A stretch of DNA of 64,000 bases from Ramlibacter henchirensis. GTDB lineage: Bacteria > Pseudomonadota > Gammaproteobacteria > Burkholderiales > Burkholderiaceae_C. Below are positions 1 through 64,000 of this stretch, piece by piece. Below the pieces are notes generated by a model. That model saw only the letters and a program-made list of their open reading frames with translations, was not told the origin of the DNA and made no database searches. The position numbers were made by a program, and so were the translations under genes. How positions within the stretch are numbered: the stretch's first letter is position 1; every line of letters begins with the position of its first letter. The DNA lies in the NCBI RefSeq assembly GCF_004682015.1, contig NZ_SMLM01000001.1, forward strand, positions 248,001 to 312,000, given 5' to 3'.

Positions 1-46
1 CGAGCCAGGTCGAGAGCCGGTCGACGGCCAGCAGGATTTTCTGCAT
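1..46 (-). CDS. TRAP transporter small permease (DctQ family), 5' end only
   Basis: Only the first 15 codons lie in the window, reading MQKILLAVDRLSTWL, a typical start of a TRAP small membrane subunit. An AAGGA ribosome site sits just upstream of the ATG. The gene follows the TRAP binding-protein gene at 140-1297 on the same strand, which is the usual place for dctQ. DctQ and the large permease DctM form the sodium-driven inner-membrane transporter. The call rests on position and a few residues, so it is moderate. Confidence 0.55.
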   Translation of the reverse strand, partial: MQKILLAVDRLSTWL

Positions 47-90
47 CTTGTCCTTACGAATTCTTCAATGGATGAGGCCTCCAGATGTGC

Positions 91-118
91 GAAAGGGCGG
101 CTGCACCCGCAGCCGCCC
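91..118 (-). terminator. Intercistronic hairpin between dctP and dctQ
   Basis: A perfect 10-bp GC-rich stem (95-104 with 109-118, loop of 4) is followed on the minus strand by TTTC. It lies between the binding-protein gene and the permease gene. Such hairpins often act as partial terminators or 3'-end stabilisers that leave more binding-protein mRNA than permease mRNA; that role here is inferred. Confidence 0.5.
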
Positions 119-139
119 TCCGCACCACCTTGGGGTGGA

Positions 140-1297
140 TCAGGACTTCTTGGTGCCGGCGCCGCCCGCACCGCCGCCACCGTTGCCTGCCTTGGCGAAG
201 TAGCGGTTGTAGGCCATCTTGTAGTCGACCAGGTAGTCGTTCTGCCACTGGCCGGCACGCTGGGCGAACTCGCGCTGGGAATCCAGCACCTTCTTGAACA
301 GCGCGTTGTCCGACTGCTTCTTGGCGACCACCTTGTCCCAGGCGTCCAGCTGCGCGCGCAGGACCGCGTCGGGCGTCTTGTAGAAGTTGACCTTGTCCTT
401 GGTCTTGAGCTCGATGTAGTCCTTCGAATTCCGGTCGATCGCCTTCCAGCTCATGTCGGCGCTGGCCGCCTGCACGGCGTAGTCGATGATGGCCTTGAGG
501 TCCTGCGGCAGGGCGTTGAACTTGCTCTTGTTGAACAGGATCTCGAACTGCTCGCCGCTCTGGTGGAAGCTTTGCAGCATGCAGTTCTTGGCCACGTCCG
601 GGAAGCCCAGGATGCGGTCGGAGGTGGCGTTGTTGAATTCGGCCGCGTCCAGCAGGCCGCGGTCCAGCGCGGGAACGATCTCGCCGCCGGGCAGCGGGTT
701 CACCGCCGCGCCCAGCTCGTTGAAGATGTCCACGGACAGCCCGACGGTGCGGAACTTCAGTCCCTTGATCTGGGCGACGTTGGAGATCGGCTTCTTGAAC
801 CAGCCGAGGGGCTGGCAGGGCTGCGGGCCATACAGGTAGGACACCACGTCCATGTTGATGGACTTGTAGATCTCTTCCAGCAGCGCCTTGCCGCCGCCGT
901 AGTAATGCCAGGACAGCACCATGTTGGGATCCATGCCGAATGCCGGGCCGGAGCCCCACAGCGCGAGCGCTGACTGCTTGCCGTAGTGGTAGGCCACCAC
1001 GCCATGGCCGCCGTCGAGCGTGCCCTTGTTGACCGCCTCGAGGAGCTGGAACGCCGGCACGACCGCGCCCGAGGGCAGCACCTCGATCTTCAGGCGGCCG
1101 CCGGCCATGTCGTTCACCTTCTTGGCGAAGTCGAGGGCGTACTCGTGGAAGATGTCCTTCGCCGGCCAGGTGCTCTGGAACCGGAACGAGGTAGGTGCGG
1201 CCTGCGCCATCACCATCGGAGCGCTCAGCGAGGCGCCGGCGGCGACCGCGGCGCCCTTGAGCAGGCTGCGGCGGCGAGGGGTCGTGGATGTGTTCAT
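140..1297 (-). CDS. TRAP transporter substrate-binding protein, TakP-like, Tat-exported
   Basis: This 385-residue periplasmic protein would capture an organic acid for a TRAP importer. The N-terminus carries a twin-arginine signal (RRRSLLKG, residues about 8-15) followed by a hydrophobic stretch ending near MAQA, so export is probably by Tat. The mature part matches the DctP/TakP fold, a group that often binds 2-oxo acids or mannitol/chloroaromatic-type acids. The C-terminus is Gly/Ala-rich. The small permease gene starts 93 bp downstream after a hairpin. The ligand cannot be assigned from sequence. Confidence 0.85.
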   Translation of the reverse strand: MNTSTTPRRRSLLKGAAVAAGASLSAPMVMAQAAPTSFRFQSTWPAKDIFHEYALDFAKKVNDMAGGRLKIEVLPSGAVVPAFQLLEAVNKGTLDGGHGVVAYHYGKQSALALWGSGPAFGMDPNMVLSWHYYGGGKALLEEIYKSINMDVVSYLYGPQPCQPLGWFKKPISNVAQIKGLKFRTVGLSVDIFNELGAAVNPLPGGEIVPALDRGLLDAAEFNNATSDRILGFPDVAKNCMLQSFHQSGEQFEILFNKSKFNALPQDLKAIIDYAVQAASADMSWKAIDRNSKDYIELKTKDKVNFYKTPDAVLRAQLDAWDKVVAKKQSDNALFKKVLDSQREFAQRAGQWQNDYLVDYKMAYNRYFAKAGNGGGGAGGAGTKKS

Positions 1298-1545
1298 CGC
1301 TTCGTCTCCTGTAGGAAAGCGGGATCGGCTGTGGTTAGCACACTATCTTTGGAGCCTGCTTCGCGGCGCGGTAAGAGGGTTTACACCAACCTTTCTGCGG
1401 CGCTCGCAGGGGCTTTCGTACTTCGGGGGTATCTCTGCCGAAGCCGGGTGGCGGGCGGGGTGCGTGCTGTCAGGCTATTGCCAGCCTTTCCGACCTGGCG
1501 CGCACGAGCGAGGCGCGCACCCGGGGGACTGGCAAAATCGGTTCA

Positions 1546-2010
1546 ATGACCCACGATCCGAAACTGTCCCAGCGGCAGGACGCGCAAGCGCCTCGCGAAA
1601 GCGAGGGCACGCGTCCGGCGGAGGGTTACGCGGGTGACGTCACGCCGCAGCTGGCCTATGACTGGTGGCGAGCCGGCGATGCGGTGCTGGTGGACGTGCG
1701 CAGCGACGCCGAGCGCGAATGGGTCGGCTTCATCCCCGGAGCGGTCGGCATTGCCTGGAAGCAATGGCCCGGCATGGCCGTGAATACCTCATTCGACGAG
1801 CAGTTGCGGGCCGCTGTGCCGCCAGGCAAGAAGGTGGTCATGCTGTGCCGCAGCGGCGTGCGCTCGCAGGCGACCGCCAGGCGCGCCACCGAACTGGGCT
1901 TCGAGGCCTGGAACATCCTCGAAGGTTTCGAGGGCGATCGCGACGAGAGCGGCCATCGCGGCAGCAAGGGCGGCTGGCGCCTGCGCGGCCTGCCGTGGCG
2001 GCAGAACTGA
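1546..2010 (+). CDS. Rhodanese-like sulfurtransferase domain protein
   Basis: This 154-residue protein has a single rhodanese domain. The active-site loop is CRSGVRS with the likely catalytic cysteine at residue 101, and the early DVRSDAERE motif is present near residue 47. Such small cytoplasmic proteins carry persulfide sulfur or act in redox signalling; the acceptor is unknown. It ends with a basic tail. argJ begins 18 bp downstream on the same strand, so the two may be co-transcribed, although no functional link is obvious. Confidence 0.85.
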   Translation: MTHDPKLSQRQDAQAPRESEGTRPAEGYAGDVTPQLAYDWWRAGDAVLVDVRSDAEREWVGFIPGAVGIAWKQWPGMAVNTSFDEQLRAAVPPGKKVVMLCRSGVRSQATARRATELGFEAWNILEGFEGDRDESGHRGSKGGWRLRGLPWRQN

Positions 2011-2028
2011 TCTCTTTCCCAAGACACC

Positions 2029-3255
2029 ATGGCAGTGAACCTTTCCGCCCCGAAAGCGGGCGACCTGCGGCCCGTGCGCGGCCTGTCCATCGGCGTGGCC
2101 GAAGCCGGCGTACGCAAGGCGAACCGGAAGGACCTGACGGTCTTCCTGCTCGAGCCCGGCGCGAGCGTCGGCGGCGTCTTCACGCAGAACCGGTTCTGCG
2201 CAGCGCCGGTGCAGGTCTGCCGTGAACACCTGGCAGGCGGCGACATCCGCGCGCTGGTGGTGAACACCGGCAATGCGAACGCCGGCACCGGCGAGGACGG
2301 ACTGGTCCGTGCCCGCGCCACCTGCATCGCGCTGGCGCGCAAGCTGGAGGTGGCGCCGCAGCAGGTGCTGCCGTTCTCCACCGGCGTCATCATGGAGCCG
2401 CTGCCGCTCGATCGCATCGAGGCGGGCTTGCCCGCGGCCTTGGCCGACGCCAAACCGGACAACTGGCTGCGGGCGGCGGAGGGCATCATGACCACCGATA
2501 CGGTGGCGAAGGCCTTCAGCGCCTCGGTTCGCATCGGCGGCAAGGACGTGGCCGTGACCGGCATCAGCAAGGGGGCCGGCATGATCCGGCCGAACATGGC
2601 GACGATGCTCGGCTTCCTCGCGACGGACGCCTGCATCGCGCAGCCGCTCATGCAGCAGCTGGCGCTGCAACTGGCCGAAGGCTCCTTCAACCGCGTGACC
2701 GTCGATGGCGACACGTCGACGAACGACTCCTTCATCGTCATCGCCACCAACAAGGCCGGGCATGCCCCGATCACTTCATTGGACAGCGTCGAGGGCCGCG
2801 CGCTGGTGCAGGCGATGACGGAAGTGTCGCGGCAGCTGGCCCAGGCGATCGTGCGCGACGGCGAGGGCGCCACCAAGTTCATTGCGGTGCGCGTCGAAGG
2901 CGGCCGCACGGCGCAGGAATGCCGGCAGGTGGCGTACGCGATCGCGCACTCGCCGCTGGTGAAGACGGCTTTCTTTGCGAGCGATCCGAACCTGGGCCGC
3001 ATCCTGGCGGCCGTCGGTTATGCAGGCATCGATGACCTTGACCAGGCCGGCATCGATCTCTGGCTCGATGACGTGCACGTGGCCACGCACGGCGGGCGGC
3101 ACCCGAAGTACCGTGAGGAAGATGGCCAGCGCGTGATGAAGCAGGCCGAGATCACGGTTCGCGTCGGGCTGGGTCGCGGCTCGGCGTCCGACACGGTGTG
3201 GACCTGCGATTTCAGCCACGAGTACGTGAGCATCAACGCGGACTACCGGTCATGA
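2029..3255 (+). CDS. argJ: Bifunctional glutamate N-acetyltransferase / ornithine acetyltransferase ArgJ
   Basis: ArgJ moves the acetyl group from N-acetylornithine to glutamate, recycling acetyl groups in arginine synthesis. The 408-residue length is normal. The self-cleavage site is visible in RPNMATML, with Thr192 as the new N-terminal nucleophile of the beta chain. The segment before it (KGAGMI) is also conserved. The stop overlaps the start of the next gene by 4 bp (ATGA), suggesting translational coupling. Bifunctional versus monofunctional activity cannot be decided here. Confidence 0.96.
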
Positions 3256-4124
3256 GCGGCTCGCTGGAGCGACTGCTCGAGCGCGCGATGCAGGTGCTCG
3301 ACCGGCTGGAGGCGGTGCTGCCCAAGCCCTTGTCGTCGCCCGAATGGGATGCATCGATCGCGTGGCGCTACCGCAAGAGGTCCACCGGACACGGCACGCT
3401 CGACCCGGTTCGGCACGTCGCCGGCATTCGCCTGGGCGACCTGAAGGAGATCGAACCGCAGAAGGAAAAGATCGAGCGCAACACCCAGCAGTTCGTGGCC
3501 GGCAAGCCGGCCAACAACGTGCTGCTCACCGGTGCGCGCGGCACCGGCAAGTCCTCGCTGATCAAGGCCTGCCTCAACGAGTACGCGCCCCACGGCTTGC
3601 GGCTGATCGAGGTCGACAAGGCGGACCTCGTGGACCTGCCGGACATCGTGGAAGTGGTGGCGGGCCGGCCGGAGAAGTTCATCGTGTTCTGCGACGACCT
3701 GAGCTTCGAGGAGGGCGAGCCGGGCTACAAGGCGCTCAAGTCCATCCTGGACGGCTCCGTTGCCGCGGCCACGCCCAACGTCCTGATCTACGCCACGAGC
3801 AACAGGCGACATCTCCTGCCCGAGTACATGAAGGAGAACCTCACCTACACGCATACGGAAGACGGCGAAGTTCATCCCGGCGAAGTGGTGGAGGAGAAGA
3901 TCTCGCTGTCCGAGCGGTTCGGCCTGTGGGTGAGCTTCTATCCGTTCACGCAGGACGAGTACCTGGCCATCGCGGCGCAGTGGCTCTCGTCCTTCGGCGT
4001 GCCGCCCGCCGCGATCGAAGCAGCGCGTCCCGAGGCACTGGTCTGGGCGCTGGAGCGCGGATCGCGCAGCGGGCGCGTGGCCTACCAGTTCGCCCGAGAC
4101 TGGGCGGGCCGGCACCCGGCCTGA
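3252..4124 (+). CDS. DUF815-family P-loop ATPase
   Basis: This 290-residue AAA-like ATPase belongs to the DUF815 family, whose cellular role is not established. Walker A is GARGTGKSS near residue 96 and Walker B is [10 protein letters not shown] near residue 145. The start was set at the ATG overlapping the argJ stop because the upstream extension is argJ coding sequence in another frame. The nudix gene overlaps its stop by 1 bp, so argJ, this gene and mutT look like one operon. Confidence 0.85.
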
Positions 4125-4594
4125 TGGGCGTGCTCGTCGCCGACCGCGAGCGGCCCCGCGAAGGCGGGCCCGATCGCCAGCACGTGGAGGTCGCGGTCGG
4201 CGTGCTGGTGCGTGCCGACGGCCGCTTCCTGCTCACCAGTCGGCCCGCCGGCAAGGTTTACGCAGGTTACTGGGAGTTCCCCGGCGGCAAGGTGGAGACG
4301 GGCGAGACGGTCGAGGCGGCGCTGCGGCGAGAGCTGATTGAAGAGATCGGCGTGGTCATCGGCCAGGTCCATCCCTGGCGCGTCGAGGTGGTCGACTACC
4401 CGCACGCTCTCGTGCGCCTGAACTTCTGCAAGGTGTTCGAGTGGGAAGGCGAGCTCCACATGCACGAGGGTCAGAGTTGCGCGTGGGAGGTATTGCCCGT
4501 TCAGGTCCGTCCCGTGCTGCCGGGCACGGTGCCGGTGCTGGCGTGGTTTGCGCAGGAGCGGGGCTTCACCGGCCAAACGCACTCGACGGGCTGA
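4124..4594 (+). CDS. mutT: Nudix hydrolase, MutT-like (8-oxo-dGTP diphosphatase)
   Basis: The 156-residue protein carries a full Nudix box (GKVETGETVEAALRRELIEE) near residues 51-70, with the REL..EE metal-binding glutamates. The surrounding YWEFPGG is characteristic of MutT, which removes oxidised dGTP from the nucleotide pool. Its position just before yacG, which lies convergently downstream, is common in betaproteobacteria. The start ATG overlaps the preceding TGA. Another Nudix specificity is possible. Confidence 0.85.
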   Translation: MGVLVADRERPREGGPDRQHVEVAVGVLVRADGRFLLTSRPAGKVYAGYWEFPGGKVETGETVEAALRRELIEEIGVVIGQVHPWRVEVVDYPHALVRLNFCKVFEWEGELHMHEGQSCAWEVLPVQVRPVLPGTVPVLAWFAQERGFTGQTHSTG

Positions 4595-4596
4595 CG

Positions 4597-4806
4597 CTAC
4601 TGAACCTTCGGGTCTCCGAACGGCTGGTCGTCCGGCGGCGAGTCATCCGGCACGCGAAAACTTTCGCTCGCCCAGGCGCCGAGGTCCAGGTTCTTGCAAC
4701 GCTCGCTGCAGAACGGACGCCAGCGGTTCTCGGGCGCGTAGAGGCTTTCGCCTCCGCACTGCGGGCAGGTGACCACGCGGGCCTTCCTCTTTCCACCTTC
4801 CTGCAT
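4597..4806 (-). CDS. yacG: DNA gyrase inhibitor YacG (small zinc protein)
   Basis: This 69-residue protein carries the YacG zinc-binding pattern CPQC followed by FCSERC, then LDLGAW and an acidic tail (PDDSPPDDQ). YacG binds GyrB and restrains gyrase. The ATG at 4806 was chosen because the longer frame upstream is zapD sequence. It follows zapD by 8 bp, the conserved zapD-yacG pair. Confidence 0.94.
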
Positions 4807-4814
4807 GGCCTGGC

Positions 4815-5570
4815 TCAGGAGCAGAGAGTGAGTTCGAGCTCGGCGCTTTCGTTGCTGGCGTGCAGCCGGTCGCTGCCTTCCTGGCGCATCAGGCGCACCG
4901 AGACCATCAGGCGATTGCCGCTGATCTCCGGGACCAGCCGCCGCGTCGGATCGATGCGCAGACGCAGCAGCTGGAACGTGCGGCCTTGGGGCAGCGTCTG
5001 CTGGAAATGGCCGTCCACGGCCATCACCTTCTGAGGCGTGCCCGAGTCGCGCAGCAGCTTCAGCAGCAGGTGCACCGATTCTGCAAGCGTGCCGAGCGGC
5101 CGTGTCCAGCGCGCGAGGTCCGCGCGGCGGGTGTCCGCATCGAGCTTCTGCCACGCGTAGTAGGCCGGCAGGTCGAACTCGCAGGTGCCGCCGGGAATGC
5201 CGATGCGGCTGCGGATGCTCATCAGCCACTCGTTGTCGGTCAGCGACTGCCCAGCCTTGCCGGGGACGTTGTTCAAGGAGTTGAAGCAGCCGTCGAGACT
5301 GCCCACCACTTCGTCCAGCACGGCTTCGGCGATGGCGGGGTTGCCGCGATAGCTGTTCAGGACGCCCTTCTGCTTCTCCAGGTCCTTCATCACGTCGGAC
5401 TTGAGGTCGGCGCGCGCCGCCACGTCCATCACTTCGAAGATGGTCGCAAGTGCGTAGTGGTGGTCGAGCGGGTGCTCGCGGGGAACCAGCTCACCGAGGC
5501 GCCGGAACAGGTGCTCGAGGCGCAGGTACGTACGGATGCGTTCGTTGAACGGGTATTCGTAAAGGATCAC
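4815..5570 (-). CDS. zapD: Cell division protein ZapD
   Basis: ZapD crosslinks FtsZ filaments at the division ring. The 251-residue length and the start [20 protein letters not shown] match the family closely. The family is mostly helical, with conserved FDLPAYYAW near the middle. It sits between coaE and yacG on the same strand, the standard coaE-zapD-yacG order. Confidence 0.95.
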
Positions 5571-5606
5571 ACTGGGCGGCTGGATCGGGATTGCGCGTCC
5601 GCGCCA

Positions 5607-6212
5607 TCATAGCCCGAAGCCCCTGGCGACCTGCTCCACTCGAGCCTCCAGCTGCTCGAGCGAAAGTCCCTCGTTGAAGATCACGATGTCGGCGGCGGCC
5701 AGGCGGAGCGCGCGCGGCGCCTGGGCCGCGATGATGGTTTCCACCTGCGCCGGCTTGAGCCCGCTGCGGGCCACCACGCGCGCCACCTGCGTGGCCGCGT
5801 GACAGTCCACCACCAGCACCTTGTCGACCTGGTTGCGCCAGCGGCCCGACTCGACCAGCAGCGGGATGTCGAACACGATGCAGCGTGTGCCGCCCTGCAA
5901 TGCGGCCTGCACCTGTCGCTCGACGTCCGCGCCCACCAGCGGATGGATGATGGCTTCCAGGTCGCGCCGCGCCTGCGGGTCGGCATAGGCGGCAGCGCGC
6001 ATGCGCTCGCGATCGAGCGCGCCGTCGGTCGAGATGAATTCGGGGCCGAAGCGCCGGCTGATCGCGGGGATCGCACTGCCGCCGGCCGCCGTCGTCGCAC
6101 GAGAGATCGCATCGGCATCGATCACGGAAGCGCCCCGCGCCTGGAGCATCTGCAGCACCGTGCTCTTGCCGCTGCCGATGCCTCCGGTCAGGCCGATGCG
6201 CACGGCGGCCAC
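5607..6212 (-). CDS. coaE: Dephospho-CoA kinase CoaE
   Basis: CoaE performs the last step of coenzyme A synthesis, phosphorylating the ribose 3'-OH of dephospho-CoA. The P-loop GGIGSGKST lies at the N-terminus and DADAIS follows. A GTG at 6212 next to the pilD stop gives 201 residues, the normal length; a second GTG at 6203 is also possible. The longer upstream frame is pilD sequence. It follows pilD almost without a gap. Confidence 0.93.
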   Translation of the reverse strand: MAAVRIGLTGGIGSGKSTVLQMLQARGASVIDADAISRATTAAGGSAIPAISRRFGPEFISTDGALDRERMRAAAYADPQARRDLEAIIHPLVGADVERQVQAALQGGTRCIVFDIPLLVESGRWRNQVDKVLVVDCHAATQVARVVARSGLKPAQVETIIAAQAPRALRLAAADIVIFNEGLSLEQLEARVEQVARGFGL

Positions 6213-6213
6213 G

Positions 6214-7056
6214 TCAGAGCCCGATGACTTCCAGGATCGAGGAAGGCCCGAACAGGAGTGCAGTGAGGCCCGCCCCGGCGAGGAAGGGACCGAAGGGAAT
6301 CGCGCCGCCTTCACGCAGGTTGTCGCTGAACTTCATGGCGATGCCGATGATGGCACCGATCACGGAGGCCATGAGGATGATGGGCACCAGCGCCTGCCAG
6401 CCGAACCAGGCGCCCAGGGCCGCGAACAGCTTGAAATCGCCGTAGCCCATCCCTTCCTTGCCGGTGAGCAGCTTGAAACCTTGGTACACCAGCCAGAGTG
6501 ACACGTAGCCCGCCGCCGCGCCCCAGACCGCTTGCTGCAGCGGCACGCCCGTCCAGCGCAGCGCCGATGCGATCAGCCCGGCCCAGACCAGCGGCAGCGT
6601 GATGTCGTCCGGCAGCAGCGTGGTGTCCCAATCGATCATCGCGAGCGCCACCAGAGCCGCCGCGAAGCCGCACCAGGCCAGACCGGTCCAGCTGACGCCC
6701 CACTTCCAGCCGCAGAAGGTAAACAGTCCGGCGGTGGCGATCTCGACCAGGGGATAGCGCGCCCCGATCCGCGTGCCGCACTCCGAACACTTCCCGCGCA
6801 GCGCGAGGTAGCTCAGCACCGGGATGTTCTCGTACCACCGGATCAGGTGCCCGCACTGGCGGCAGCGCGAGCGCGGATGCATCAGGTTGAATGGCTCCGC
6901 GGGTTCCGGCGACTTGCCTACCAGTTCGGCGCAATCCGCGGCCCACTGCCGCTCCAGCATCTTCGGGAGGCGGTAGATGACGACGTTGAGGAAGCTGCCA
7001 ACCAGCAGCCCGAGGACGCCGGCCAACGCGGCGTCCATCCCCGGGGAAAGCAACAT
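6214..7056 (-). CDS. pilD: Prepilin leader peptidase / N-methyltransferase PilD
   Basis: PilD cleaves and N-methylates type IV prepilins and type II pseudopilins at the inner membrane. The 280-residue protein has the N-terminal GSFLNVVIYRLP, two CxxC pairs near residues 63-90, several membrane segments, and the two catalytic aspartates in MIDWDT and GYGDFK. It overlaps pilC by 1 bp. No second prepilin peptidase was seen in the window, so it probably also serves the pseudopilins at 48358-57620. Confidence 0.96.
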   Translation of the reverse strand: MLLSPGMDAALAGVLGLLVGSFLNVVIYRLPKMLERQWAADCAELVGKSPEPAEPFNLMHPRSRCRQCGHLIRWYENIPVLSYLALRGKCSECGTRIGARYPLVEIATAGLFTFCGWKWGVSWTGLAWCGFAAALVALAMIDWDTTLLPDDITLPLVWAGLIASALRWTGVPLQQAVWGAAAGYVSLWLVYQGFKLLTGKEGMGYGDFKLFAALGAWFGWQALVPIILMASVIGAIIGIAMKFSDNLREGGAIPFGPFLAGAGLTALLFGPSSILEVIGL

Positions 7057-8273
7057 CAGACGACTTGGCCGAGCTTGAAGATGGGCAGGTACATCGAGAC
7101 GACGATGCCGCCGATGAGGCCGCCGAGGAACACGATGATGATCGGCTCCATCAGGCTCGACAGGCCGGCGACCATGTCGTCGACCTCGGCCTCATAGAAG
7201 TCGGCCGCCTTGCCCAGCATGTGGTCGATGGAGCCGGACTCCTCGCCGATCGCGCACATCTGCAGGACCATGGTCGGGAAGCAGTTGGCGTTGGTCATCG
7301 CGGCCGTCAGGCTGGTGCCGGTGGAGACCTCCTGCTGGATCTTCTCGGTCGCCGTCACGTAGAGGGAGTTGCCGGAGGCGCCGCCCACGGAGTCGAGCGC
7401 TTCAACCAGAGGCACGCCCGCGGCGAACATGGTGGCCAGGGTGCGCGTCCAGCGGGCGATGACCGACTTGTAGACCAGGTCGCCGAACACGGGCAGCTTG
7501 AGCATGAGCCGGTCCATGAACTGCTGGACCTTCTCGTTGCGCTTCCACGCCTGCATGAAGAAGTAGAAGCCGCCACCGATCCCACCGAAGATGACGTACC
7601 AGTACTTGATGAAGAGTTCGCTCATTCCGATCACGAACAAGGTCGGCGCGGGCAGGTCGGCACCGAACGACTTGAACACCTCCTTGAACGCCGGAATGAC
7701 GAAGATCATGATGACCGAAACCACCACGAAGGCCACCACCACGACGGAGATCGGGTACATCAGGGCCGACTTGATCTTCGACTTGATGGCTTCGGTCTTC
7801 TCCATGTAGATCGCAAGCCGGTCGAGCAGCGATTCCAGGATACCGGCGGCCTCGCCGGCCTCGACGAGGTTGCAGTAGAGGTTGTCGAAGTACAGCGGGT
7901 ACTTGCGAAACGCGGCCGACAGGGACGTGCCCGTCTCCACGTCCGCGCGGATGTCGTTCAGCAGCTTGGACACGCTGGCATTCGCATTGCCACGGCCGAC
8001 GATGTCGAACGACTGCAGGAGCGGCACGCCGGCCTTCATCATGGTGGCCAGCTGGCGCGTGAAGATGGCGATGTCCTTCGGCTTGATCTTCTGTCCGGAC
8101 CGCATGCGGCGCTTGCGGACCTTGATCGGCGTGACACCCTGCCGCCGAAGGGCGGACAGGACCTGGTTTTCGCCGCTGGCGCGGGTTTCGCCGCGGACGG
8201 ACTTGCCGTTGCGGTCGCGCCCCTCCCACTCGAATACGAATTCGGTGACCTTGCCTGCTGTTGCCGTCGCCAT
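7056..8273 (-). CDS. pilC: Type IV pilus inner-membrane platform protein PilC
   Basis: PilC is the inner-membrane platform of the type IV pilus and works with the PilB extension ATPase. The 405 residues show two GspF domains with repeated motifs (FTRQLATMMKAGVPLLQSF and ARWTRTLATMFAAGVPLVEAL) and long hydrophobic segments, ending in the conserved GGIVVSMYLPIF. It lies between pilB and pilD on the same strand in the classic pilBCD order. Confidence 0.96.
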   Translation of the reverse strand: MATATAGKVTEFVFEWEGRDRNGKSVRGETRASGENQVLSALRRQGVTPIKVRKRRMRSGQKIKPKDIAIFTRQLATMMKAGVPLLQSFDIVGRGNANASVSKLLNDIRADVETGTSLSAAFRKYPLYFDNLYCNLVEAGEAAGILESLLDRLAIYMEKTEAIKSKIKSALMYPISVVVVAFVVVSVIMIFVIPAFKEVFKSFGADLPAPTLFVIGMSELFIKYWYVIFGGIGGGFYFFMQAWKRNEKVQQFMDRLMLKLPVFGDLVYKSVIARWTRTLATMFAAGVPLVEALDSVGGASGNSLYVTATEKIQQEVSTGTSLTAAMTNANCFPTMVLQMCAIGEESGSIDHMLGKAADFYEAEVDDMVAGLSSLMEPIIIVFLGGLIGGIVVSMYLPIFKLGQVV

Positions 8274-8303
8274 GCGCTACTCCTCTGGTTCCCTTGCCGA
8301 TGG

Positions 8304-10064
8304 CTATTCGTTCGTGCAGCCGAGCACTTCCTCGAGCGAGGTGACGCCCAGCCTTACCTTGTGGAGCCCGGACTTGCGCAGGCTCTTGACGCCCTCGCGC
8401 TCCGCCTGCTCGGCAATCTCCATCGAGCTGCCGTCGCGCAGGATGATGCGCTGGATCTCGTCGCTGATCGGCATGACCTGGTAGATGCCGACCCGGCCCT
8501 TGTAGCCGTTGTTGCAGGCGTTGCAGCCGACCGGGCGGTACGGCGTCCAGGTGCCGTCGACTTCCTCTTCGGAAAAGCCCGCGTCGAGCAGCGTCTCGTG
8601 CGGGATGTCCGCCGGCTGCTTGCAGTTGACGCACAGCCTGCGGGCCAGGCGCTGGGCGGTGATCAGGATGACGCTGGACGCGATGTTGAACGGCGCGATG
8701 CCCATGTTGCGCATCCGCGTGAGCGTGGTCGGCGCGTCGTTCGTGTGCAGCGTGGAGAGCACCAGGTGGCCCGTCTGGGCCGCCTTGATGGCGATGTCGG
8801 CGGTTTCCAGGTCGCGGATTTCGCCGACCATGATGACGTCCGGGTCCTGGCGCAGGAACGACTTGAGCGCTGCGGCGAACGTCAGCCCCGCCTTCTCGTT
8901 CACGTTGACCTGGTTGACGCCGGGCAGGTTGATTTCGGACGGGTCTTCCGCGGTGGAGATGTTCACCCCGGGCTTGTTCAAGATGTTCAGGCAGGTGTAG
9001 AGCGACACCGTCTTGCCCGAGCCGGTCGGGCCGGTGACCAGCACCATGCCGTACGGGCGGCTCACCGCGTTGAGCAGCCGTTCCTTTTCCTCGACCTCGT
9101 AGCCGAGCGCATCGATGCCCAGCTTGGCACTGCTCGGATCCAGGATACGGATCACGATCTTCTCGCCGAACAGCGTGGGCAGCGTGCTGACGCGGAAGTC
9201 GATCACACGGTCCGGACCGACCTTGAGCTTCATGCGCCCGTCCTGCGGCACCCGCTTCTCGGAGATGTCCATCCGCGAGATGACCTTGATGCGCGAGGCG
9301 AGCTTGTCCTTGATGGCAACGGGCGGCGAGGCGATCTCCCGCAGTTCGCCGTCGATGCGGAAACGAACCCGGTAATTGTGCTCGTACGGCTCGAAGTGCA
9401 GGTCCGACGCCCGCATGCTGAAGGCGTCGAGCAGCATCTTGTGCAGGAACTTGACGACCGGTGCGTCATCGACGTCGGAGCTCGCGGAGCTCTTGTCGTC
9501 CTCGTCGATGACCGACTCGTCCATGGTGGACTCGTCGAACTCGAAGTCCTCGCCGACGATGCTCTCCATCGCCTGGCTGGCGCTGGCGGAGGTCGCTTCG
9601 ACCATCCGGGTCAGCTTGTCGTACTCGGCGATGACCCAGTCCACGCCCATCTGCGTGGCGAACTTGATCTTGTCGGCGGTCTGCTGGTCGGACGGGTCGG
9701 CGGTGGCGACGATCAGGCGGTTATTGCGCTTGGAAAGCACCACCACGCGGTATTGCTGGCACAGCTTGACGTCCAGCAGGTTCTTGGGCAGGCGCTGCAC
9801 GTCGACCGCGTCGAGGTCCAGCAGCGGAGCGCCGAACGCCGAGGACATCGTGTGCGCCAGGTCAGCCGCGGATACAGCCCCCGAGCCTGTCAGTTCGGCG
9901 ATGAAGCTGCTGCGGTTGGCCTGCGCCTTGCGATACAGCTCCTCGGCCGACTTCTGTCCGAGCTTGCCGGCGGACACCAAGGCCCGTGCCAGGCCGGGGA
10001 GGGCAAGCGAGGCTGGTTCGGACAGTCCGGGATCGGCGGCGGCCATGCGTGGTTGGTAAATCAC
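8304..10064 (-). CDS. pilB: Type IV pilus assembly ATPase PilB
   Basis: PilB is the hexameric cytoplasmic motor for pilus extension. The 586 residues contain an N-terminal GspE-N domain, Walker A GPTGSGKT, an Asp box, the HLVLSTLHTND segment, and a tetracysteine zinc motif (CVNC and CNAC). The GTG start at 10064 has a GAGG ribosome site about 5 bases upstream; an in-frame ATG at 10046 lacks one and would shorten it by six residues. It heads the pilBCD cluster. Confidence 0.95.
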   Translation of the reverse strand: MIYQPRMAAADPGLSEPASLALPGLARALVSAGKLGQKSAEELYRKAQANRSSFIAELTGSGAVSAADLAHTMSSAFGAPLLDLDAVDVQRLPKNLLDVKLCQQYRVVVLSKRNNRLIVATADPSDQQTADKIKFATQMGVDWVIAEYDKLTRMVEATSASASQAMESIVGEDFEFDESTMDESVIDEDDKSSASSDVDDAPVVKFLHKMLLDAFSMRASDLHFEPYEHNYRVRFRIDGELREIASPPVAIKDKLASRIKVISRMDISEKRVPQDGRMKLKVGPDRVIDFRVSTLPTLFGEKIVIRILDPSSAKLGIDALGYEVEEKERLLNAVSRPYGMVLVTGPTGSGKTVSLYTCLNILNKPGVNISTAEDPSEINLPGVNQVNVNEKAGLTFAAALKSFLRQDPDVIMVGEIRDLETADIAIKAAQTGHLVLSTLHTNDAPTTLTRMRNMGIAPFNIASSVILITAQRLARRLCVNCKQPADIPHETLLDAGFSEEEVDGTWTPYRPVGCNACNNGYKGRVGIYQVMPISDEIQRIILRDGSSMEIAEQAEREGVKSLRKSGLHKVRLGVTSLEEVLGCTNE

Positions 10065-10197
10065 GCCCTCGCCGGCAAGCCGGACAAAGGCCAGCTGATC
10101 ATCTCCTAAAGCCCAACCGGTGTAAATCTTGCTGTGGTAGGCGCGCGAATGTCGCGCCAGCCCGCTGGGCAGGAGTTCACGGGTGGGGAAGGGAAAC

Positions 10198-10274
10198 TGG
10201 TCGGGGTGAGAGGATTCGAACCTCCGGCCTCTACGTCCCGAACGTAGCGCTCTACCAGGCTAAGCTACACCCCG
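10198..10274 (-). tRNA. tRNA-Pro (CGG anticodon)
   Basis: The 77-base gene folds into a full cloverleaf on the minus strand. The acceptor arm is CGGGGTG/CACCCCG, the anticodon stem is CTACG/CGTAG with loop TTCGGGA (anticodon CGG), the T arm holds GGTTCGAATCC, and the 3' CCA is encoded. It lies between pilB and ispB. Confidence 0.96.
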
Positions 10275-10311
10275 ATTGCCGCTTGCGAGAAGCGCCGGCT
10301 GATCTTGCGAA

Positions 10312-11295
10312 TCAGTTGCGACGCCCAAGCAGCTGAGCCGCCAATTGTACCAAACCATCGGAGTACTCGTTGCGCGGCAGCTGTTGCGCGCATCCGATCG
10401 CGCGCTGCGCTTCCGCGGCGGCGGCCGCGCGGGTCACGTCCAGCGCGCCGGTCTGGCGCACGACGGCCACGATCGCATCGAGTTCCTCCACCGCGCCGTG
10501 CTCGATGGCGTGCTTGATCAGATCTCGTTGTTCCGCGGTGCCGCGCTCCATCGCGGCGATCAGGGGCAGCGTGGCCTTCCCCTCGCGCAAATCGTCACCC
10601 AGGTTCTTCCCCATCTCCTGCGCGTCGCCGTCGTAATCGAGAACGTCGTCGATCACCTGGAACGCCGTGCCCAGCGCCTGGCCATAGGACGCGCAGGCTT
10701 CCTCCAGTTCCTTCGGCGCGCGTGCCAGCACGGCGCCGAGCCGCGCGCTGGCCTCGAACAGCTTGGCGGTCTTGGAGCGGATCACGCGAAGGTAGCCCGC
10801 CTCGTCGAGTGAGGCGTCGTGCATGTTCATCAGCTGCAGGACCTCGCCTTCGGCGATCACGTTCGTGGCGTCGGCCAGGATGGCCATGATGCGCATGTCG
10901 TTCGCTTCCAGCATCATCTGGAACGCCCGCGAATAGAGGAAGTCGCCCACCAGCACACTGGCGGGGTTGCCGAAGCTCTCGTTGGCCGTGGCGCGCCCCC
11001 GGCGAAGCGTGGATTCATCCACGACGTCGTCGTGCAGCAGCGTGGCGGTGTGGATGAACTCCACGACGGCAGCGAGATTGAAGCGCTGTTCGCCGCGAAA
11101 GCCGAGCGCGGCGCTCACCAGCAGCAACAGCGCGGGCCGCAGCCGCTTGCCGCCGGCGGAGATGATGTAGCGCGAGACCTGGCCGACCAGCGGCACCCCG
11201 GAATCGAGTCGGCGCGCGATGACCGCGTCCACCTCGAGCATGTCATCGGCGATCAGGGAAAGCACCGGGCCGGTGCTGGTAGGGGGAGAGGTCAA
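10312..11295 (-). CDS. ispB: Octaprenyl diphosphate synthase IspB (polyprenyl synthetase)
   Basis: This trans-prenyltransferase extends farnesyl diphosphate to the side chain of ubiquinone; Q8 would be expected in this group. The 327 residues show the first Asp-rich motif in [10 protein letters not shown] and the second in [11 protein letters not shown], both magnesium/diphosphate binding. It is divergent from rplU, a conserved ispB/rplU arrangement. Chain length is inferred from taxonomy. Confidence 0.94.
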
Positions 11296-11365
11296 GGCGG
11301 TACGGCGGTTGCGTGGCGATTATAGGAAGCGCCCCTTGGCAACCTCGGCCGCCCGGCCCGGCCCA

Positions 11366-11395
11366 TTGGTGAGTAACCGCAAACTATGCTATAGT
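11366..11395 (+). promoter_or_regulatory. Probable sigma-70 promoter of rplU-rpmA
   Basis: A TTGGTG -35-like element (11366-11371) is separated by 18 bases from TATAGT (11390-11395), about 55 bases before the rplU start. The area sits in the ispB/rplU divergent gap and is AT-richer than its surroundings. Confidence 0.6.
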
Positions 11396-11449
11396 CGAGG
11401 GCTCTCCGGGAAATCCGTCCCGGGGTACTTCCCATTCGAGAGGTCTCAC

Positions 11450-11761
11450 ATGTACGCGGTCATAAAAACCGGCGGCAAGCAGTATCGCGTTGCTTCCGGC
11501 GAAAAGATCAAAGTAGAACAGATTGCTGCGGACGTAGGCCAGGAAATCGTGCTCGATCAGGTGCTGGCTGTCGGTAACGGCGGCGACCTGAAGATCGGCA
11601 GTCCCCTGGTGTCCGGCGCCACCGTCAAGGCCACGATCGTGGCCCACGGCAAGCACGACAAGGTGCGCATCTTCAAGATGCGCCGCCGCAAGCACTACCA
11701 GAAGCGCCAGGGCCATCGCCAGCAGTTCACCGAGCTGCAGATCGGCGCCATCGCCCTCTAA
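11450..11761 (+). CDS. rplU: 50S ribosomal protein L21
   Basis: L21 is a 23S rRNA-binding protein of the large subunit. The 103-residue protein starts [14 protein letters not shown] and ends with the usual [11 protein letters not shown] region. The ATG at 11450 was chosen over longer in-frame starts because it matches family length. rpmA follows 15 bases later. Confidence 0.98.
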
Positions 11762-11776
11762 CCAGGAGCAGCAGAC

Positions 11777-12037
11777 ATGGCACAGAAAAAAGGCGGCGGC
11801 TCTACGCGCAACGGGCGGGATTCCCAGCCCAAGATGCTCGGCGTCAAGGCGTTCGGCGGAGAGCTGATCAGCGCCGGCTCCATCATCGTGCGCCAGCGCG
11901 GCACCAAATTCCATCCCGGCACCAACGTCGGCCTGGGCAAGGACCACACGCTCTTCGCGCTGGTCGACGGCCACGTCCAGTTCGCCACCAAGGGCTCGCT
12001 GAACAAGCAAACGGTCAGCGTCATCCCGGCGGCCTGA
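11777..12037 (+). CDS. rpmA: 50S ribosomal protein L27
   Basis: L27 reaches toward the peptidyl-transferase centre. The 86-residue protein begins [19 protein letters not shown] and contains the conserved [20 protein letters not shown]-type ribosome site precedes it. A strong terminator follows before obgE. Confidence 0.98.
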
Positions 12038-12042
12038 GTTAA

Positions 12043-14348
<2,306 letters not shown>

Positions 14349-14363
14349 GGACCGAGGCCCGCG

Positions 14364-14882
14364 TCAGCGCACCTCGTTGCGGAAACGGTAGTTGCCGGAG
14401 CTGCCCAGGTCGCGCGCGATCTGATCGGGCGAGCGGTTGGTTCCTCGGCCCACGCACGCGCCATTGCGGGCGATCGCGAGACTGTGGAGCGTAGAGGCGC
14501 TGCCGTGCAGCGGTTTCCAGTCCGCGTCTCGCACGGGCACCCACTTGTCGCCTGAGTTGCGGGCGTACAGCTTCACTTCCGCGGTGTTGCACCTCACGCC
14601 TTCGTACAGGGCGTTGACGGCGCCGCCTTCACCACGGGCCACGACCACATAGCGCACCACGCCGTCGTTGCCGATGCGGATGGAGGCCGGGTCGACGCCC
14701 CAGCGCAGCACCGAGCTGCTGATCTCGAGCGGCACCAGTTGCTCGGTCTTGAGCGCGGGCGGGGGAGGAGCCTCGGCCTCCTTCCAGTCCGGATCGACAT
14801 CGGTGATCTGCGCGTGCGCGGCCACGCACCCGATGCCCAGGACAAGCAGCGCGACGTTTCGTCGCGCCGCCTCAAGGCGCAC
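14364..14882 (-). CDS. CNP1-like exported protein
   Basis: This 172-residue protein has a signal peptide ending near AHAQ and a single domain resembling the CNP1 (cryptic neisserial protein 1) family, whose function is unknown. Conserved features seen are [19 protein letters not shown] and a [15 protein letters not shown] segment. It overlaps rppH by 11 bp on the same strand, so the two are probably co-expressed. Confidence 0.75.
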
Positions 14883-15522
14883 GGTTGCCTTCGTGGGCGT
14901 TCTTCAGTGCGGCTTGCGGATCGGGCTCGAAGGTGGCGCCCGGCGGCAGCTCGAAGCTCGGACCGGGCAGGGGCTCGCCGTGCTGTTCATGCGGCCCCGC
15001 GGGATCGCGCGAACGCATGCCGCCGCGCAGGTAGCGATTGCGATGGTCGTGCCGCGGCACGAAGCGCGCCAGTTCAGTCAGCGCCATCTCGTACACGCCG
15101 CGCTTGAATTCGACCACGACGTCCAGCGGGACCCAGTAGTCGTTCCAGCGCCAGGCGTCGAATTCGGGATGGTTGGTGGCGCGCAGGTTCAGGTTCCAGT
15201 CCTGGCCCGTGAGCTGCAGCAGGTACCAGATCTGTTTCTGGCCCTTGTAGTGTCCGCGTGCATCGCGACGGATGTAGCGGTCCGGCACTTCGTAGCGCAA
15301 CCAGTCGCGCGTGCGGGCGATGATGCGCACGTGTTCGGGCTTGAGCCCGATCTCTTCGTGCAACTCGCGGTACATCGCCTGTTCGGGCGTCTCTCCGCGA
15401 TCGATCCCGCCTTGCGGAAACTGCCAGCTGTGGGTGCGGATTCGCTTGCCCCAGAACACCTGGTTTTTCTGGTTGAGCAGGATGATGCCGACGTTGGGCC
15501 TGAAGCCGTCCCGGTCAAGCAT
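14872..15522 (-). CDS. rppH: RNA pyrophosphohydrolase RppH
   Basis: RppH removes pyrophosphate from mRNA 5' ends and starts RNA decay. The 216-residue protein begins [18 protein letters not shown] and has the Nudix box [20 protein letters not shown]. The length, with a basic C-terminal extension, fits betaproteobacterial RppH. The ATG at 15522 was chosen since upstream sequence overlaps the divergent proS leader. proS starts on the other strand 97 bases away. Confidence 0.94.
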
Positions 15523-15619
15523 AATCAAACCCCAAACTTTTGAACTGAGTCCATTATGCACGCCGCCCTGCGCGTGCGCCAAGAACTCAGCCGTCCCGCG
15601 CCCGCCCGTTCTCCCCCGA

Positions 15620-17365
15620 ATGAAAGCCTCCCAGTTCCTGATTTCCACGCTCAAGGAAGCGCCCGCCGATGCCGAGGTGGTGAGCCACCAGCTGATGATG
15701 CGGGCGGGCATGGTCAAGAAGCTGGGGGCGGGCATCTACACGTGGATGCCCATGGGGCTTCGCGTCGTGCGCAAGATCGAAGCCATCGTGCGCGAGGAGA
15801 TGAACCGCGCCGGCGCGGTGGAACTGCTCATGCCCGTGGTGCAGCCCGCGGAGTTCTGGCAGGAGACGGGCCGCTGGTCCAAGATGGGCCCGGAGCTGAT
15901 GCGGGTGAAGGACCGCCACGAGCGCGACTTCATCATCCAGCCCACGAGTGAAGAAGTCGTCACCGACGTCGCGCGGCAGGAACTCCGCAGCTACAAGCAG
16001 CTGCCGAAAAACCTGTATCACATCCAGACGAAGTTCCGCGACGAGCGGCGGCCGCGTTTCGGCGTGATGCGCAGCCGCGAGTTCATCATGAAGGACGCGT
16101 ACAGCTTCGACCGCGACGCCGCCAGCTCCAAGGCGAGCTACCAGGCGATGGCCCGGGCCTACCGCGCGATCTTCGACCGCTTCGGCCTGCGCTACCGCGC
16201 CGTCGCGGCCGACAGCGGCGCCATCGGCGGCGACCTCTCCGAGGAGTTCCAGGTCATCGCCGCGACGGGCGAGGACGCCGTGGTGTATTGCCCCGAGAGC
16301 GAATACGCCGCCAACATGGAGAAGGCCGAGGCCCGCGCGCCCGCGGGCCCGCGTCCCGCACCGGCGCAGCGCATGGAGAAGACGCCGACGCCCGGCAAGA
16401 GCACCTGCCCGGACGTGGCCCAGTTCCTCGGCATCCCGTTGCAGCGCACGGTCAAGTCGCTGGTGCTGGCCACCGACGGCGTCGACGACAACGGCCGTCC
16501 GCCCGGCACGCAGGTCTGGCTGCTGCTGCTGCGCGGCGACCACGACATGAACGAGATCAAGGTCGGCAAGGTGCCCGGCTTGGACGCGGGCTTCCGCTTC
16601 GCCACCAACGCCGAGATCGTGGATCGCTTCGGCACGCCCCCGGGCTACCTTGGCCCCATCGGCACGAGGAAGCCCGTGCGCGTGGTCGCCGACCGCGAGG
16701 TCGCCGTGATGGCCGACTGGGTCTGCGGCGCCAACGCCGAGGGGTACCACCTCACCGGCGTGAACTGGGGCCGCGACCTGCCCGAGCCCGATGCGGTCGC
16801 GGACCTGCGCAACGTGGTCGAAGGCGACCCATCACCCGACGGCGAGGGTCGCCTGGTCATCGAGCGCGGCATCGAGGTGGGCCACGTGTTCTACCTCGGC
16901 ACCAAGTACAGCGCGCCGATGGAGGCCAGCTTCCTGGACGAAAACGGCAAGCCCCAGCTGATGGAGATGGGCTGCTATGGCATCGGCATCACGCGGCTGC
17001 CGGCCGCCGCCATCGAGCAGAACAACGACGCCAGAGGGATCATCTGGCCCGACGCGATCGCGCCCTTCACGGTGGTGGTCTGCCCGATCGGCATGGACCG
17101 CAGCGCCGAAGTGCGCGCGGCCGCCGAAAAACTGCACGACGAACTCGCCGCCGCCGGCGTGGACGTGATGCTGGACGACCGCGGCGAGCGCCCCGGTGCC
17201 ATGTTCGCGGACTGGGAACTGATCGGCGTGCCGCACCGCGTCGTCATTTCCGATCGCGGCCTCAAGGAAGGGCAGCTCGAATACCAGCACCGGCGCGATG
17301 CGGCCGCCACCAAGGTGCCCGCGGGCGAAGTCATGGCCTTCCTGCGCGGCCGCCTGCAGGCGTGA
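15620..17365 (+). CDS. proS: Prolyl-tRNA synthetase ProS
   Basis: ProS charges tRNA-Pro. The 581 residues fit the bacterial type, with class II motifs (for example [20 protein letters not shown]) interrupted by a YbaK-like editing domain at roughly 230-400, which removes Ala-tRNA-Pro. The start [15 protein letters not shown] matches the family; a longer upstream frame is not conserved-looking. Its GTG-started neighbour overlaps the stop. Confidence 0.96.
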
Positions 17366-18024
17366 TCGCGCGGCGCGCCGCGCTCGCGCTGCTCGCGGCG
17401 GGGCCGTTCGCGGCGACGAGTGCGCGCGCCGGCGGGCAGATCGAGGAACCGCTGGCCGACTCGGTGCGCACCGCTCTGAGTTCGGCCATCGCCAACTCGG
17501 CGCCGCCGGTTCCCGATTTCACCGACACCGAATCGCGTCTCGCCTACCTGCGCTGGCTCGGCGCGATGAGTCCCCGCCTGTTGCGACGCAAGGTGGACTG
17601 GCAGGAGCGCAAGGAATTCCTGCAGACCGTCTGGTACGAGAGCAAGCGCGCGGGCCTCGATCCGGGCCTGGTGCTGGGATTGATCCAGGTGGAAAGCGCC
17701 TTTCGCAAGTTCGCGGTCAGCAGCGTAGGAGCGCGCGGCTACATGCAGGTGATGCCGTTCTGGAGCCGCCTGATCGGCGACGGCGATGCGGGCAGGCTGT
17801 TCCACATGCAGACCAACCTGCGTTTCGGCTGCGTGATCCTGCGCCACTACATCGACCGCGAGCGCGGCGACTTGTTCATGGCCTTGGGTCGTTACAACGG
17901 CAGCCGCGGCAAGCCGCAGTACCCGAACGCGGTGTTCGCGGCCGCGAAGCAGTGGCGCTTCATCGACACCACGCCGCCCAGGGGCGAGGACCCGGCACTG
18001 CGAGCCGGCGGCGGCCCGACCTGA
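17362..18024 (+). CDS. Lytic transglycosylase (SLT domain)
   Basis: This 220-residue exported protein would cleave peptidoglycan with formation of anhydro-muropeptides. It has a signal peptide, then a Slt70-type catalytic domain with the likely catalytic glutamate in [10 protein letters not shown], followed by [13 protein letters not shown] and [13 protein letters not shown] at 17362 overlaps the proS stop and gives a clean signal peptide ([17 protein letters not shown]). Confidence 0.88.
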
Positions 18025-18028
18025 ACCC

Positions 18029-19027
18029 TTACTGCACGAAGCCGATCTTGCCCTTGCCCGACGCGGGCTTGGGCAGGTCTTCCACCGCGATCTCGCTGCG
18101 CTGGTCCAGGCGGGCATTGCCGAAGCCGGTCATGAGCGCGCGGCGCATGTCGCGCGGCGCCAGTTCGGCCAGCTGGTCGAGCAGGTCGTCCGACGGCTCG
18201 GGCTCGAAGCGCGCGCCCCAGCCATGCTCGCACCGGATCGAGACGTAGAGGTTGCGCGCGATCTGCCGGGCTGCTTCGAAAGAGGGCGCTTCGATCTCGA
18301 ACACGTTCATCCGGTTGAGGATGGGCTCCGGAATGCAGCGCTCGTCGTTGGCGGTCATGATCCAGATGACCTGGCTCGCATCGATCGCCACCTCGGCGAA
18401 CTCGTCCATGAAGGTCTGCGCGGTGTCGTGCTCCAGCAGGCCGTAGAGCGCGCCGAGGGGGTCGTACTGCGCATCGGCGGCCGCCTTGTCGATCTCGTCG
18501 ACCACGATCACCGGGTTGGCGTACTGGCCGTCGACGATCGCCTCGAACACCTTGCCCGGCTTGGCGCCTTTCCACTGCGACGAAGCACCTGACAGCAGCC
18601 AGCCCGCGGTCATGGAACTCATGGGCACCAGGCTCATTCCGGTGCCCAGCAGGTCGGCCAGCTTGCGCGCGAAATGGGTCTTGCCGATGCCCGGCGGACC
18701 CAACAGCAGCATCGGCGTGACTTCCAGGCCGTCCCGGCTGTCCTGCGACAGCGCCACGTGGCGCTTCACGTCGTCGAGCGCATCGGTGAAGTTGGGCAGC
18801 TGCTCGTAAAGCGCCGCCATGTCGGGGACGCCGCTGGGCTTGACCTGGAAGCGCTCCGGCCCGCGCTCGAGCATGCGCTCGTACGTCGTGCGCAGGTTCT
18901 CATGTTCCTTGTTGGGCAGCTTGGCGAGCTTGCGCTCGACGTCATGCGGACGGAAGACGTTCCGCAGGTTGGCGATGGGAAGCTTGAACGAAGACGATTG
19001 GTGGGGCACCAGACTGCGGCTGTCCAT
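18029..19027 (-). CDS. AAA-family ATPase, Lon-like without protease domain
   Basis: This 332-residue protein has one AAA+ module: Walker A GPPGIGKTH near residue 111, Walker B VIVVDEIDKA, sensor 1 MTAND, and a C-terminal helical region. The spacing recalls the ATPase part of Lon, but the Ser-Lys protease domain is absent. A substrate or partner cannot be assigned. It is convergent with the lytic transglycosylase gene and stands alone. Confidence 0.8.
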   Translation of the reverse strand: MDSRSLVPHQSSSFKLPIANLRNVFRPHDVERKLAKLPNKEHENLRTTYERMLERGPERFQVKPSGVPDMAALYEQLPNFTDALDDVKRHVALSQDSRDGLEVTPMLLLGPPGIGKTHFARKLADLLGTGMSLVPMSSMTAGWLLSGASSQWKGAKPGKVFEAIVDGQYANPVIVVDEIDKAAADAQYDPLGALYGLLEHDTAQTFMDEFAEVAIDASQVIWIMTANDERCIPEPILNRMNVFEIEAPSFEAARQIARNLYVSIRCEHGWGARFEPEPSDDLLDQLAELAPRDMRRALMTGFGNARLDQRSEIAVEDLPKPASGKGKIGFVQ

Positions 19028-19171
19028 GCTCGCTGCTCCTTCACGACTGCTGTGTTCATTCCAGCATAAGCCGTGCCAGAGCGCAATCGAGTCGGGCCGC
19101 TGCCGCGACCACTGTCAGGTTTTTGCCGATGTGTTTGGCAGCCGAAAGAGGCGGGCTGCTGAGGTGCGCCC

Positions 19172-19504
19172 TCAGGCGCGCGGCGTGGTGGCGCCCAGCA
19201 CCTGCTGCAACTCGCCGCTCTGGTACATCTCCATCATGATGTCCGAGCCGCCGATGAATTCGCCGCGCACGTACAGCTGAGGAATCGTCGGCCAGTTGCT
19301 GTATTCCTTGATGCCCTGGCGGATCTCGTCGTCCTCCAGCACGTTCACGGTGGTCAGCGCCTTCGGGTCGACGCCGCAGGCCTTCAGGATCTGGATCGCG
19401 CGGCCGGAGAAGCCGCACATCGGGAAGCTCGCGCTTCCCTTCATGAACAGCAGCACGTCGTTGGTCTTGACCAGCTGGTCGATGCGTTGCTGGGCGTCGC
19501 TCAT
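19172..19504 (-). CDS. grxD: Monothiol glutaredoxin GrxD
   Basis: This CGFS-type glutaredoxin carries iron-sulfur clusters, usually with BolA. The 110-residue protein has CGFS at residues 30-33 and the conserved WPTIPQLYV and GGSDI glutathione-binding parts. The ATG at 19504 has AGGAG at good spacing and is preferred over a TTG two codons upstream. It follows prmC on the same strand, completing hemA-prfA-prmC-grxD. Confidence 0.95.
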   Translation of the reverse strand: MSDAQQRIDQLVKTNDVLLFMKGSASFPMCGFSGRAIQILKACGVDPKALTTVNVLEDDEIRQGIKEYSNWPTIPQLYVRGEFIGGSDIMMEMYQSGELQQVLGATTPRA

Positions 19505-19555
19505 GGGCAATCTCCTGGAATGGGGTGGGGCCGCAGTGCGGCACTTTGGGTCGGA

Positions 19556-20380
19556 TTATCCCCGTTCAAGCCGGCCGCCGGAGCAGCGCTCGATGCCGGC
19601 CAGGTCGCGGCGGGAGCTGACGTCGGCAAAGCCCGCCGCCTCCAGCAGCCCACGCACCGCGGCCGCTTGATCCCACCCGTGCTCCAGCAGCAGCCAGCCG
19701 CCCGGCGCCAGGCAGCGGAGCGCCTGCTGCACGATGGCCCGCAGGTCATCGAGGCCGTCGGCCCCGGCCACCAGCGCCTGCCGCGGCTCGTGTTGCAAGG
19801 CGCGGAGGTGCTCGTCGCCTTCAGCGACGTAGGGCGGATTGGACACGATCAGGTCGTAGGGACCATCGCAGCCGGCGAGCCAGCGGCCATGCTTGAAGCG
19901 CAGGGGAAGGTTCAGTCGCGCCGCATTCTGCGAGGCGACGGACAAAGCATCGGCGCTCGCGTCGACTGCTTCCATGATCGCATCGCGCCTTCGATCGGCG
20001 ATCGCCAGCGCGATCGCGCCGCTGCCCGTGCCGAGGTCGATCACGAGCGGCGCGCTGCGACCGGCCAGCACCTCCAGCGACCATTCGACCAGCGTCTCGG
20101 TTTCGGGCCGCGGCACCAGCACGCGCTCGTCCACCAGGAGGTCGAGCCCGAAAAACTCCTTGCGGCCCACCAGGTACGCGACCGGTTCGCCCGCGGCGCG
20201 CCGAGCGCACAGCGCCTCGAAAGCTCGCGCGACGTGAGGCGCCAGCGATTCGTCGTCGTGCGCCAGCAGCCAAGCCCGACCACCCGCGGGCCGCCGCAAT
20301 GCATGCAGCATCAGCAACTGCGCATCGAGCCGCTCGATGCCGCCCGCGGCCGCCTGCCGCAGCGCCTGCGCGATGTTCAT
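19556..20380 (-). CDS. prmC: Release factor glutamine methyltransferase PrmC
   Basis: PrmC methylates the Gln of the GGQ motif in release factors, here PrfA encoded just upstream. The 274-residue protein has the SAM-binding [14 protein letters not shown] and the catalytic NPPY. Start ATG overlaps the prfA stop by 4 bp. The longer frame upstream is prfA in another frame. Confidence 0.95.
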
Positions 20381-21474
20381 GCCGCGCCCACGCCCAGGCC
20401 GATCTCCAGTTCCTCCAGCTGTTCGGCCTTGCGGGCCAGGAGCAGGCCTTCGATCAGCTCGTCCAGCTCGCCTTCCATGACGAAGGGCAGCTTGTACAGC
20501 GTGAGGTTGATGCGGTGGTCCGTCACCCGGCCCTGGGGGAAGTTGTAGGTGCGGATGCGGTCGCTGCGGTCGCCGCTGCCGATCAGGCCCTTGCGAGTGG
20601 CCGCCTCTTTCGCGGCGCGCTCGCTGCGCTCCTTCTCGCGGATGCGCGCGGCCAGCACCTGCAGCGCCTTGGCCTTGTTGCGGTGCTGCGAGCGGTCGTC
20701 CTGGCACTCGGCCACGATGCCGGTGGGGATGTGCGTGATGCGCACCGCCGAATCCGTCTTGTTGATGTGCTGTCCGCCCGCACCGCTGGCGCGGAAGGTA
20801 TCGATGCGCAGGTCGGCCGGATTGAGCTGGACCGCCTGTGCCTCGTCCGGCTCGGGCAGCGCGGCGACGGTGCACGCGCTGGTGTGGATGCGTCCCTGTG
20901 TCTCGGTGGCGGGCACGCGCTGCACGCGATGGCCGCCCGATTCGAACTTCAGCTTGCCGTAGACGCCGTCGCCGACCACGCGCACCACCACTTCCTTGAA
21001 GCCGCCGACTTCGCCCGCGCTTTCGCTCACCACCTCGCAGCGCCAGCCCTGGCGCTCCGCATACCGCGTGTACATGCGCAGCAGGTCTCCAGCGAAGAGC
21101 GCAGACTCGTCGCCGCCCGTGCCGGCGCGGATCTCGAGGAAGGTGTTGCGCACGTCGTCCGGGTCCTTGGGCAGCAGCAGCTTCTGCAGCTCGTCCTCCA
21201 TCGCCGGCAACTCGGCTTCGATGGCCGCGACCTCCTCGCGCGCCATGTCGGCCATGTCGGCGTCGTCCAGCATCTCGCGCGCCTGCGCCAGGTCGCTCTC
21301 GCGCCGGCGGAACAGCTCGTAGCGGCCGGCGACGTCGCTGACCTCGGCGTGCTCGCGCGTGAGCGCGCGAAAGCGCTCCATGTCGTTGGCGACGTCCGGC
21401 TGCTGCAGGAAGAAGTCGAGTTCCTGCAGGCGGACCGGGTAGCGCTCGAGTTGCTGGCGGAGGAAGGGTTTCAT
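20377..21474 (-). CDS. prfA: Peptide chain release factor 1
   Basis: RF1 ends translation at UAA and UAG. The 365 residues contain the peptidyl-hydrolysis motif GGQ in [16 protein letters not shown] and the PxT-type recognition region. The start [13 protein letters not shown] matches family length; an upstream extension of the open frame is rejected. It lies 107 bases after hemA. Confidence 0.97.
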
Positions 21475-21581
21475 GTGCGGGGAAAGGGGCTTCGACAGGC
21501 TCAGCCCGAACGGAGAAGCGGGCCGGCAGCGGCGACTCCGTCCGCCCCGAGCTTCACAAGGGCGGGGGAGCGCGAACGGCG

Positions 21582-22853
21582 CTAACGCTCCTTGCGCAGG
21601 AAGAAGTGTTCGATCGCGCTGCCGGCGCGGTGGCGCGCTTCGGCGTCGCCGGAATGCAGCTCGGCCATCGCGCCGTGCAGCATCTTCTGCGTCAGCCCGC
21701 GCGAGAGCGCCTCCAGCACGGCATCGACGTCCTCGCCCTTGGCCAGCAGCTTGCGCGCGCGGGCGATCTCCACTGCGCGCCACTCGTCGGCCTGCGCGTT
21801 CAGCTGCCGGATCAGGGGCACCGCGCCGCGCTGGTCCATCCAGTGCAGGAAGCTCTGGACGCCGGCATCGATGATCGCTTCGGCCTGCGCGACGGCGGCC
21901 TGCCGCTGCGCCTGTCCCGTCTGCACCACGTGCGCCAGGTCGTCGACGGTGTAGAGGTACACGTCTTCCAGCGCCTTCACCTCCGGTTCGATGTCGCGCG
22001 GAACGGCGAGGTCGACCATGAACATCGGCCGGTGCTTGCGCCGCTTGACCGCCCGCTCCACGGCGCCCAGGCCAATGATCGGCAGCTGGCTCGCGGTGGA
22101 ACTGACGACCGCGTCGAATTCATGCAGCCGCTCGGGCAGGTCGGCCAGCCGCATCACTTCGCCGCCGAAGCGCGTGGCCAGCTTCTCGCCGCGCTCGAGG
22201 GTGCGGTTGGCGACGGCGATGTGGCGCGGATTCTTCGCGGCGAAATGGGTCGCCGCCAGCTCGATCATTTCGCCCGCGCCGACGAACAGCACGCAGATCT
22301 TGCCCAGGTCCTCGAACAGCTGGCCCGCGAGCCGCACCGCGGCCGCGGCCATGCTGATGGAATGCACGCCGATCTCGGTGGCGCTGCGCACTTCCTTCGC
22401 CACCGCGAAGGAGCGCTGGAACAGCTGGTTCAGCGTGGTGCCCAGCGCGCCCGCCTCGTCGGCCAGGCGCACCGCGTCCTTGAGCTGGCCGAGGATCTGC
22501 GCCTCGCCGAGCACCATCGAGTCCAGCCCGCTGGCCACGCGGAAGGCATGGCGGGCGGCCATGCCGTCGCGCAGCGTGTACGCGTGCGAGCGCAGCAGGG
22601 CGGGCGAGACGCCGCCTTGCTGCGCCAGCCATTCGATCGTGGGCTCCAGCCCGTGGTCGGGCCCGGCGCAGTAGATCTCGGTGCGGTTGCAGGTGGACAG
22701 GATGGCCGCTTCGGGCTGCCGTTCGAGCCGGCCGTGCAGGCTCTGCCGCAATTGCTGCAGCGTGGGCTGGATCTGGTCGAGGGCGAACGCGAACTTGCCC
22801 CGCAAGTCGAGCGGGGCTGTCGTGTGGTTGATGCCCAAGGCCCAGACTGCCAT
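21582..22853 (-). CDS. hemA: Glutamyl-tRNA reductase HemA
   Basis: HemA reduces glutamyl-tRNA to glutamate-1-semialdehyde, the first committed step of tetrapyrrole synthesis. The 423 residues start [18 protein letters not shown] and show the catalytic Cys in [10 protein letters not shown] and an NADPH domain ([11 protein letters not shown]). The ATG at 22853 has no ribosome site and lies about 7 bases from a perfect TATAAT, so the mRNA may be leaderless. It heads hemA-prfA-prmC. Confidence 0.96.
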
Positions 22854-22860
22854 GGGTGAA

Positions 22861-22866
22861 ATTATA
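22861..22866 (-). promoter_or_regulatory. -10 element of hemA promoter
   Basis: TATAAT on the minus strand, seven bases from the hemA ATG. A clear -35 is not visible. The start of RNA would fall at or next to the start codon, implying leaderless translation. Confidence 0.5.
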
Positions 22867-22917
22867 AAATCCGTCGAGTTCACAAGCACTTAGCTGCAAC
22901 CCAAGGACTTTCACCGG

Positions 22918-23187
22918 ATGGGCCCGCTCGACTCCCTCACGCACCTGGCGGGTTTCCTGGCGCCGGCCGCCTTCCTCGCCCTCGTCCTGCCCGCCGCCTC
23001 GCGCCTCCTGCTGCGCCGCGGAGCAGGCGGCTATTGGCTGCAGGCCGCGCTGGTGTTCATCGCGGCCGCCGCCGTGCTGGCGGGCGGGCTGTGGTGGTTC
23101 GGACGCGACGGCAAGATGGCCACGTACGCGGCCCTGGCGCTGGCCGCGGCCACGGCGCAGTGGCTGGCCGCGCGGGCCTGGAAGTAG
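22918..23187 (+). CDS. Small hypothetical membrane protein
   Basis: This 89-residue protein has no recognised family. Three hydrophobic stretches are visible (about residues 10-30, 40-62 and 67-86) separated by short basic linkers such as RLLLRRG, consistent with a small three-pass inner-membrane protein. AAGGA precedes the ATG at fair distance. It is divergent from hemA and sits 11 bases before yaaA, so may be co-transcribed with it. Confidence 0.65.
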   Translation: MGPLDSLTHLAGFLAPAAFLALVLPAASRLLLRRGAGGYWLQAALVFIAAAAVLAGGLWWFGRDGKMATYAALALAAATAQWLAARAWK

Positions 23188-23198
23188 ACGGCACCGTC

Positions 23199-23975
23199 AT
23201 GCTCTTCCTGCTCTCGCCGGCCAAGACGCTCGATTACGAGACCCCGGTCGGCGACCTGCCGCACACGCTGCCGCAGTTCCTGCGCCAGTCGTCCCGCCTC
23301 ATCGACGTGCTGCGCCGCCAGTCGCCGCGGCAGATCGGCGAAATGATGGACATCAGCCCGGCTCTTGCCGAGCTGAACGTGGCCCGCTATCGCGCCTGGT
23401 CGGATCGCTTCGACGAGCGCAACTCGCGCCAGGCCGTGCTGGCCTTCAACGGCGACGTCTACGACGGGCTCGCGGCCCGCACGCTCTCGCGAGCCGACCT
23501 CGACTGGGCCCAGCGCCACCTGCGCATCCTCAGCGGGCTCTACGGCGTTCTGCGCCCGCTGGACCTGATGCAGCCGTACCGCCTGGAAATGGGCACCGCG
23601 CTGCCCGTGGGCGCGGCACGCAACCTGTACCAGTTCTGGGGCGAGGACATCGCCGAGCACCTCAACCGTGAACTGGCGGCCGACGCGACCCCGGTCATCG
23701 TGAACCTGGCCTCGCAGGAGTACTTTCGCTCCGTCGACCTCGACCGGCTCAAGGCCCGCGTCATCGAATGCGTGTTCGAGGACTGGAAGGGCGGCGGCTA
23801 CAAGGTCATCAGCTTCTTCGCCAAGAAGGCCCGCGGCCTCATGGCGCGCTACGCCATCCAGCAGCGCGTGCGCACCCCGCGGCGGCTGGAGGGTTTCGAC
23901 TTCGAGGGTTACCGCTTCGACGCGCAGGCGTCGCAGCCCGACCGGCTGGTGTTCCGGAGGAAAATGCAGCCATGA
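23199..23975 (+). CDS. yaaA: Peroxide stress protein YaaA
   Basis: YaaA (DUF328) limits intracellular free iron and oxidative DNA damage under hydrogen peroxide. The 258-residue protein starts MLFLLSPAKTLDYETP and contains YGVLRPLDLMQPYRLEMG and FFAKKARGLMARY, family hallmarks. The ATG at 23199 replaces a longer spurious frame. The next gene overlaps its stop by 4 bp. Confidence 0.94.
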   Translation: MLFLLSPAKTLDYETPVGDLPHTLPQFLRQSSRLIDVLRRQSPRQIGEMMDISPALAELNVARYRAWSDRFDERNSRQAVLAFNGDVYDGLAARTLSRADLDWAQRHLRILSGLYGVLRPLDLMQPYRLEMGTALPVGAARNLYQFWGEDIAEHLNRELAADATPVIVNLASQEYFRSVDLDRLKARVIECVFEDWKGGGYKVISFFAKKARGLMARYAIQQRVRTPRRLEGFDFEGYRFDAQASQPDRLVFRRKMQP

Positions 23976-24832
23976 CGACCAAGACGCAACAGCAGATCAC
24001 GCCCGAGCTGCGCCGCTGGATCGTGGAGCAGGCGCAGGCGGGCCACAGCGCCGAATCCGTGCTGCAGTCGATGCTCGCGTCCGGCTGGCAGGAGGAAGTC
24101 GCCATCGAGGCGATGGAAACCTCGCTGCGAAGCCACCTGGAGGCCAAGGCGGTGGCCGAAGGCCTGCCGCCGTCGGTGCCGGTGCCCGACCCGAGGCTGG
24201 ACGACTCGCCGCTGTACGTCGATGGCGGCGACCGGCGCGTGCACATCCTGCAGAACATGTACAACCCGCGCGTCGTGGTGTTCGGCAACCTGCTCTCCGA
24301 CCAGGAGTGCGACGAGCTGATCGCGCTGGCCAAGCCGCGCCTGGCCCGCTCGCTCACCGTGGCCACCAAGACCGGCGGCGAGGAGATCAACGACGACCGC
24401 ACCAGCAGCGGCATGTTCTTCCAGCGAGGCGAGAACGACATCGTCCGCCGCATCGAGGCGCGCATCGCCAGGCTGGTGAACTGGCCCGAGGAGAACGGCG
24501 AGGGCCTGCAGGTGCTGCACTACCGCCCCGGCGCCGAATACAAGCCGCACTACGACTACTTCGATCCCAAGGAACCGGGCACGCCCACCATCCTCAAGCG
24601 CGGCGGGCAGCGCGTGGCCACGCTCGTGATGTACCTCGGCGAACCGGAAAAGGGTGGCGGCACCACCTTCCCCGACGTGCACCTGGAAGTCTTCCCCAAG
24701 CGCGGTCACGGCGTGTTCTTCAGCTACGAGCGGCCGCACCCGTCCACCCGCACGCTGCACGGCGGCGCGCCGGTGCTGGCGGGCGAGAAATGGATCGCCA
24801 CCAAGTGGCTGCGGGAACGGCGCTTCGAGTGA
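23972..24832 (+). CDS. 2-oxoglutarate/Fe(II) dioxygenase, prolyl 4-hydroxylase-like
   Basis: This 286-residue protein has a C-terminal double-stranded beta-helix oxygenase domain: the HxD pair in PHYDYFDP, the distal iron His in RTLHGGAP and the 2-oxoglutarate-binding Lys in GEKWIATKW. The N-terminal 80 residues are helical and may recognise a protein target. Bacterial members hydroxylate prolines, for instance in EF-Tu; the target here is unknown. It overlaps yaaA by 4 bp. Confidence 0.88.
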   Translation: MTTKTQQQITPELRRWIVEQAQAGHSAESVLQSMLASGWQEEVAIEAMETSLRSHLEAKAVAEGLPPSVPVPDPRLDDSPLYVDGGDRRVHILQNMYNPRVVVFGNLLSDQECDELIALAKPRLARSLTVATKTGGEEINDDRTSSGMFFQRGENDIVRRIEARIARLVNWPEENGEGLQVLHYRPGAEYKPHYDYFDPKEPGTPTILKRGGQRVATLVMYLGEPEKGGGTTFPDVHLEVFPKRGHGVFFSYERPHPSTRTLHGGAPVLAGEKWIATKWLRERRFE

Positions 24833-24860
24833 GGCTCGCGCAAGTGCAGGGATCGCCCGC

Positions 24861-25748
24861 ATGAGGGTGCAGGCCAACGGCATCCCGATCGAGGTCGAGG
24901 ACACGGGCGAGGCCGGCCGGCCCGCCGTGGTGCTCGTCATGGGCCTGGGCATGCAGCTCGTGGCCTGGCCCGCCGCCTTCGTGGCGGGGCTGCAGGAAGC
25001 GGGTTATCGCGTCGTGCGCTTCGACAACCGTGACTCGGGGCTCTCGCGCCACTTCCACCACCTGGGCGTGCCCAACCTCATGCTGGCTTCGATGCGGCAC
25101 CGCATGGGCTTGAGCGTGCAGGCGCCGTACACGCTCGAGGACATGGCGCACGACACGCTGGGCGTGCTCGACGCGCTCGGCATCGAGGCCGCGCACCTGG
25201 TCGGCGTCAGCATGGGCGGCATGATCGCGCAGCGCGTTGCGCTGGCCGCGCCGCAGCGCGTGCTGTCGCTCACCAGCATCATGAGTTCCAGCGGCGCGCG
25301 CTACCTGCCCGGTCCCAAGCCGCACGTCCTGCGCATCCTCATGAGCCGCGTTCCCGGCCGCGGCGAGGAAGCGATCGTGGAGCACTCGATGAAATTCCTG
25401 CGGGTGATCGCCAGCCCGGCGTTCCCGAGCGACGAGGAGGCCACGCGCGAACGCGTGCGCCTGGCGACCCGCCGCGCCTTCAATCCCACCGGCACGATGC
25501 GCCAGATGACGGCCGTCGCGGCCGACAACCGCCGGGCCGACGAACTGCCGCGCATCAAGGCGCCGACGCTGGTGGTGCACGGCCAGGACGACCCGCTCGT
25601 GCCTTTCGCCTGCGGCCACGACACGGCCCGGCGCATCCGCGGCGCGCGGCTGGTGGGCATCCCCGGCATGGGGCATGACCTGCCGCCCGGCGTGGTCGAT
25701 CGCCTGCTGCATTCCATCGTGCCGCACCTGCGGCAGACTGCCGCCTGA
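24861..25748 (+). CDS. Alpha/beta hydrolase
   Basis: This 295-residue enzyme has the alpha/beta hydrolase fold: oxyanion region VMGLGMQL, nucleophile elbow GVSMGG, acid in [12 protein letters not shown] and His in GMGHDLPPG. The substrate is unknown; esterase or lactonase-like activity is possible. The start ATG lies 28 bases after the oxygenase and the stop overlaps queF by 1 bp, so yaaA through queF may be one transcript. Confidence 0.87.
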
Positions 25749-26599
25749 TGCAAGACAACACCCCGGGCGGGTCGCTGCTGGGCAAGCCCGCCGCCTACCG
25801 CGACCAGTACGCGCCCGAGTTGCTCTACCCGATTCCGCGCCTGGACAAGCGCCAGGAACTGGGCATCGACGGCCAGCCTCCGTTCTTCGGCGCCGACCTG
25901 TGGACGGCCTACGAATTGAGCTGGCTCACGCCGCGCGGCAAGCCGGTCGTCGCCATCGCGCACGTCACCGTACCCTGCGAGACGCCCAACATCGTCGAGA
26001 GCAAGTCGTTCAAGCTCTACCTCAACAGCTTCTCCAACACGCGCTTCGGTTCGGCCGGCGAAGTGCTCGCGCGGCTGCGCGGCGATCTCTCGGAGGCGGT
26101 GTGGCGCAACAGCGGCTCGTCCGGCTCGGTGGGCGTGCGCCTGCTCGCGCCCGACGTGTTCGACCAGGAACAGGTGCATGAGCTCGACGGCTTCAACCTG
26201 GACCGCCTCGACATCGAGTGCACCCACTACGAACCCGAGCCCTCGCTGCTGACCGCCGCATTCGACGAGCAGCCGGTCGAGGAAGTGCTGGTCAGCAACC
26301 TCCTCAAGAGCAACTGCCTGGTGACGGGCCAGCCCGACTGGGGCGCGGTGCAGATCCGCTACTCGGGGCCGCAGATCGACCAGGGCGGCTTGCTGCGCTA
26401 CCTGGTGAGCTTTCGCAACCACAACGAATTCCACGAGCAGTGCGTGGAGCGCATCTTCATGGACATCCGCCGGCGCTGCCGGCCGGCCAAGCTGGCCGTC
26501 TATGCGCGCTACACGCGCCGCGGCGGGCTGGACATCAATCCCTTCCGCACCAGCCATCCGCTGGCGCTGCCCGCCAACATCCGCACGGCGCGCCAGTGA
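25748..26599 (+). CDS. queF: NADPH-dependent 7-cyano-7-deazaguanine reductase QueF
   Basis: QueF reduces preQ0 to preQ1 for queuosine in tRNA. The 283-residue, two-domain (YqcD-type) form has the catalytic Cys190 and Asp197 in [13 protein letters not shown] and the [12 protein letters not shown] motif in the N-terminal half. The C-terminus carries [10 protein letters not shown]. No other queuosine genes are seen nearby. Confidence 0.95.
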
Positions 26600-26602
26600 G
26601 CG

Positions 26603-26866
26603 CTAGCGCTGCTGCAGCCAGTCGCAGCGCAGCCTGCGTTTTCGGTGCAGGCGCGATCGCCAGGTCACATAAAGCTGAGGCGCGGCCATCCCCGCCAGGC
26701 ACAGCGGCAGGGCCCACAGCGCGTCCAGGAGAAAAGCCGGCAGCCAGCCGATCCAGCCCATCAGCCACGCCGTGAGCACGGCGTCCCACAGGTGGTACTC
26801 CAGCGGCTGCGTGCGGCGGTGATCGACTTGCCAGCGCTTGATGCGCTGCATTTCGGCGAGTTGCAT
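26603..26866 (-). CDS. Small hypothetical membrane protein
   Basis: This 87-residue protein is not recognised. It has a charged N-terminus, two hydrophobic segments (about residues 27-45 and 48-65) and a very basic tail rich in Arg, so the ends are likely cytoplasmic. It converges on queF with 3 bases between stops. Coding-like composition supports it, but no function can be offered. Confidence 0.6.
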   Translation of the reverse strand: MQLAEMQRIKRWQVDHRRTQPLEYHLWDAVLTAWLMGWIGWLPAFLLDALWALPLCLAGMAAPQLYVTWRSRLHRKRRLRCDWLQQR

Positions 26867-26937
26867 GGCGGCCTCTCGCGTTGATCGGCCAAGTCAATCT
26901 AGGCCCCACGAGGGCCCCGGTCAAGGAAAGCGCTCCG

Positions 26938-28080
26938 TCAGCCCTGGCGCTGGAACAGCGTCAGGCGCTGTTCGGCCGTGGTCTGCGCACCGTGCTTCGC
27001 GCTCAGCTGCACTTCGAAGCGCGTGCCGGGCGCATAGCGCTGCGGCCCGAAGTTCAGGCTGAAGTTGCCGTTCGCGTCGGCCTGCACGGTCTGCTCGGTG
27101 ACCTGCTGCGCGACGGCCGCGCGCCCCGGGGCTGTTGGCGGCACGGCATTGACCTTGACCCGCACGTTCGCCCCCGGCGCCGTGCGGCCCTGCAGGACGA
27201 ACTGGTTCGAATCGATGGCGCTGTTGGGTCCCGGGTTGGTGACCTGCAGCGTCAACGGACCGCTAGCGGGCATTCCCATCGGGGCGGCCGCGGGCCCCAC
27301 TCCCCGAGCGGGCGCCTGGGCGGACATCGCCGATGGCTGCCCCATGGAAGCCCTCACCGACTTGTCCCCAGCGCGCAGCGTGGCGACGATGGGGCCGGGC
27401 CGCACGGTGTCGGTCCTGCGAACGGTGTAGTTCGCGACGTAGCGTCCCGGCTGCTCCTCCTGCATGACCAGCGGCTTGGGCAATCCCGGCACTTCGACCG
27501 AAACGTTCGCGCGCGGCGTTCCGTCGAGCGCGAACTTCAGTTCGGCGCCCGGCTCGATCCGATCCAGAGGCGCGAGCACGAACCGCTCGATCTTCGGCCC
27601 CGCGGCCCCCGCGGGAGCCCCACCCGGACCCGCAGCCTGCGCCGAGGCCTGCGGCGTGTTCGCATGCAGCAGCGCGAACGAGGACGGAAAGCTGAAGTTG
27701 GAGCTCGCGGTGTGGCCATTGCGCGTGAGGTTCGCGCGGATCAGCGCCTTGGGCTGAAGGCCGCGGTCGCTCTTGCGCACCACGTGGCTGCCGGTATAGA
27801 GGCCGGGCTCGCGTTCCGTGAGCGGCAGCGAGACCGTGCTGCCGGTCACCTGCACGCGCGCCGTCGACTTGGGCGTCCCGCGCACGGTGAATTCCAGCGT
27901 CGAACCGGGCGAAAGGCCGGCATCGGCATTGACTTCCAGGCCTTCGATCACCGGTGCTGCGGCCTGGCGTGTCTGCGCCTGGGCGGGCGGGACAAACGCA
28001 GCGCCGATCGGCACGAGCGTGGCGGAGAAGGCGAGGAGCAGGGTGGCCGGCAGGCGGCTGGGGGGCGTTGCGTACTTCAT
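26938..28080 (-). CDS. Secreted protein with repeated Ig-like modules, unknown function
   Basis: This 380-residue protein has a signal peptide ending near PPAQAQ. Two clearly duplicated modules follow (about residues 43-130 and 155-245), sharing the pattern PG..L.F...GTP followed by PG.Y....VR..D, and a third beta-rich module (about 275-380) resembles bacterial Ig-like domains. An Ala/Pro/Gly linker separates modules. It could be a periplasmic or surface beta-sandwich protein. It stands alone between small gaps. Confidence 0.7.
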   Translation of the reverse strand: MKYATPPSRLPATLLLAFSATLVPIGAAFVPPAQAQTRQAAAPVIEGLEVNADAGLSPGSTLEFTVRGTPKSTARVQVTGSTVSLPLTEREPGLYTGSHVVRKSDRGLQPKALIRANLTRNGHTASSNFSFPSSFALLHANTPQASAQAAGPGGAPAGAAGPKIERFVLAPLDRIEPGAELKFALDGTPRANVSVEVPGLPKPLVMQEEQPGRYVANYTVRRTDTVRPGPIVATLRAGDKSVRASMGQPSAMSAQAPARGVGPAAAPMGMPASGPLTLQVTNPGPNSAIDSNQFVLQGRTAPGANVRVKVNAVPPTAPGRAAVAQQVTEQTVQADANGNFSLNFGPQRYAPGTRFEVQLSAKHGAQTTAEQRLTLFQRQG

Positions 28081-28196
28081 GGCATCGCGCTCTTGAGCAT
28101 GGGAGCTTCAAGCTAGGGCGCGGCCGGAGGCCGGCCTGTAGGCCCTGCTCGGCGATTGCGGTAGGAGAGCTTTGAGGCGCGACTGCGCCCAGGTCT

Positions 28197-29420
28197 TCAG
28201 GGCTGCCCGAAGAGGTCCGGGATCGGCTCTGCCGCGAGCGCCACGGTGGGCGCCGGCGCCGGAGCCGCATTGGCTTCATCTTCACGGGCGAGCTTGCCCA
28301 CGCGCACGCCCAGCAGTCGCAGCGGCTGCTTCAGCGGCACGCGCTTGAGGCACTGGCCGGCCACCTTGCGGATCGTCCTCGGATCGGCCGTGAACTGCTC
28401 GATGGTCTGGTCGCGCGTGGCGATGCGGAAGTCGTCGTAGCGCAGCTTGATGCCGATGGTCTTGCCCACGTAGCCCTTGCGCTGCAGGTCGTCCGCGACA
28501 CGCTCGCAGAGGTCGGTGAAGATGGCGCCCAGCTCGGCTCGGTCGCGCACCGCATGCAGGTCGCGCTCGAACGTCGTCTCGCGGCTCATGGACACGGGCT
28601 CGCTCTCGGTGACCACGGGCCGATCGTCGCGACCCCACGCGGCGTCGTGCATCCAGGCGCCGGTGGCGCGGCCGAAATTGCCAATGAGCCAGTCCACGTC
28701 CTGGGCGGCGATGTCGCCGATGGTGCGCAGGTGCAGGCGGTGCAGCTTGGCTTCCGCCTTGGGACCGATGCCGTTGATCTTGCGCACGGGCAGCGGCCAG
28801 ATGCGCGTCTGGACGTCGTCCTCGAAGATCACCGAGATGCCGTTGGGCTTGTTGAATTCGCTCGCCATCTTGGCGATCAGCTTGTTGGGCGCCACGCCGA
28901 TCGAGCAGGTCAGGCCGGTGGCCTCGAAGATCGACTTCTGGATCAGGCGCGCCAGCACGCGGCCTCCTTCACGCTGGCCGCCCGGCACCTCGGTGAAGTC
29001 GATGTAGACCTCGTCGACGCCCCGGTCCTCCACCAGCGGCGCGATCTCGCGGATGACGGACTTGAAGGTGCGCGAGTAGCGGCGCACCTCGTCGAAGTCC
29101 ACCGGCAGCACGATGGCCTGCGGGCACAGGCGCGCCGCCTTCATCATCCCCATCGCCGAACCCACGCCGAACTGGCGCGCGGGATAGGTCGCCGTGGTGA
29201 TCACCCCGCGGCCGACGTAGTCCTTCAGCAGCGGAAAGGCCTCCGGCGGGATCTCCGACAGCGGCCGGTCGGCGAAGCGGTCGCGCAGCATCTCGTCGAC
29301 CTTGCGGCGGCCGCCACCGATCACGACCGGCAGTCCCTTGAGCTGCGGATACCGAAGCAGCTCCACGGACGCGAAGAAGGCGTCCATGTCCAGGTGGGCG
29401 ATGCGGCGCAGCAGGGGCAC
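28197..29420 (-). CDS. dinB: DNA polymerase IV DinB (Y family)
   Basis: DinB performs error-prone bypass of DNA damage. The 407 residues begin with the catalytic HLDMDAFFASVE, contain VDEVYIDFTE and the helix-hairpin-helix INGIGPKAEAKL, and end in PDLFGQP, which resembles a beta-clamp binding tail. A GTG start at 29420 fits the family. No LexA box was identified upstream. Confidence 0.93.
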   Translation of the reverse strand: MPLLRRIAHLDMDAFFASVELLRYPQLKGLPVVIGGGRRKVDEMLRDRFADRPLSEIPPEAFPLLKDYVGRGVITTATYPARQFGVGSAMGMMKAARLCPQAIVLPVDFDEVRRYSRTFKSVIREIAPLVEDRGVDEVYIDFTEVPGGQREGGRVLARLIQKSIFEATGLTCSIGVAPNKLIAKMASEFNKPNGISVIFEDDVQTRIWPLPVRKINGIGPKAEAKLHRLHLRTIGDIAAQDVDWLIGNFGRATGAWMHDAAWGRDDRPVVTESEPVSMSRETTFERDLHAVRDRAELGAIFTDLCERVADDLQRKGYVGKTIGIKLRYDDFRIATRDQTIEQFTADPRTIRKVAGQCLKRVPLKQPLRLLGVRVGKLAREDEANAAPAPAPTVALAAEPIPDLFGQP

Positions 29421-29471
29421 GCCCCGATTTTCCTTCAGGCGCGGCGCCGCCTTCCGGCGGCGGTGCGACGT

Positions 29472-30293
29472 TCAGGTGTCGAATTCGAGTTCGAGTGGCG
29501 CCAGCGGTACACCGCCCGGCTCGGCCCGCCAGCGCTGGCCCGCCTGCACGGGATACGCCGCCGTCACGGTGCCCGTCGTGACCACCTCGCCGGGCTGCAA
29601 CGCGACGTCCGGGCCTTGCTGCGCCAGCAACGCGACCAGGTGCGACAGCGCGGCGAGCGGGCTGCCCAGAACGTTGCTGCCGCGCCCCACTTCCAGCTGC
29701 ACGCCGTCCCGGCGCAGCACCACCGTCAGGCCGGCCAGCGACGCCGCAGGATCGTCGCCGAGTGCAGACAAGGGCTGCGGCTCGCCGAGCACCAGCCGCC
29801 CGTGCAGGCCACCGTCGGCGATGGTGTCGGCCGCCTGGAACTTCCAGCCGGGGAAGTGCGACTGCACGACCTCGAACGCCGGCGCGACCCACTCGATGCA
29901 CGCGAGCAGCTGCTGCACATCCGCGCCGGCGGGCGGCGACGAGTGCAGGCGAAACGCGATCTCCGGCTCGATCTTCGGCTCCGCCAGTCCCGCAGGGCTG
30001 ACGCGGGCCGGCGCGCCGCCACTCGACAGCAGCGTGTGTTCGTAGACCCAGCCCCAGATCGGCTGGTGCACGTCGTACTCGGGCCAGATGTTGGCGTTGG
30101 TGAAGCCGATCTTGCGGCCGCGCGGTACCGCCCCTGCCGCCAATCGCGCCTGGTGCAGACGCGCGGCCACCGCGTAACCGTCCTCGATGCCGAAACCCGC
30201 TTGCCGCGACGTGATCGGCGCGAGCTGGCGCGCCTGGTCGTGGGCCGCGCGGATCTCGTCCGCGAGGGCATCGAGCCGGTGCGAGTCGTCCAT
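29472..30293 (-). CDS. 2-keto-4-pentenoate hydratase-like (FAH superfamily)
   Basis: This 273-residue enzyme resembles 2-oxopent-4-enoate hydratase / 4-oxalocrotonate decarboxylase of meta-cleavage pathways, which act on dienoates formed after aromatic ring opening. Family signs are GRKIGFTN near residue 60, the metal-binding glutamates in EPKIEPEIAF, and GEVVTTGT near the end. It lies 2 bases after the hydroxy-acid dehydrogenase gene, so the two are one unit. The start ATG has priority over the longer frame that overlaps the neighbour. Confidence 0.82.
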   Translation of the reverse strand: MDDSHRLDALADEIRAAHDQARQLAPITSRQAGFGIEDGYAVAARLHQARLAAGAVPRGRKIGFTNANIWPEYDVHQPIWGWVYEHTLLSSGGAPARVSPAGLAEPKIEPEIAFRLHSSPPAGADVQQLLACIEWVAPAFEVVQSHFPGWKFQAADTIADGGLHGRLVLGEPQPLSALGDDPAASLAGLTVVLRRDGVQLEVGRGSNVLGSPLAALSHLVALLAQQGPDVALQPGEVVTTGTVTAAYPVQAGQRWRAEPGGVPLAPLELEFDT

Positions 30294-30295
30294 GC

Positions 30296-31471
30296 TCAGT
30301 GCCCGGCCGGCGTGCCGGTGGGATAGCTCCCGGGCAGCAGGATGCTCTTGTCGACCGTGTTGATGTCCGTGCGGCCGCAGAACGCCATCGAGAGGTCCAG
30401 CTCCTTGTGGATGATCTCCAGCGCACGGGTGACGCCCGCTTCGCCCATCGCGCCCAGCCCGTACAGCATGGCCCGGCCGATGTAGGTGCCTTTGGCGCCG
30501 AGCGCCACCGCCTTGAGCACGTGCTGGCCGGAGCGGATGCCGCCGTCCATGTGCACCTCGATGCGATTGCCCACTGCCTGTGCGATCTCGGGCAGCGCGG
30601 AGATGGAGGAAGGCGCGCCATCGAGCTGGCGGCCGCCGTGATTGGACACGATCAGCGCATCCGCGCCCGAGTCGACCCCCAGCCGCGCGTCCTCGATGTC
30701 CTGGATGCCCTTGAGGATCAGCTTGCCGCCCCAGCGCTTCCTGATCCATTCGACGTCGGCCCAGGACAGGCGCGGGTCGAACTGCTTGGCCGTCCATTCC
30801 GACAGCGAGCCCATGTTCTCCACGCCCTTGACGTGGCCGACGATGTTGCCGAACTGCCGCCGCTGCGTGCCCAGCATGCCCATGCACCAGCGCGGCTTGG
30901 TCGCCATGTTGATCAGGTTGGGCAGGGTGAGTTTCGGCGGCGCCGACAGGCCGTTCTTCAGGTCCTTGTGGCGCTGTCCGATGATCTGCAGGTCCAGCGT
31001 GAGGACCAGCGCGGAGCAGTTGGCGGCCTTGGCGCGGTCGATCAGCCGCTCGATGAAGTCGCGGTCGCGCATCACGTACAGCTGGAACCAGAACGGATGG
31101 TTGTCGGTGCCGCGGGCGACGTCCTCGATGGAGCAGATGCTCATGGTCGACAGCGTGAACGGGATGCCGAACTTCTTGGCCGCGCGCGCCGCCAGGATCT
31201 CGCCATCGGCATGCTGCATGCCGGTGAGGCCTGTTGGAGCGATCGCGACCGGCATGGCAACCGGCTGGCCGATCATGGTGGTGCGCGTGCTTCGGCCTTC
31301 AATGTTCACCGCCACGCGCTGGCGCAACAGGATGCGGTTGAAGTCGTCCTCGTTGGCGCGGTAGGTGCTCTCGGTCCAGGAGCCGGAGTCCGCGTAGTCG
31401 TAGAACATGCGGGGCACGCGCCGGCGCGCCAGCACGCGCAGGTCTTCGATGTTGGTGATCACGGGGGGCAT
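30296..31471 (-). CDS. FMN-dependent alpha-hydroxy-acid dehydrogenase (LldD-like)
   Basis: This 391-residue TIM-barrel flavoprotein oxidises a 2-hydroxy acid such as lactate or mandelate to the 2-oxo acid. It has the active-site pattern SNHGGRQLDG and the FMN phosphate site DGGIRSGQHVLKA. The ATG at 31471 follows AGGAGCG and is preferred over a start ten codons upstream. It is paired with a 2-keto-4-pentenoate hydratase-like gene, which suggests aromatic or hydroxy-acid catabolism. The substrate is not determined. Confidence 0.85.
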   Translation of the reverse strand: MPPVITNIEDLRVLARRRVPRMFYDYADSGSWTESTYRANEDDFNRILLRQRVAVNIEGRSTRTTMIGQPVAMPVAIAPTGLTGMQHADGEILAARAAKKFGIPFTLSTMSICSIEDVARGTDNHPFWFQLYVMRDRDFIERLIDRAKAANCSALVLTLDLQIIGQRHKDLKNGLSAPPKLTLPNLINMATKPRWCMGMLGTQRRQFGNIVGHVKGVENMGSLSEWTAKQFDPRLSWADVEWIRKRWGGKLILKGIQDIEDARLGVDSGADALIVSNHGGRQLDGAPSSISALPEIAQAVGNRIEVHMDGGIRSGQHVLKAVALGAKGTYIGRAMLYGLGAMGEAGVTRALEIIHKELDLSMAFCGRTDINTVDKSILLPGSYPTGTPAGH

Positions 31472-31644
31472 GTTCTTCGCTCCTGCCTGTCTCTTCCGCA
31501 AATCAGCCGATCCTAGTCTCTTGCCGGTTTGTGCTGCTTAAGTGATACGCCGGGAAGCAGGCAGATGGGAGGAGAAGCGGACGGGGTTGCCGAGGCGCGA
31601 ACGGATGAGCTGACCCTCTGCGGGCGCAACACTTTTCAACGGGG

Positions 31645-32547
31645 CTACGCCCGCAGGCGCAGCTGGTTGGGCAACGGCAAGGAACGCCGCAGCACGTCCT
31701 CGGCCAGCCACAAGGCCGACTTGCGTGCGCGGCCGGCGACGAACGGCAGGGGCATCTGCACGTAGTCGTCGTTGAAGACCTCGAAGCTGTAATCGCCGCG
31801 GTAGCCGAGCGCATCGAGCTGCAGGACCATCTCGACGATCTGTGCGTTGTGCACGCCTTCGCCGGGGAAGACCCGGTACGTCCGCGCCGTCGCCATGCGC
31901 TCTTCGAACGTGCGCGTTTCCTGCCACATGAAGTCGGACAGCTGCACCAGGAAGATCTTCGCCGGATCCAGCTCCTTCAGGGCCTGCAGGTCCGTCTTGG
32001 CGGCCAGGATATGGAAGGAGTCCAGCCCGACGCCGAGGTTCGGGCAGTCCGCGCGGCACACGACGTCCCAGGCGGTGGTGAACTCGTTGACCGTGCGGCC
32101 CCAGGACAGCCCTTCGTAAGCGATTCGGATGCCGTGCGGCAGCGCCAGCATCGCCAGCTTGCGCAGGTCGCGCGCGATCTCGTCCAGGTCCTGGCTGGCA
32201 TGCGCCGAGGTCGAGGAGCAGGCCAGCAGCACCTTGCAGCCCAGGGCCGCGCACATCTCGAGCATCGCCTTGGCGATGTCGACCTTGTACTGGTGCAGGT
32301 GCCCCGAGAGCCCCTCGAAGTCGCGCAGCACCTGGAAGCCGGTGCCGCGCAGGCCACTGGACCGCACCGCGTTCACTGCTGCTTTCCAGCCGCCGGGATG
32401 TCCCACCAGGTCGTTGGCCTTGAGCATGACCTGGCTGAAGCCGGCCTCCGCCATCGCCTCCAGCTTGGCTTCGAGCGGCCCGGCCAGGCTGATCGTGTCC
32501 ATGCCGAACGCGCGCAGGACCTCGTGGATGCTGCGCAGGTGGTTCAT
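31645..32547 (-). CDS. Sugar-phosphate isomerase/epimerase-type 3-dehydroshikimate dehydratase (QuiC/AsbF N-terminal domain)
   Basis: This 300-residue TIM barrel of the AP-endonuclease-2 family carries the metal ligands expected for 3-dehydroshikimate dehydratase: Glu in IAYEGLSWG, Asp/His in GVGLDSFH and Glu in SFEVFND. It would convert 3-dehydroshikimate to protocatechuate. In QuiC-type enzymes this domain is fused to an HPPD-like domain; here the latter is the separate upstream gene, overlapping by 4 bp. The operon also has aroQ, aroE-like and a TRAP importer, which supports the role. Confidence 0.8.
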   Translation of the reverse strand: MNHLRSIHEVLRAFGMDTISLAGPLEAKLEAMAEAGFSQVMLKANDLVGHPGGWKAAVNAVRSSGLRGTGFQVLRDFEGLSGHLHQYKVDIAKAMLEMCAALGCKVLLACSSTSAHASQDLDEIARDLRKLAMLALPHGIRIAYEGLSWGRTVNEFTTAWDVVCRADCPNLGVGLDSFHILAAKTDLQALKELDPAKIFLVQLSDFMWQETRTFEERMATARTYRVFPGEGVHNAQIVEMVLQLDALGYRGDYSFEVFNDDYVQMPLPFVAGRARKSALWLAEDVLRRSLPLPNQLRLRA

Positions 32548-33455
32548 GGCTGCGTGTGCACGAGCTCGAAGGCCACGCTGCCCAGGTAGGTCTTGCTGAT
32601 GGCGCCGCGCCTCTCGGTGTGGGCGGCCGAACTCTCTACGAACTCCACGCCTCGCTCGCGCAGGCTGCGCACGGCTTCGAGCACGTCGGTCACGCCCACG
32701 CCGATGCGCTGCAGGCGCTCCGACGTGTCGAACGAGTCCTCGGGCGGTTCGACCAGCTGCAGCATGAAGCGGTTGGCCGGGTCCAGCGCGGGAAGGCGCA
32801 GCAGCTTGCCCGCCGGCATGATGCCGAAGCGCTGCTCGTCGGGGATCAGCTCGGCGCCGAACAGCGTCGTGTAGAACTCGATCCAGTCGTAGGTTCGTCC
32901 GGCGCCGATGTACTGCACGATGCCGAAGAAATGCATGCCGTGGATCGAAGGCGGGCGCGGGTCGGCCGCGGGCACCGGCAGGAAGTCCACGTCGTAGATC
33001 GAGAACTCCTTGTAGCGGTCCACGAAGTAGATGCGGGTTCCGCCCACGCCGTGGATCGCCGGGATGTTCAGCTCCATGGCTTCCGGGTGCGTGGGCACTT
33101 CCCATCCGCCGCGATCGAGCACCAGCCGGTAGGCCGCGCGCGCATCGCGAACTCGCACCGACACTGCGGCGATGGTGGGCGTCTCGGCCAGGGCGAGATC
33201 GCTCTCGGGCGAAGGCGGATGCGCGTTGACGACGATGTTCATCGGCCCCTGCCGGTAGAGCAGCACCTCGCGCGAGCGGTGCCGCGCGACCGGGCGGAAG
33301 CCCATGCACTCCAGCACCTGTCCGAGCGCCTGCGGCCGCGAAGTCGCGTATTCGATGAACTCGATGCCATCCAGGCCGATCGGATTGGCCTCGTCGCTGA
33401 ACGCATCGAGCATCGGCTCGCGCGCGTGCTCGGGATGGACCAGGAGGTCGCTCAT
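32544..33455 (-). CDS. 4-hydroxyphenylpyruvate dioxygenase-like VOC protein (QuiC C-terminal-type domain as separate gene)
   Basis: This 303-residue protein has two VOC modules like HPPD. Of the usual iron triad, one His is kept in IHGMHFFG and the Glu in VAFELVH, but the second His position reads QRIGVGV, so the site looks incomplete. Classical HPPD activity is therefore doubtful. In several bacteria such a domain is fused behind 3-dehydroshikimate dehydratase with an unclear role; here it precedes it as its own gene, overlapping by 4 bp. Confidence 0.72.
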   Translation of the reverse strand: MSDLLVHPEHAREPMLDAFSDEANPIGLDGIEFIEYATSRPQALGQVLECMGFRPVARHRSREVLLYRQGPMNIVVNAHPPSPESDLALAETPTIAAVSVRVRDARAAYRLVLDRGGWEVPTHPEAMELNIPAIHGVGGTRIYFVDRYKEFSIYDVDFLPVPAADPRPPSIHGMHFFGIVQYIGAGRTYDWIEFYTTLFGAELIPDEQRFGIMPAGKLLRLPALDPANRFMLQLVEPPEDSFDTSERLQRIGVGVTDVLEAVRSLRERGVEFVESSAAHTERRGAISKTYLGSVAFELVHTQP

Positions 33456-33466
33456 GCGCCTTCTCC

Positions 33467-34327
33467 TCAGTACTGCAGACGCGCCACCGAACGCAGGTGC
33501 TCGGCCGTGGTGCCGGGCAGGCCGAAGAACTCCAGGTAGGCCGGGATCATCTCGAACAGCATGTCCGCGCCGACCTGCACCGCGCATCCGCGCTGCCGCG
33601 CCGCGGCCAGCAGCGGCGTCAGTTCCGACTTCATCACGACCTCGCCGACGAAGGCGTCGGGGTCGAGCCGGTTCACGTCCAGCGGGAGCGGATCGCCCGG
33701 GTTCATGCCAAGCGGCGTGGCGTTCACCACCAGGCTGAAGCCCGCCGGGTCCGTGCTGCCGGGCACGACCGACGTGGCGGGGTAGGTCATCTTCAATCGC
33801 TGCGCCAGCGATTCGGCGGAGCGCTCCTGCGTGTCGTGCAGCGCCAGCTCGCCCACGCCGGCCTGCGCCAGCGAGGCCGCGATGGCCGAGCCCACGCCGC
33901 CGCAGCCGATCACCAGCGCGCGCGCACCTTGAACGCGGAAACCCTTGCGGCTCAGGCCGCGCACGAAGCCTTCGCCGTCGAACATGTCGCCGACCAGGCG
34001 GCCATCGCCATCGCGGCGCACCGCATTGCACGATCCGGCGACCTTCACCGCGGGCGAGACCTTGTCCATCAGTCCGACGACGCTGACCTTGTGCGGCATG
34101 GTGACGAGCGCGCCGCGCACGTTCTCCGCCGTGAACAGGCTTTTGAGCAGCGCGGCGAAGTTCTCCGGCTTGCAACCCATCGGAACGACCACGGCATTGA
34201 TCCCGGCGCTCTCGAAGTACGGGTTGTAGATCATCGGCGCCTTGAAGGCGTGCGTGGGCCAGCCCAGGTGGGCGATGACCTCGGTTCGGCCGTCGATGAG
34301 CATGGGGGCCGGAAGCCGCGCGGTCAT
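33467..34327 (-). CDS. Shikimate dehydrogenase family protein (catabolic AroE-like)
   Basis: This 286-residue NAD(P)-dependent enzyme has the catalytic Lys in VTMPHKV, the Asp in FDGEGF and the nucleotide motif GCGGVGSA. The usual Ser-x-Ser substrate loop (SxSPxxHN) is changed to FKAPMIYN, losing both serines that hold the carboxylate of shikimate. It may use quinate or another cyclohexane acid. It lies between aroQ and the HPPD-like gene, pointing to catabolism rather than aromatic biosynthesis. Confidence 0.8.
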
Positions 34328-34800
34328 CCGGGGAACGCCTTGTCGGGATGGCCCGCGCGGCGCGCCAGGGCCTCGATGGCGACGGCATAACCATCCACGC
34401 CGAAGCCCATGACGATCCCCGCCGCCACGGGCGAGACCCACGACTGGTGCCGGAACGGCTCGCGCGCGTGGATGTTCGAGATGTGGCACTCGATCACCGG
34501 CAGGCCCGCGACACCCTTGATCGCGTCGTGCAGCGCGACCGAGGTGTGCGTCAGCGCGCCTGGGTTGAACACGCAGCCGACAACCTCGCCCTCCTGGTGG
34601 AGCCGGCCGTACTCGTGGATCTTGTCGATCAGCGCGCCTTCCCAGTTGCTCTGGAAGAAGTCGACGGCGTAGCCGAGCCGCTGAGCCGTGTCGCGGCACA
34701 GGGCCTCCACGTCGGCGAGCGTGCGGGTGCCGTACTGCGACGGCTCCCGCGTGCCCAGGAGGTTCAGGTTGGGCCCGTTGAGGACCAGGATCTTCTTCAT
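34324..34800 (-). CDS. aroQ: Type II 3-dehydroquinate dehydratase
   Basis: AroQ interconverts 3-dehydroquinate and 3-dehydroshikimate. The 158 residues show [20 protein letters not shown] with the catalytic Tyr, NPGALTHTS, and [17 protein letters not shown] with the catalytic His. The ATG at 34800 follows a GAAGG site. It overlaps the aroE-like gene by 4 bp and follows dctP by 8 bases, tying a transporter to dehydroquinate metabolism. Confidence 0.94.
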
Positions 34801-34808
34801 GCGGCCCT

Positions 34809-35807
34809 TCACTTGCGGATCTTGTCCAGCTCGGCCATCACGGCGCTGACGGTGTTCTCGCCCACCGACCCCGAGTGCTTGGCGATCACCGGCTTCATCT
34901 TCTCGCGCAGCTTGGCGATCTCCGCCGGCGCCAGCTCGGTGACCTGCATGCCGTTCTTCTTCAGGTTCTCCAGGATGCCCGCGGCCTGCGAACGCGACTG
35001 CTCGCGCTGGTAACGGGCCGACTCGGTGGCGGCGTCCTGCAGGACCTTCTTCTCGTCCCCCGAGAGGCCGTCCCAGAACTTCTTGCTGACGACGACCGAC
35101 TGCGGGTTGTACTGGTGGTTGGTGAGCGCAAGATGCTTCTGCACTTCGTACAGCTTGGCGCCCTGGATCGTGGCCACCGGGTTCTCCTGGCCGTCGACCG
35201 CCTTCTGCTCCAGCGCGGCGTACAGCTCGGGGAAGGGCAGGGGCGTGGGATTGGCGCCGAGCGCGCTGACCCAGTCGACGTTGATCGGGTTGGGGATCAC
35301 GCGCAGCTTCAGGCCGGCGATGTCTTCCACCTTCTGGATCGGACGGCGGCTGTTGGTGATGTTGCGAAAGCCCAGCTCGTAGTAGCCCAGGCCGACCAGG
35401 CCCTTCTCTTCCAGCTTGGCGTGCAGCGAGCGGCCGAATGGCCCGTCCACCACCGCATCGGCCTCCTTCGCGTTGCCGAACAGGAACGGGAAGTCGTAGA
35501 TCGCGAACTCCTTGACCACGCTGGCGAAGATGCCGGAGTTCATCGAAGCCATCTCCAGCGTGCCGCCCTGCAGCGCCGACACGTTGGCCTGGTCGCTTCC
35601 GAGCGCGCCGCCGGGGAACACGTTCACCTTGAGCTTGCCTCCCGACTTGGACTCGACCAGCTCGGCGAACTTCTCCATGCCCATCACGATGGGATGGCCC
35701 TTGGCGTTCTGGTTGGCGAACTTGATGGTCTTGGTCTGCGCCACGGCGGCGCCGGTGGCCGCGAGGGCCGCGACCGCGAGGACGGTCTTGAGCAGTTGTC
35801 TTCTCAT
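34809..35807 (-). CDS. TRAP transporter substrate-binding protein DctP
   Basis: This 332-residue periplasmic protein has a Sec signal (to about AVAQ) and the DctP hallmark [11 protein letters not shown] with the Arg that anchors a ligand carboxylate, then LRVIPNP and AVDGQENP. With DctM and DctQ upstream it would import an organic acid; operon content suggests quinate, shikimate or dehydroshikimate. AGGAG precedes the ATG. It resembles the orphan binding protein at 40965-41975. Confidence 0.93.
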
Positions 35808-35827
35808 GGAGGTCTCCTGTTGAAGGA

Positions 35828-37108
35828 TCAGTTGTAGAGCCAGCGCGCCGGAACCATCACGAGGCTGGGGAACAGCACCATCAGGAACATCACCGCGAAC
35901 TGGGCCAGCATGAAGGGCCACACGCCGCGCGTGACCTCGTCCATGCTCATCTTTCCGACGCCGGCCGTCGTGCTGAGGATGGTGCCGACCGGCGGGGTGA
36001 TCAGGCCGATGGAGTTGTTGATCATGAACAGCACGCCGAAATAGACCGGGTCGATGCCGGCCGCCTTGATCAGCGGCATCAGCACCGGCGTCAGGATCAG
36101 GATGGTGGGCGTCATGTCCATCGCCGTGCCGACCAGGATGGTCAGGACCATGATCGCGATCAGCAGCATCGTCGGCTGGTCCAGCAGCGGCTTGAGCAGC
36201 TTGACGACTTCGGCGGGCACGTTGGCCACCGTGATCATCCAGGCCGAGACCAAGGAGGCCGCCACCAGGAACATGATGACCGCCGTGGTCTGCGCCGCGG
36301 CCACGAAGATGCCGTACAGCTGCTTCACGTGCAGCTCGCGGTAGACCACCATGGAGACGAACAGCGCGTAGACGGCCGCGACCACTGCCGCTTCCGTTGG
36401 CGTGAACACGCCGAACTTCAGGCCGACGATGACGATGACGGGCAGGCCGAGCGCCAGGGTGGCGTCCTTCAGTGCGACCAGCAGGTCCTGCCTGGTGGCG
36501 CGCGGCGGCGGTTCGATCTTCTGCCGGCGCACCATGAAGAACCACGTCACCCACAAGGCGGCGCCCAGCAGGATGCCGGGGAAGATGCCCGCCAGGAACA
36601 GCTTGGAGATGGACACGTTGGCGGCGACGCCGAACACGACGAAGCCGATGCTCGGCGGGATGATCGGCCCCATGACCGCGGCGGCCGACAGCAGTCCGGC
36701 CGAACGGGCCTTGTCGTAGCCCGCCTTGTTCATCATCGGCAGCAGCAGCGCGGCGAGGGCCGCCGCATCGGCCACGGCCGAACCGGACAGCGCCGACATC
36801 AGCGCGGCGGCAATGATGGCGACGTACCCCAGCCCGCCGCGCACGTGGCCCACCAGCGTCATCGCCAGGTGGACGATGCGGCGCGACAGGCTGCCGGTGT
36901 TCATGATCTCGCCGGCCAGCATGAAGAAGGGCACGGCGAGCAGCGGAAAGCTGTTGGCGCCTTCGAGCGTGTTCTGCGCCAGGATCTGGGCGTCGAACAT
37001 GTTCATGTGCCACATCAGCGCGGCGCCGCTCGCGAGCAGCGCGAACGCGATCGGCAGGCCCAGCGCCATCGTGCCGAGCAGGGCGCCCAGGAAGACGGCG
37101 ATGGTCAT
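35828..37108 (-). CDS. TRAP transporter large permease DctM
   Basis: This 426-residue protein has about 12 hydrophobic segments and the DctM motifs [25 protein letters not shown] and the C-terminal LITPPVGT. It is the sodium-coupled transport subunit. It overlaps dctQ by 4 bp and precedes dctP by 20 bases. Confidence 0.95.
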
Positions 37109-37656
37109 CGTGCGGCCCCTCCCACGGTACCGGCTTGCGCGGCGGCCACGTCCTCCTCGGACTCGATCACCGCCACCAGTTCACGATCGCCGAGTTTCCC
37201 GGTGACCAGCTTGAAGAAATCGTGCGCGATGACCAGCGCGGCGGCGGCCGCGAACACGACGCCGCTGACGTAGAACCAGGCCATCGAGGCCTGCATCACG
37301 GCGCTGGTGCTCCCGAGGTTGATCACCGTCTGCTGCCAGCCGCCCTTGGCCATCATCCAGCACAGGTAGAGCATCAGCAGGTGGGTGGCGCCCAGGCACA
37401 GCTTCTTGCCCGCGACCGGCAGCCGCGACACGAGCATGTCGGTGCCCAGGTGGGCGTGGCCGCGCAGCGCGACCACGGCGCCGAGGAACGTCATCCACAC
37501 GAACAGCCAGCGCGAGAGTTCCTCGGAGATCGTGATGCCCGTGTTGAAGCCGTACCGCAGCACGACGTTCCCGAAAACCATGACCACCATGAGCGCCAGG
37601 CACACGACCATGACGAACGAGAACAGTCGACACGCGAGGTCGATCAGCTTTTGCAC
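37105..37656 (-). CDS. TRAP transporter small permease DctQ
   Basis: This 183-residue protein has four membrane segments and the family pattern VFGNVVLRYGFNTGITISEELSRWLFVWM. The GTG start at 37656 follows AAGGAG at normal spacing. It is the first gene of the seven-gene operon running to 31645. Its leader contains one of the two TetR-type sites. Confidence 0.92.
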   Translation of the reverse strand: MQKLIDLACRLFSFVMVVCLALMVVMVFGNVVLRYGFNTGITISEELSRWLFVWMTFLGAVVALRGHAHLGTDMLVSRLPVAGKKLCLGATHLLMLYLCWMMAKGGWQQTVINLGSTSAVMQASMAWFYVSGVVFAAAAALVIAHDFFKLVTGKLGDRELVAVIESEEDVAAAQAGTVGGAAR

Positions 37657-37677
37657 GGATTTGTCTCCTTGGCGCGA

Positions 37678-37694
37678 TTTTGTACGAACTGGTT
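37678..37694 (+). promoter_or_regulatory. Putative TetR operator in dctQ leader
   Basis: TTTTGTACGAACTGGTT matches the site at 38394-38410 at 15 of 17 positions in the same orientation. It lies 22 bases upstream of the dctQ GTG, between tetR and the operon, where a bound repressor could block transcription. Assignment to the adjacent TetR is inferred. Confidence 0.6.
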
Positions 37695-37738
37695 AGTCCG
37701 AAACTGAGGGAAAACCCGTAGCGGGCCGCCCGGGTCGT

Positions 37739-38413
37739 CTAGGGCGCGCGCATGTAGCGCACCACCATCTCGATCACGCTGTCGCGGCGGTGCGCGATGT
37801 ATGCGGCCGAGCGTGTGTCGAGCTTGAAGATCAGGCCGAACGTGTGCCGGTTGGACACGTTGAAGAAGCTGAGCGCCGAGATGGAGGCATGGATGTCGAC
37901 CGGGTCGAGCCCCGGCCGGAACACGCCCGCCTTCACGCCGCGCTGGTACAGCTGGCGGATGGCGGAGATCGCGGGCACGTTCAGTTCCTGGATGCGCCGG
38001 CTCTGCGCGATGTACTGGCCGCGGTTCATGTTCTCCGACATGACGAGCCGGATGTAGTTCTCGTGGTTCAGGTGGTGGTCGAAGGTGAACGCCACCAGCC
38101 GGCGCAGCGCCTGCTCGGGCTCGAGGTCCTGCAGGTGCAGTTCTGCCTCGATCTCGCGCACGCGCCGGTACGACTCCTCCAGCACCGCGAGGTACAGGCC
38201 CTCCTTGCTGCCGAAGTAGTAGTAGATCATCCGCTTGCTGGTCTGCGTCGCGGCGGCGATCTCGTCGATCCGCGCACCAGCCAGCCCCTTCTCGCCGAAC
38301 TCGGCGGCCGCCACCTCCAGGATGTTGGCCTTGGTGCGGTCCGGATCGTTCGTGCGGGCAGGCTCCTTCCCCACCACACGGCGTTGCGTTCTTTTTTGTA
38401 CCAGCTGGTTCAT
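37739..38413 (-). CDS. TetR-family transcriptional regulator
   Basis: This 224-residue regulator has an N-terminal TetR DNA-binding domain (ILEVAAAEFGEKGLAGARID followed by TSKRMIYYYFGSK, about residues 30-73) and a helical ligand-binding domain. It lies directly upstream of the TRAP/aroQ operon and likely controls it in response to the substrate. The ATG at 38413 has no ribosome site and sits six bases after a TATACT, so translation may be leaderless. An operator-like palindrome overlaps its start. Confidence 0.88.
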   Translation of the reverse strand: MNQLVQKRTQRRVVGKEPARTNDPDRTKANILEVAAAEFGEKGLAGARIDEIAAATQTSKRMIYYYFGSKEGLYLAVLEESYRRVREIEAELHLQDLEPEQALRRLVAFTFDHHLNHENYIRLVMSENMNRGQYIAQSRRIQELNVPAISAIRQLYQRGVKAGVFRPGLDPVDIHASISALSFFNVSNRHTFGLIFKLDTRSAAYIAHRRDSVIEMVVRYMRAP

Positions 38414-38425
38414 TGCCGCAGTATA
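38394..38425 (-). promoter_or_regulatory. tetR promoter -10 and overlapping TetR-type operator
   Basis: On the minus strand TATACT (38420-38425) is followed after six bases by the tetR ATG. The palindrome TGTACCAGCTGGTTCA (38397-38412, 7 of 8 pairs matching) covers the start of RNA and the start codon, and its 17-bp form repeats in the dctQ leader. This fits autorepression. Confidence 0.6.
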
Positions 38426-38507
38426 GGTGGCAAGATGCCGCCGCTGGAACTGGGCGAGGGGAGTGGCGGCGCAGCGTCGCCCGCGCGCGATGGAACTTCA
38501 TGTGCAG

Positions 38508-38537
38508 AAAAAAAGGACGCCGCTTTGCGCGGCGTCC
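38508..38537 (-). terminator. Rho-independent terminator after the PQQ dehydrogenase gene
   Basis: On the minus strand a 9-bp stem (GGACGCCGC with its complement, loop of 5) is followed by seven Ts (38508-38514). It lies 18 bases after the dehydrogenase stop and separates it from tetR. Confidence 0.88.
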
Positions 38538-38555
38538 CTTGCCCTCGGGGTGCTC

Positions 38556-40682
38556 TTAGTAGACGACGATCTTCCCGGTGGGACGCGGGCTGTGGCAGTC
38601 GTTGTAGAAGTACTCGCCCGGCTTGTCGAACGTGTACTGACCCGACTGTCCGGGGGCCAGCTTGAAGTTGAACAGGCCTTCGAAGAATTGCGTGGCGCAG
38701 TGCGTGTTCACGTTGTTCGCCGGGTTCGTGAAGGTCACGGTCGTACCCGCCGGCACCCGCATCCAGGTGGGCGTCATCCCGTTCACCGCGGTGGACTCCG
38801 TCGCGCCCGGCGCACCTGCGGCGGTCTGGACACGCGCCAGGAACACGGTGTTCGGCGTCGGCAGGGCGGCGCCTTCCACGGGGTTGCCGGACACGGGCCG
38901 GCGCACCTCGGGAGGCGTGGGCGTGGGAGCCGGCGCGACGGTGCCGCCGACCTTGAACGCCCACAGGTAGTCGCCGCGCGGCGCCGAGTTGCCGTACGGG
39001 ATGCCCGTGCCGCCGGCGTACACCGCAACGTACTGCTCGCCGTCGATCTCGTAGCTCACCGGGCTGGCGCTGATCGCCGCCCCCGTCTGGAAGCGCCACA
39101 GCTCTTCGCCGTTGTGCGCGTCCATCGCGAGCAGGTTGCCGTCGGGCTGGCCGATGAACAGCAGGTCGGACGCGGTGGTCAGGATGCCGTTGCCGTGCGC
39201 CAGCGAATACGGCATGCGCTTCTTCCACTTGACCAGGTTGGTGCTGGGGTCGACCGCCACGACGGCGCCCGTCTGGTACTCGCCCGGCGGACGCAGGCCG
39301 TTGCTGGACTCGGTGAGCGAGTGCGCCGCGGCGACGTAGCCCATGCCGGTGTACATCAGGCCGGTGCGCTGGCTGAACGACTGGTGATTCCAGTCGGCGC
39401 CGCCGCCGTGGCCCGGGATCGAGAGGATCGGCACGTCCCAGTGCGCGTCATAGAGGCAGCCCTTGACGTAGTTGGGCACCGCGCGGTTCGGGTCGCCGGG
39501 CACTTCGGTGCCCAGCGGCTGGTCCACCACGCAGGTCTCCGTCCACGCGCCCTGGCGCGGGAGGGGCTGCGTCGGCCAGCTGGCCTGGCGGGCGTCCTGC
39601 TTGACCGGCACTTCGTCGATGCCCAGCGGCGCGCTGCCGTCCTTGCGGTCCAGGATGTAGTACATGCCGGACTTCGAACCGTAGACCACCACCTTGCGGT
39701 CGCGGCCGTGGATCTTCACGTCCGCCAGCACCGGCGCCATCACGTTGTCCATGTCCCAGATGTCGTGGTGGATGGACTGGAAGTGCCACTTGTACTCGCC
39801 GGTCTTCAGGTCGAGGGCGACGATGGAGTTGGCGAACAGGTTCAGGCCCGGCCGGGTGGAGCCGTTCTGCGACGAGCCGCCGCGCGCGTTGCCGAACGTC
39901 CAGTACACCATGCCCAGCTCGGGATCGACCGCGGGGTGGATCCAGGGCGTGGCGCCGGTGCGGTTGGCTTCCGCGGCGCCGCCCCAGGTGTCGTAGCCGT
40001 ACTCGCCCGGGCGCGGAACGCCCCAGAACTTTGTCAGCACCTCGCCGGTGGTGGCGTCGATCGAAAGGGCGGCGCCGCGGCTGCCGTCGTTCGTGCCGAC
40101 ATAGAGGCGCTTGTCGTGATAGACCAGCGCGACCTTCTCCACGTTGCCGACGTAGCTGGGATCGGTGCTCGACGTCGGGTACTGCTTGATCCACTGCACC
40201 GCACCGGTGTGGATGTCCAGCGCCACCAGCCGGTTGTCGTTGGCAAGCGTGTAGACCAGGCCCAGGTCCTTCGCCACCGCGGCGCCGCGGCGGGTGATGC
40301 CGCCGAACGGGGTGGTCCACTTCCACTTGGTCAGGCCGGTCCGGCCGTCCACCGCGACCAGGTTGCCCAGCGCCGACTCGATGTACAGCACGCCGTCGAC
40401 GACGACGGTGGTGCTCTGGTTGGTGCCGCTGTTCAGGCCGCCTTCGATCCGGTTCACCCAGGCGCCGCCCAGCTGCTTCACCAGGCCCTTGTTGATCTGG
40501 CGCAGCGACGAGTAGTTCTGGTTGCCGAGGTTGCCGCCCACCTTGGGGAAGTCCTGGTCGCCCGCGGTGCAGCAGCTCTGGAGGTCGACCGCGGCCGGCG
40601 GCTTGGCCGTCTGCGCGAAAAGGCCGGGCGACGTCAGCACGCCGGCGGAGAGCAGCAGCGCTGCGATGGATCTGAGTTTCAT
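38556..40682 (-). CDS. PQQ-dependent alcohol dehydrogenase with lanthanide-type Asp pair and C-terminal cupredoxin-like domain
   Basis: This 708-residue exported protein has a Sec signal (to about residue 24), an eight-bladed PQQ quinoprotein propeller (roughly 35-590) and a beta-sandwich cupredoxin-like tail (about 605-708). The catalytic Asp310 lies in HHDIWDMDN, and Asp312 two residues on is the extra ligand typical of lanthanide-dependent (XoxF-like) enzymes, where calcium enzymes carry Ala. An adjacent CC is at 36-37. In the tail the usual Cys-x-x-His...Met loop is replaced by YNDCHSPRPTGK, so copper binding is uncertain. No cytochrome c gene is nearby. An operator of the 26-bp family lies 37 bases upstream. 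Confidence 0.85.
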   Translation of the reverse strand: MKLRSIAALLLSAGVLTSPGLFAQTAKPPAAVDLQSCCTAGDQDFPKVGGNLGNQNYSSLRQINKGLVKQLGGAWVNRIEGGLNSGTNQSTTVVVDGVLYIESALGNLVAVDGRTGLTKWKWTTPFGGITRRGAAVAKDLGLVYTLANDNRLVALDIHTGAVQWIKQYPTSSTDPSYVGNVEKVALVYHDKRLYVGTNDGSRGAALSIDATTGEVLTKFWGVPRPGEYGYDTWGGAAEANRTGATPWIHPAVDPELGMVYWTFGNARGGSSQNGSTRPGLNLFANSIVALDLKTGEYKWHFQSIHHDIWDMDNVMAPVLADVKIHGRDRKVVVYGSKSGMYYILDRKDGSAPLGIDEVPVKQDARQASWPTQPLPRQGAWTETCVVDQPLGTEVPGDPNRAVPNYVKGCLYDAHWDVPILSIPGHGGGADWNHQSFSQRTGLMYTGMGYVAAAHSLTESSNGLRPPGEYQTGAVVAVDPSTNLVKWKKRMPYSLAHGNGILTTASDLLFIGQPDGNLLAMDAHNGEELWRFQTGAAISASPVSYEIDGEQYVAVYAGGTGIPYGNSAPRGDYLWAFKVGGTVAPAPTPTPPEVRRPVSGNPVEGAALPTPNTVFLARVQTAAGAPGATESTAVNGMTPTWMRVPAGTTVTFTNPANNVNTHCATQFFEGLFNFKLAPGQSGQYTFDKPGEYFYNDCHSPRPTGKIVVY

Positions 40683-40718
40683 GGGTGTCTCGGCTCCTGT
40701 TGATGGTGGACGACGCAT

Positions 40719-40744
40719 CGTTCTATGACACAGAACGGCGTTTC
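40719..40744 (-). promoter_or_regulatory. 26-bp IclR-type operator A (PQQ dehydrogenase promoter)
   Basis: Read on the minus strand it contains AAACGCCGTTCTG then AGAACG, matching sites B-E over 26 aligned bases: an AACG/CGTT inverted pair plus a third AACG in direct orientation. A TACGAT -10-like hexamer ends just upstream (40749-40754), so a bound protein would cover the start of transcription. Confidence 0.7.
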
Positions 40745-40823
40745 AAAATCGTACCTCAGCCCGGAGTGGCGCGAGGGTGGGTGGAATCCCTGATGACGGG
40801 ATCGGTCCGATGGTGCGAGACTT

Positions 40824-40849
40824 AGAACGCCGTTCTGTAGTGCGAAACG
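40824..40849 (+). promoter_or_regulatory. 26-bp IclR-type operator B (orphan TRAP binding protein promoter)
   Basis: This is the most symmetrical copy: GAACGCCGTTC is a perfect inverted repeat, followed by GAAACG in the same position as the third half-site of the other copies. It shares the 282-bp divergent region with operator A and lies 115 bases before the TTG start of the binding-protein gene. Confidence 0.72.
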
Positions 40850-40890
40850 CCCCTCCGGGGTTCTTCCCGGTGCACGCGCAGGGGGTGGAG

Positions 40891-40919
40891 GACGCCGCGC
40901 CCGCGGCCGTCGGTTTTTT
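40891..40919 (+). terminator. Attenuator-like hairpin in leader of the orphan TRAP gene
   Basis: GACGCCGC pairs with GCGGCCGTC (one bulged base, short loop) and is followed after two bases by six Ts (40914-40919). It lies between operator B and the ribosome site at 40951, so it could stop transcripts before the gene. The stem is imperfect, hence modest confidence. Confidence 0.45.
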
Positions 40920-40964
40920 CTGGGACCAGGAGCCGCGCGCGGCTCGAAACGAAGGAGTCTTGAC

Positions 40965-41975
40965 TTGAAGATCTTGAAAACTGCGCTGGCCGTGACGCTG
41001 GCCGCTACCGTGTTCGCGCTGCCGGCGGCCGCGCAGGAAATCCAGGAGCGCACCATCCGCTTCGGCCACCTCAACAACACCGACCACCCGATGAGCATGG
41101 GGGCGCGCAAGTTCGCCGAGCTGGTGGGGGCCAAGAGCGGCGGCAAGCTGAAGGTCCAGGAGTTCCCGTCCAACCAGCTGGGCAACGAGATGCAGCAGCA
41201 GTCCGCGCTGCAGGGCGGCGTGCAGGAGATGACCGCTCCCGCGCCCACCTCGCTGGCCGGCATCGTCAAGGAATTCGGCCTGCTCGACTTCCCGTTCACG
41301 GTGACCAGCTTCAAGCAGGCCGATGAACTGCTGGATGGCCCGCTGGGCAAGGCCCTGCTGGCCAAGCTGCCCGAGAAGGGCCTGGTCGGCCTGACCTTCT
41401 TCGACCTGGGTTTCCGCAACGTCACCAACAGCCGCCGCCCGATCACCAAGGCCGAGGACCTGCAGGGCGTGAAGCTGCGCGTGATCCCGAACCCGGTGTT
41501 CCTGGACACGTTCAGGACGTTCGGCGCGAACCCGGTCCCGATGCCCTTCGCCGAGCTCTATGGCGCGCTGGAGAGCAAGGCCGTCGACGGCCAGGAGAAC
41601 CCCTTCTCCGTGATCCTGTCGAACAAGTTCTTCGAAGTGCAGAAGTACCTGAGCGCGACGAATCACGTCTACGCCGCCAACATCATCCTGGTGAGCAAGA
41701 AGTTCTGGGACCGCCTCTCGCCCGCCGAACAGAAGATCCTGCAGGACTCCGCGATCGAAGCGCGCGACTACCAGCGCAAGGTCAGCCGCGAGATGGCCGG
41801 CAAGGCGCTGTCGGAACTGAAGGCCAAGGGCATGGAGATCAACGAGCTGGCGCCGGCGGAAGTCGCGAAGATGCGTCAGATGGTCAAGCCCATCCACGAC
41901 AAGTTCGCGAACGAGTACGACCCCGCGCTCGTGAAGACCTTCCGCTCCGAGCTGGAGCGCGTGCAAAAGCTCTGA
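40965..41975 (+). CDS. Orphan TRAP transporter substrate-binding protein DctP
   Basis: This 336-residue periplasmic protein has a Sec signal ending at AAAQ and the DctP core FRNVTNSRRPI, LRVIPNP and AVDGQENP. The TTG start has GAAGGAG seven bases upstream, so it is the real start. No permease genes adjoin it; the nearest are dctM/dctQ at 35828-37656, whose own binding protein is clearly related. It sits under operator B, opposite the PQQ dehydrogenase, which suggests it captures the oxidised product. Confidence 0.9.
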   Translation: MKILKTALAVTLAATVFALPAAAQEIQERTIRFGHLNNTDHPMSMGARKFAELVGAKSGGKLKVQEFPSNQLGNEMQQQSALQGGVQEMTAPAPTSLAGIVKEFGLLDFPFTVTSFKQADELLDGPLGKALLAKLPEKGLVGLTFFDLGFRNVTNSRRPITKAEDLQGVKLRVIPNPVFLDTFRTFGANPVPMPFAELYGALESKAVDGQENPFSVILSNKFFEVQKYLSATNHVYAANIILVSKKFWDRLSPAEQKILQDSAIEARDYQRKVSREMAGKALSELKAKGMEINELAPAEVAKMRQMVKPIHDKFANEYDPALVKTFRSELERVQKL

Positions 41976-41988
41976 TGACCGGGCAGCC

Positions 41989-42010
41989 CGCGGCGCATGC
42001 GCGCCGCGGC
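41989..42010. terminator. Hairpin between convergent dctP and iclR genes
   Basis: A perfect 9-bp GC stem (41989-41997 with 42002-42010) with a four-base loop lies between two convergent stops. No T tract follows on either strand, so it may be a weak or Rho-assisted bidirectional terminator. Confidence 0.4.
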
Positions 42011-42012
42011 GC

Positions 42013-42801
42013 TCAGCCGGCGTTCAACCTCGACCTGGAATGATTTCCCGTCGAAGCGCCCCTTGGCGGGGCCTTGCCCTTGCCGGCAGGCTTGTTCCAG
42101 CCGGCGAATTCGGGCGCGTCGGGATTGCCGCCGAAGGTGCGGGTGAGCGCCTGCGCATGCTTGAACAGCGCCGGCACGATCCTTTTTTCCCCCAGCGCCT
42201 CGATCCGGTACAGCGGGCCCGAAACGTTCAACGCGCCGACCAGGCGGTTGTCGTGGCCGAACACAGGCGCGGCGAAAGCCGCGATCTCCGGATCGCGCTC
42301 GCCGAAGGACGACGCGAACATCGCATCGCGGATCCGCTCATAGCGCTCGCCGCGCACGCCGCTGAAGGCGCGCAGCAGGTGGCCGGCGGCCCCGTGCGTC
42401 AGCGGCAGTCGGTCGCCTTCGTGGACGGAGTCGCGAACGGTGCGCGCGGCGTCCACCCGGTGCAGCACGATCCGGTGCTCGCCGTCGACGATGTAGAAGG
42501 AAGCGCCTTCCTGCAGTTCCTCGACGATGCTGCGCAGCACGGGCGGCACGATCTCGGAGGTGCGGAAGTGCCGCTGGTACAGCGAGCCGAGGTACAGGAC
42601 CTTGGAGCCGAGCCGGTAGCTGCCGTCCTCGGTGCGCAGGACGTAGCCGAAGCGTTCCAGCGATTTCGCAAGGCGCAACACCGTGCTCTTGTACAGCCCG
42701 GTGCGCTTGGAGAGCTCCGCGAGCGTGATCTTCTCGTCGGTCAGCGCGTCCAGGATCGACAGGGCCCGATCCACCGCGGCGACACCGCCTTCATCGCTCA
42801 T
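42013..42801 (-). CDS. IclR-family transcriptional regulator 1
   Basis: This 262-residue regulator has a winged helix with recognition helix LYKSTVLRL (residues 36-44) followed by SLERFGYVLR and an IclR effector domain (about 85-245). The second IclR at 60241 has the same nine residues. IclR proteins such as PobR/PcaU often bind three half-sites arranged as an inverted pair plus a direct repeat, which fits operator C in its divergent region. It is transcribed away from the aldehyde dehydrogenase gene, which it likely controls. Confidence 0.9.
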   Translation of the reverse strand: MSDEGGVAAVDRALSILDALTDEKITLAELSKRTGLYKSTVLRLAKSLERFGYVLRTEDGSYRLGSKVLYLGSLYQRHFRTSEIVPPVLRSIVEELQEGASFYIVDGEHRIVLHRVDAARTVRDSVHEGDRLPLTHGAAGHLLRAFSGVRGERYERIRDAMFASSFGERDPEIAAFAAPVFGHDNRLVGALNVSGPLYRIEALGEKRIVPALFKHAQALTRTFGGNPDAPEFAGWNKPAGKGKAPPRGASTGNHSRSRLNAG

Positions 42802-42922
42802 AAGTTCACCTCCATCAGCGAGTTTATCAGCGCTCTTCCGGGCGCTTTTCCGCGGCGGAAAGGACCTTACGCAGGCGCCATCCGCAGGCCCCGATCCGGG
42901 CTAACCCGAATCTACGTTTTTT

Positions 42923-42948
42923 AGAACACTGTTATGCTGTACGGAACG
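42923..42948 (+). promoter_or_regulatory. 26-bp IclR-type operator C (aldehyde dehydrogenase/T2SS operon promoter)
   Basis: This copy reads AGAACACTGTTATG then ACGGAACG and is the most divergent, but it aligns with the others without gaps. TACGTT (42913-42918) ends four bases before it and could be the -10. It lies in the divergent gap between iclR 1 and the aldehyde dehydrogenase gene. Confidence 0.62.
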
Positions 42949-43011
42949 AAAGGGCCGCAGGTACGCCGCGGTTCCGCGGTCCCGCCCAGCCCCATTCCTC
43001 TCGCTCCAGCC

Positions 43012-44493
43012 ATGGCCAGCCTCACACGTTTCGACCATTTCATCGACGGCGCCGGCGTGCCGCCCGCCTCGGGCGAGTACCTCCCGAGCGAGGACCCGTT
43101 CACCGGCGAGGTCTGGGCCGAAGTGGCGCGCGGAAACGCCGCCGACGCGGAGCGCGCCGTCGAAGCGGCGTCCCGCGCCTTCGAGTCGGGGCCGTGGCCC
43201 GCCCTCACGCCCTCCGAGCGGGGCCGCCTGCTGTGGAAGCTGGGCGATGTGATCACCGCGAACGCCGACCGGCTGGCCGCTGTCGAACAGCGTGACAACG
43301 GCAAGCTGGCGGCCGAAGTCGTCGCGCAGGTTCGCTACATGGCGGACTACTTCCGCTACTACGCCGGCCTGGCCGACAAGGTGCAGAGCTCGGTGATCCC
43401 GACCGACAAGAAGGGCGTGTTCGCGTACACCAGGTACGAGGCCAAGGGCGTGGTGGCCATCATCACGCCCTGGAACTCGCCGCTCACGCTCACCAGCTGG
43501 AAGCTCGCACCTGCCCTTGCGGCCGGCTGCACCGCCGTCGTCAAGCCGTCCGAGTTCACCTCGGGCTCGATGGTGGAGTTCGCCAGGCTGTTCGAGCAGG
43601 CGGGCTTTCCGAAAGGCGTGGTCAACGTGGTGACCGGCCTCGGCCCGGAAGTCGGCGAGGCGCTCGTGCTGCATCCCAAGGTGCCCCACATCGGCTTCAC
43701 CGGGGGCACCGCCGCGGGCAAGAAGATCTACGAGATGGCGGCGCGCAACCTCAAGACCGTCACGCTGGAGCTGGGCGGCAAGTCGCCCAACATCGTCTTC
43801 GACGACGCCGACCTCGACCAGGCCGTCAAGGGCGTGGTCTCCGGCATCTTCGCGGCGTCGGGCCAGAGCTGCCAGGCCGGCTCGCGCCTGCTGGTGCAGG
43901 AGAGCATCCACGACAAGTTCATCGCCAGGCTGCTGGAGTTCATGCGCGGCGTGAAGCTGGGCGATCCCAGGCAGGCCGACACGCAGGTCGGCCCCATCGC
44001 CACGCGGCCGCAGTTCGAGAAGATCATGGGCTACATCGAGATCGCGCAGCGCGAAGGCGCACGGTGCGTGCTCGGTGGCCGCAGCCGCCCTGATCTCGGC
44101 GCCGGCCAGTTCGTCGAGCCGACCATCCTCACCGGCGTGCGCAACGACATGCGCATAGCCCAGGAGGAGGTGTTCGGGCCGGTGCTGGCCGTCATTCCGT
44201 TCAAGGACGAGGCCGACGCCATCCGCATCGGCAACGACACGCTGTTCGGCCTGGCTGCCGCGGTGTGGACGCGCGACCTGCGCCGCGCGATGCTGATGAC
44301 GGACAAGCTCAAGGCCGGCACGGTCTGGGTCAACAACTACCGCGCCACCAGCTTCACGTCGCCATTCGGCGGCTACAAGCAATCGGGCATCGGCCGCGAG
44401 TCCGGCACCGAGACGATCAAGGAATACCTGGACACCAAGTGCGTGTGGATGTCGTCGGACCTGGACGTGCCCAATCCGTTCATCCGCCGCTGA
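43012..44493 (+). CDS. NAD(P)-dependent aldehyde dehydrogenase
   Basis: This 493-residue enzyme has the ALDH catalytic residues Glu253 (LELGGKSPN) and Cys287 (GQSCQAG), and ITPWNSPL for cofactor binding. It would oxidise an aldehyde to the acid, plausibly the product of the PQQ alcohol dehydrogenase or of the ThDP lyase in the same operon. The start at 43012 was taken because the ATG at 42934 lies inside operator C. It heads a string of genes running to 57620 with gaps of at most 41 bases. Confidence 0.92.
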   Translation: MASLTRFDHFIDGAGVPPASGEYLPSEDPFTGEVWAEVARGNAADAERAVEAASRAFESGPWPALTPSERGRLLWKLGDVITANADRLAAVEQRDNGKLAAEVVAQVRYMADYFRYYAGLADKVQSSVIPTDKKGVFAYTRYEAKGVVAIITPWNSPLTLTSWKLAPALAAGCTAVVKPSEFTSGSMVEFARLFEQAGFPKGVVNVVTGLGPEVGEALVLHPKVPHIGFTGGTAAGKKIYEMAARNLKTVTLELGGKSPNIVFDDADLDQAVKGVVSGIFAASGQSCQAGSRLLVQESIHDKFIARLLEFMRGVKLGDPRQADTQVGPIATRPQFEKIMGYIEIAQREGARCVLGGRSRPDLGAGQFVEPTILTGVRNDMRIAQEEVFGPVLAVIPFKDEADAIRIGNDTLFGLAAAVWTRDLRRAMLMTDKLKAGTVWVNNYRATSFTSPFGGYKQSGIGRESGTETIKEYLDTKCVWMSSDLDVPNPFIRR

Positions 44494-44521
44494 TCGATAA
44501 ACAAGGGAAGGGTCGCCAACA

Positions 44522-45727
44522 ATGAACAACAAGGCGCTCGAGGGGATCCGCGTCCTCGATCTCACCAACGTGCTGGCAGGTCCGCTCTGCGCGTACCAGC
44601 TGGCGCTGCTCGGTGCGGACGTGATCAAGGTGGAGGTTCCGGACTCCGGCGACCTCGCCCGCCAGCTGGGCAGCGACCCGGCTCTGAACGCAGCACGGAT
44701 GGGCGCGTCGTTCCTGGCGCAGAACGGCGGCAAGCGGTCCATCACGCTGAACCTGAAGCTCGAAGCGGGGCAGACCGTGCTGCGGCGGCTGGTCGCTTCG
44801 GCCGACGTGCTGGTCGAGAACTTCCGGCCGGGCGTCATGGAACGCCTGGGCCTGTCATACGAGGAGCTGCGCAAGGAGAACCCTTCGCTCGTCTACTGCG
44901 CGATCACCGGCTTCGGCCAGGAAGGCCCGCTGCGCGACGCCCCGGCCTACGACCAGATCATCCAGGGCCTGTCCGGAATGATGAGCGTCACCGGCGACGA
45001 GAAATGCGCACCACTGCGCGCCGGCTATCCGGTCGCGGACACGATCAGCGGGATCATGGGCGCCTTCGCGATCACGGCCGCGCTGGTGCGCCGCCAGCGC
45101 ACGGAGGAGGGCGCCTTCATCGACGTCTCCATGCTCGACTCGGCACTGGTTTCGATGGGCTGGGTGATCTCCAACTACCTGATCGCGGGCACGACGCCGA
45201 AGCCGCACGGCAACGACAACTTCACCGCCGCGCCTTCCGGGACGTTCCGCACCGGCGAAGGCCTGCTGAACATCGCCGCCAACAAGCAGGAGCAGTTCGA
45301 GAAGCTCGCGCGGCTGGTCGGGCGCCCGGAGCTGATCGAGGACCCGCGTTTCGCCAAGCGCGAGAGCCGCAAGCAGAACCGCGCCGCGCTGAACGCGGAA
45401 CTGGAATCGGCGCTCGCGGACCACCCGGCTTCGCACTGGGAAAAGCTGCTGGTGTTCCACGGCGTTCCCGCCGGCGCCGTGCTCAGCCTGCCGCAGGCGC
45501 TCGGCCTGGAGCAGGTGGCGCTGCGCGGACTGCTGCAGGAGTTCGAACAGGTGCCCGGCGCGGAGCGCTCCATCAAGGTCGCGCGCACCGGGTTCAAGCT
45601 GTCCAACGGCGATCCGGATGCGCATGTTCCGCCACCGCGCCTGGGCGAGCACACCGACGAAGTGCTGGCGGGCCTGGGCTACACCGCGGCGGATATCCGC
45701 TCGCTCAAGGAGCAGGGCGCGCTATGA
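44522..45727 (+). CDS. Class III CoA-transferase (CaiB/BaiF/Frc family)
   Basis: This 401-residue enzyme begins LEGIRVLDLTNVLAGPLC and carries the catalytic Asp144 in PAYDQIIQG, which forms an acyl-anhydride during CoA transfer. It would activate a carboxylic acid by moving CoA from succinyl- or acetyl-CoA. It overlaps the citryl-CoA-lyase-like gene by 4 bp, so the CoA ester formed is probably that enzyme's substrate. The acid is unknown. Confidence 0.9.
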   Translation: MNNKALEGIRVLDLTNVLAGPLCAYQLALLGADVIKVEVPDSGDLARQLGSDPALNAARMGASFLAQNGGKRSITLNLKLEAGQTVLRRLVASADVLVENFRPGVMERLGLSYEELRKENPSLVYCAITGFGQEGPLRDAPAYDQIIQGLSGMMSVTGDEKCAPLRAGYPVADTISGIMGAFAITAALVRRQRTEEGAFIDVSMLDSALVSMGWVISNYLIAGTTPKPHGNDNFTAAPSGTFRTGEGLLNIAANKQEQFEKLARLVGRPELIEDPRFAKRESRKQNRAALNAELESALADHPASHWEKLLVFHGVPAGAVLSLPQALGLEQVALRGLLQEFEQVPGAERSIKVARTGFKLSNGDPDAHVPPPRLGEHTDEVLAGLGYTAADIRSLKEQGAL

Positions 45728-46551
45728 GCAAGACGCCCGAGCAGATCGCCCGCGAGGCCTCGGCCTGGTGGACCACGGAGATCGTGGACATCCAGCCGGG
45801 CCGCATCGGCATCCGCGGCTACCCGATCGAGCAGCTGATCGGCCGCCTCCGCTTTCCGGAAATGATCTGGCTCATGCTGCGCGGCGAGACCCCGCAGCGG
45901 GAGCAGGCCGACCTGCTCGAAGCAGCGCTGGTCGCCGCCGTGGACCATGGGCCGCATGCGCCCTCGATCGCGATCTCGCGCATGGCCGTCACCTGCGGGC
46001 TGCCGATCAACGGCGCGATGGCGTCCGCCATCAACGCGCTGGACGACATTCATGGCGGCGCGGGCGAGCAGTGCATGGAGCTGATGCAGCAGGTGGCTGC
46101 GGCCGTCGAGGGCCGCGAACCGACGCTCGAACTCGTCGAGCGCGTGCTGGACGAGTACACCGCGGCCCACGGCAAGATCGTTCCCGGCTTCGGCCATCGC
46201 TGGCACGGCACCGACCCGCGCGCCGTGCGGCTGCTGCAGCTGGTGCGCGACGCCCAGGCGCGTGGCGTCGTGGACGGCCGATTCGCGACGATCGGCACCC
46301 TGGTCGAGGAAGCGCTCGGCCGCCGCAAGGGCACGCGCATCCCGATGAACATCGACGGCGCCACGGCCGTCATCTACCTCGAACTCGGTTTCCCGGCCGG
46401 CCTGGGCCGGGGCCTCTTCATCCTCTCCCGCTCCGTCGGCATCCTGGCCCACGCCTGGGAGCAGAAGCAGCAGGGCGGGCGCATCAAGGGGCCGATGCCG
46501 CCCAGCGTCCCCTACACCTACACGGGGCCGCAAGCGCGCGACCTGCGCTAG
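45724..46551 (+). CDS. Citrate synthase-like citryl-CoA lyase family enzyme
   Basis: This 275-residue protein is much shorter than citrate synthase (about 430) but keeps all three catalytic residues: His110 in DIHGGAG, His158 in GFGHRWHG and Asp211 in NIDGAT. That matches the citryl-CoA lyase form, which cleaves a CoA ester to acetyl-CoA (or homologue) and an oxo acid. With the CoA-transferase overlapping upstream, it suggests activation and retro-Claisen cleavage of a 3-hydroxy-3-carboxy acid. The natural substrate is not known. Confidence 0.82.
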   Translation: MSKTPEQIAREASAWWTTEIVDIQPGRIGIRGYPIEQLIGRLRFPEMIWLMLRGETPQREQADLLEAALVAAVDHGPHAPSIAISRMAVTCGLPINGAMASAINALDDIHGGAGEQCMELMQQVAAAVEGREPTLELVERVLDEYTAAHGKIVPGFGHRWHGTDPRAVRLLQLVRDAQARGVVDGRFATIGTLVEEALGRRKGTRIPMNIDGATAVIYLELGFPAGLGRGLFILSRSVGILAHAWEQKQQGGRIKGPMPPSVPYTYTGPQARDLR

Positions 46552-46592
46552 CGCGAAGGCCCGCATCCCCAACCTTCCAGACAGGATCTCTC

Positions 46593-48353
46593 ATGAAAGA
46601 ACTGATCTCCAAGCAGCTCGTCAGGTACCTGGAGCGTCGCGGCGTCGAGCACGTGTTCGGCCTGTGCGGCCACACCAACATCGCCGTGCTAGCGGCCATG
46701 TCGCAGAGCAAGCTCAACTTCGTCAACACGCGGCACGAGCAGATCGCGGCGCACATCGCCGACGGCTACGCGCGCGCGAAGAAGAAGACCGCGGTGATCC
46801 TGTCGCACCTGGGCCCCGGGCTGACCAATGCTTCCACCGGTGTGGCCAACGCGGCGCTGGATTCCATTCCCGTGGTCGTGATCGCCGGCGACGTGCCCAG
46901 CCACTACTACGGCAAGCACCCTCACCAGGAGGTGAACCTGCATTCCGACGCGGCGCAGTCGGAGATCTACCGCCCGTTCGTCAAGCGCGTGTGGCGCGTC
47001 GAGCGGCCGGACCTGTTCCCCGAGATCCTGCAGAAGGCCTTCCAGCTGGCCGAGAGCGGCCGGCCCGGCCCGGTGCTGGTCTCGGTGCCCATGGACATCT
47101 TCTCGATGGAGATCGACACCGCGCTGTTCGACCGCCTCTCGCACCACACCACGCAGCTGCAGAAGCCCTCGATCGACGACGAGACGGCCGAGAAGATCGT
47201 GCGCAAGCTGGTGGAAGCGCGCAACCCCGTCGTGTACGCCGGCGGCGGCGTGATCCTGGCCGATGCCGCCGACGAACTGCGCCAGCTGGTCGACCACCTC
47301 TCACTGCCGGTGGCGCACAGCCTGATGGGCAAGGGCGTGCTGCCCGACGACCACCAGCTGACCCTGGGCATGACCGGCTTCTGGGGCACGAAGTTCGTGA
47401 ACGAGAAGTGCCGCACCGCCGACTGGATCTTCGGCGTGGGCACGCGCTTCGCCGAGGCCGACTGCAGCTCCTGGGAGGCCGAGTACACGTTCAGCATGCC
47501 GCCGAGCAAGCTGATCCACATCGACATCGACCCGGCCGAGATCGGACGCAACTTCCCGGTGGAGATCGGCGTGGTCAGCGACCTGAAGCAGGCGCTGATC
47601 GTCCTGAATCGCGTCGCGCGCCGCCTGTTCCCGAACGGCCGCACGAACGATGCCCTGCGTGATCAGATCGGCGCGTACCGCCGCGATTTCCAGAAGGGCA
47701 ACGCCGCGCACATCGCGAACGAGGCGTATCCGATGCGCCCCGAGCGCATCCTGTCGACCGTGCGCGAGGTGCTGCCGCGCGACGCGATCATCACCACCGA
47801 CGTGGGCTGGAACAAGAACGGGGTGGGCCAGCAGTTCCCGATCTACACGCCCGGCAGCATCCTCACGCCCGGCGGCTTCGCCACCATGGGCTTCGGCGCG
47901 CCGGCCGCCATCGGCGCCAAGCTGGCCTGCCCCGACCGCGTCGTCGTGGCTTTGGTGGGCGACGGCGGCTTCGGCCAGAACCCCGCGGTGCTCGCCACCG
48001 CCGCCGAGCAGGACGTCGCGGTGATCTGGATCGTGATGAACAACAACGCCTACGGAACCATCGCCGGCCTGGAGATGGCGCACTACGGCACGGCGTTCGG
48101 CACGGTCTTCCGCCGCGGCGGCGAGCCCTATCACGTCGACTTCGCCGCGATCGCCCGCGCCTACGGCGTCGACGGCGTGAAGATCGGCTCGGCCGCGGAC
48201 TTCAAGCCCGCTCTGGAAAAAGCCATCGCGTCGCGCAAGGCCTGCGTGATCGACGTGGCCATGATGAACGAGCCGGTGCCCACCGCCGGCCACTGGAACA
48301 TCAATGACATCTATTCGCCCGGCCGCAAGGTCTCGCACGTGGCCGTCGCGTAA
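46593..48353 (+). CDS. Thiamine-diphosphate-dependent enzyme (acetolactate synthase-like superfamily)
   Basis: This 586-residue protein has the three-domain ThDP layout: catalytic Glu49 in NTRHEQIAAHIADGYARA, a central domain, and the ThDP/metal motif GDGGFGQNP ending in MNNNAYG. Relatives include acetolactate synthase, oxalyl-CoA decarboxylase and 2-hydroxyacyl-CoA lyase. Next to a class III CoA-transferase, a CoA-lyase or decarboxylase role is attractive but not shown by sequence. Its stop is only 4 bases before the gspG start. Confidence 0.82.
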   Translation: MKELISKQLVRYLERRGVEHVFGLCGHTNIAVLAAMSQSKLNFVNTRHEQIAAHIADGYARAKKKTAVILSHLGPGLTNASTGVANAALDSIPVVVIAGDVPSHYYGKHPHQEVNLHSDAAQSEIYRPFVKRVWRVERPDLFPEILQKAFQLAESGRPGPVLVSVPMDIFSMEIDTALFDRLSHHTTQLQKPSIDDETAEKIVRKLVEARNPVVYAGGGVILADAADELRQLVDHLSLPVAHSLMGKGVLPDDHQLTLGMTGFWGTKFVNEKCRTADWIFGVGTRFAEADCSSWEAEYTFSMPPSKLIHIDIDPAEIGRNFPVEIGVVSDLKQALIVLNRVARRLFPNGRTNDALRDQIGAYRRDFQKGNAAHIANEAYPMRPERILSTVREVLPRDAIITTDVGWNKNGVGQQFPIYTPGSILTPGGFATMGFGAPAAIGAKLACPDRVVVALVGDGGFGQNPAVLATAAEQDVAVIWIVMNNNAYGTIAGLEMAHYGTAFGTVFRRGGEPYHVDFAAIARAYGVDGVKIGSAADFKPALEKAIASRKACVIDVAMMNEPVPTAGHWNINDIYSPGRKVSHVAVA

Positions 48354-48357
48354 CGGC

Positions 48358-48765
48358 ATGCGCCGCCGGGGCTTCACGCTGCTGGAGCTGCTGGTCGTGA
48401 TGGTGATCATCGGCCTGCTGGCCGCGTACGTGGCGCCGCGCTACTTCTCTCAGGTGGGCCGGTCCGAGGTGCGCAGCGCGCAGGCGCAGATCGCCGCGCT
48501 GCGCAGCGCGCTCGACGCCTACCGGCTCGACGTCGGCAGCTATCCGACCACGGAGCAGGGCCTCGCGGCACTGACCACGCGGCCGTCGAACTCGGCGCGC
48601 TGGAACGGGCCTTACCTGCAGCGGTCGGCGCCGCCGGACCCGTGGGGCCGTCCCTACCAGTACCGCTCGCCCGGCGAGCACGGCGACTTCGACCTGCTCT
48701 CGCTGGGCAAGGACGGCCAGCCCGGGGGCTCGGCGGAGGCCGCCGACATCACCAGCTGGCAGTAG
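48358..48765 (+). CDS. gspG: Type II secretion major pseudopilin GspG
   Basis: This 135-residue protein has a very short leader (MRRRG) and the prepilin motif GFTLLELLVVMVIIGLLAAY with Glu at +5 after cleavage by PilD. The C-terminal part (YPTTEQGLAALTT, PPDPWGRPYQY, DLLSLGKDG) is typical of GspG and its calcium site. It follows the ThDP gene by 4 bases and begins the secretion gene block. Confidence 0.92.
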   Translation: MRRRGFTLLELLVVMVIIGLLAAYVAPRYFSQVGRSEVRSAQAQIAALRSALDAYRLDVGSYPTTEQGLAALTTRPSNSARWNGPYLQRSAPPDPWGRPYQYRSPGEHGDFDLLSLGKDGQPGGSAEAADITSWQ

Positions 48766-48766
48766 C

Positions 48767-49951
48767 GTGCGCTTCCAGGTTCGTGCACTCAAGCCCGCCG
48801 AAGGCGTGGTGACGCTGATGGTGGAGGCCGCCGATGGCGCGGCTGCCCTCGAGCAGGCCCGCGCCCAGGGACTCTCCGCTTTGTCGGCCCGGCCGCTGCG
48901 CAACTTCGGCGAGCGGCTGGCCGCGCGCCAGAAACCGTTCCCGCTGCTGCAGTTCACGCAGGAACTGGTGGCGCTGCTGCGCGCCGGGCTCTCGCTGCCC
49001 GAGACGCTGGAGACGATGGTCGAGAAGGAGAGCCGCATGGATGTGCGCGCCACGCTGCAGCTCGTTCTCGACCGGTTGTTCGAGGGGCGCTCGTTCTCGC
49101 AGGCGCTGGAAGCCAGTCCGGCCATCTTCTCGCCGCTGTACGTGGCCACGGTGCGAGCGTCGGAGCGGACCGGCGACCTTCCCGAGGCGCTCGCCCGGTT
49201 CATCGAATACCAGGAAAAGCTCGACACGCTGCGCAAGAAGATCGTCTCGGCCTCCATCTATCCGGCCGTGCTGCTGGGCGTCGGCTTGCTGGTCACGCTG
49301 TTCCTGCTCGGCTACGTGGTCCCGCGCTTTTCCTCCATCTACGCGGAGTCCGGACGCGACCTGCCGCTGCTGTCGCGGCTGCTGCTCGACTGGGGCCAGT
49401 TCGTCAGCGGCCATGGCGAAATCGTGCTCGGCCTGTTCGTCGCGGTGTTCGCGCTCGCGTTGGCACTGCGCCGCCGTGCGGCCGCCGGCCTGCTGGCGCT
49501 CGCGCAGCGTTCGAACGTCCTGCGCGGCAAGCTGCTGGTCTTCCACCTGGCGCGCTTCTACCGGTCGCTGGGCATGCTGCTGCGCGGCGGCGTGCCGCTC
49601 GTGCCGGCGCTCGGGATGGTGAGCGGGCTGCTCTCGCCAGACCTGCGCGAGAAGCTCCTGCTGGCCACCGCCCGCGTGCGTGAAGGCGTGAGCCTGTCGG
49701 AAGCGATGACCTCGGCGGGCCTCACCACGGCCGTGGCCGCGCGGATGCTGCGCGTCGGCGAGAACACGGGCGACATGGCGGCCATGATGGAACGCGCTGC
49801 CGTCTTCCACGAGGAGGAGCTCTCGCGCTGGGTGGACTGGTTCACCAAGCTGTTCGAGCCGCTGCTGATGGCCTTCATCGGCGTGGTCATCGGCGGCATC
49901 GTGATCCTGATGTACCTGCCGATCTTCGAGCTGGCCGGGAGCCTGCAGTGA
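48767..49951 (+). CDS. gspF: Type II secretion inner-membrane platform GspF
   Basis: This 394-residue platform protein has two GspF domains (FTQELVALLRAGLSLPETLE and FYRSLGMLLRGGVPLVPALG) and ends in GGIVILMYLPIFELAGSLQ. It anchors the GspE motor. A GTG start one base after the gspG stop is used. It is clearly distinct from PilC at 7056. Confidence 0.92.
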   Translation: MRFQVRALKPAEGVVTLMVEAADGAAALEQARAQGLSALSARPLRNFGERLAARQKPFPLLQFTQELVALLRAGLSLPETLETMVEKESRMDVRATLQLVLDRLFEGRSFSQALEASPAIFSPLYVATVRASERTGDLPEALARFIEYQEKLDTLRKKIVSASIYPAVLLGVGLLVTLFLLGYVVPRFSSIYAESGRDLPLLSRLLLDWGQFVSGHGEIVLGLFVAVFALALALRRRAAAGLLALAQRSNVLRGKLLVFHLARFYRSLGMLLRGGVPLVPALGMVSGLLSPDLREKLLLATARVREGVSLSEAMTSAGLTTAVAARMLRVGENTGDMAAMMERAAVFHEEELSRWVDWFTKLFEPLLMAFIGVVIGGIVILMYLPIFELAGSLQ

Positions 49952-51633
49952 ACCGCGAGCCGATCGGCGACGTCGTGCCGTTCAGCGCCGACGACATCGC
50001 GCAGGCGCGCCGCATGGCGCCCAGCCGCGGGCTGAGCGTGGTGGCCACGCTCGAAGAGATAGCGCAGGGCGCGCCAGCCGCGTTCGTCGCGCGGCTCGGG
50101 GCCTCGCTGCAGTACCCGGTGGCGGGCATCCATGACCTGCACCGCTGGCACCCCGCGTTCGACGTGCTGCCCTTCACCGAGGCGCTCAAGGCGCAGGTGC
50201 TGCCCATGTGGGACGCGGGGTCGCTGCGGCTGGTGCTGGGCGATCCGTTCTCCTTCGGGCGCATCGCATGGGCCGAGGAGCGGATCGGCGCGCCGTTCAC
50301 CTGGACGCTCGCCCACCACGGCGACGTGGCCGCGTACCTGGCCCGCCACGAGGAGGGCCTGTCCGCGATGGCGAGCCTCGTCCCCGACGCTCCTTCGCGC
50401 GGCTCGCAGGACATCGATGTCGAGGACCTCTCGTTCCAGAGCATTACGCAGGACACGAGCCAGGTGGTGCGGCTGGTGCGCTCCACGCTCTACGACGCGC
50501 TCAAGGCGCATGCGTCGGACATCCACCTGGAGACAACGCCGGCGGGGCTCTCGATCCGCTATCGGCTCGACGGCGTGCTGGTGTCGATCGGCCAGGCCCA
50601 CGGGCAGGAGGTGGCGGAGCAGGCCATCTCGCGGCTGAAGGTGATGGCCGAGCTGGACATCTCCGAGCGGCGCGTGCCGCAGGACGGCCGCTTCACGGTG
50701 TCCGTGCAGGGCCGCGAGATCGACTTCCGCGTGTCCATCATGCCCTCCATCTTCGGCGAGGACGCGGTGCTGCGCATCCTGGACAAGCAGCGGCTGGCGG
50801 ACGCCGTTCGAGGGCTCACGCTGGACTCGCTGGGCTTCGAGGAGCGCGATCGCGTCCTCATCCGGCGCTTCGCGAGTGAGCCCTACGGCATGCTGCTGGT
50901 GACGGGACCCACCGGCAGCGGCAAGACGACCACGCTGTATGCCGCGTTGTCCGAGACCAGCACGGGGCACGACAAGGTCATCACCATCGAGGACCCGGTG
51001 GAGTACCAGCTGCCGGGCGTGCTGCAGATCCCCGTGAACGAGCGCAAGGGGCTCACCTTCGCGCGCGGGTTGCGGTCCATCCTGCGCCACGACCCCGACC
51101 GCGTGATGGTCGGCGAGATCCGCGACCCGGAGACTGCGCAGATCGCGGTGCAGGCCGCGCTGACGGGTCACCTCGTGTTCACCACCGTGCACGCCAACAA
51201 CGTCTTCGACGTGCTCGGCCGTTTCACGCACATGGAGGTGGACCCGTACAGCTTCGCGGCGGCGCTGACCGGCATCGTGGCGCAGCGGCTGGTGCGTCTG
51301 AACTGCCCGCACTGCAGCGAGCCGGTCACCCCGACCGAGGAGCAGCTGCAGTCATCGCTGCTGACGGGCGATACGTCCGGCTTCCGCTTCATGGCGGGCA
51401 GCGGCTGCGGCCAGTGCCGCAGCACCGGCCACCTCGGACGGACCGCGATCGCCGAGATCATGGTGATGAACGACGAACTGCGCGAAATGATCGTGGCGCG
51501 CGAACCGATCCGCGCGCTCAAGGAAGTGGCGCGCCGCGGCGGCACCCGCTTCCTGCGCGAGGCGGCGCTGGAACTGGTGCGCACCGGCAGGACGAGCTTG
51601 GAGGAGATCAACCGTGTCACTTTCGTGGCGTGA
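49948..51633 (+). CDS. gspE: Type II secretion ATPase GspE
   Basis: This 561-residue motor has Walker A GPTGSGKTTTLY, the Asp box EDPVEYQLPG, Walker B VGEIRDPETA, HLVFTTVHANN and a zinc tetracysteine (CPHC and CGQC). The GTG start overlaps the gspF stop. It would drive the pseudopilus encoded around it. It carries the same domain set as PilB but is shorter. Confidence 0.93.
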   Translation: MNREPIGDVVPFSADDIAQARRMAPSRGLSVVATLEEIAQGAPAAFVARLGASLQYPVAGIHDLHRWHPAFDVLPFTEALKAQVLPMWDAGSLRLVLGDPFSFGRIAWAEERIGAPFTWTLAHHGDVAAYLARHEEGLSAMASLVPDAPSRGSQDIDVEDLSFQSITQDTSQVVRLVRSTLYDALKAHASDIHLETTPAGLSIRYRLDGVLVSIGQAHGQEVAEQAISRLKVMAELDISERRVPQDGRFTVSVQGREIDFRVSIMPSIFGEDAVLRILDKQRLADAVRGLTLDSLGFEERDRVLIRRFASEPYGMLLVTGPTGSGKTTTLYAALSETSTGHDKVITIEDPVEYQLPGVLQIPVNERKGLTFARGLRSILRHDPDRVMVGEIRDPETAQIAVQAALTGHLVFTTVHANNVFDVLGRFTHMEVDPYSFAAALTGIVAQRLVRLNCPHCSEPVTPTEEQLQSSLLTGDTSGFRFMAGSGCGQCRSTGHLGRTAIAEIMVMNDELREMIVAREPIRALKEVARRGGTRFLREAALELVRTGRTSLEEINRVTFVA

Positions 51634-52918
51634 TCCGGTCCGCGTCTTCGTCTCCGGGGACGAAGTTCGCATCAGGCTTGGCGGCCGCAGCAGCGCGGCG
51701 GATGCGCAGCCTTGTGCGCTGGGCGTTCCCGCGGCGGAGGGCTGCGTCACCGCATTGCGCTCGCTGCTCGCGCGCAACGACGTGGGCCGCGCGCGAGTCG
51801 AGGTGGTGCTGTCCAACCAGCTGGTGCGCTACGCGCTGGTCCCCGACGCCGACCTGCTGCGCGATGCCGCCGAGCGACAGGCGGCCGCGATGCATTCCCT
51901 GGCCCACCTGTACGGCGAGGCCGCCGCGGGCTGGCGCGTGGCCCACGACATGGCGGACGGGTTCCTGTCCATGGTGGCGGCCGGCGTCGATGCCGCGCTG
52001 CTCGCAGGGCTCGAGTCCGTGCTGAAGGAAGCAGGCGCCCGCTCGGTGAAGGTCCGGCCTGCGCTCGAGCTCGCCATCAATGCTGCTTCGCTGCCCCGCG
52101 CGTTCCATGGCTGGCTCGCTGTGCTCGAGCCCGGGCGCATCCTCGTCGCGTCAGTCGTGCGCGGATCGCTGGTGGCGATGCGCTCCCATCGCATCCGTTC
52201 CGATGCGATGGCGGAACTCCAGGTCCTGCTGAACCAGAGCCGCCTGCTCGACGGAATGGAAGACGCAGGCGACGTGATCGTGTGCGCGGAGCCGGCGGGC
52301 CTTCCTGAAATGCGCGAAGAGAGCGGCTGGCGCATGGTTCCGCTGGATTTCACGGCCACGTCCAAGGCACCGTCCTGGCGCGCGAATAGCGTCCGCATCG
52401 ATTTCGGCACGCACAGGCGCGAACTGCGGCCGGCCGAACTCGTCATCCTCGCGGCAGGTGTCGCCGCCCTGTCGTTCGCCTTCGTGCAGTACGGAAATGC
52501 GGTGAACGAACGCGCCTCGCTGCAACGCTCATTGGCCGAAGCGGATCGGTTTACGAAACGCCAGGGGCCGGCACTGGAAACGCGCGGGCTGGACAAGGCT
52601 TCCACTGCGGAGGTGCAGCGCGCCAACGCCGTCGTGGCGCGGCTTTCCGTGCCTTGGGATTCGCTGTTCATGGACATCGAGTCCGCGGCAGGGGAGGGCA
52701 TCGCGCTCACCGGCTTCGAGCCCGAAGCCGGGCTGCGGCGCCTGCGCATCCAGGGCGAGGCGCGGCGCTTCGAGGACCTCACGCGCTACCTGGGTCGGCT
52801 GGAGAACGCGCCATCCCTGCAGAACGTCTTTCTCACCGGTCACGAGGCGCGCGACCGCGGCCTGACCTTCACCTTGACCGCCGATTGGATCCGGAGCGAT
52901 GAAGCAGCACGCCCGTGA
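51614..52918 (+). CDS. PilM/PilN-like (GspL-type) bitopic assembly protein
   Basis: This 434-residue protein has a cytoplasmic N-terminal part resembling PilM/GspL actin-like domains (VEVVLSNQLVRYALVPDADL), one membrane segment near residues 278-300, and a periplasmic PilN-like coiled-coil plus ferredoxin-like domain. It therefore joins PilM and PilN functions in one chain, as GspL does. A GTG start lies 20 bp inside gspE. Confidence 0.72.
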   Translation: MSLSWRDPVRVFVSGDEVRIRLGGRSSAADAQPCALGVPAAEGCVTALRSLLARNDVGRARVEVVLSNQLVRYALVPDADLLRDAAERQAAAMHSLAHLYGEAAAGWRVAHDMADGFLSMVAAGVDAALLAGLESVLKEAGARSVKVRPALELAINAASLPRAFHGWLAVLEPGRILVASVVRGSLVAMRSHRIRSDAMAELQVLLNQSRLLDGMEDAGDVIVCAEPAGLPEMREESGWRMVPLDFTATSKAPSWRANSVRIDFGTHRRELRPAELVILAAGVAALSFAFVQYGNAVNERASLQRSLAEADRFTKRQGPALETRGLDKASTAEVQRANAVVARLSVPWDSLFMDIESAAGEGIALTGFEPEAGLRRLRIQGEARRFEDLTRYLGRLENAPSLQNVFLTGHEARDRGLTFTLTADWIRSDEAARP

Positions 52919-53447
52919 GTTGCGCCGCCTCGTGCGCCGCCTCGGCTGGTTTGCCGCGGCCGGCCTCGCCATGCTGCTCGCCGCGGTCCTCCTGCATTTC
53001 GGCGGCGCGCGACCCGTGCTTTCGGAGGTCGAGGCTTCGCGCCTGAAGCTCGCCACGTTGCGCGAGCAACTCGGTGCCGGAGGCCACCGCTTCGGCGAGC
53101 CGATTGCCAAGAGCGTGCCCGAGCAGCTAAGGGCGTTCCGCGAGTTCCTTCCGCGCAGCGAGTCGCTTCCGCGCTGGCTCGATGCGCTGCATGCCTCGGC
53201 GCGGGGCACGGGTGTCGCGATCCGTTCGGGCGAGTACCGCCTGGAGCGGCAGGAAGGCGGCCTCCTGCGCTATCACGTGACGCTGCCGGTAACCGGCAAC
53301 TACACGCAGCTGCGGCAGTTCGTGAACGCCGTGCTCCAAGACGTGCCGGCCGCGTCGCTCGACGACGTGCAGCTGCGGCGCGAGGCCGGCGCGGCGGATC
53401 GCCTCGAGGCGCGCCTGCGGTTCTCCATCCATTTCGCGGGGCAGTGA
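52899..53447 (+). CDS. PilO/GspM-like inner-membrane assembly protein
   Basis: This 182-residue protein has one N-terminal membrane segment (about residues 17-34), a coiled-coil stretch (EVEASRLKLATLREQL) and a ferredoxin-like PilO domain with YHVTLPVTGNYTQLRQF. It likely pairs with the GspL-like protein whose gene it overlaps by 20 bp. Confidence 0.75.
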   Translation: MKQHARELRRLVRRLGWFAAAGLAMLLAAVLLHFGGARPVLSEVEASRLKLATLREQLGAGGHRFGEPIAKSVPEQLRAFREFLPRSESLPRWLDALHASARGTGVAIRSGEYRLERQEGGLLRYHVTLPVTGNYTQLRQFVNAVLQDVPAASLDDVQLRREAGAADRLEARLRFSIHFAGQ

Positions 53448-53448
53448 G

Positions 53449-54033
53449 ATGGGACTGAACACGCCCCGCATGCGCTGGATCGCCTACAGCCTCGCGGCCG
53501 CCGGGACGCTGGCAGCAATCGTGCTCAGTGAGCCGTCGTCGCAGGAGCAAACCGTGGCAGTCGTCGAACCCGTGCGGCGCGAGACTCGGACCGCCACGCC
53601 GATAGCGCAGGCCGAGGGCGAAGTGCGCGTGCGCCTCGACCTGCTGCGCAGGGCGCCCGGCTCGGAGTTGCCGCGCGCCGATCCATTCGCGTTGCCCGCG
53701 CCCCCGGCACCTGTCCAGCCCACCATTCAAGCCGCGCCGCCGCCCCCGAAGCCGCAGGCGCCGGCGCTGCCCTTCACGTACCTCGGCAAGTGGACCGAGA
53801 ACGGCAAGACCATCGTGTACCTGGCGCGCGGCGAGAGCCATGTCGCCGTCAAGGGACCGGGGCGGCTGGACGACAGCTATTCGGTGGAGTCCGTGGACGA
53901 ACGGCAGATCGTCTTGACCTACCAGCCGCTGGGCGTGCGGCAGGTGCTGCCGCTGGCAGCGGGCGCCGCGCCCGCGCCCTCCGCCGCCGCACCGCGCCCC
54001 AACGAATCCGAGCCATCCGAGGAGACCAATTGA
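53449..54033 (+). CDS. PilP/GspC-like secretion protein
   Basis: This 194-residue protein has one membrane segment (about residues 10-26), a Pro/Ala-rich linker and a small beta domain (FTYLGKWTENGKTIVYLARG) like the PilP/GspC homology region that docks the secretin. It starts 1 base after the PilO-like gene and overlaps the secretin start. The family match is weak but position and layout fit. Confidence 0.68.
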   Translation: MGLNTPRMRWIAYSLAAAGTLAAIVLSEPSSQEQTVAVVEPVRRETRTATPIAQAEGEVRVRLDLLRRAPGSELPRADPFALPAPPAPVQPTIQAAPPPPKPQAPALPFTYLGKWTENGKTIVYLARGESHVAVKGPGRLDDSYSVESVDERQIVLTYQPLGVRQVLPLAAGAAPAPSAAAPRPNESEPSEETN

Positions 54034-56270
54034 CCGCGCAACAACCGACCCCGGAAGCACGGCGCCGAGGCCGCCTGGCCCTGCTGGCGCCCTGGCTGCT
54101 GCTGGCCGCCTGCGCCACCCAGCAGCCTGACCTGCGCGAAGGCCAGCAGCTGATCGCTGCCGGCCGCTTCCAGGAAGGACTGGCCCGGCTCGAAGCGGCC
54201 GCCAAGGCGCAGCCGCGCGATCCGCAGGCGTACACCACCTACATCACGCAGCGTGCCGCGATCGTGAACGCGCAGGTGCGGGACGGCGACGCGCTCAGGG
54301 TCGCAGGCGACCTGCGCGGGGCCGAGGCGCAGTACCGGGCGGCGCTGCAGCTGGACCCGACGTCGGCCCTGGCGCAAGCCGGCCTGGAAGCGACCGCCCG
54401 GGCTGCGCGAAGCGACGCGAGCATGATCGAGGCGGAGCAGGCGCTGCGCGCAGGCGACGTGGCCAAGGCGGAGCGGCTCACGCGCTCGGTGCTTTCCGCG
54501 GAGTCCAACCATCCTCGCGCCCGCGCCATGATGAAGGCCGTGGCGGAACGGCGGGCGGCCGCGGAGACAGTGCCGCCCAGGCTGCGATCGGCACTGCAAC
54601 GGCAGATCTCGCTGGACCTGCGCGATGCTCCCCTGCGTTCGATCCTGAACATCATCGCCAGCAACGGCGAGCTCAATTTCGTCTTCGACCGCGACGTCAA
54701 GACCGACCAGCGCGCCAGCATCTTCGTGCGCGACATGAGCCTGGACGACATCCTGCGCATCCTGCTGCTGACCAACCAGCTCGAACGCAAGGTGCTCAAC
54801 GAGAACTCGATCCTGGTCTACCCCGCGACGCAGGCCAAGCAGCGCGAATACCAGGAGCTGGTCACCCGCAGCTTCTATCTGGCGAATTCCGACCCGAAGC
54901 AGACCGCCGCGATGATCCGCGCGCTGGTGAAGACGCGCGACCTGTTCGTCGACGAGAAGCTCAACCTGATCATCATGCGCGACACGCCGGACGCGGTGCG
55001 GCTGGCAGAGCAGCTGGTCGCGACGCAGGACCTGGGCGAGCCCGAGGTGATGCTGGAGCTGGAGGTGCTCGAGGTGGCGTCCAGCCTGGTCCAGGAACTC
55101 GGCGTGCGTTATCCGGAGCAGGTGAGCTTCTTCTCGCCGGATGCGAGCGGTGCGTTCCCGGCGCTCGTGGAGCTGCGGCGCTCCAGCGGGCTGCGGGCGC
55201 TGGTGCCGAACCCGGTGCTGCTGCTCACGCTGCGGCAGCAGGACGGGACGACCAACCTGCTGGCCAACCCGCGCATCCGCGTGAAGAACCGCGAGAAGGC
55301 CAAGGTTCACATCGGCGAACGCGTGCCCGTCATCACGACCACGTCGACCGCCAACGTCGGCGTCTCGTCGTCGGTGAACTACCTCGAGACCGGCCTCAAG
55401 CTGGACGTGGAGCCGAACATCTTCCTGGAGGACGAGGTCGCCATCAAGGTGCAGCTGGAGGTGTCCAACATCCTCGAACAGCTGAACGTGTCCGGCACCG
55501 TCGCGTACCGGCTCGGCACGCGCAACGCCGCGACCACCTTGCGCCTGCGCGATGGCGAGACGCAGGTGCTGGCGGGCCTGATCAACAGCGAGGACCGCAA
55601 GTCTTTCACCAAGGTTCCTTACGCGGGCGACCTGCCGGTCCTGGGCCGGCTGTTCCGCAACGACGACGAGCGCGGCAGCAAGACCGAGATCGTCCTGCTG
55701 CTCACGCCGCGCGTGGTGCGAAACCTGGCCCGGCCCGACACGGTCGCGCCGATGTTCTCCTCTGGGACGGAGGCTGCTCCGGGCGCCGCGCCGCTGCGTC
55801 TGGCCAGCGGCGGTCGCGTGGGACTCACGCCCGACGCCTCTGCGGCCGGCACGGCGGGTCCCGCCCCAGCCGCCGCAGCGCAGGCGCCGGCGCAGCCCGC
55901 CGTGCCCCTCAACCTCGTGGCGCCTGCGCAGGCGCCCGTCGGGTCGGAGTTCAGCGTCACGCTGTCGCTGCCCACGGGCAATGCGCCGGTCACGGCCAGC
56001 GTGCAACTCACGTTCGACCCGGCCGTGCTGAACCTGGTGGGCATCAGCCCCGCTTCTCCGGGCAGCCCGCCCGCGCCGGACCGCGGCACCGTGGCGGTGG
56101 AGGTGGCATCCGCCGGCATCCCGGGCACGCCGACCACGCCGACGCAGCTGCGGTTCCGCGTGGTCGGGAAGGAGCCGACCAACACCGAGATCGGGATCGA
56201 GGTGGTCTCGGCGAGCCGGCCGGTGCAGGCGCCGCCGTCGTCGCAGCCCGTGAGCATCGTGGGGCGGTAG
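54030..56270 (+). CDS. gspD: Secretin (GspD/PilQ-like) lipoprotein with N-terminal TPR-like part and C-terminal cohesin domain
   Basis: This 746-residue outer-membrane channel has a lipobox (LLLAACAT), a TPR-like region (about 35-165), an STN-type domain (near 185-240), N domains and the secretin core (roughly 350-560, with VPYAGDLPVLGRLF and TEIVLLLTPRVV). A Pro/Ala linker leads to a C-terminal cohesin-like beta domain (about 620-746). The TTG start follows GGAG. Cohesin domains bind partners, so it may hold cargo or wall-bound proteins; that is inferred. Confidence 0.88.
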   Translation: MTAQQPTPEARRRGRLALLAPWLLLAACATQQPDLREGQQLIAAGRFQEGLARLEAAAKAQPRDPQAYTTYITQRAAIVNAQVRDGDALRVAGDLRGAEAQYRAALQLDPTSALAQAGLEATARAARSDASMIEAEQALRAGDVAKAERLTRSVLSAESNHPRARAMMKAVAERRAAAETVPPRLRSALQRQISLDLRDAPLRSILNIIASNGELNFVFDRDVKTDQRASIFVRDMSLDDILRILLLTNQLERKVLNENSILVYPATQAKQREYQELVTRSFYLANSDPKQTAAMIRALVKTRDLFVDEKLNLIIMRDTPDAVRLAEQLVATQDLGEPEVMLELEVLEVASSLVQELGVRYPEQVSFFSPDASGAFPALVELRRSSGLRALVPNPVLLLTLRQQDGTTNLLANPRIRVKNREKAKVHIGERVPVITTTSTANVGVSSSVNYLETGLKLDVEPNIFLEDEVAIKVQLEVSNILEQLNVSGTVAYRLGTRNAATTLRLRDGETQVLAGLINSEDRKSFTKVPYAGDLPVLGRLFRNDDERGSKTEIVLLLTPRVVRNLARPDTVAPMFSSGTEAAPGAAPLRLASGGRVGLTPDASAAGTAGPAPAAAAQAPAQPAVPLNLVAPAQAPVGSEFSVTLSLPTGNAPVTASVQLTFDPAVLNLVGISPASPGSPPAPDRGTVAVEVASAGIPGTPTTPTQLRFRVVGKEPTNTEIGIEVVSASRPVQAPPSSQPVSIVGR

Positions 56271-56272
56271 GC

Positions 56273-56758
56273 ATGCGGCGTTCGCGCACCGGCCTCGGGG
56301 GTTTCTCGCTGATCGAGATGGTCATCACCGTGGCCATCATCGGCGTGCTGGCCTCGATCGCGCTGCCGCTCGGTCAGCTCACGGTTCAGCGCGCCAGGGA
56401 ACACGAGCTGCGGCGCGCACTGCGCGAGATCCGCACGGCGATCGACGAGTACAAGCGCGCCGCCGACCAGGGGCGCGTGGCCCGCGCGGCGGATGCCTCC
56501 GGCTATCCGCCTTCCCTGGACGTGCTGGTGGATGGCGTGCCGAACGCGAAGGATCCCGCCAAGCGCCCGATCTACTTCCTGCGCCGCCTGCCGCGCGACC
56601 CCTTCCACGAAGGCGAGGCGTCGCGCGCCTCCGAGACGTGGGGATTGCGCAGCTACGACTCTCCGCCGGACAACCCGCGCCCGGGCAAGGACGTGTTCGA
56701 CGTCCATTCGCGCTCCGCCGCCGTCGGCATCGGCGGCGTGCCCTACCGGGAGTGGTGA
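56273..56758 (+). CDS. Type II pseudopilin (GspG/H-like)
   Basis: This 161-residue protein has a leader ending in Gly before FSLIEMVITVAIIGVLASIA, a PilD-type site with Glu at +5, followed by an amphipathic helix (RAREHELRRALREIRTAID). The globular part contains DPFHEGEA and WGLRSY. It starts 2 bases after the secretin gene and should form part of the pseudopilus. Confidence 0.82.
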   Translation: MRRSRTGLGGFSLIEMVITVAIIGVLASIALPLGQLTVQRAREHELRRALREIRTAIDEYKRAADQGRVARAADASGYPPSLDVLVDGVPNAKDPAKRPIYFLRRLPRDPFHEGEASRASETWGLRSYDSPPDNPRPGKDVFDVHSRSAAVGIGGVPYREW

Positions 56759-56759
56759 C

Positions 56760-57137
56760 GTGCGCCGCCGCGGTTTCACGTTGATCGAACTGCTGATCGT
56801 CCTGTCGATCATGGCCGTGCTGTTGACCATCGCGCTGCCGCGCTACTTCCAGTCGGTCGACCGTTCGCGCGAGGTCGCCCTCGCGCAATCGCTGATGGTG
56901 GTGCGCGATGCCATCGACAAGTACTACTCGGACCGCGGGCGCTACCCCGACAGCCTGTCCGATCTCGTGCAGGCCCGGTACCTGCGCGCGCTTCCGGTGG
57001 ACCCCGTCACGGGCAACGCCGATGCGTGGGTGGTCGTGCCTCCGCCGGCGGGGACGATCGGCGGCGGTTCCCTGTACGACCTGCGCAGCGGTGCACCCGG
57101 CCAGTCCACCGAAGGCCGCGCCTTCTCGGAGTTCTGA
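56760..57137 (+). CDS. Type II pseudopilin
   Basis: This 125-residue protein begins at a GTG directly after the previous gene and has leader VRRRG before FTLIELLIVLSIMAVLLTIA, with Glu at +5. The rest (YYSDRGRYPDSLSDLVQARY) is GspG-like. The longer open frame upstream overlaps the neighbour and is rejected. Confidence 0.82.
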   Translation: MRRRGFTLIELLIVLSIMAVLLTIALPRYFQSVDRSREVALAQSLMVVRDAIDKYYSDRGRYPDSLSDLVQARYLRALPVDPVTGNADAWVVVPPPAGTIGGGSLYDLRSGAPGQSTEGRAFSEF

Positions 57138-57140
57138 GGG

Positions 57141-57620
57141 ATGCGGCAGAAGGGCTTCACCTACATCGGGCTGCTGCTGCTGGTGGCGATGACCACGAGT
57201 GCGCTGGCCGTCGCGGCCTCGCTCTGGAGCCTGGAAAGCCGGCGCGAGAAGGAAGCCGACCTGCTCTTCATCGGCGCCGAGTTCAGGCAGGCGATCGCGT
57301 CGTTCCGCGAGCGCACGCCCGCGGGGCAGGCGCCGCGCTTTCCGCAGCGGCTGGAGGAGCTCGTCGACGATCGCCGCTGGCCCACGACGCGGCGGCACCT
57401 GCGGCAGGTCTACGTCGACCCGATGACGGGCTCGCGCGACTGGGGCCTGGTCACCGCGCCCGGCGGCGGCATCGTGGGCGTCTACAGCCGTTCCGAAGCG
57501 GCGCCGGTCAAGCGCGCCCGCTTTCCGGAGGACTACGAGGGCTTCGACGATGCGCCGGGTTACCAGCAATGGCGCTTCGTCTACTCGAGCCCCGGCGGCC
57601 CGGCGCAGGAGAAGAACTGA
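57141..57620 (+). CDS. Atypical pseudopilin-like protein
   Basis: This 159-residue protein has MRQKG before FTYIGLLLLVAMTTSALAVA, a PilD-type site lacking the usual Glu at +5 (Ile-Gly instead). That trait is known for tip pseudopilins such as GspK. It is the last gene of the secretion block, and ends about 45 bases before operator D. Confidence 0.7.
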   Translation: MRQKGFTYIGLLLLVAMTTSALAVAASLWSLESRREKEADLLFIGAEFRQAIASFRERTPAGQAPRFPQRLEELVDDRRWPTTRRHLRQVYVDPMTGSRDWGLVTAPGGGIVGVYSRSEAAPVKRARFPEDYEGFDDAPGYQQWRFVYSSPGGPAQEKN

Positions 57621-57665
57621 GACGGCCATGGGGATCACCCTGATGAGGAGCGGAGTGCGCGAGCC

Positions 57666-57700
57666 TATACTTTTGGAATGCCGTTCTGCAGTACGCAACG
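57666..57700 (+). promoter_or_regulatory. Promoter -10 and 26-bp IclR-type operator D (ABC transporter promoter)
   Basis: TATACT (57666-57671) is followed after three bases by the operator (57675-57700), which reads GGAATGCCGTTCTG then ACGCAACG. It separates the pseudopilin gene from the ABC transporter and would control the ABC-DUF3299-iclR 2 unit. Confidence 0.7.
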
Positions 57701-57737
57701 GGCTTCCGGACCCACGGCGATCCGCAGGATGCAACCG

Positions 57738-58433
57738 GTGAAAGCGATCGAAGCGCGGGACCTCCGCTTCTCCTGGCCGGGGCAGCCGGAGTGCTTGAGC
57801 CTTCCGGCCCTGGACCTCGACGCCGGGAGCCATCTCTTCGTGCACGGCCCGAGCGGCAGCGGCAAGAGCACGCTGCTGTCCCTCCTGGCCGGCGTGCTCA
57901 CGCCGCAGGCCGGCAGTGTTTCGGTGCTCGGCCAATCCTGGACCGGATTGCGCCGCCCCGCGCGCGACCGTTTCCGCGCCGACCACATCGGCTACATCTT
58001 CCAGCAGTTCAACCTGCTGCCGTACCTGCCGGTGGTGGGCAATGTGACGCTGCCTTGCAAGCTGTCGCGCCGGCGCGCTGCGCGGGCCGAGGCCGCCGGC
58101 GGCGTGCTGGTCACCGGGCAGCTGCTGCTGCGCTCGCTGGGCATCGGGCCGGAGCTCTGGGATCGGCCCGCCGCGCAACTCTCGGTCGGCCAGCAGCAGC
58201 GCGTGGCGGCGGCGCGCGCCCTGATCGGGCAACCCGAACTCGTCATCGCCGACGAGCCCACGTCCGCGCTGGACGCGCAGCGGCGCGAGGGGTTCATGCA
58301 CCTGCTGCTGGCCGCCTGCGGCCGCGCGGGCAGCGCGCTGGTGTTCGTCAGCCATGACGAGCGACTGGCGACGCACTTCGCCCGATCCGTGTCGCTGGCG
58401 CGAGAGGATGCGGCGCAGGAGCACGTGGCGTGA
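57738..58433 (+). CDS. ABC transporter ATP-binding protein, LolD/MacB-like
   Basis: This 231-residue ATPase has Walker A GPSGSGKST, signature QLSVGQQQR and Walker B ELVIADEPTSALD. The GTG start has AGGA eight bases upstream; an ATG at 57729 is the alternative, and an ATG inside operator D is rejected. It overlaps the permease gene by 4 bp. LolD/MacB-type transporters move lipoproteins, peptides or act as mechanotransducers rather than importing small solutes. Confidence 0.88.
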   Translation: MKAIEARDLRFSWPGQPECLSLPALDLDAGSHLFVHGPSGSGKSTLLSLLAGVLTPQAGSVSVLGQSWTGLRRPARDRFRADHIGYIFQQFNLLPYLPVVGNVTLPCKLSRRRAARAEAAGGVLVTGQLLLRSLGIGPELWDRPAAQLSVGQQQRVAAARALIGQPELVIADEPTSALDAQRREGFMHLLLAACGRAGSALVFVSHDERLATHFARSVSLAREDAAQEHVA

Positions 58434-59680
58434 GGGGCATCCTCTCCATTGCGTGGCGCAGTGCCTGGAACCGGCGCTTCGTGCTGCTGCTCGTCGTGCT
58501 GTCGATCGCGTTCTCCACCTTCCTCGTGATGACGCTGGAGCGCGTGCGGGCGGATGTGCGGGAGTCCTTCTCGCAATCGGTGTCCGGGACGGACCTGATC
58601 GTCGGGCCGCGCGGCGGCCGGCTCGAACTGCTGCTGTACTCCGTGTTCCGCTGGGGCTCCGCCCCCGGCACGATGCAGTGGAGCAGCGCCACGAAGATCG
58701 GCGCTCATCGCAGCGTGGCGTGGTGGGTGCCGCTGTCCCTGGGCGACTCGCACCGCGGCTTTCCCGTGCTGGCCACCACGCCTTCGTACTTCGAGCATTT
58801 CCGCTTCGGCCGGCGCGAGCGGCTGCAGTTCGAGCAGGGCGGCGGGTTCGGGTCGGACTTCGACGCGGTGCTCGGCGCCGACGTGGCGCAGGCCCTGGGC
58901 TATGAACCCGGTGAGCGCATCGTGCTCAGCCACGGCACGGGAGAGGCCGATTTCAACGACCACGCTGACAAGCCGTTCACCGTCGTGGGCGTCCTGCGCC
59001 GGACCGGAACGCCGGTGGACCGCACCATCCACATCGGGCTGGACGGCATGGACGCCGTCCACGAGCACTTCGCGGGAGGGGTGGCGCTTCCGGCCTCGCA
59101 CAACGCCGCGCATGCCGACGACGAGGACCGCACCATCACGGCCGTGCTCGTGGGCCTGAAGAACCGCGCCGCGGTGTTCTCGGTCCAGCGGGACATCCAG
59201 GATTTCCGCGGCGAACCCTTGATGGCCGTGCTGCCCGGCGTGGTGCTCGACGAACTCTGGCAGGCGGTGGGAAGCACCGAGCAGGTCCTGCGCTGGATGA
59301 CCGCCTTCGTGGCCGCAGTGAGCCTCGCAGGCCTGGTGGCGGTGGTGCTCACGGGGCTCGAACAGCGCCGACGCGAACTCGCCATCCTGCGGGCCGTGGG
59401 CGCAGGGCCGGGCCACGTGATGCTGCTGCTTTGCGTCGAGGGCGTGCTGATCACGGCCGCCGGGGCGTTCCTCGGCCTTGCCGCGCACTGGCTCGCCATC
59501 GGCCTGCTCGACGACTGGCTTCGGGTCAGCTGGGGCGTGCAGGTCGCGCTCACCGCACCGGGCGCGCACGAACTCACCCTGATCGGTTCCATCCTGGCGT
59601 GCGGGGTCCTCGCCAGCCTGCTTCCCGGCTTGCGCGCCTACAGGATCTCGCTGGTCGACGGTCTTTCACCGCGGGTTTGA
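58430..59680 (+). CDS. ABC transporter permease, FtsX/MacB-like
   Basis: This 416-residue protein has the MacB layout: one N-terminal membrane segment, a large periplasmic domain (about 45-270), then three membrane segments with AGLVAVVLTGLEQRRRELAI and RAVGAGPGHV, an FtsX hallmark. A GTG start overlaps the ATPase gene. It pairs with the ATPase upstream and a DUF3299 protein downstream. Confidence 0.87.
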   Translation: MRGILSIAWRSAWNRRFVLLLVVLSIAFSTFLVMTLERVRADVRESFSQSVSGTDLIVGPRGGRLELLLYSVFRWGSAPGTMQWSSATKIGAHRSVAWWVPLSLGDSHRGFPVLATTPSYFEHFRFGRRERLQFEQGGGFGSDFDAVLGADVAQALGYEPGERIVLSHGTGEADFNDHADKPFTVVGVLRRTGTPVDRTIHIGLDGMDAVHEHFAGGVALPASHNAAHADDEDRTITAVLVGLKNRAAVFSVQRDIQDFRGEPLMAVLPGVVLDELWQAVGSTEQVLRWMTAFVAAVSLAGLVAVVLTGLEQRRRELAILRAVGAGPGHVMLLLCVEGVLITAAGAFLGLAAHWLAIGLLDDWLRVSWGVQVALTAPGAHELTLIGSILACGVLASLLPGLRAYRISLVDGLSPRV

Positions 59681-59682
59681 AC

Positions 59683-60213
59683 ATGAGATCACGGGTCATC
59701 GCAGGGTTGCTGTTCGCGTTCGCGTGGTTCGCGACGCCGCTGTTCGCGGCGGCGCCCGCCTTCCAGGAAATCGGGTGGCTCGCGCTGGTGCCCAGGGACT
59801 GGAAGCCGCAGGAGAAGCTGGATCGCAAGAAGGCCGAGTCGCTCAAGGACGGCGACGCGCTGGCGCAGGAAATGATGAAGGAGCTGCGCGAGGTGCTCGA
59901 CTCCGCGCCGACCGTCCCATCGCTGAACGGCACGCGCGTGCGCATGCCCGGCTTCGTCGTGCCGCTCGACACGTCGCGCGACGGGTTCAGCGAGTTCCTG
60001 CTCGTGCCCTACCACGGCGCCTGCATCCACACGCCCCCGCCTCCGGCCAACCAGATCGTCCACGTCGTGTCCAGGCAGCCGGTGAAGGGCTTCCAGAGCA
60101 TGAGTGCTGTGTGGGTGTCCGGAACCATGCAGGTGGTGCGCAAGGACACCGGCATGGGCGTCAGCGGCTACGCGCTGGAGCTCGCGGCGATCGAGCCGTA
60201 CCGCCCGAAATGA
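59683..60213 (+). CDS. DUF3299 exported protein
   Basis: This 176-residue protein has a signal peptide ending near FAAAP and a DUF3299 domain with ACIHTPPPPANQIV and MPGFVVPLD as fixed parts. The family has no settled function. It often follows a LolD/FtsX-type ABC pair, including, from memory, in zinc-responsive loci of other bacteria. The Cys/His pair could bind metal. It begins 2 bases after the permease stop. Confidence 0.8.
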   Translation: MRSRVIAGLLFAFAWFATPLFAAAPAFQEIGWLALVPRDWKPQEKLDRKKAESLKDGDALAQEMMKELREVLDSAPTVPSLNGTRVRMPGFVVPLDTSRDGFSEFLLVPYHGACIHTPPPPANQIVHVVSRQPVKGFQSMSAVWVSGTMQVVRKDTGMGVSGYALELAAIEPYRPK

Positions 60214-60240
60214 GCCTGCTGCCGACGATCGGATAGAGCC

Positions 60241-60975
60241 ATGCCCCGACGCGCCGCGTTTCCCTCCATCGCCGACGAACATGCCGCGCCCGGCGGCGCT
60301 GCCGCGGTCGATCGCGCCGTGACGCTGCTGTCCCTGTTCGCGGGCGGCAGCGGCCCGTACACGCTCAGCGCGCTGGCGGAGCAGACCAAGCTCTACAAGA
60401 GCACGGTGCTGCGCCTGCTGGCCTCGCTGGAGCATTCCGGGCTGGTGCTGCGGCAGGCCGACGGGCGCTACGCGTTGGGGCCGATGATCGCCCGGCTGTA
60501 TGCCTCGTATGCGGCCTCGTTCTCGCTGGAATCGGTGGTGATGCCGGTACTGCGGCAACTGGTGGAGCGGACGACCGAGAGCGCGGCCTTCCACGTGAGG
60601 CAGGGCGAGCACCGCCTCTGCCTGTACCGCGTCGATTCGACGCAGCCGGTGCGGGACCACATCAAGGTGGGCGACCTGATGCCGCTCACGCAGGGCGCCG
60701 GCGGCCGGGTACTCATGGCATTCGCGGGCACCCCGGGCGCGATGTACGAGCGGATCCGCCGCGACCATCTCGCAGTGCTGTGCGGCGATCGCGTGCCGGA
60801 ACTGGCGGGCGTGTCCTCGCCGGTGTTCGATGCCGCGGGAATGCTGGTCGGCGCGGTGACGCTGACCATGCCGAAGGAGCGCCTGTCGCCCTCGCATGGC
60901 CCCCATGTGGTGCGTTCCGCCGCCGACCTGACCGCGAAGCTTGGCGGGCGCTTCCCGCGCACCGTGACCGAATAA
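60241..60975 (+). CDS. IclR-family transcriptional regulator 2
   Basis: This 244-residue regulator carries recognition helix LYKSTVLRL (residues 51-59), identical to regulator 1, and the same downstream pattern SLE..G.VLR..DG.Y.LG. The effector domain follows. It lies 27 bases after the DUF3299 gene in the unit controlled by operator D, so it may regulate itself. It likely binds the same 26-bp sites as regulator 1. Confidence 0.9.
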   Translation: MPRRAAFPSIADEHAAPGGAAAVDRAVTLLSLFAGGSGPYTLSALAEQTKLYKSTVLRLLASLEHSGLVLRQADGRYALGPMIARLYASYAASFSLESVVMPVLRQLVERTTESAAFHVRQGEHRLCLYRVDSTQPVRDHIKVGDLMPLTQGAGGRVLMAFAGTPGAMYERIRRDHLAVLCGDRVPELAGVSSPVFDAAGMLVGAVTLTMPKERLSPSHGPHVVRSAADLTAKLGGRFPRTVTE

Positions 60976-61031
60976 CTCATCCGCAGCTTCGTTGGGGGTT
61001 TGTCCCTACGTTTTGGCGCGGAGCGCCTTCC

Positions 61032-61081
61032 TATACTGCCCCTCGAGCTAAAAACAAAACGCCGTTTCGTACAGCAGAACG
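61032..61081 (+). promoter_or_regulatory. Promoter -10 and 26-bp IclR-type operator E (ThuA-like gene promoter)
   Basis: TATACT (61032-61037) precedes the operator (61056-61081), which reads AAAACGCCGTTTCG then AGCAGAACG. A second possible -10, TAAAAA, ends one base before the operator. It lies 65 bases upstream of the ThuA-like gene. Confidence 0.68.
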
Positions 61082-61145
61082 GCAGCTTGCGGCTCCAGGA
61101 AAGCAGTCGTCTCCGCCACGAAAGAACTTCACCGAAAGGAATCAC

Positions 61146-62105
61146 ATGATCCAAGCCAGCCTTCGTCTCGGCTTCGCGGCACTGGCCGCCTGCATGTCGG
61201 TCGGCTTCGCGCACGCGCAGCCCGCCCGGGCCGACGCACCCGGAAGCGTCAAGAAGAGCAGCCACGACGTGTACTACAACGTCTGCCGCGGCACCGATCC
61301 CGCCTGCCTGGCGCAGAACAACGGCTGGCCCGAGGTTTCCGCAACCGCCAAGACCCGCGTGCTGATCTACTCGCGCACCGCCGGTCCGCGCCACGCCAAC
61401 CTCGGCACCGCGGCTGCCCCCGGCGCCGGGCTGAACCCGCCGATGGCGCCCAACAACGTGATGCAGGCCAAGCTGAGGGAGTGGCTGGCCGAGGAAGGCA
61501 TCACCGCCGACTGGACCGAGGACCCCGCCCGCTTCAGCCCGAACAACTACGCCGCCGTGATCCTGGCCAGCGGCAACCGCGACAACCTGTTCGACATCGC
61601 CCAGACGTCGCCGACCACCCCCATGACCAACCTGCGCCAGTACATGCGGCGCGGCGGCGGAGTGGTGGCGATCCACAACGCCTTCGGCGCCAACTACAAC
61701 TGGCCGTACTACGAAGGGCTGCTGGGCAACGCCAACTTCTTCGACCATGGCCCGAACCGCGCCGGCACGGTGAACACGTTGGCCGCCGATCCTTCGACCG
61801 CCGGCCTGCCGGCTACTTGGGCATTCCAGGACGAGTGGTACAACCTCACGCCGTTCCCCACGAACGTGAAGTTCCTGCTGTCGGCCACGGTCAATCCGGG
61901 CGGAACCGGAGCCGCCACGGTGCGCGACTTCCACCCGGTGGCCTGGTGCCAGTACTTCGACGGCGGACGCGTGCTCGCCACCACGCTGGGCCATAACGCC
62001 CATTCGTTCGACGGCACCGGTGTGGGCGCCGCCGAGTTCAAGAAGTTCATCGTGCAGGGCATCAAATCGGCCATGGGCCTGACGCCCTTCTGCACCGAGC
62101 AGTAA
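61146..62105 (+). CDS. Secreted ThuA-like domain protein
   Basis: This 319-residue protein has a signal peptide ending at FAHAQ and a ThuA-like (glutamine-amidotransferase-fold) domain, visible in RVLIYSRTAG, NYAAVILASG, RRGGGVVAIHNAFG and GGRVLATTLGHN. Members occur beside carbohydrate or polymer-degrading genes, but the reaction is unknown. Four cysteines (two near the N-terminus, one in AWCQYF, one in PFCTEQ) could form disulfides. An AAAGGA site precedes the ATG. It ends in a good terminator. Confidence 0.78.
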   Translation: MIQASLRLGFAALAACMSVGFAHAQPARADAPGSVKKSSHDVYYNVCRGTDPACLAQNNGWPEVSATAKTRVLIYSRTAGPRHANLGTAAAPGAGLNPPMAPNNVMQAKLREWLAEEGITADWTEDPARFSPNNYAAVILASGNRDNLFDIAQTSPTTPMTNLRQYMRRGGGVVAIHNAFGANYNWPYYEGLLGNANFFDHGPNRAGTVNTLAADPSTAGLPATWAFQDEWYNLTPFPTNVKFLLSATVNPGGTGAATVRDFHPVAWCQYFDGGRVLATTLGHNAHSFDGTGVGAAEFKKFIVQGIKSAMGLTPFCTEQ

Positions 62106-62119
62106 GTTCCCGCCACCCA

Positions 62120-62151
62120 AGCAGGCCGCGCGAAAGCACGGCCTGCTTTTT
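62120..62151 (+). terminator. Rho-independent terminator after the ThuA-like gene
   Basis: AGCAGGCCG pairs with CGGCCTGCT across a 10-base loop and is followed by a T tract to 62151. It lies 14 bases after the ThuA-like stop. Confidence 0.85.
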
Positions 62152-62184
62152 CGTTTCTTCTTCCGCGAATCCAGCCTCGCCCCC

Positions 62185-63615
62185 ATGAAAGATTTCTCCC
62201 GCCTTCGCCGCGCGTTCTCGTTTTTTTCGCTCGCCCTGGCCGCCGCTGCGTTCGTCCCGCAGGCCACCGCGCAGGATCCATCGCGCGAGGTCGTCCCCGA
62301 GCAGCTGCAGGCCGGCGCATTCATCGCGCCTTCGAACCTGACGACGCTGGACTCGCGACTGCTGTTCACCGCCTTCCACGTGCGCCACGGGCAGGAGCTC
62401 TGGGTGACGGGCGGCCCGGGCGAGGGCGCGACCCTGCTCAAGGACCTGCGCCCCGGGTTCCAGGGCTCGTTCCCGGTCGGCCAGCTCCGCTGGCGCGGCC
62501 AGGTCTACTTCACGGCCAATGACGGCCTGGCGGGGCTCGAGCTATGGAGGACAGACGGGACGCCTGACGGCACCTCGAAGGTCATCGACATCCGTGCCGG
62601 AGAAGAGGGTTCCACGCCGAATGCATTCACGGTGTTCAAGGATTCACTCTGGTTCGTCGCCCACGACGGAGCGTCCGGCTTCCAGCTGTGGCGCACCGGC
62701 GGCGACGCGGAGAGCACCAGCCGCGTGAGCTCGATCAACGCCGGCCCCGGCGCCGTGGTCCGTCAACTCACCGTCGCCGGCGGGCGCATGTTCTTCACGG
62801 CCACGACGCCGGAGCACGGCCACGAACTCTGGGTTACCGAAGGCACCCCCGCGAGCACGCGCCTCGTGCGCGACATCCGGCCGGGCCCGGAAGATTCGGG
62901 CATCCAGAACCTGCTCGCCGTCGGCCCGGACGTGTACTTCACGGCGAGCGATGGCGTGCACGGCATCGAGCTGTGGAAGAGCGACGGCACGCCGCAGGGC
63001 ACGCGGCTGGTGGCGGACCTGGCGCCGGGCGAAGCCGCATCGCGTCCTGCGTATCTGGCGCGCCTTGGCCGCCACGTCTTCTTTGCGGCGGAGGATGGCC
63101 GCCACGGCGTCGAGCTGTGGAAGACGGACGGGACCGCCAAGGGCACGTCGATGGTCCGCGACATCCGTGGCGGGCGTACTGGCTCGTTTCCCAGCTACCT
63201 GACGGAACTCGGCGGGCAGCTGTACTTCGCGGCCACCGATGGCGTGGCTGGGGTGGAGCTCTGGAAGAGCGACGGCACCGCCGCGGGCACGACCCTGGTC
63301 GCCGACCTCGCGCCCGGCGCCGCGAGTTCCTCGCCCGCGCGGTTCGCGGTGCTGGACAAGCAGCTGTGGTTCTCGGCGAACGACGGGAGCCATGGCGTGG
63401 AACCCTGGCGCACGGACGGCAGCCGTGCCGGCACGCGCATGGCCGCCGACATCGTGGCCGGCAGCCGCGACTCGAACCCGCTGCGTTTCATGCGCCATGG
63501 CGCGGGCACCTTCTTCGTCGCCGAGGATGCGGCGGGCAACGAGCGGCTGTGGCGGCTGCCCGCGAAGGGCGAGCCCACGCTGGTCGGCGACCGGCTGGCT
63601 GCGCGTCTGCGCTGA
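62185..63615 (+). CDS. Secreted ELWxxDGT-repeat protein
   Basis: This 476-residue protein has a signal peptide ending at ATAQ and about eight tandem repeats of roughly 48 residues, each with ELW(K/R)(T/S)DGT..GT..V.DI.PG and then L....YF.A.DG..G. Such hyalin-like repeats fold as beta-propellers and occur in surface or secreted proteins. It is a plausible type II secretion cargo. The ThuA terminator precedes it by 33 bases, so its own promoter or read-through is needed. Confidence 0.85.
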   Translation: MKDFSRLRRAFSFFSLALAAAAFVPQATAQDPSREVVPEQLQAGAFIAPSNLTTLDSRLLFTAFHVRHGQELWVTGGPGEGATLLKDLRPGFQGSFPVGQLRWRGQVYFTANDGLAGLELWRTDGTPDGTSKVIDIRAGEEGSTPNAFTVFKDSLWFVAHDGASGFQLWRTGGDAESTSRVSSINAGPGAVVRQLTVAGGRMFFTATTPEHGHELWVTEGTPASTRLVRDIRPGPEDSGIQNLLAVGPDVYFTASDGVHGIELWKSDGTPQGTRLVADLAPGEAASRPAYLARLGRHVFFAAEDGRHGVELWKTDGTAKGTSMVRDIRGGRTGSFPSYLTELGGQLYFAATDGVAGVELWKSDGTAAGTTLVADLAPGAASSSPARFAVLDKQLWFSANDGSHGVEPWRTDGSRAGTRMAADIVAGSRDSNPLRFMRHGAGTFFVAEDAAGNERLWRLPAKGEPTLVGDRLAARLR

Positions 63616-63624
63616 AGGGCGCAC

Positions 63625-64000
63625 TCAGACGCGCTGGAACATTCCGGTCTCCGCGAACTCGTGCAGGGCCTGCTTCATGGCCGCGGCCATCGCGGGATGC
63701 GTCGGGTCGTGCCCGGCACCCGGCACCCAGCGCAGCGTCGCGCGTCCGCCGAGGACCTGGTGCAAGGCGGCCGCGCCTTCCGGCGGGCAGATCGCGTCCT
63801 GCGTGCCGTGAAGCAGCAGCGTCGGGGCCGCCGGCAGTCGCGCGCACCGCTCCAGCAGCGGCGGATCGGTGAGCCAGCATCCGTGTCGCAGGTAGTGGCT
63901 CTGCACGCGGTAGCGCTGCACGAGCCGCTGGTACGTGGCGGCATCGGGAGGCTGCGCGGCGCGAGCGCCCGCCAGCTGCTGCTCCGAGATCGACCAGCAC
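63625..64000 (-). CDS. Prolyl iminopeptidase-like alpha/beta hydrolase, 3' part only
   Basis: The frame is open to the window end and lacks its start. The C-terminal 124 residues show QSHYLRHGCW, the acid region LLLHGTQDAICPPE and the catalytic His in PGAGHDPTHP, matching the end of proline iminopeptidases. An N-terminal proline would be removed from peptides if so. A short internal GTG at 63921 is not a likely start. It converges on the ELWxxDGT-repeat gene. Confidence 0.72.
   Translation of the reverse strand, partial: CWSISEQQLAGARAAQPPDAATYQRLVQRYRVQSHYLRHGCWLTDPPLLERCARLPAAPTLLLHGTQDAICPPEGAAALHQVLGGRATLRWVPGAGHDPTHPAMAAAMKQALHEFAETGMFQRV

Follow-up and report, generated by a model that had tools for sequence, protein, structure and literature searches.

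Three-box IclR-type operators in a quinoprotein, transport and secretion-like gene cluster of Ramlibacter henchirensis and before pqqA

Three-box operators are known for 32 of 181 orthologous groups of the IclR family, with PcaU, PobR and HmgR as examples; in each, two overlapping palindromes make up three boxes that alternate in direction (Suvorova and Gelfand 2021, PMC8222616). The regulated genes named in that survey include aldehyde dehydrogenases and DctPQM transporters. A further system for comparison is the ped cluster of Pseudomonas, in which, according to the part of PMC12997753 considered here, AgmR (ErbR/PedR1) drives PQQ alcohol dehydrogenase genes together with a separate pqq operon.

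The operators that we describe here, from a 64 kb stretch of the R. henchirensis genome ("the window") and from one locus beyond it, are of the published IclR kind (PMC8222616). Three half-sites alternate in direction; one pair comes near the consensus of group 2, the pair overlapping it comes near that of group 1, and the sites adjoin iclR genes and recur beside IclR orthologues. Compared with the consensus of group 1, the six own sites match at 12-15 of 17 positions (random 99.9th percentile 13, with the pqqA site below 13) and with that of group 2 at 8-10 of 12 (random 99.9th percentile 8), while the flanking consensus letters of the published groups differ in the own sites. Unlike the systems in the parts of PMC8222616 considered, the predicted regulon here includes a PQQ dehydrogenase along with pqqA, genes resembling type II secretion and ThuA/ELWxxDGT genes, and it contains two paralogous regulators with equal helix stretches. 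As in the AgmR system, a PQQ dehydrogenase and separate pqq genes would stand under one control element; AgmR, however, is described in the considered part of PMC12997753 as a LuxR-type activator, whereas the shared element here is an IclR-type operator.

Operators and genes of the window

Five 26-mers, at the coordinates and on the strands given by an earlier note on this DNA, align without gaps, 11 of the 26 columns being invariant:

40719..40744, minus strand: operator 1, GAAACGCCGTTCTGTGTCATAGAACG, 5' of the PQQ dehydrogenase gene (ATG at 40682, 49.5 bases from the operator centre)
40824..40849, plus strand: operator 2, AGAACGCCGTTCTGTAGTGCGAAACG, 5' of the DctP solute-binding gene
42923..42948, plus strand: operator 3, AGAACACTGTTATGCTGTACGGAACG, flanked by the divergent iclR1 and aldehyde dehydrogenase (ALDH) operon; its letters are unchanged in Ramlibacter cellulosilyticus
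57675..57700, plus strand: operator 4, GGAATGCCGTTCTGCAGTACGCAACG, 5' of the ABC transporter-DUF3299-iclR2 unit
61056..61081, plus strand: operator 5, AAAACGCCGTTTCGTACAGCAGAACG, 5' of the ThuA-like gene (ATG at 61146, 77.5 bases from the operator centre)

The core AACGCCGTT, proposed previously in this or a close form, is exact at three of the five sites (PQQ dehydrogenase, DctP and ThuA) and varies to AACACTGTT at ALDH and AATGCCGTT at ABC. The third AACG had been placed about 18 bases past the first; the measured start-to-start distance is 20. Boxes of the form NNAACG / CGTTNN / NNAACG are present, with minor changes, in all six own sites.

The genes around these operators are the following:

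34809..38501, minus strand: gene 37644-38501, then TRAP DctQ, DctM and DctP, 3' of the PQQ dehydrogenase gene and presumably in a common operon with it
38556..40682, minus strand: PQQ dehydrogenase, exported-looking, lacking a CxxCH haem motif
40965..41975, plus strand: DctP family TRAP solute-binding protein
42013..42801, minus strand: iclR1, IclR-family regulator
43012..48353, plus strand: aldehyde dehydrogenase and, after it,
44522-45727, plus strand: CoA-transferase III
about 45730 to 46551, plus strand: citryl-CoA lyase-like protein
46569-48353, plus strand: TPP enzyme
48304..57620, plus strand: type II secretion-like genes (pseudopilins, T2SSF, T2SSE, PilN/PilO-like, secretin)
57729..60213, plus strand: ABC ATPase, FtsX/MacB-type permease and DUF3299 protein
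60241..60975, plus strand: iclR2, second IclR-family regulator
61146..62105, plus strand: ThuA-like protein with a signal-peptide-like start
62185..63615, plus strand: ELWxxDGT repeat protein, likely in one unit with ThuA

The PQQ dehydrogenase of the window was the only protein of this genome found with PF01011. Since only the citryl-CoA lyase passed its NCBIfam model (431.6 against a cut-off of 261), the aldehyde dehydrogenase, CoA-transferase and TPP enzyme all falling under the cut-offs shown, the substrate could not be named. A scan with a profile of 17 sites found no separate operator for the type II secretion-like genes, which we assume to be read from operator 3. The open reading frame of the ABC ATPase opens at 57678, within operator 4; a start at 57729 is the likelier one.

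Recurrence in the genome and in relatives

Under a matrix built from the five sites, these occupy the top five ranks among the 127,950 position-strand combinations of the window; the next scores (26.3, 21.8 and 19.2) are opposite-strand overlaps of the same operators, after which scores fall to 11.7. When each site is left out in turn, operators 1 to 5 rank 8th, 5th, 8th, 5th and 6th in the window, with 0.32, 0.00006, 0.27, 0.006 and 0.33 hits expected genome-wide at their left-out scores, under a model of independent bases at the own G+C. Expectations of up to 0.33 mean that not every single site is striking by itself; five of them in 20 kb are. Likewise, the majority consensus with at most three mismatches finds exactly operators 1-5 in the window, against a mean of 0.17 and a maximum of 2 in 100 shuffles, none of which reached five.

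A sixth operator lies beyond the window, about 55 bp 5' of pqqA in a pqqABCDE-like set (locus L099:4792-4817, minus strand, i.e. G000:C1:315791-315816), and was found by a profile scan of the genome and a matrix scan of the flank. The five-site profile R1 missed it; because the matrix scan of the flank and the 17-site profile R2 both recovered it, the view that the genome holds only five sites was dropped. With the five-site matrix, chance would give 0.05 to 0.45 matches as good as this one, according to the base composition assumed. With R2, of which the pqqA site is itself a member, a scan of the 4.79 Mb genome (E<=10; 150 of 1235 first-look candidates scored) returned eight rows: operators 1-5, the one at pqqA, and two overlaps on opposite strands. 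Such a scan had been named by the earlier note as a check on the regulon, and among the candidates scored the matches are not at random positions. A weak match in the same flank (L099:10099, 18.3) was dropped, having no score of at least 12 with the 17-site matrix and being absent from the genome list. PqqB was found in 12 of the 59 genomes of the genus, the own one included; among 13 pqqB loci a site scoring at least 10 occurs at the own locus only, the 12 others, some of which end at contig ends, lacking one at that score.

The search in related genomes, likewise suggested earlier, showed that the operators recur with IclR1 orthologues in other genera. The comparison covered the own cluster and five more, from R. 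cellulosilyticus, from Schlegelella koreensis and from three genomes that belong to other genera; every one of these relatives has an IclR1 orthologue. Operators stand 5' of the aldehyde dehydrogenase operon, TRAP and ThuA in all six clusters, and 5' of the PQQ dehydrogenase-like gene in five of the six. Some of these emerged from a profile scan blind to genes: the ThuA sites in genomes G564 and G620, and in S. koreensis two sites that lie on other contigs. No clear operator was found 5' of the PQQ dehydrogenase gene of G564, where a profile match at C97:4070 was left uncounted since it falls within the PQQ dehydrogenase match. Profile R3 gave no match at E<=3 in G009 or G582; matches in G750 (C9), G472 (C37), G522 (C169) and G410 (C24:15450), which received a tblastn look only, were not counted.

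Five sites belong to a single cluster for degradation and secretion, and the sixth precedes the genes for the cofactor of that cluster's key enzyme; judged from sequence, the regulon looks like one coordinated response of the five window units plus pqqABCDE. The suggestion of one operator family tying together enzymes, transport, secretion and secreted proteins finds support, the set of sites growing to six. That the matches are due to chance or to a dispersed repeat, and have no regulatory meaning, is hardly conceivable. It might be said that the short core is no commoner than its reversed control: the pattern AACGCCGTT-N8-AACG with two mismatches gave 70 genome hits against 97 for the control and was rejected, as the core by itself holds no signal, and its spacing also mismatched the real third box. 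The full-length sites, however, are top-ranked, above shuffles and restricted in the genome, and the fact that they return 5' of orthologous genes in other genera already contradicts this explanation.

Predicted promoter elements

The following promoter elements are predicted around the operators:

40748..40753, minus strand: -10-like TACGAT, PQQ dehydrogenase promoter
40779..40790, minus strand: GGGATTCCACCC, imperfect palindrome with a 6-base gap, between the divergent PQQ dehydrogenase and DctP promoters
42898..42907, plus strand: GGGCTAACCC, palindrome, candidate activator site, ALDH promoter
42933..42938, plus strand: -10-like TATGCT within operator 3
57631..57640, plus strand: GGGATCACCC, palindrome, candidate activator site, ABC promoter
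57666..57671, plus strand: -10-like TATACT, promoter of the ABC unit
60996..61006, plus strand: GGGTTTGTCCC, palindrome, candidate activator site, ThuA promoter
61032..61037, plus strand: -10-like TATACT, ThuA promoter, 18 bases 5' of operator 5

It had been proposed that a -10 hexamer precedes four of the five sites by 0-4 bases. This holds clearly at the PQQ dehydrogenase and ABC promoters, the only ones with a hexamer of at least 4/6 matches (TACGAT and TATACT) ending 3 bases 5' of the site. The TACGTT formerly assigned at ALDH has 3/6 matches and is possible, but TATGCT fits the conserved spacing better; at DctP the best hexamer is GAGACT, with only 3/6 matches. A promoter scan of 40650-43050 found no promoter, and the own promoters lack a recognisable -35.

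A palindrome GGG-N4/5-CCC (one mismatch allowed) occurs in 13 of 15 promoters with its centre 30-31 bases 5' of the -10-like hexamer, a spacing range chosen after viewing the data, as against at most 2/15 in 500 shuffles and at most 4/15 when the upstream part alone was shuffled. The strict test is failed by the own DctP and pqqA promoters; the sequence context of GGGATTCCACCC is seen again 5' of pqqA. Among 16 later promoters four pass (shuffle mean 0.50, maximum 3). A class II activator promoter would be expected to combine a palindrome centred near -42 with a poor or missing -35. Of the 16 later promoters, five have a -35 as well as a palindrome-like match (28-34 bases), so the palindrome is not simply a -35 replacement.

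As the spacing of the palindrome to the -10 is kept, it points to an activator, and the sequence suggests one acting near -42 alongside IclR repression over the start. The palindrome could also have arisen merely from upstream DNA rich in G+C and from common ancestry, the IclR operator alone being functional, an explanation to which we give the smaller share of belief. In line with it, palindrome-N25-TATACT with at most three mismatches has 27 matches in the 64 kb window, where chance would give 20 and 9 of 100 shuffles yield at least as many; the later promoters show a weaker effect, and the promoters of R. cellulosilyticus share descent with the own ones. Yet at one mismatch or fewer all three window matches are operator promoters, the distance to the -10 is constant while that to the operator varies, and perfect pairs occur in 3 of the 16 later promoters against at most one in 300 shuffles. 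None of the 22 GerE matches of the genome lies between C1:248001 and C1:330000, where a LuxR-type gene near the cluster was looked for.

The two regulators and the proposed control

Both IclR proteins pass the Pfam cut-offs for HTH_IclR (22) and IclR_C (24), IclR1 with 45.5 and 56.5 bits and IclR2 with 47.9 and 55.5 bits. They are 43% identical and have the helix stretch LYKSTVLRL in common. Among NCBIfam models, PcaR/PcaU/PobR (TIGR02431) ranks first or second for each of them, and regulators of that group likewise have a three-box operator; the two score only 91.9 and 74.8 bits, under the cut-off of 284.75. Of the likeness to PobR/PcaU-type regulators named by the earlier note, the kind of operator is retained.

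We consider it probable that IclR operators define a six-unit regulon that is repressed until an effector appears, many of its promoters also having a palindrome for an activator. This model takes from the sequence where the operators lie, how confined they are within the genome and how they return at orthologous genes, together with the operator at pqqA, the helix stretch common to both proteins and the spacing of the palindrome. It adds as proposals that the regulators bind and repress, that both use the same sites, where the operons end, and that an activator and an effector take part. The operators, each with three boxes alternating in direction, would belong to the cluster-encoded IclR regulators, most likely to IclR1 and IclR2 together, given their equal recognition-helix stretch. 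Bound IclR would cover the -10 and the early transcribed region and most likely block transcription until it is released by an effector derived from the substrate. The units then transcribed would serve uptake via TRAP, extracellular oxidation of an alcohol by the quinoprotein with its cofactor, the metabolism of aldehydes and CoA compounds, in all likelihood type II secretion, and the functions of the ABC transporter and the ThuA/ELWxxDGT proteins. The palindrome near -42 in many promoters would probably be read by an activator, resulting in activator-and-not-repressor control. If so, a compact regulon joins a quinoprotein to the synthesis of PQQ, to type II secretion-like genes and to ThuA-like/ELWxxDGT secreted proteins, and is itself a lead to the substrate.

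More tentatively, the paralogues, with equal helices and, on this view, diverged effector domains, may share every operator, two signals or a mixed tetramer deciding the outcome and the GGG-N4-CCC activator being a third input. This would be a natural case, with two paralogues of common helix stretch, for the alternative dimerization at three-box sites proposed in PMC8222616. An idea that we likewise regard as the less probable is that one IclR alone owns the operators, the other binding elsewhere or near its own gene, and that the equal helices reflect common descent. Relatives of IclR2 do occur in members of the genus without the IclR1 cluster, each keeping a site at its own gene, and no IclR2 orthologue was seen in the 20 kb around IclR1 of G645 and S. 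koreensis; against this, among 18 aligned rows 13 agree in the helix stretch, the sites at both genes are of one form, and the iclR1 and iclR2 relatives are adjacent and divergent in G564 and G620.

PobR and PcaU are activators, and the regulators here might be so too, their operators serving activation. The missing -35 of the own promoters would agree with this, as does the presence of activators in the IclR family (PMC8222616). We nevertheless hold it to be quite unlikely: repression is favoured by the predicted -10 boxes, the best-supported of which place the operators over or downstream of the -10, and the usual place of an activator is taken by the palindrome. In paralogue 3 the corresponding helix stretch is MHKTTALRL, and its adjoining motif differs from the operator.

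Five window operators and a sixth before pqqA

All five 26-mers that the earlier note had claimed in the window, which spans C1:248001-312000 of the genome, exist exactly where it placed them, and their gap-free alignment, with 11 invariant columns, is borne out. They are the top five matches of the five-site matrix among the 127,950 position-strand combinations of the window; below them come three matches that overlap the same sites on the opposite strand, after which the score falls to 11.7. With leave-one-out matrices they rank 5th to 8th, and their majority consensus, when as many as three mismatches are tolerated, hits nothing in the window but these five sites (0.17 per shuffle). A short core pattern carries no genome-wide signal (70 matches versus 97 in a reversed control), and the information therefore resides in the whole three-box arrangement.

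A profile of the five sites (R1), searched against the 4.79 Mb genome, returned the five sites and one overlap. The scan for copies at random positions, which the earlier note had proposed as a check, went in its favour: a profile of 17 sites including that of pqqA (R2) recovered, at E<=10 in the same genome, six sites plus two overlaps; since scoring covered 150 of the 1235 first-look candidates, weaker sites may have been missed. The operator is real and conserved, and the regulon, correctly spotted at the outset, is small.

The sixth operator, GAAACGGTGTTCTGTCGCACAGAACA (C1:315791-315816, i.e. L099:4792-4817 of the fetched right flank), emerged from a matrix scan and lies 3.8 kb beyond the right end of the window. 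With the five-site matrix, a score like its own is expected between 0.05 times (own G+C) and 0.45 times (equal bases) in a genome and is not decisive alone; the site is credible because of its place before pqqA (MKWCKPEFEDFRFGFEITMYISAR), which begins about 55 bases downstream of the operator edge. Genes with beta-lactamase fold (PqqB-like), TENA/PQQC, PqqD and radical SAM/SPASM domains follow, making up a pqqABCDE-like gene set with pqqA. Upstream of the operator recurs a piece of the PQQ dehydrogenase promoter, CCCGTCATCAGGGATTCCAC, and in these two promoters TACTAT or TACGAT then stands three bases ahead of the operator. The sole genome-wide matches to PF01011 are two pieces of one frame, the PQQ dehydrogenase of the window. 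Right of the pqq genes, an ECF-type sigma factor gene (+) adjoins a trypsin-like protease gene (-) at L099:6783-9042.

In Pseudomonas, AgmR activates both the ped genes and the pqq operon (PMC12997753), a precedent from another regulator class for coupling an enzyme to its cofactor; the present system would share this coupling, and AgmR differs in not being an IclR protein. The three-box architecture is likewise of a known kind: PMC8222616 reports such motifs in 32 of 181 IclR orthologous groups, suggests alternative dimerization for them and lists TphR and IphR of Comamonas in its Table 1, while a term search of its main text gives neither Ramlibacter nor Variovorax. We recognised no description of this regulon in the open-access literature searched. 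To this the analysis adds the pqqA site and the recurrence in other genera, operators that two paralogues are likely to share, and a candidate box for an activator.

Recurrence in related genomes

Loci related to IclR1, one of the two IclR regulators of the cluster, occur in R. cellulosilyticus, Variovorax sp. J2P1-59 and Schlegelella koreensis. At E<=1e-30, IclR1 has matches in 24 of 61 relatives, many of which, at about 40% identity, are likely to be paralogues; with 399 genomes searched at each level, stricter cut-offs leave just 2 in the order (1e-60) and 9 in the family (1e-65), the own genome being counted throughout, and close relatives are therefore sparse. In the six best comparable clusters (own, R. 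cellulosilyticus, S. koreensis, and G645, G564 and G620 from other genera) the operator lies upstream of the ALDH operon, a TRAP gene and ThuA in all six, and upstream of a PQQ dehydrogenase-like gene in five (the G620 site is weak). In S. koreensis, two sites precede PQQ dehydrogenase-like genes (46-47% identity) on other contigs; these, like the sites before ThuA in G564 and G620, come from the profile scan alone.

The 25-site profile R3, some of whose sites were taken from genomes it then scanned, was run on 13 chosen genomes and, at E<=3, matched 11 of them; it gave nothing at this level in G009 and G582, which have weaker matrix matches beside IclR genes or ALDH. In the fetched stretches of G472, G522 and G582 (IclR1 relatives of 54-55%) a site precedes ALDH only, G410 has overlapping weak sites upstream of ALDH, and the 20 kb of G750 contain no site scoring at least 15. 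Variovorax possesses the ALDH site and another about 600 bases upstream of a ThuA-like gene. Adjacent window genes at 31645-32472 and 32544-33446 (-) resemble the two halves of QuiC (3-dehydroshikimate dehydratase); G750 and G410 have comparable gene pairs in the neighbourhood of their IclR1 relatives.

IclR paralogues and probable mode of control

IclR1 and IclR2 share 43% identity over 223 residues. The stretch LYKSTVLRL, which we take to be the recognition helix, is present in 13 of 18 aligned IclR rows and differs at one place in three others (Variovorax, G022, G032); it reads LHKSTIIRL in the G472 relative and MHKTTALRL in a further paralogue of the own genome:

G000:C2:605723-606463 (L033, L100), third IclR paralogue, same subgroup

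The motif adjoining this gene, GAAACGGCATTGTACTGTGCGCAACC, is related to the operator yet different, and many genus members have similar genes with similar motifs. In G564 and G620 the relatives of iclR1 and iclR2 are divergent neighbours, and IclR2 relatives in genus members lacking the cluster retain an adjoining site, from strong (G022, 34.4) to weak (G029, 14.7), with TTGACA upstream of the sites in G022, G005 and G033. Judged from the proteins and their sites, the operators are likely to be common to IclR1 and IclR2. Both proteins fall short of the PcaR/PcaU/PobR cut-off.

At the PQQ dehydrogenase, pqqA and ABC promoters the operator follows closely on the inferred -10, whereas it spans the -10 at ALDH and lies 18 bases after it at ThuA; repression by occlusion or roadblock therefore fits better than upstream activation. 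In the likely logic, effector-free IclR would keep the six units off, substrate-derived ligands would release them, and an activator would also have to be present. The type II secretion-like genes lack a separate operator, and their transcription is assumed to start from operator 3; no homologues of them were detected downstream of the TPP gene in the fetched S. koreensis DNA. Between the CoA-transferase and the TPP enzyme, the window encodes a citryl-CoA lyase-like protein (about 45730-46551, +; NF004864 above cut-off), possibly a clue to the substrate.

An upstream palindrome and its spacing

De novo search of the regions upstream of 16 promoters, with own DctP excluded because of the DNA it shares with the PQQ dehydrogenase promoter, yielded a palindrome near TCAGGG-N4-CCCTGA; its summed information is 190.8, whereas 15 mononucleotide shuffles, which ignore kinship, averaged 132.5 and peaked at 139.6. 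In the window it takes the following forms:

42898-42907, GGG-N4/5-CCC palindrome, candidate activator site
57631-57640, GGG-N4/5-CCC palindrome, candidate activator site
60996-61006, GGG-N4/5-CCC palindrome, candidate activator site
40779-40790, GGG-N4/5-CCC palindrome, imperfect

Its centre lies at varying distances upstream of the operator (about 40, 20 or 54 bases) but at a nearly constant 30-31 bases from the first base of a -10-like hexamer. With DctP and pqqA excluded, 13 of 15 promoters have the pair at 29.5-31.5, a range chosen after the spacing data were seen, with one mismatch allowed; the two exceptions are the ThuA promoters of S. koreensis and Variovorax. Full shuffling (500 rounds) gave a mean of 0.12 and a maximum of 2, and shuffling of the upstream part alone 0.69 and 4. 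Among all 17 promoters the count stays at 13, since DctP and pqqA fail, and nine pairs are perfect. The window has three instances of palindrome-N25-TATACT with no more than one mismatch, each at an operator promoter (ABC, ALDH, ThuA); with three mismatches, 27 occurrences versus 20 by chance are not clearly higher. Placing the first base of the -10 at -12 would centre the palindrome near -42, the class II position.

In a later set of 16 promoters, whose G564 and G620 members are alike, four pass (shuffles: mean 0.50, maximum 3), perfect pairs number three (0.04, maximum 1), and seven pass in the wider range of 29.5-33 (0.74, maximum 4). Nine of these 16 have a -35 with at least 5/6 matches, four of them, namely three ThuA promoters and that of G522, without the palindrome and five with a palindrome-like match; two have the palindrome only and five neither element. 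Among the own six promoters none shows a -35 of even 4/6 when a distance of 15-19 bases to an accepted -10 is required, DctP being without an accepted -10. These counts suggest that the activator reading suits the own promoters well and those of relatives less. Both S. koreensis PQQ dehydrogenase-like promoters (L148 and L167; G828 contigs 34 and 37) carry the palindrome-like GGGTTTnTnCCTACTCACAAG about 60-70 bases upstream of their operators, farther than the palindrome in other promoters.
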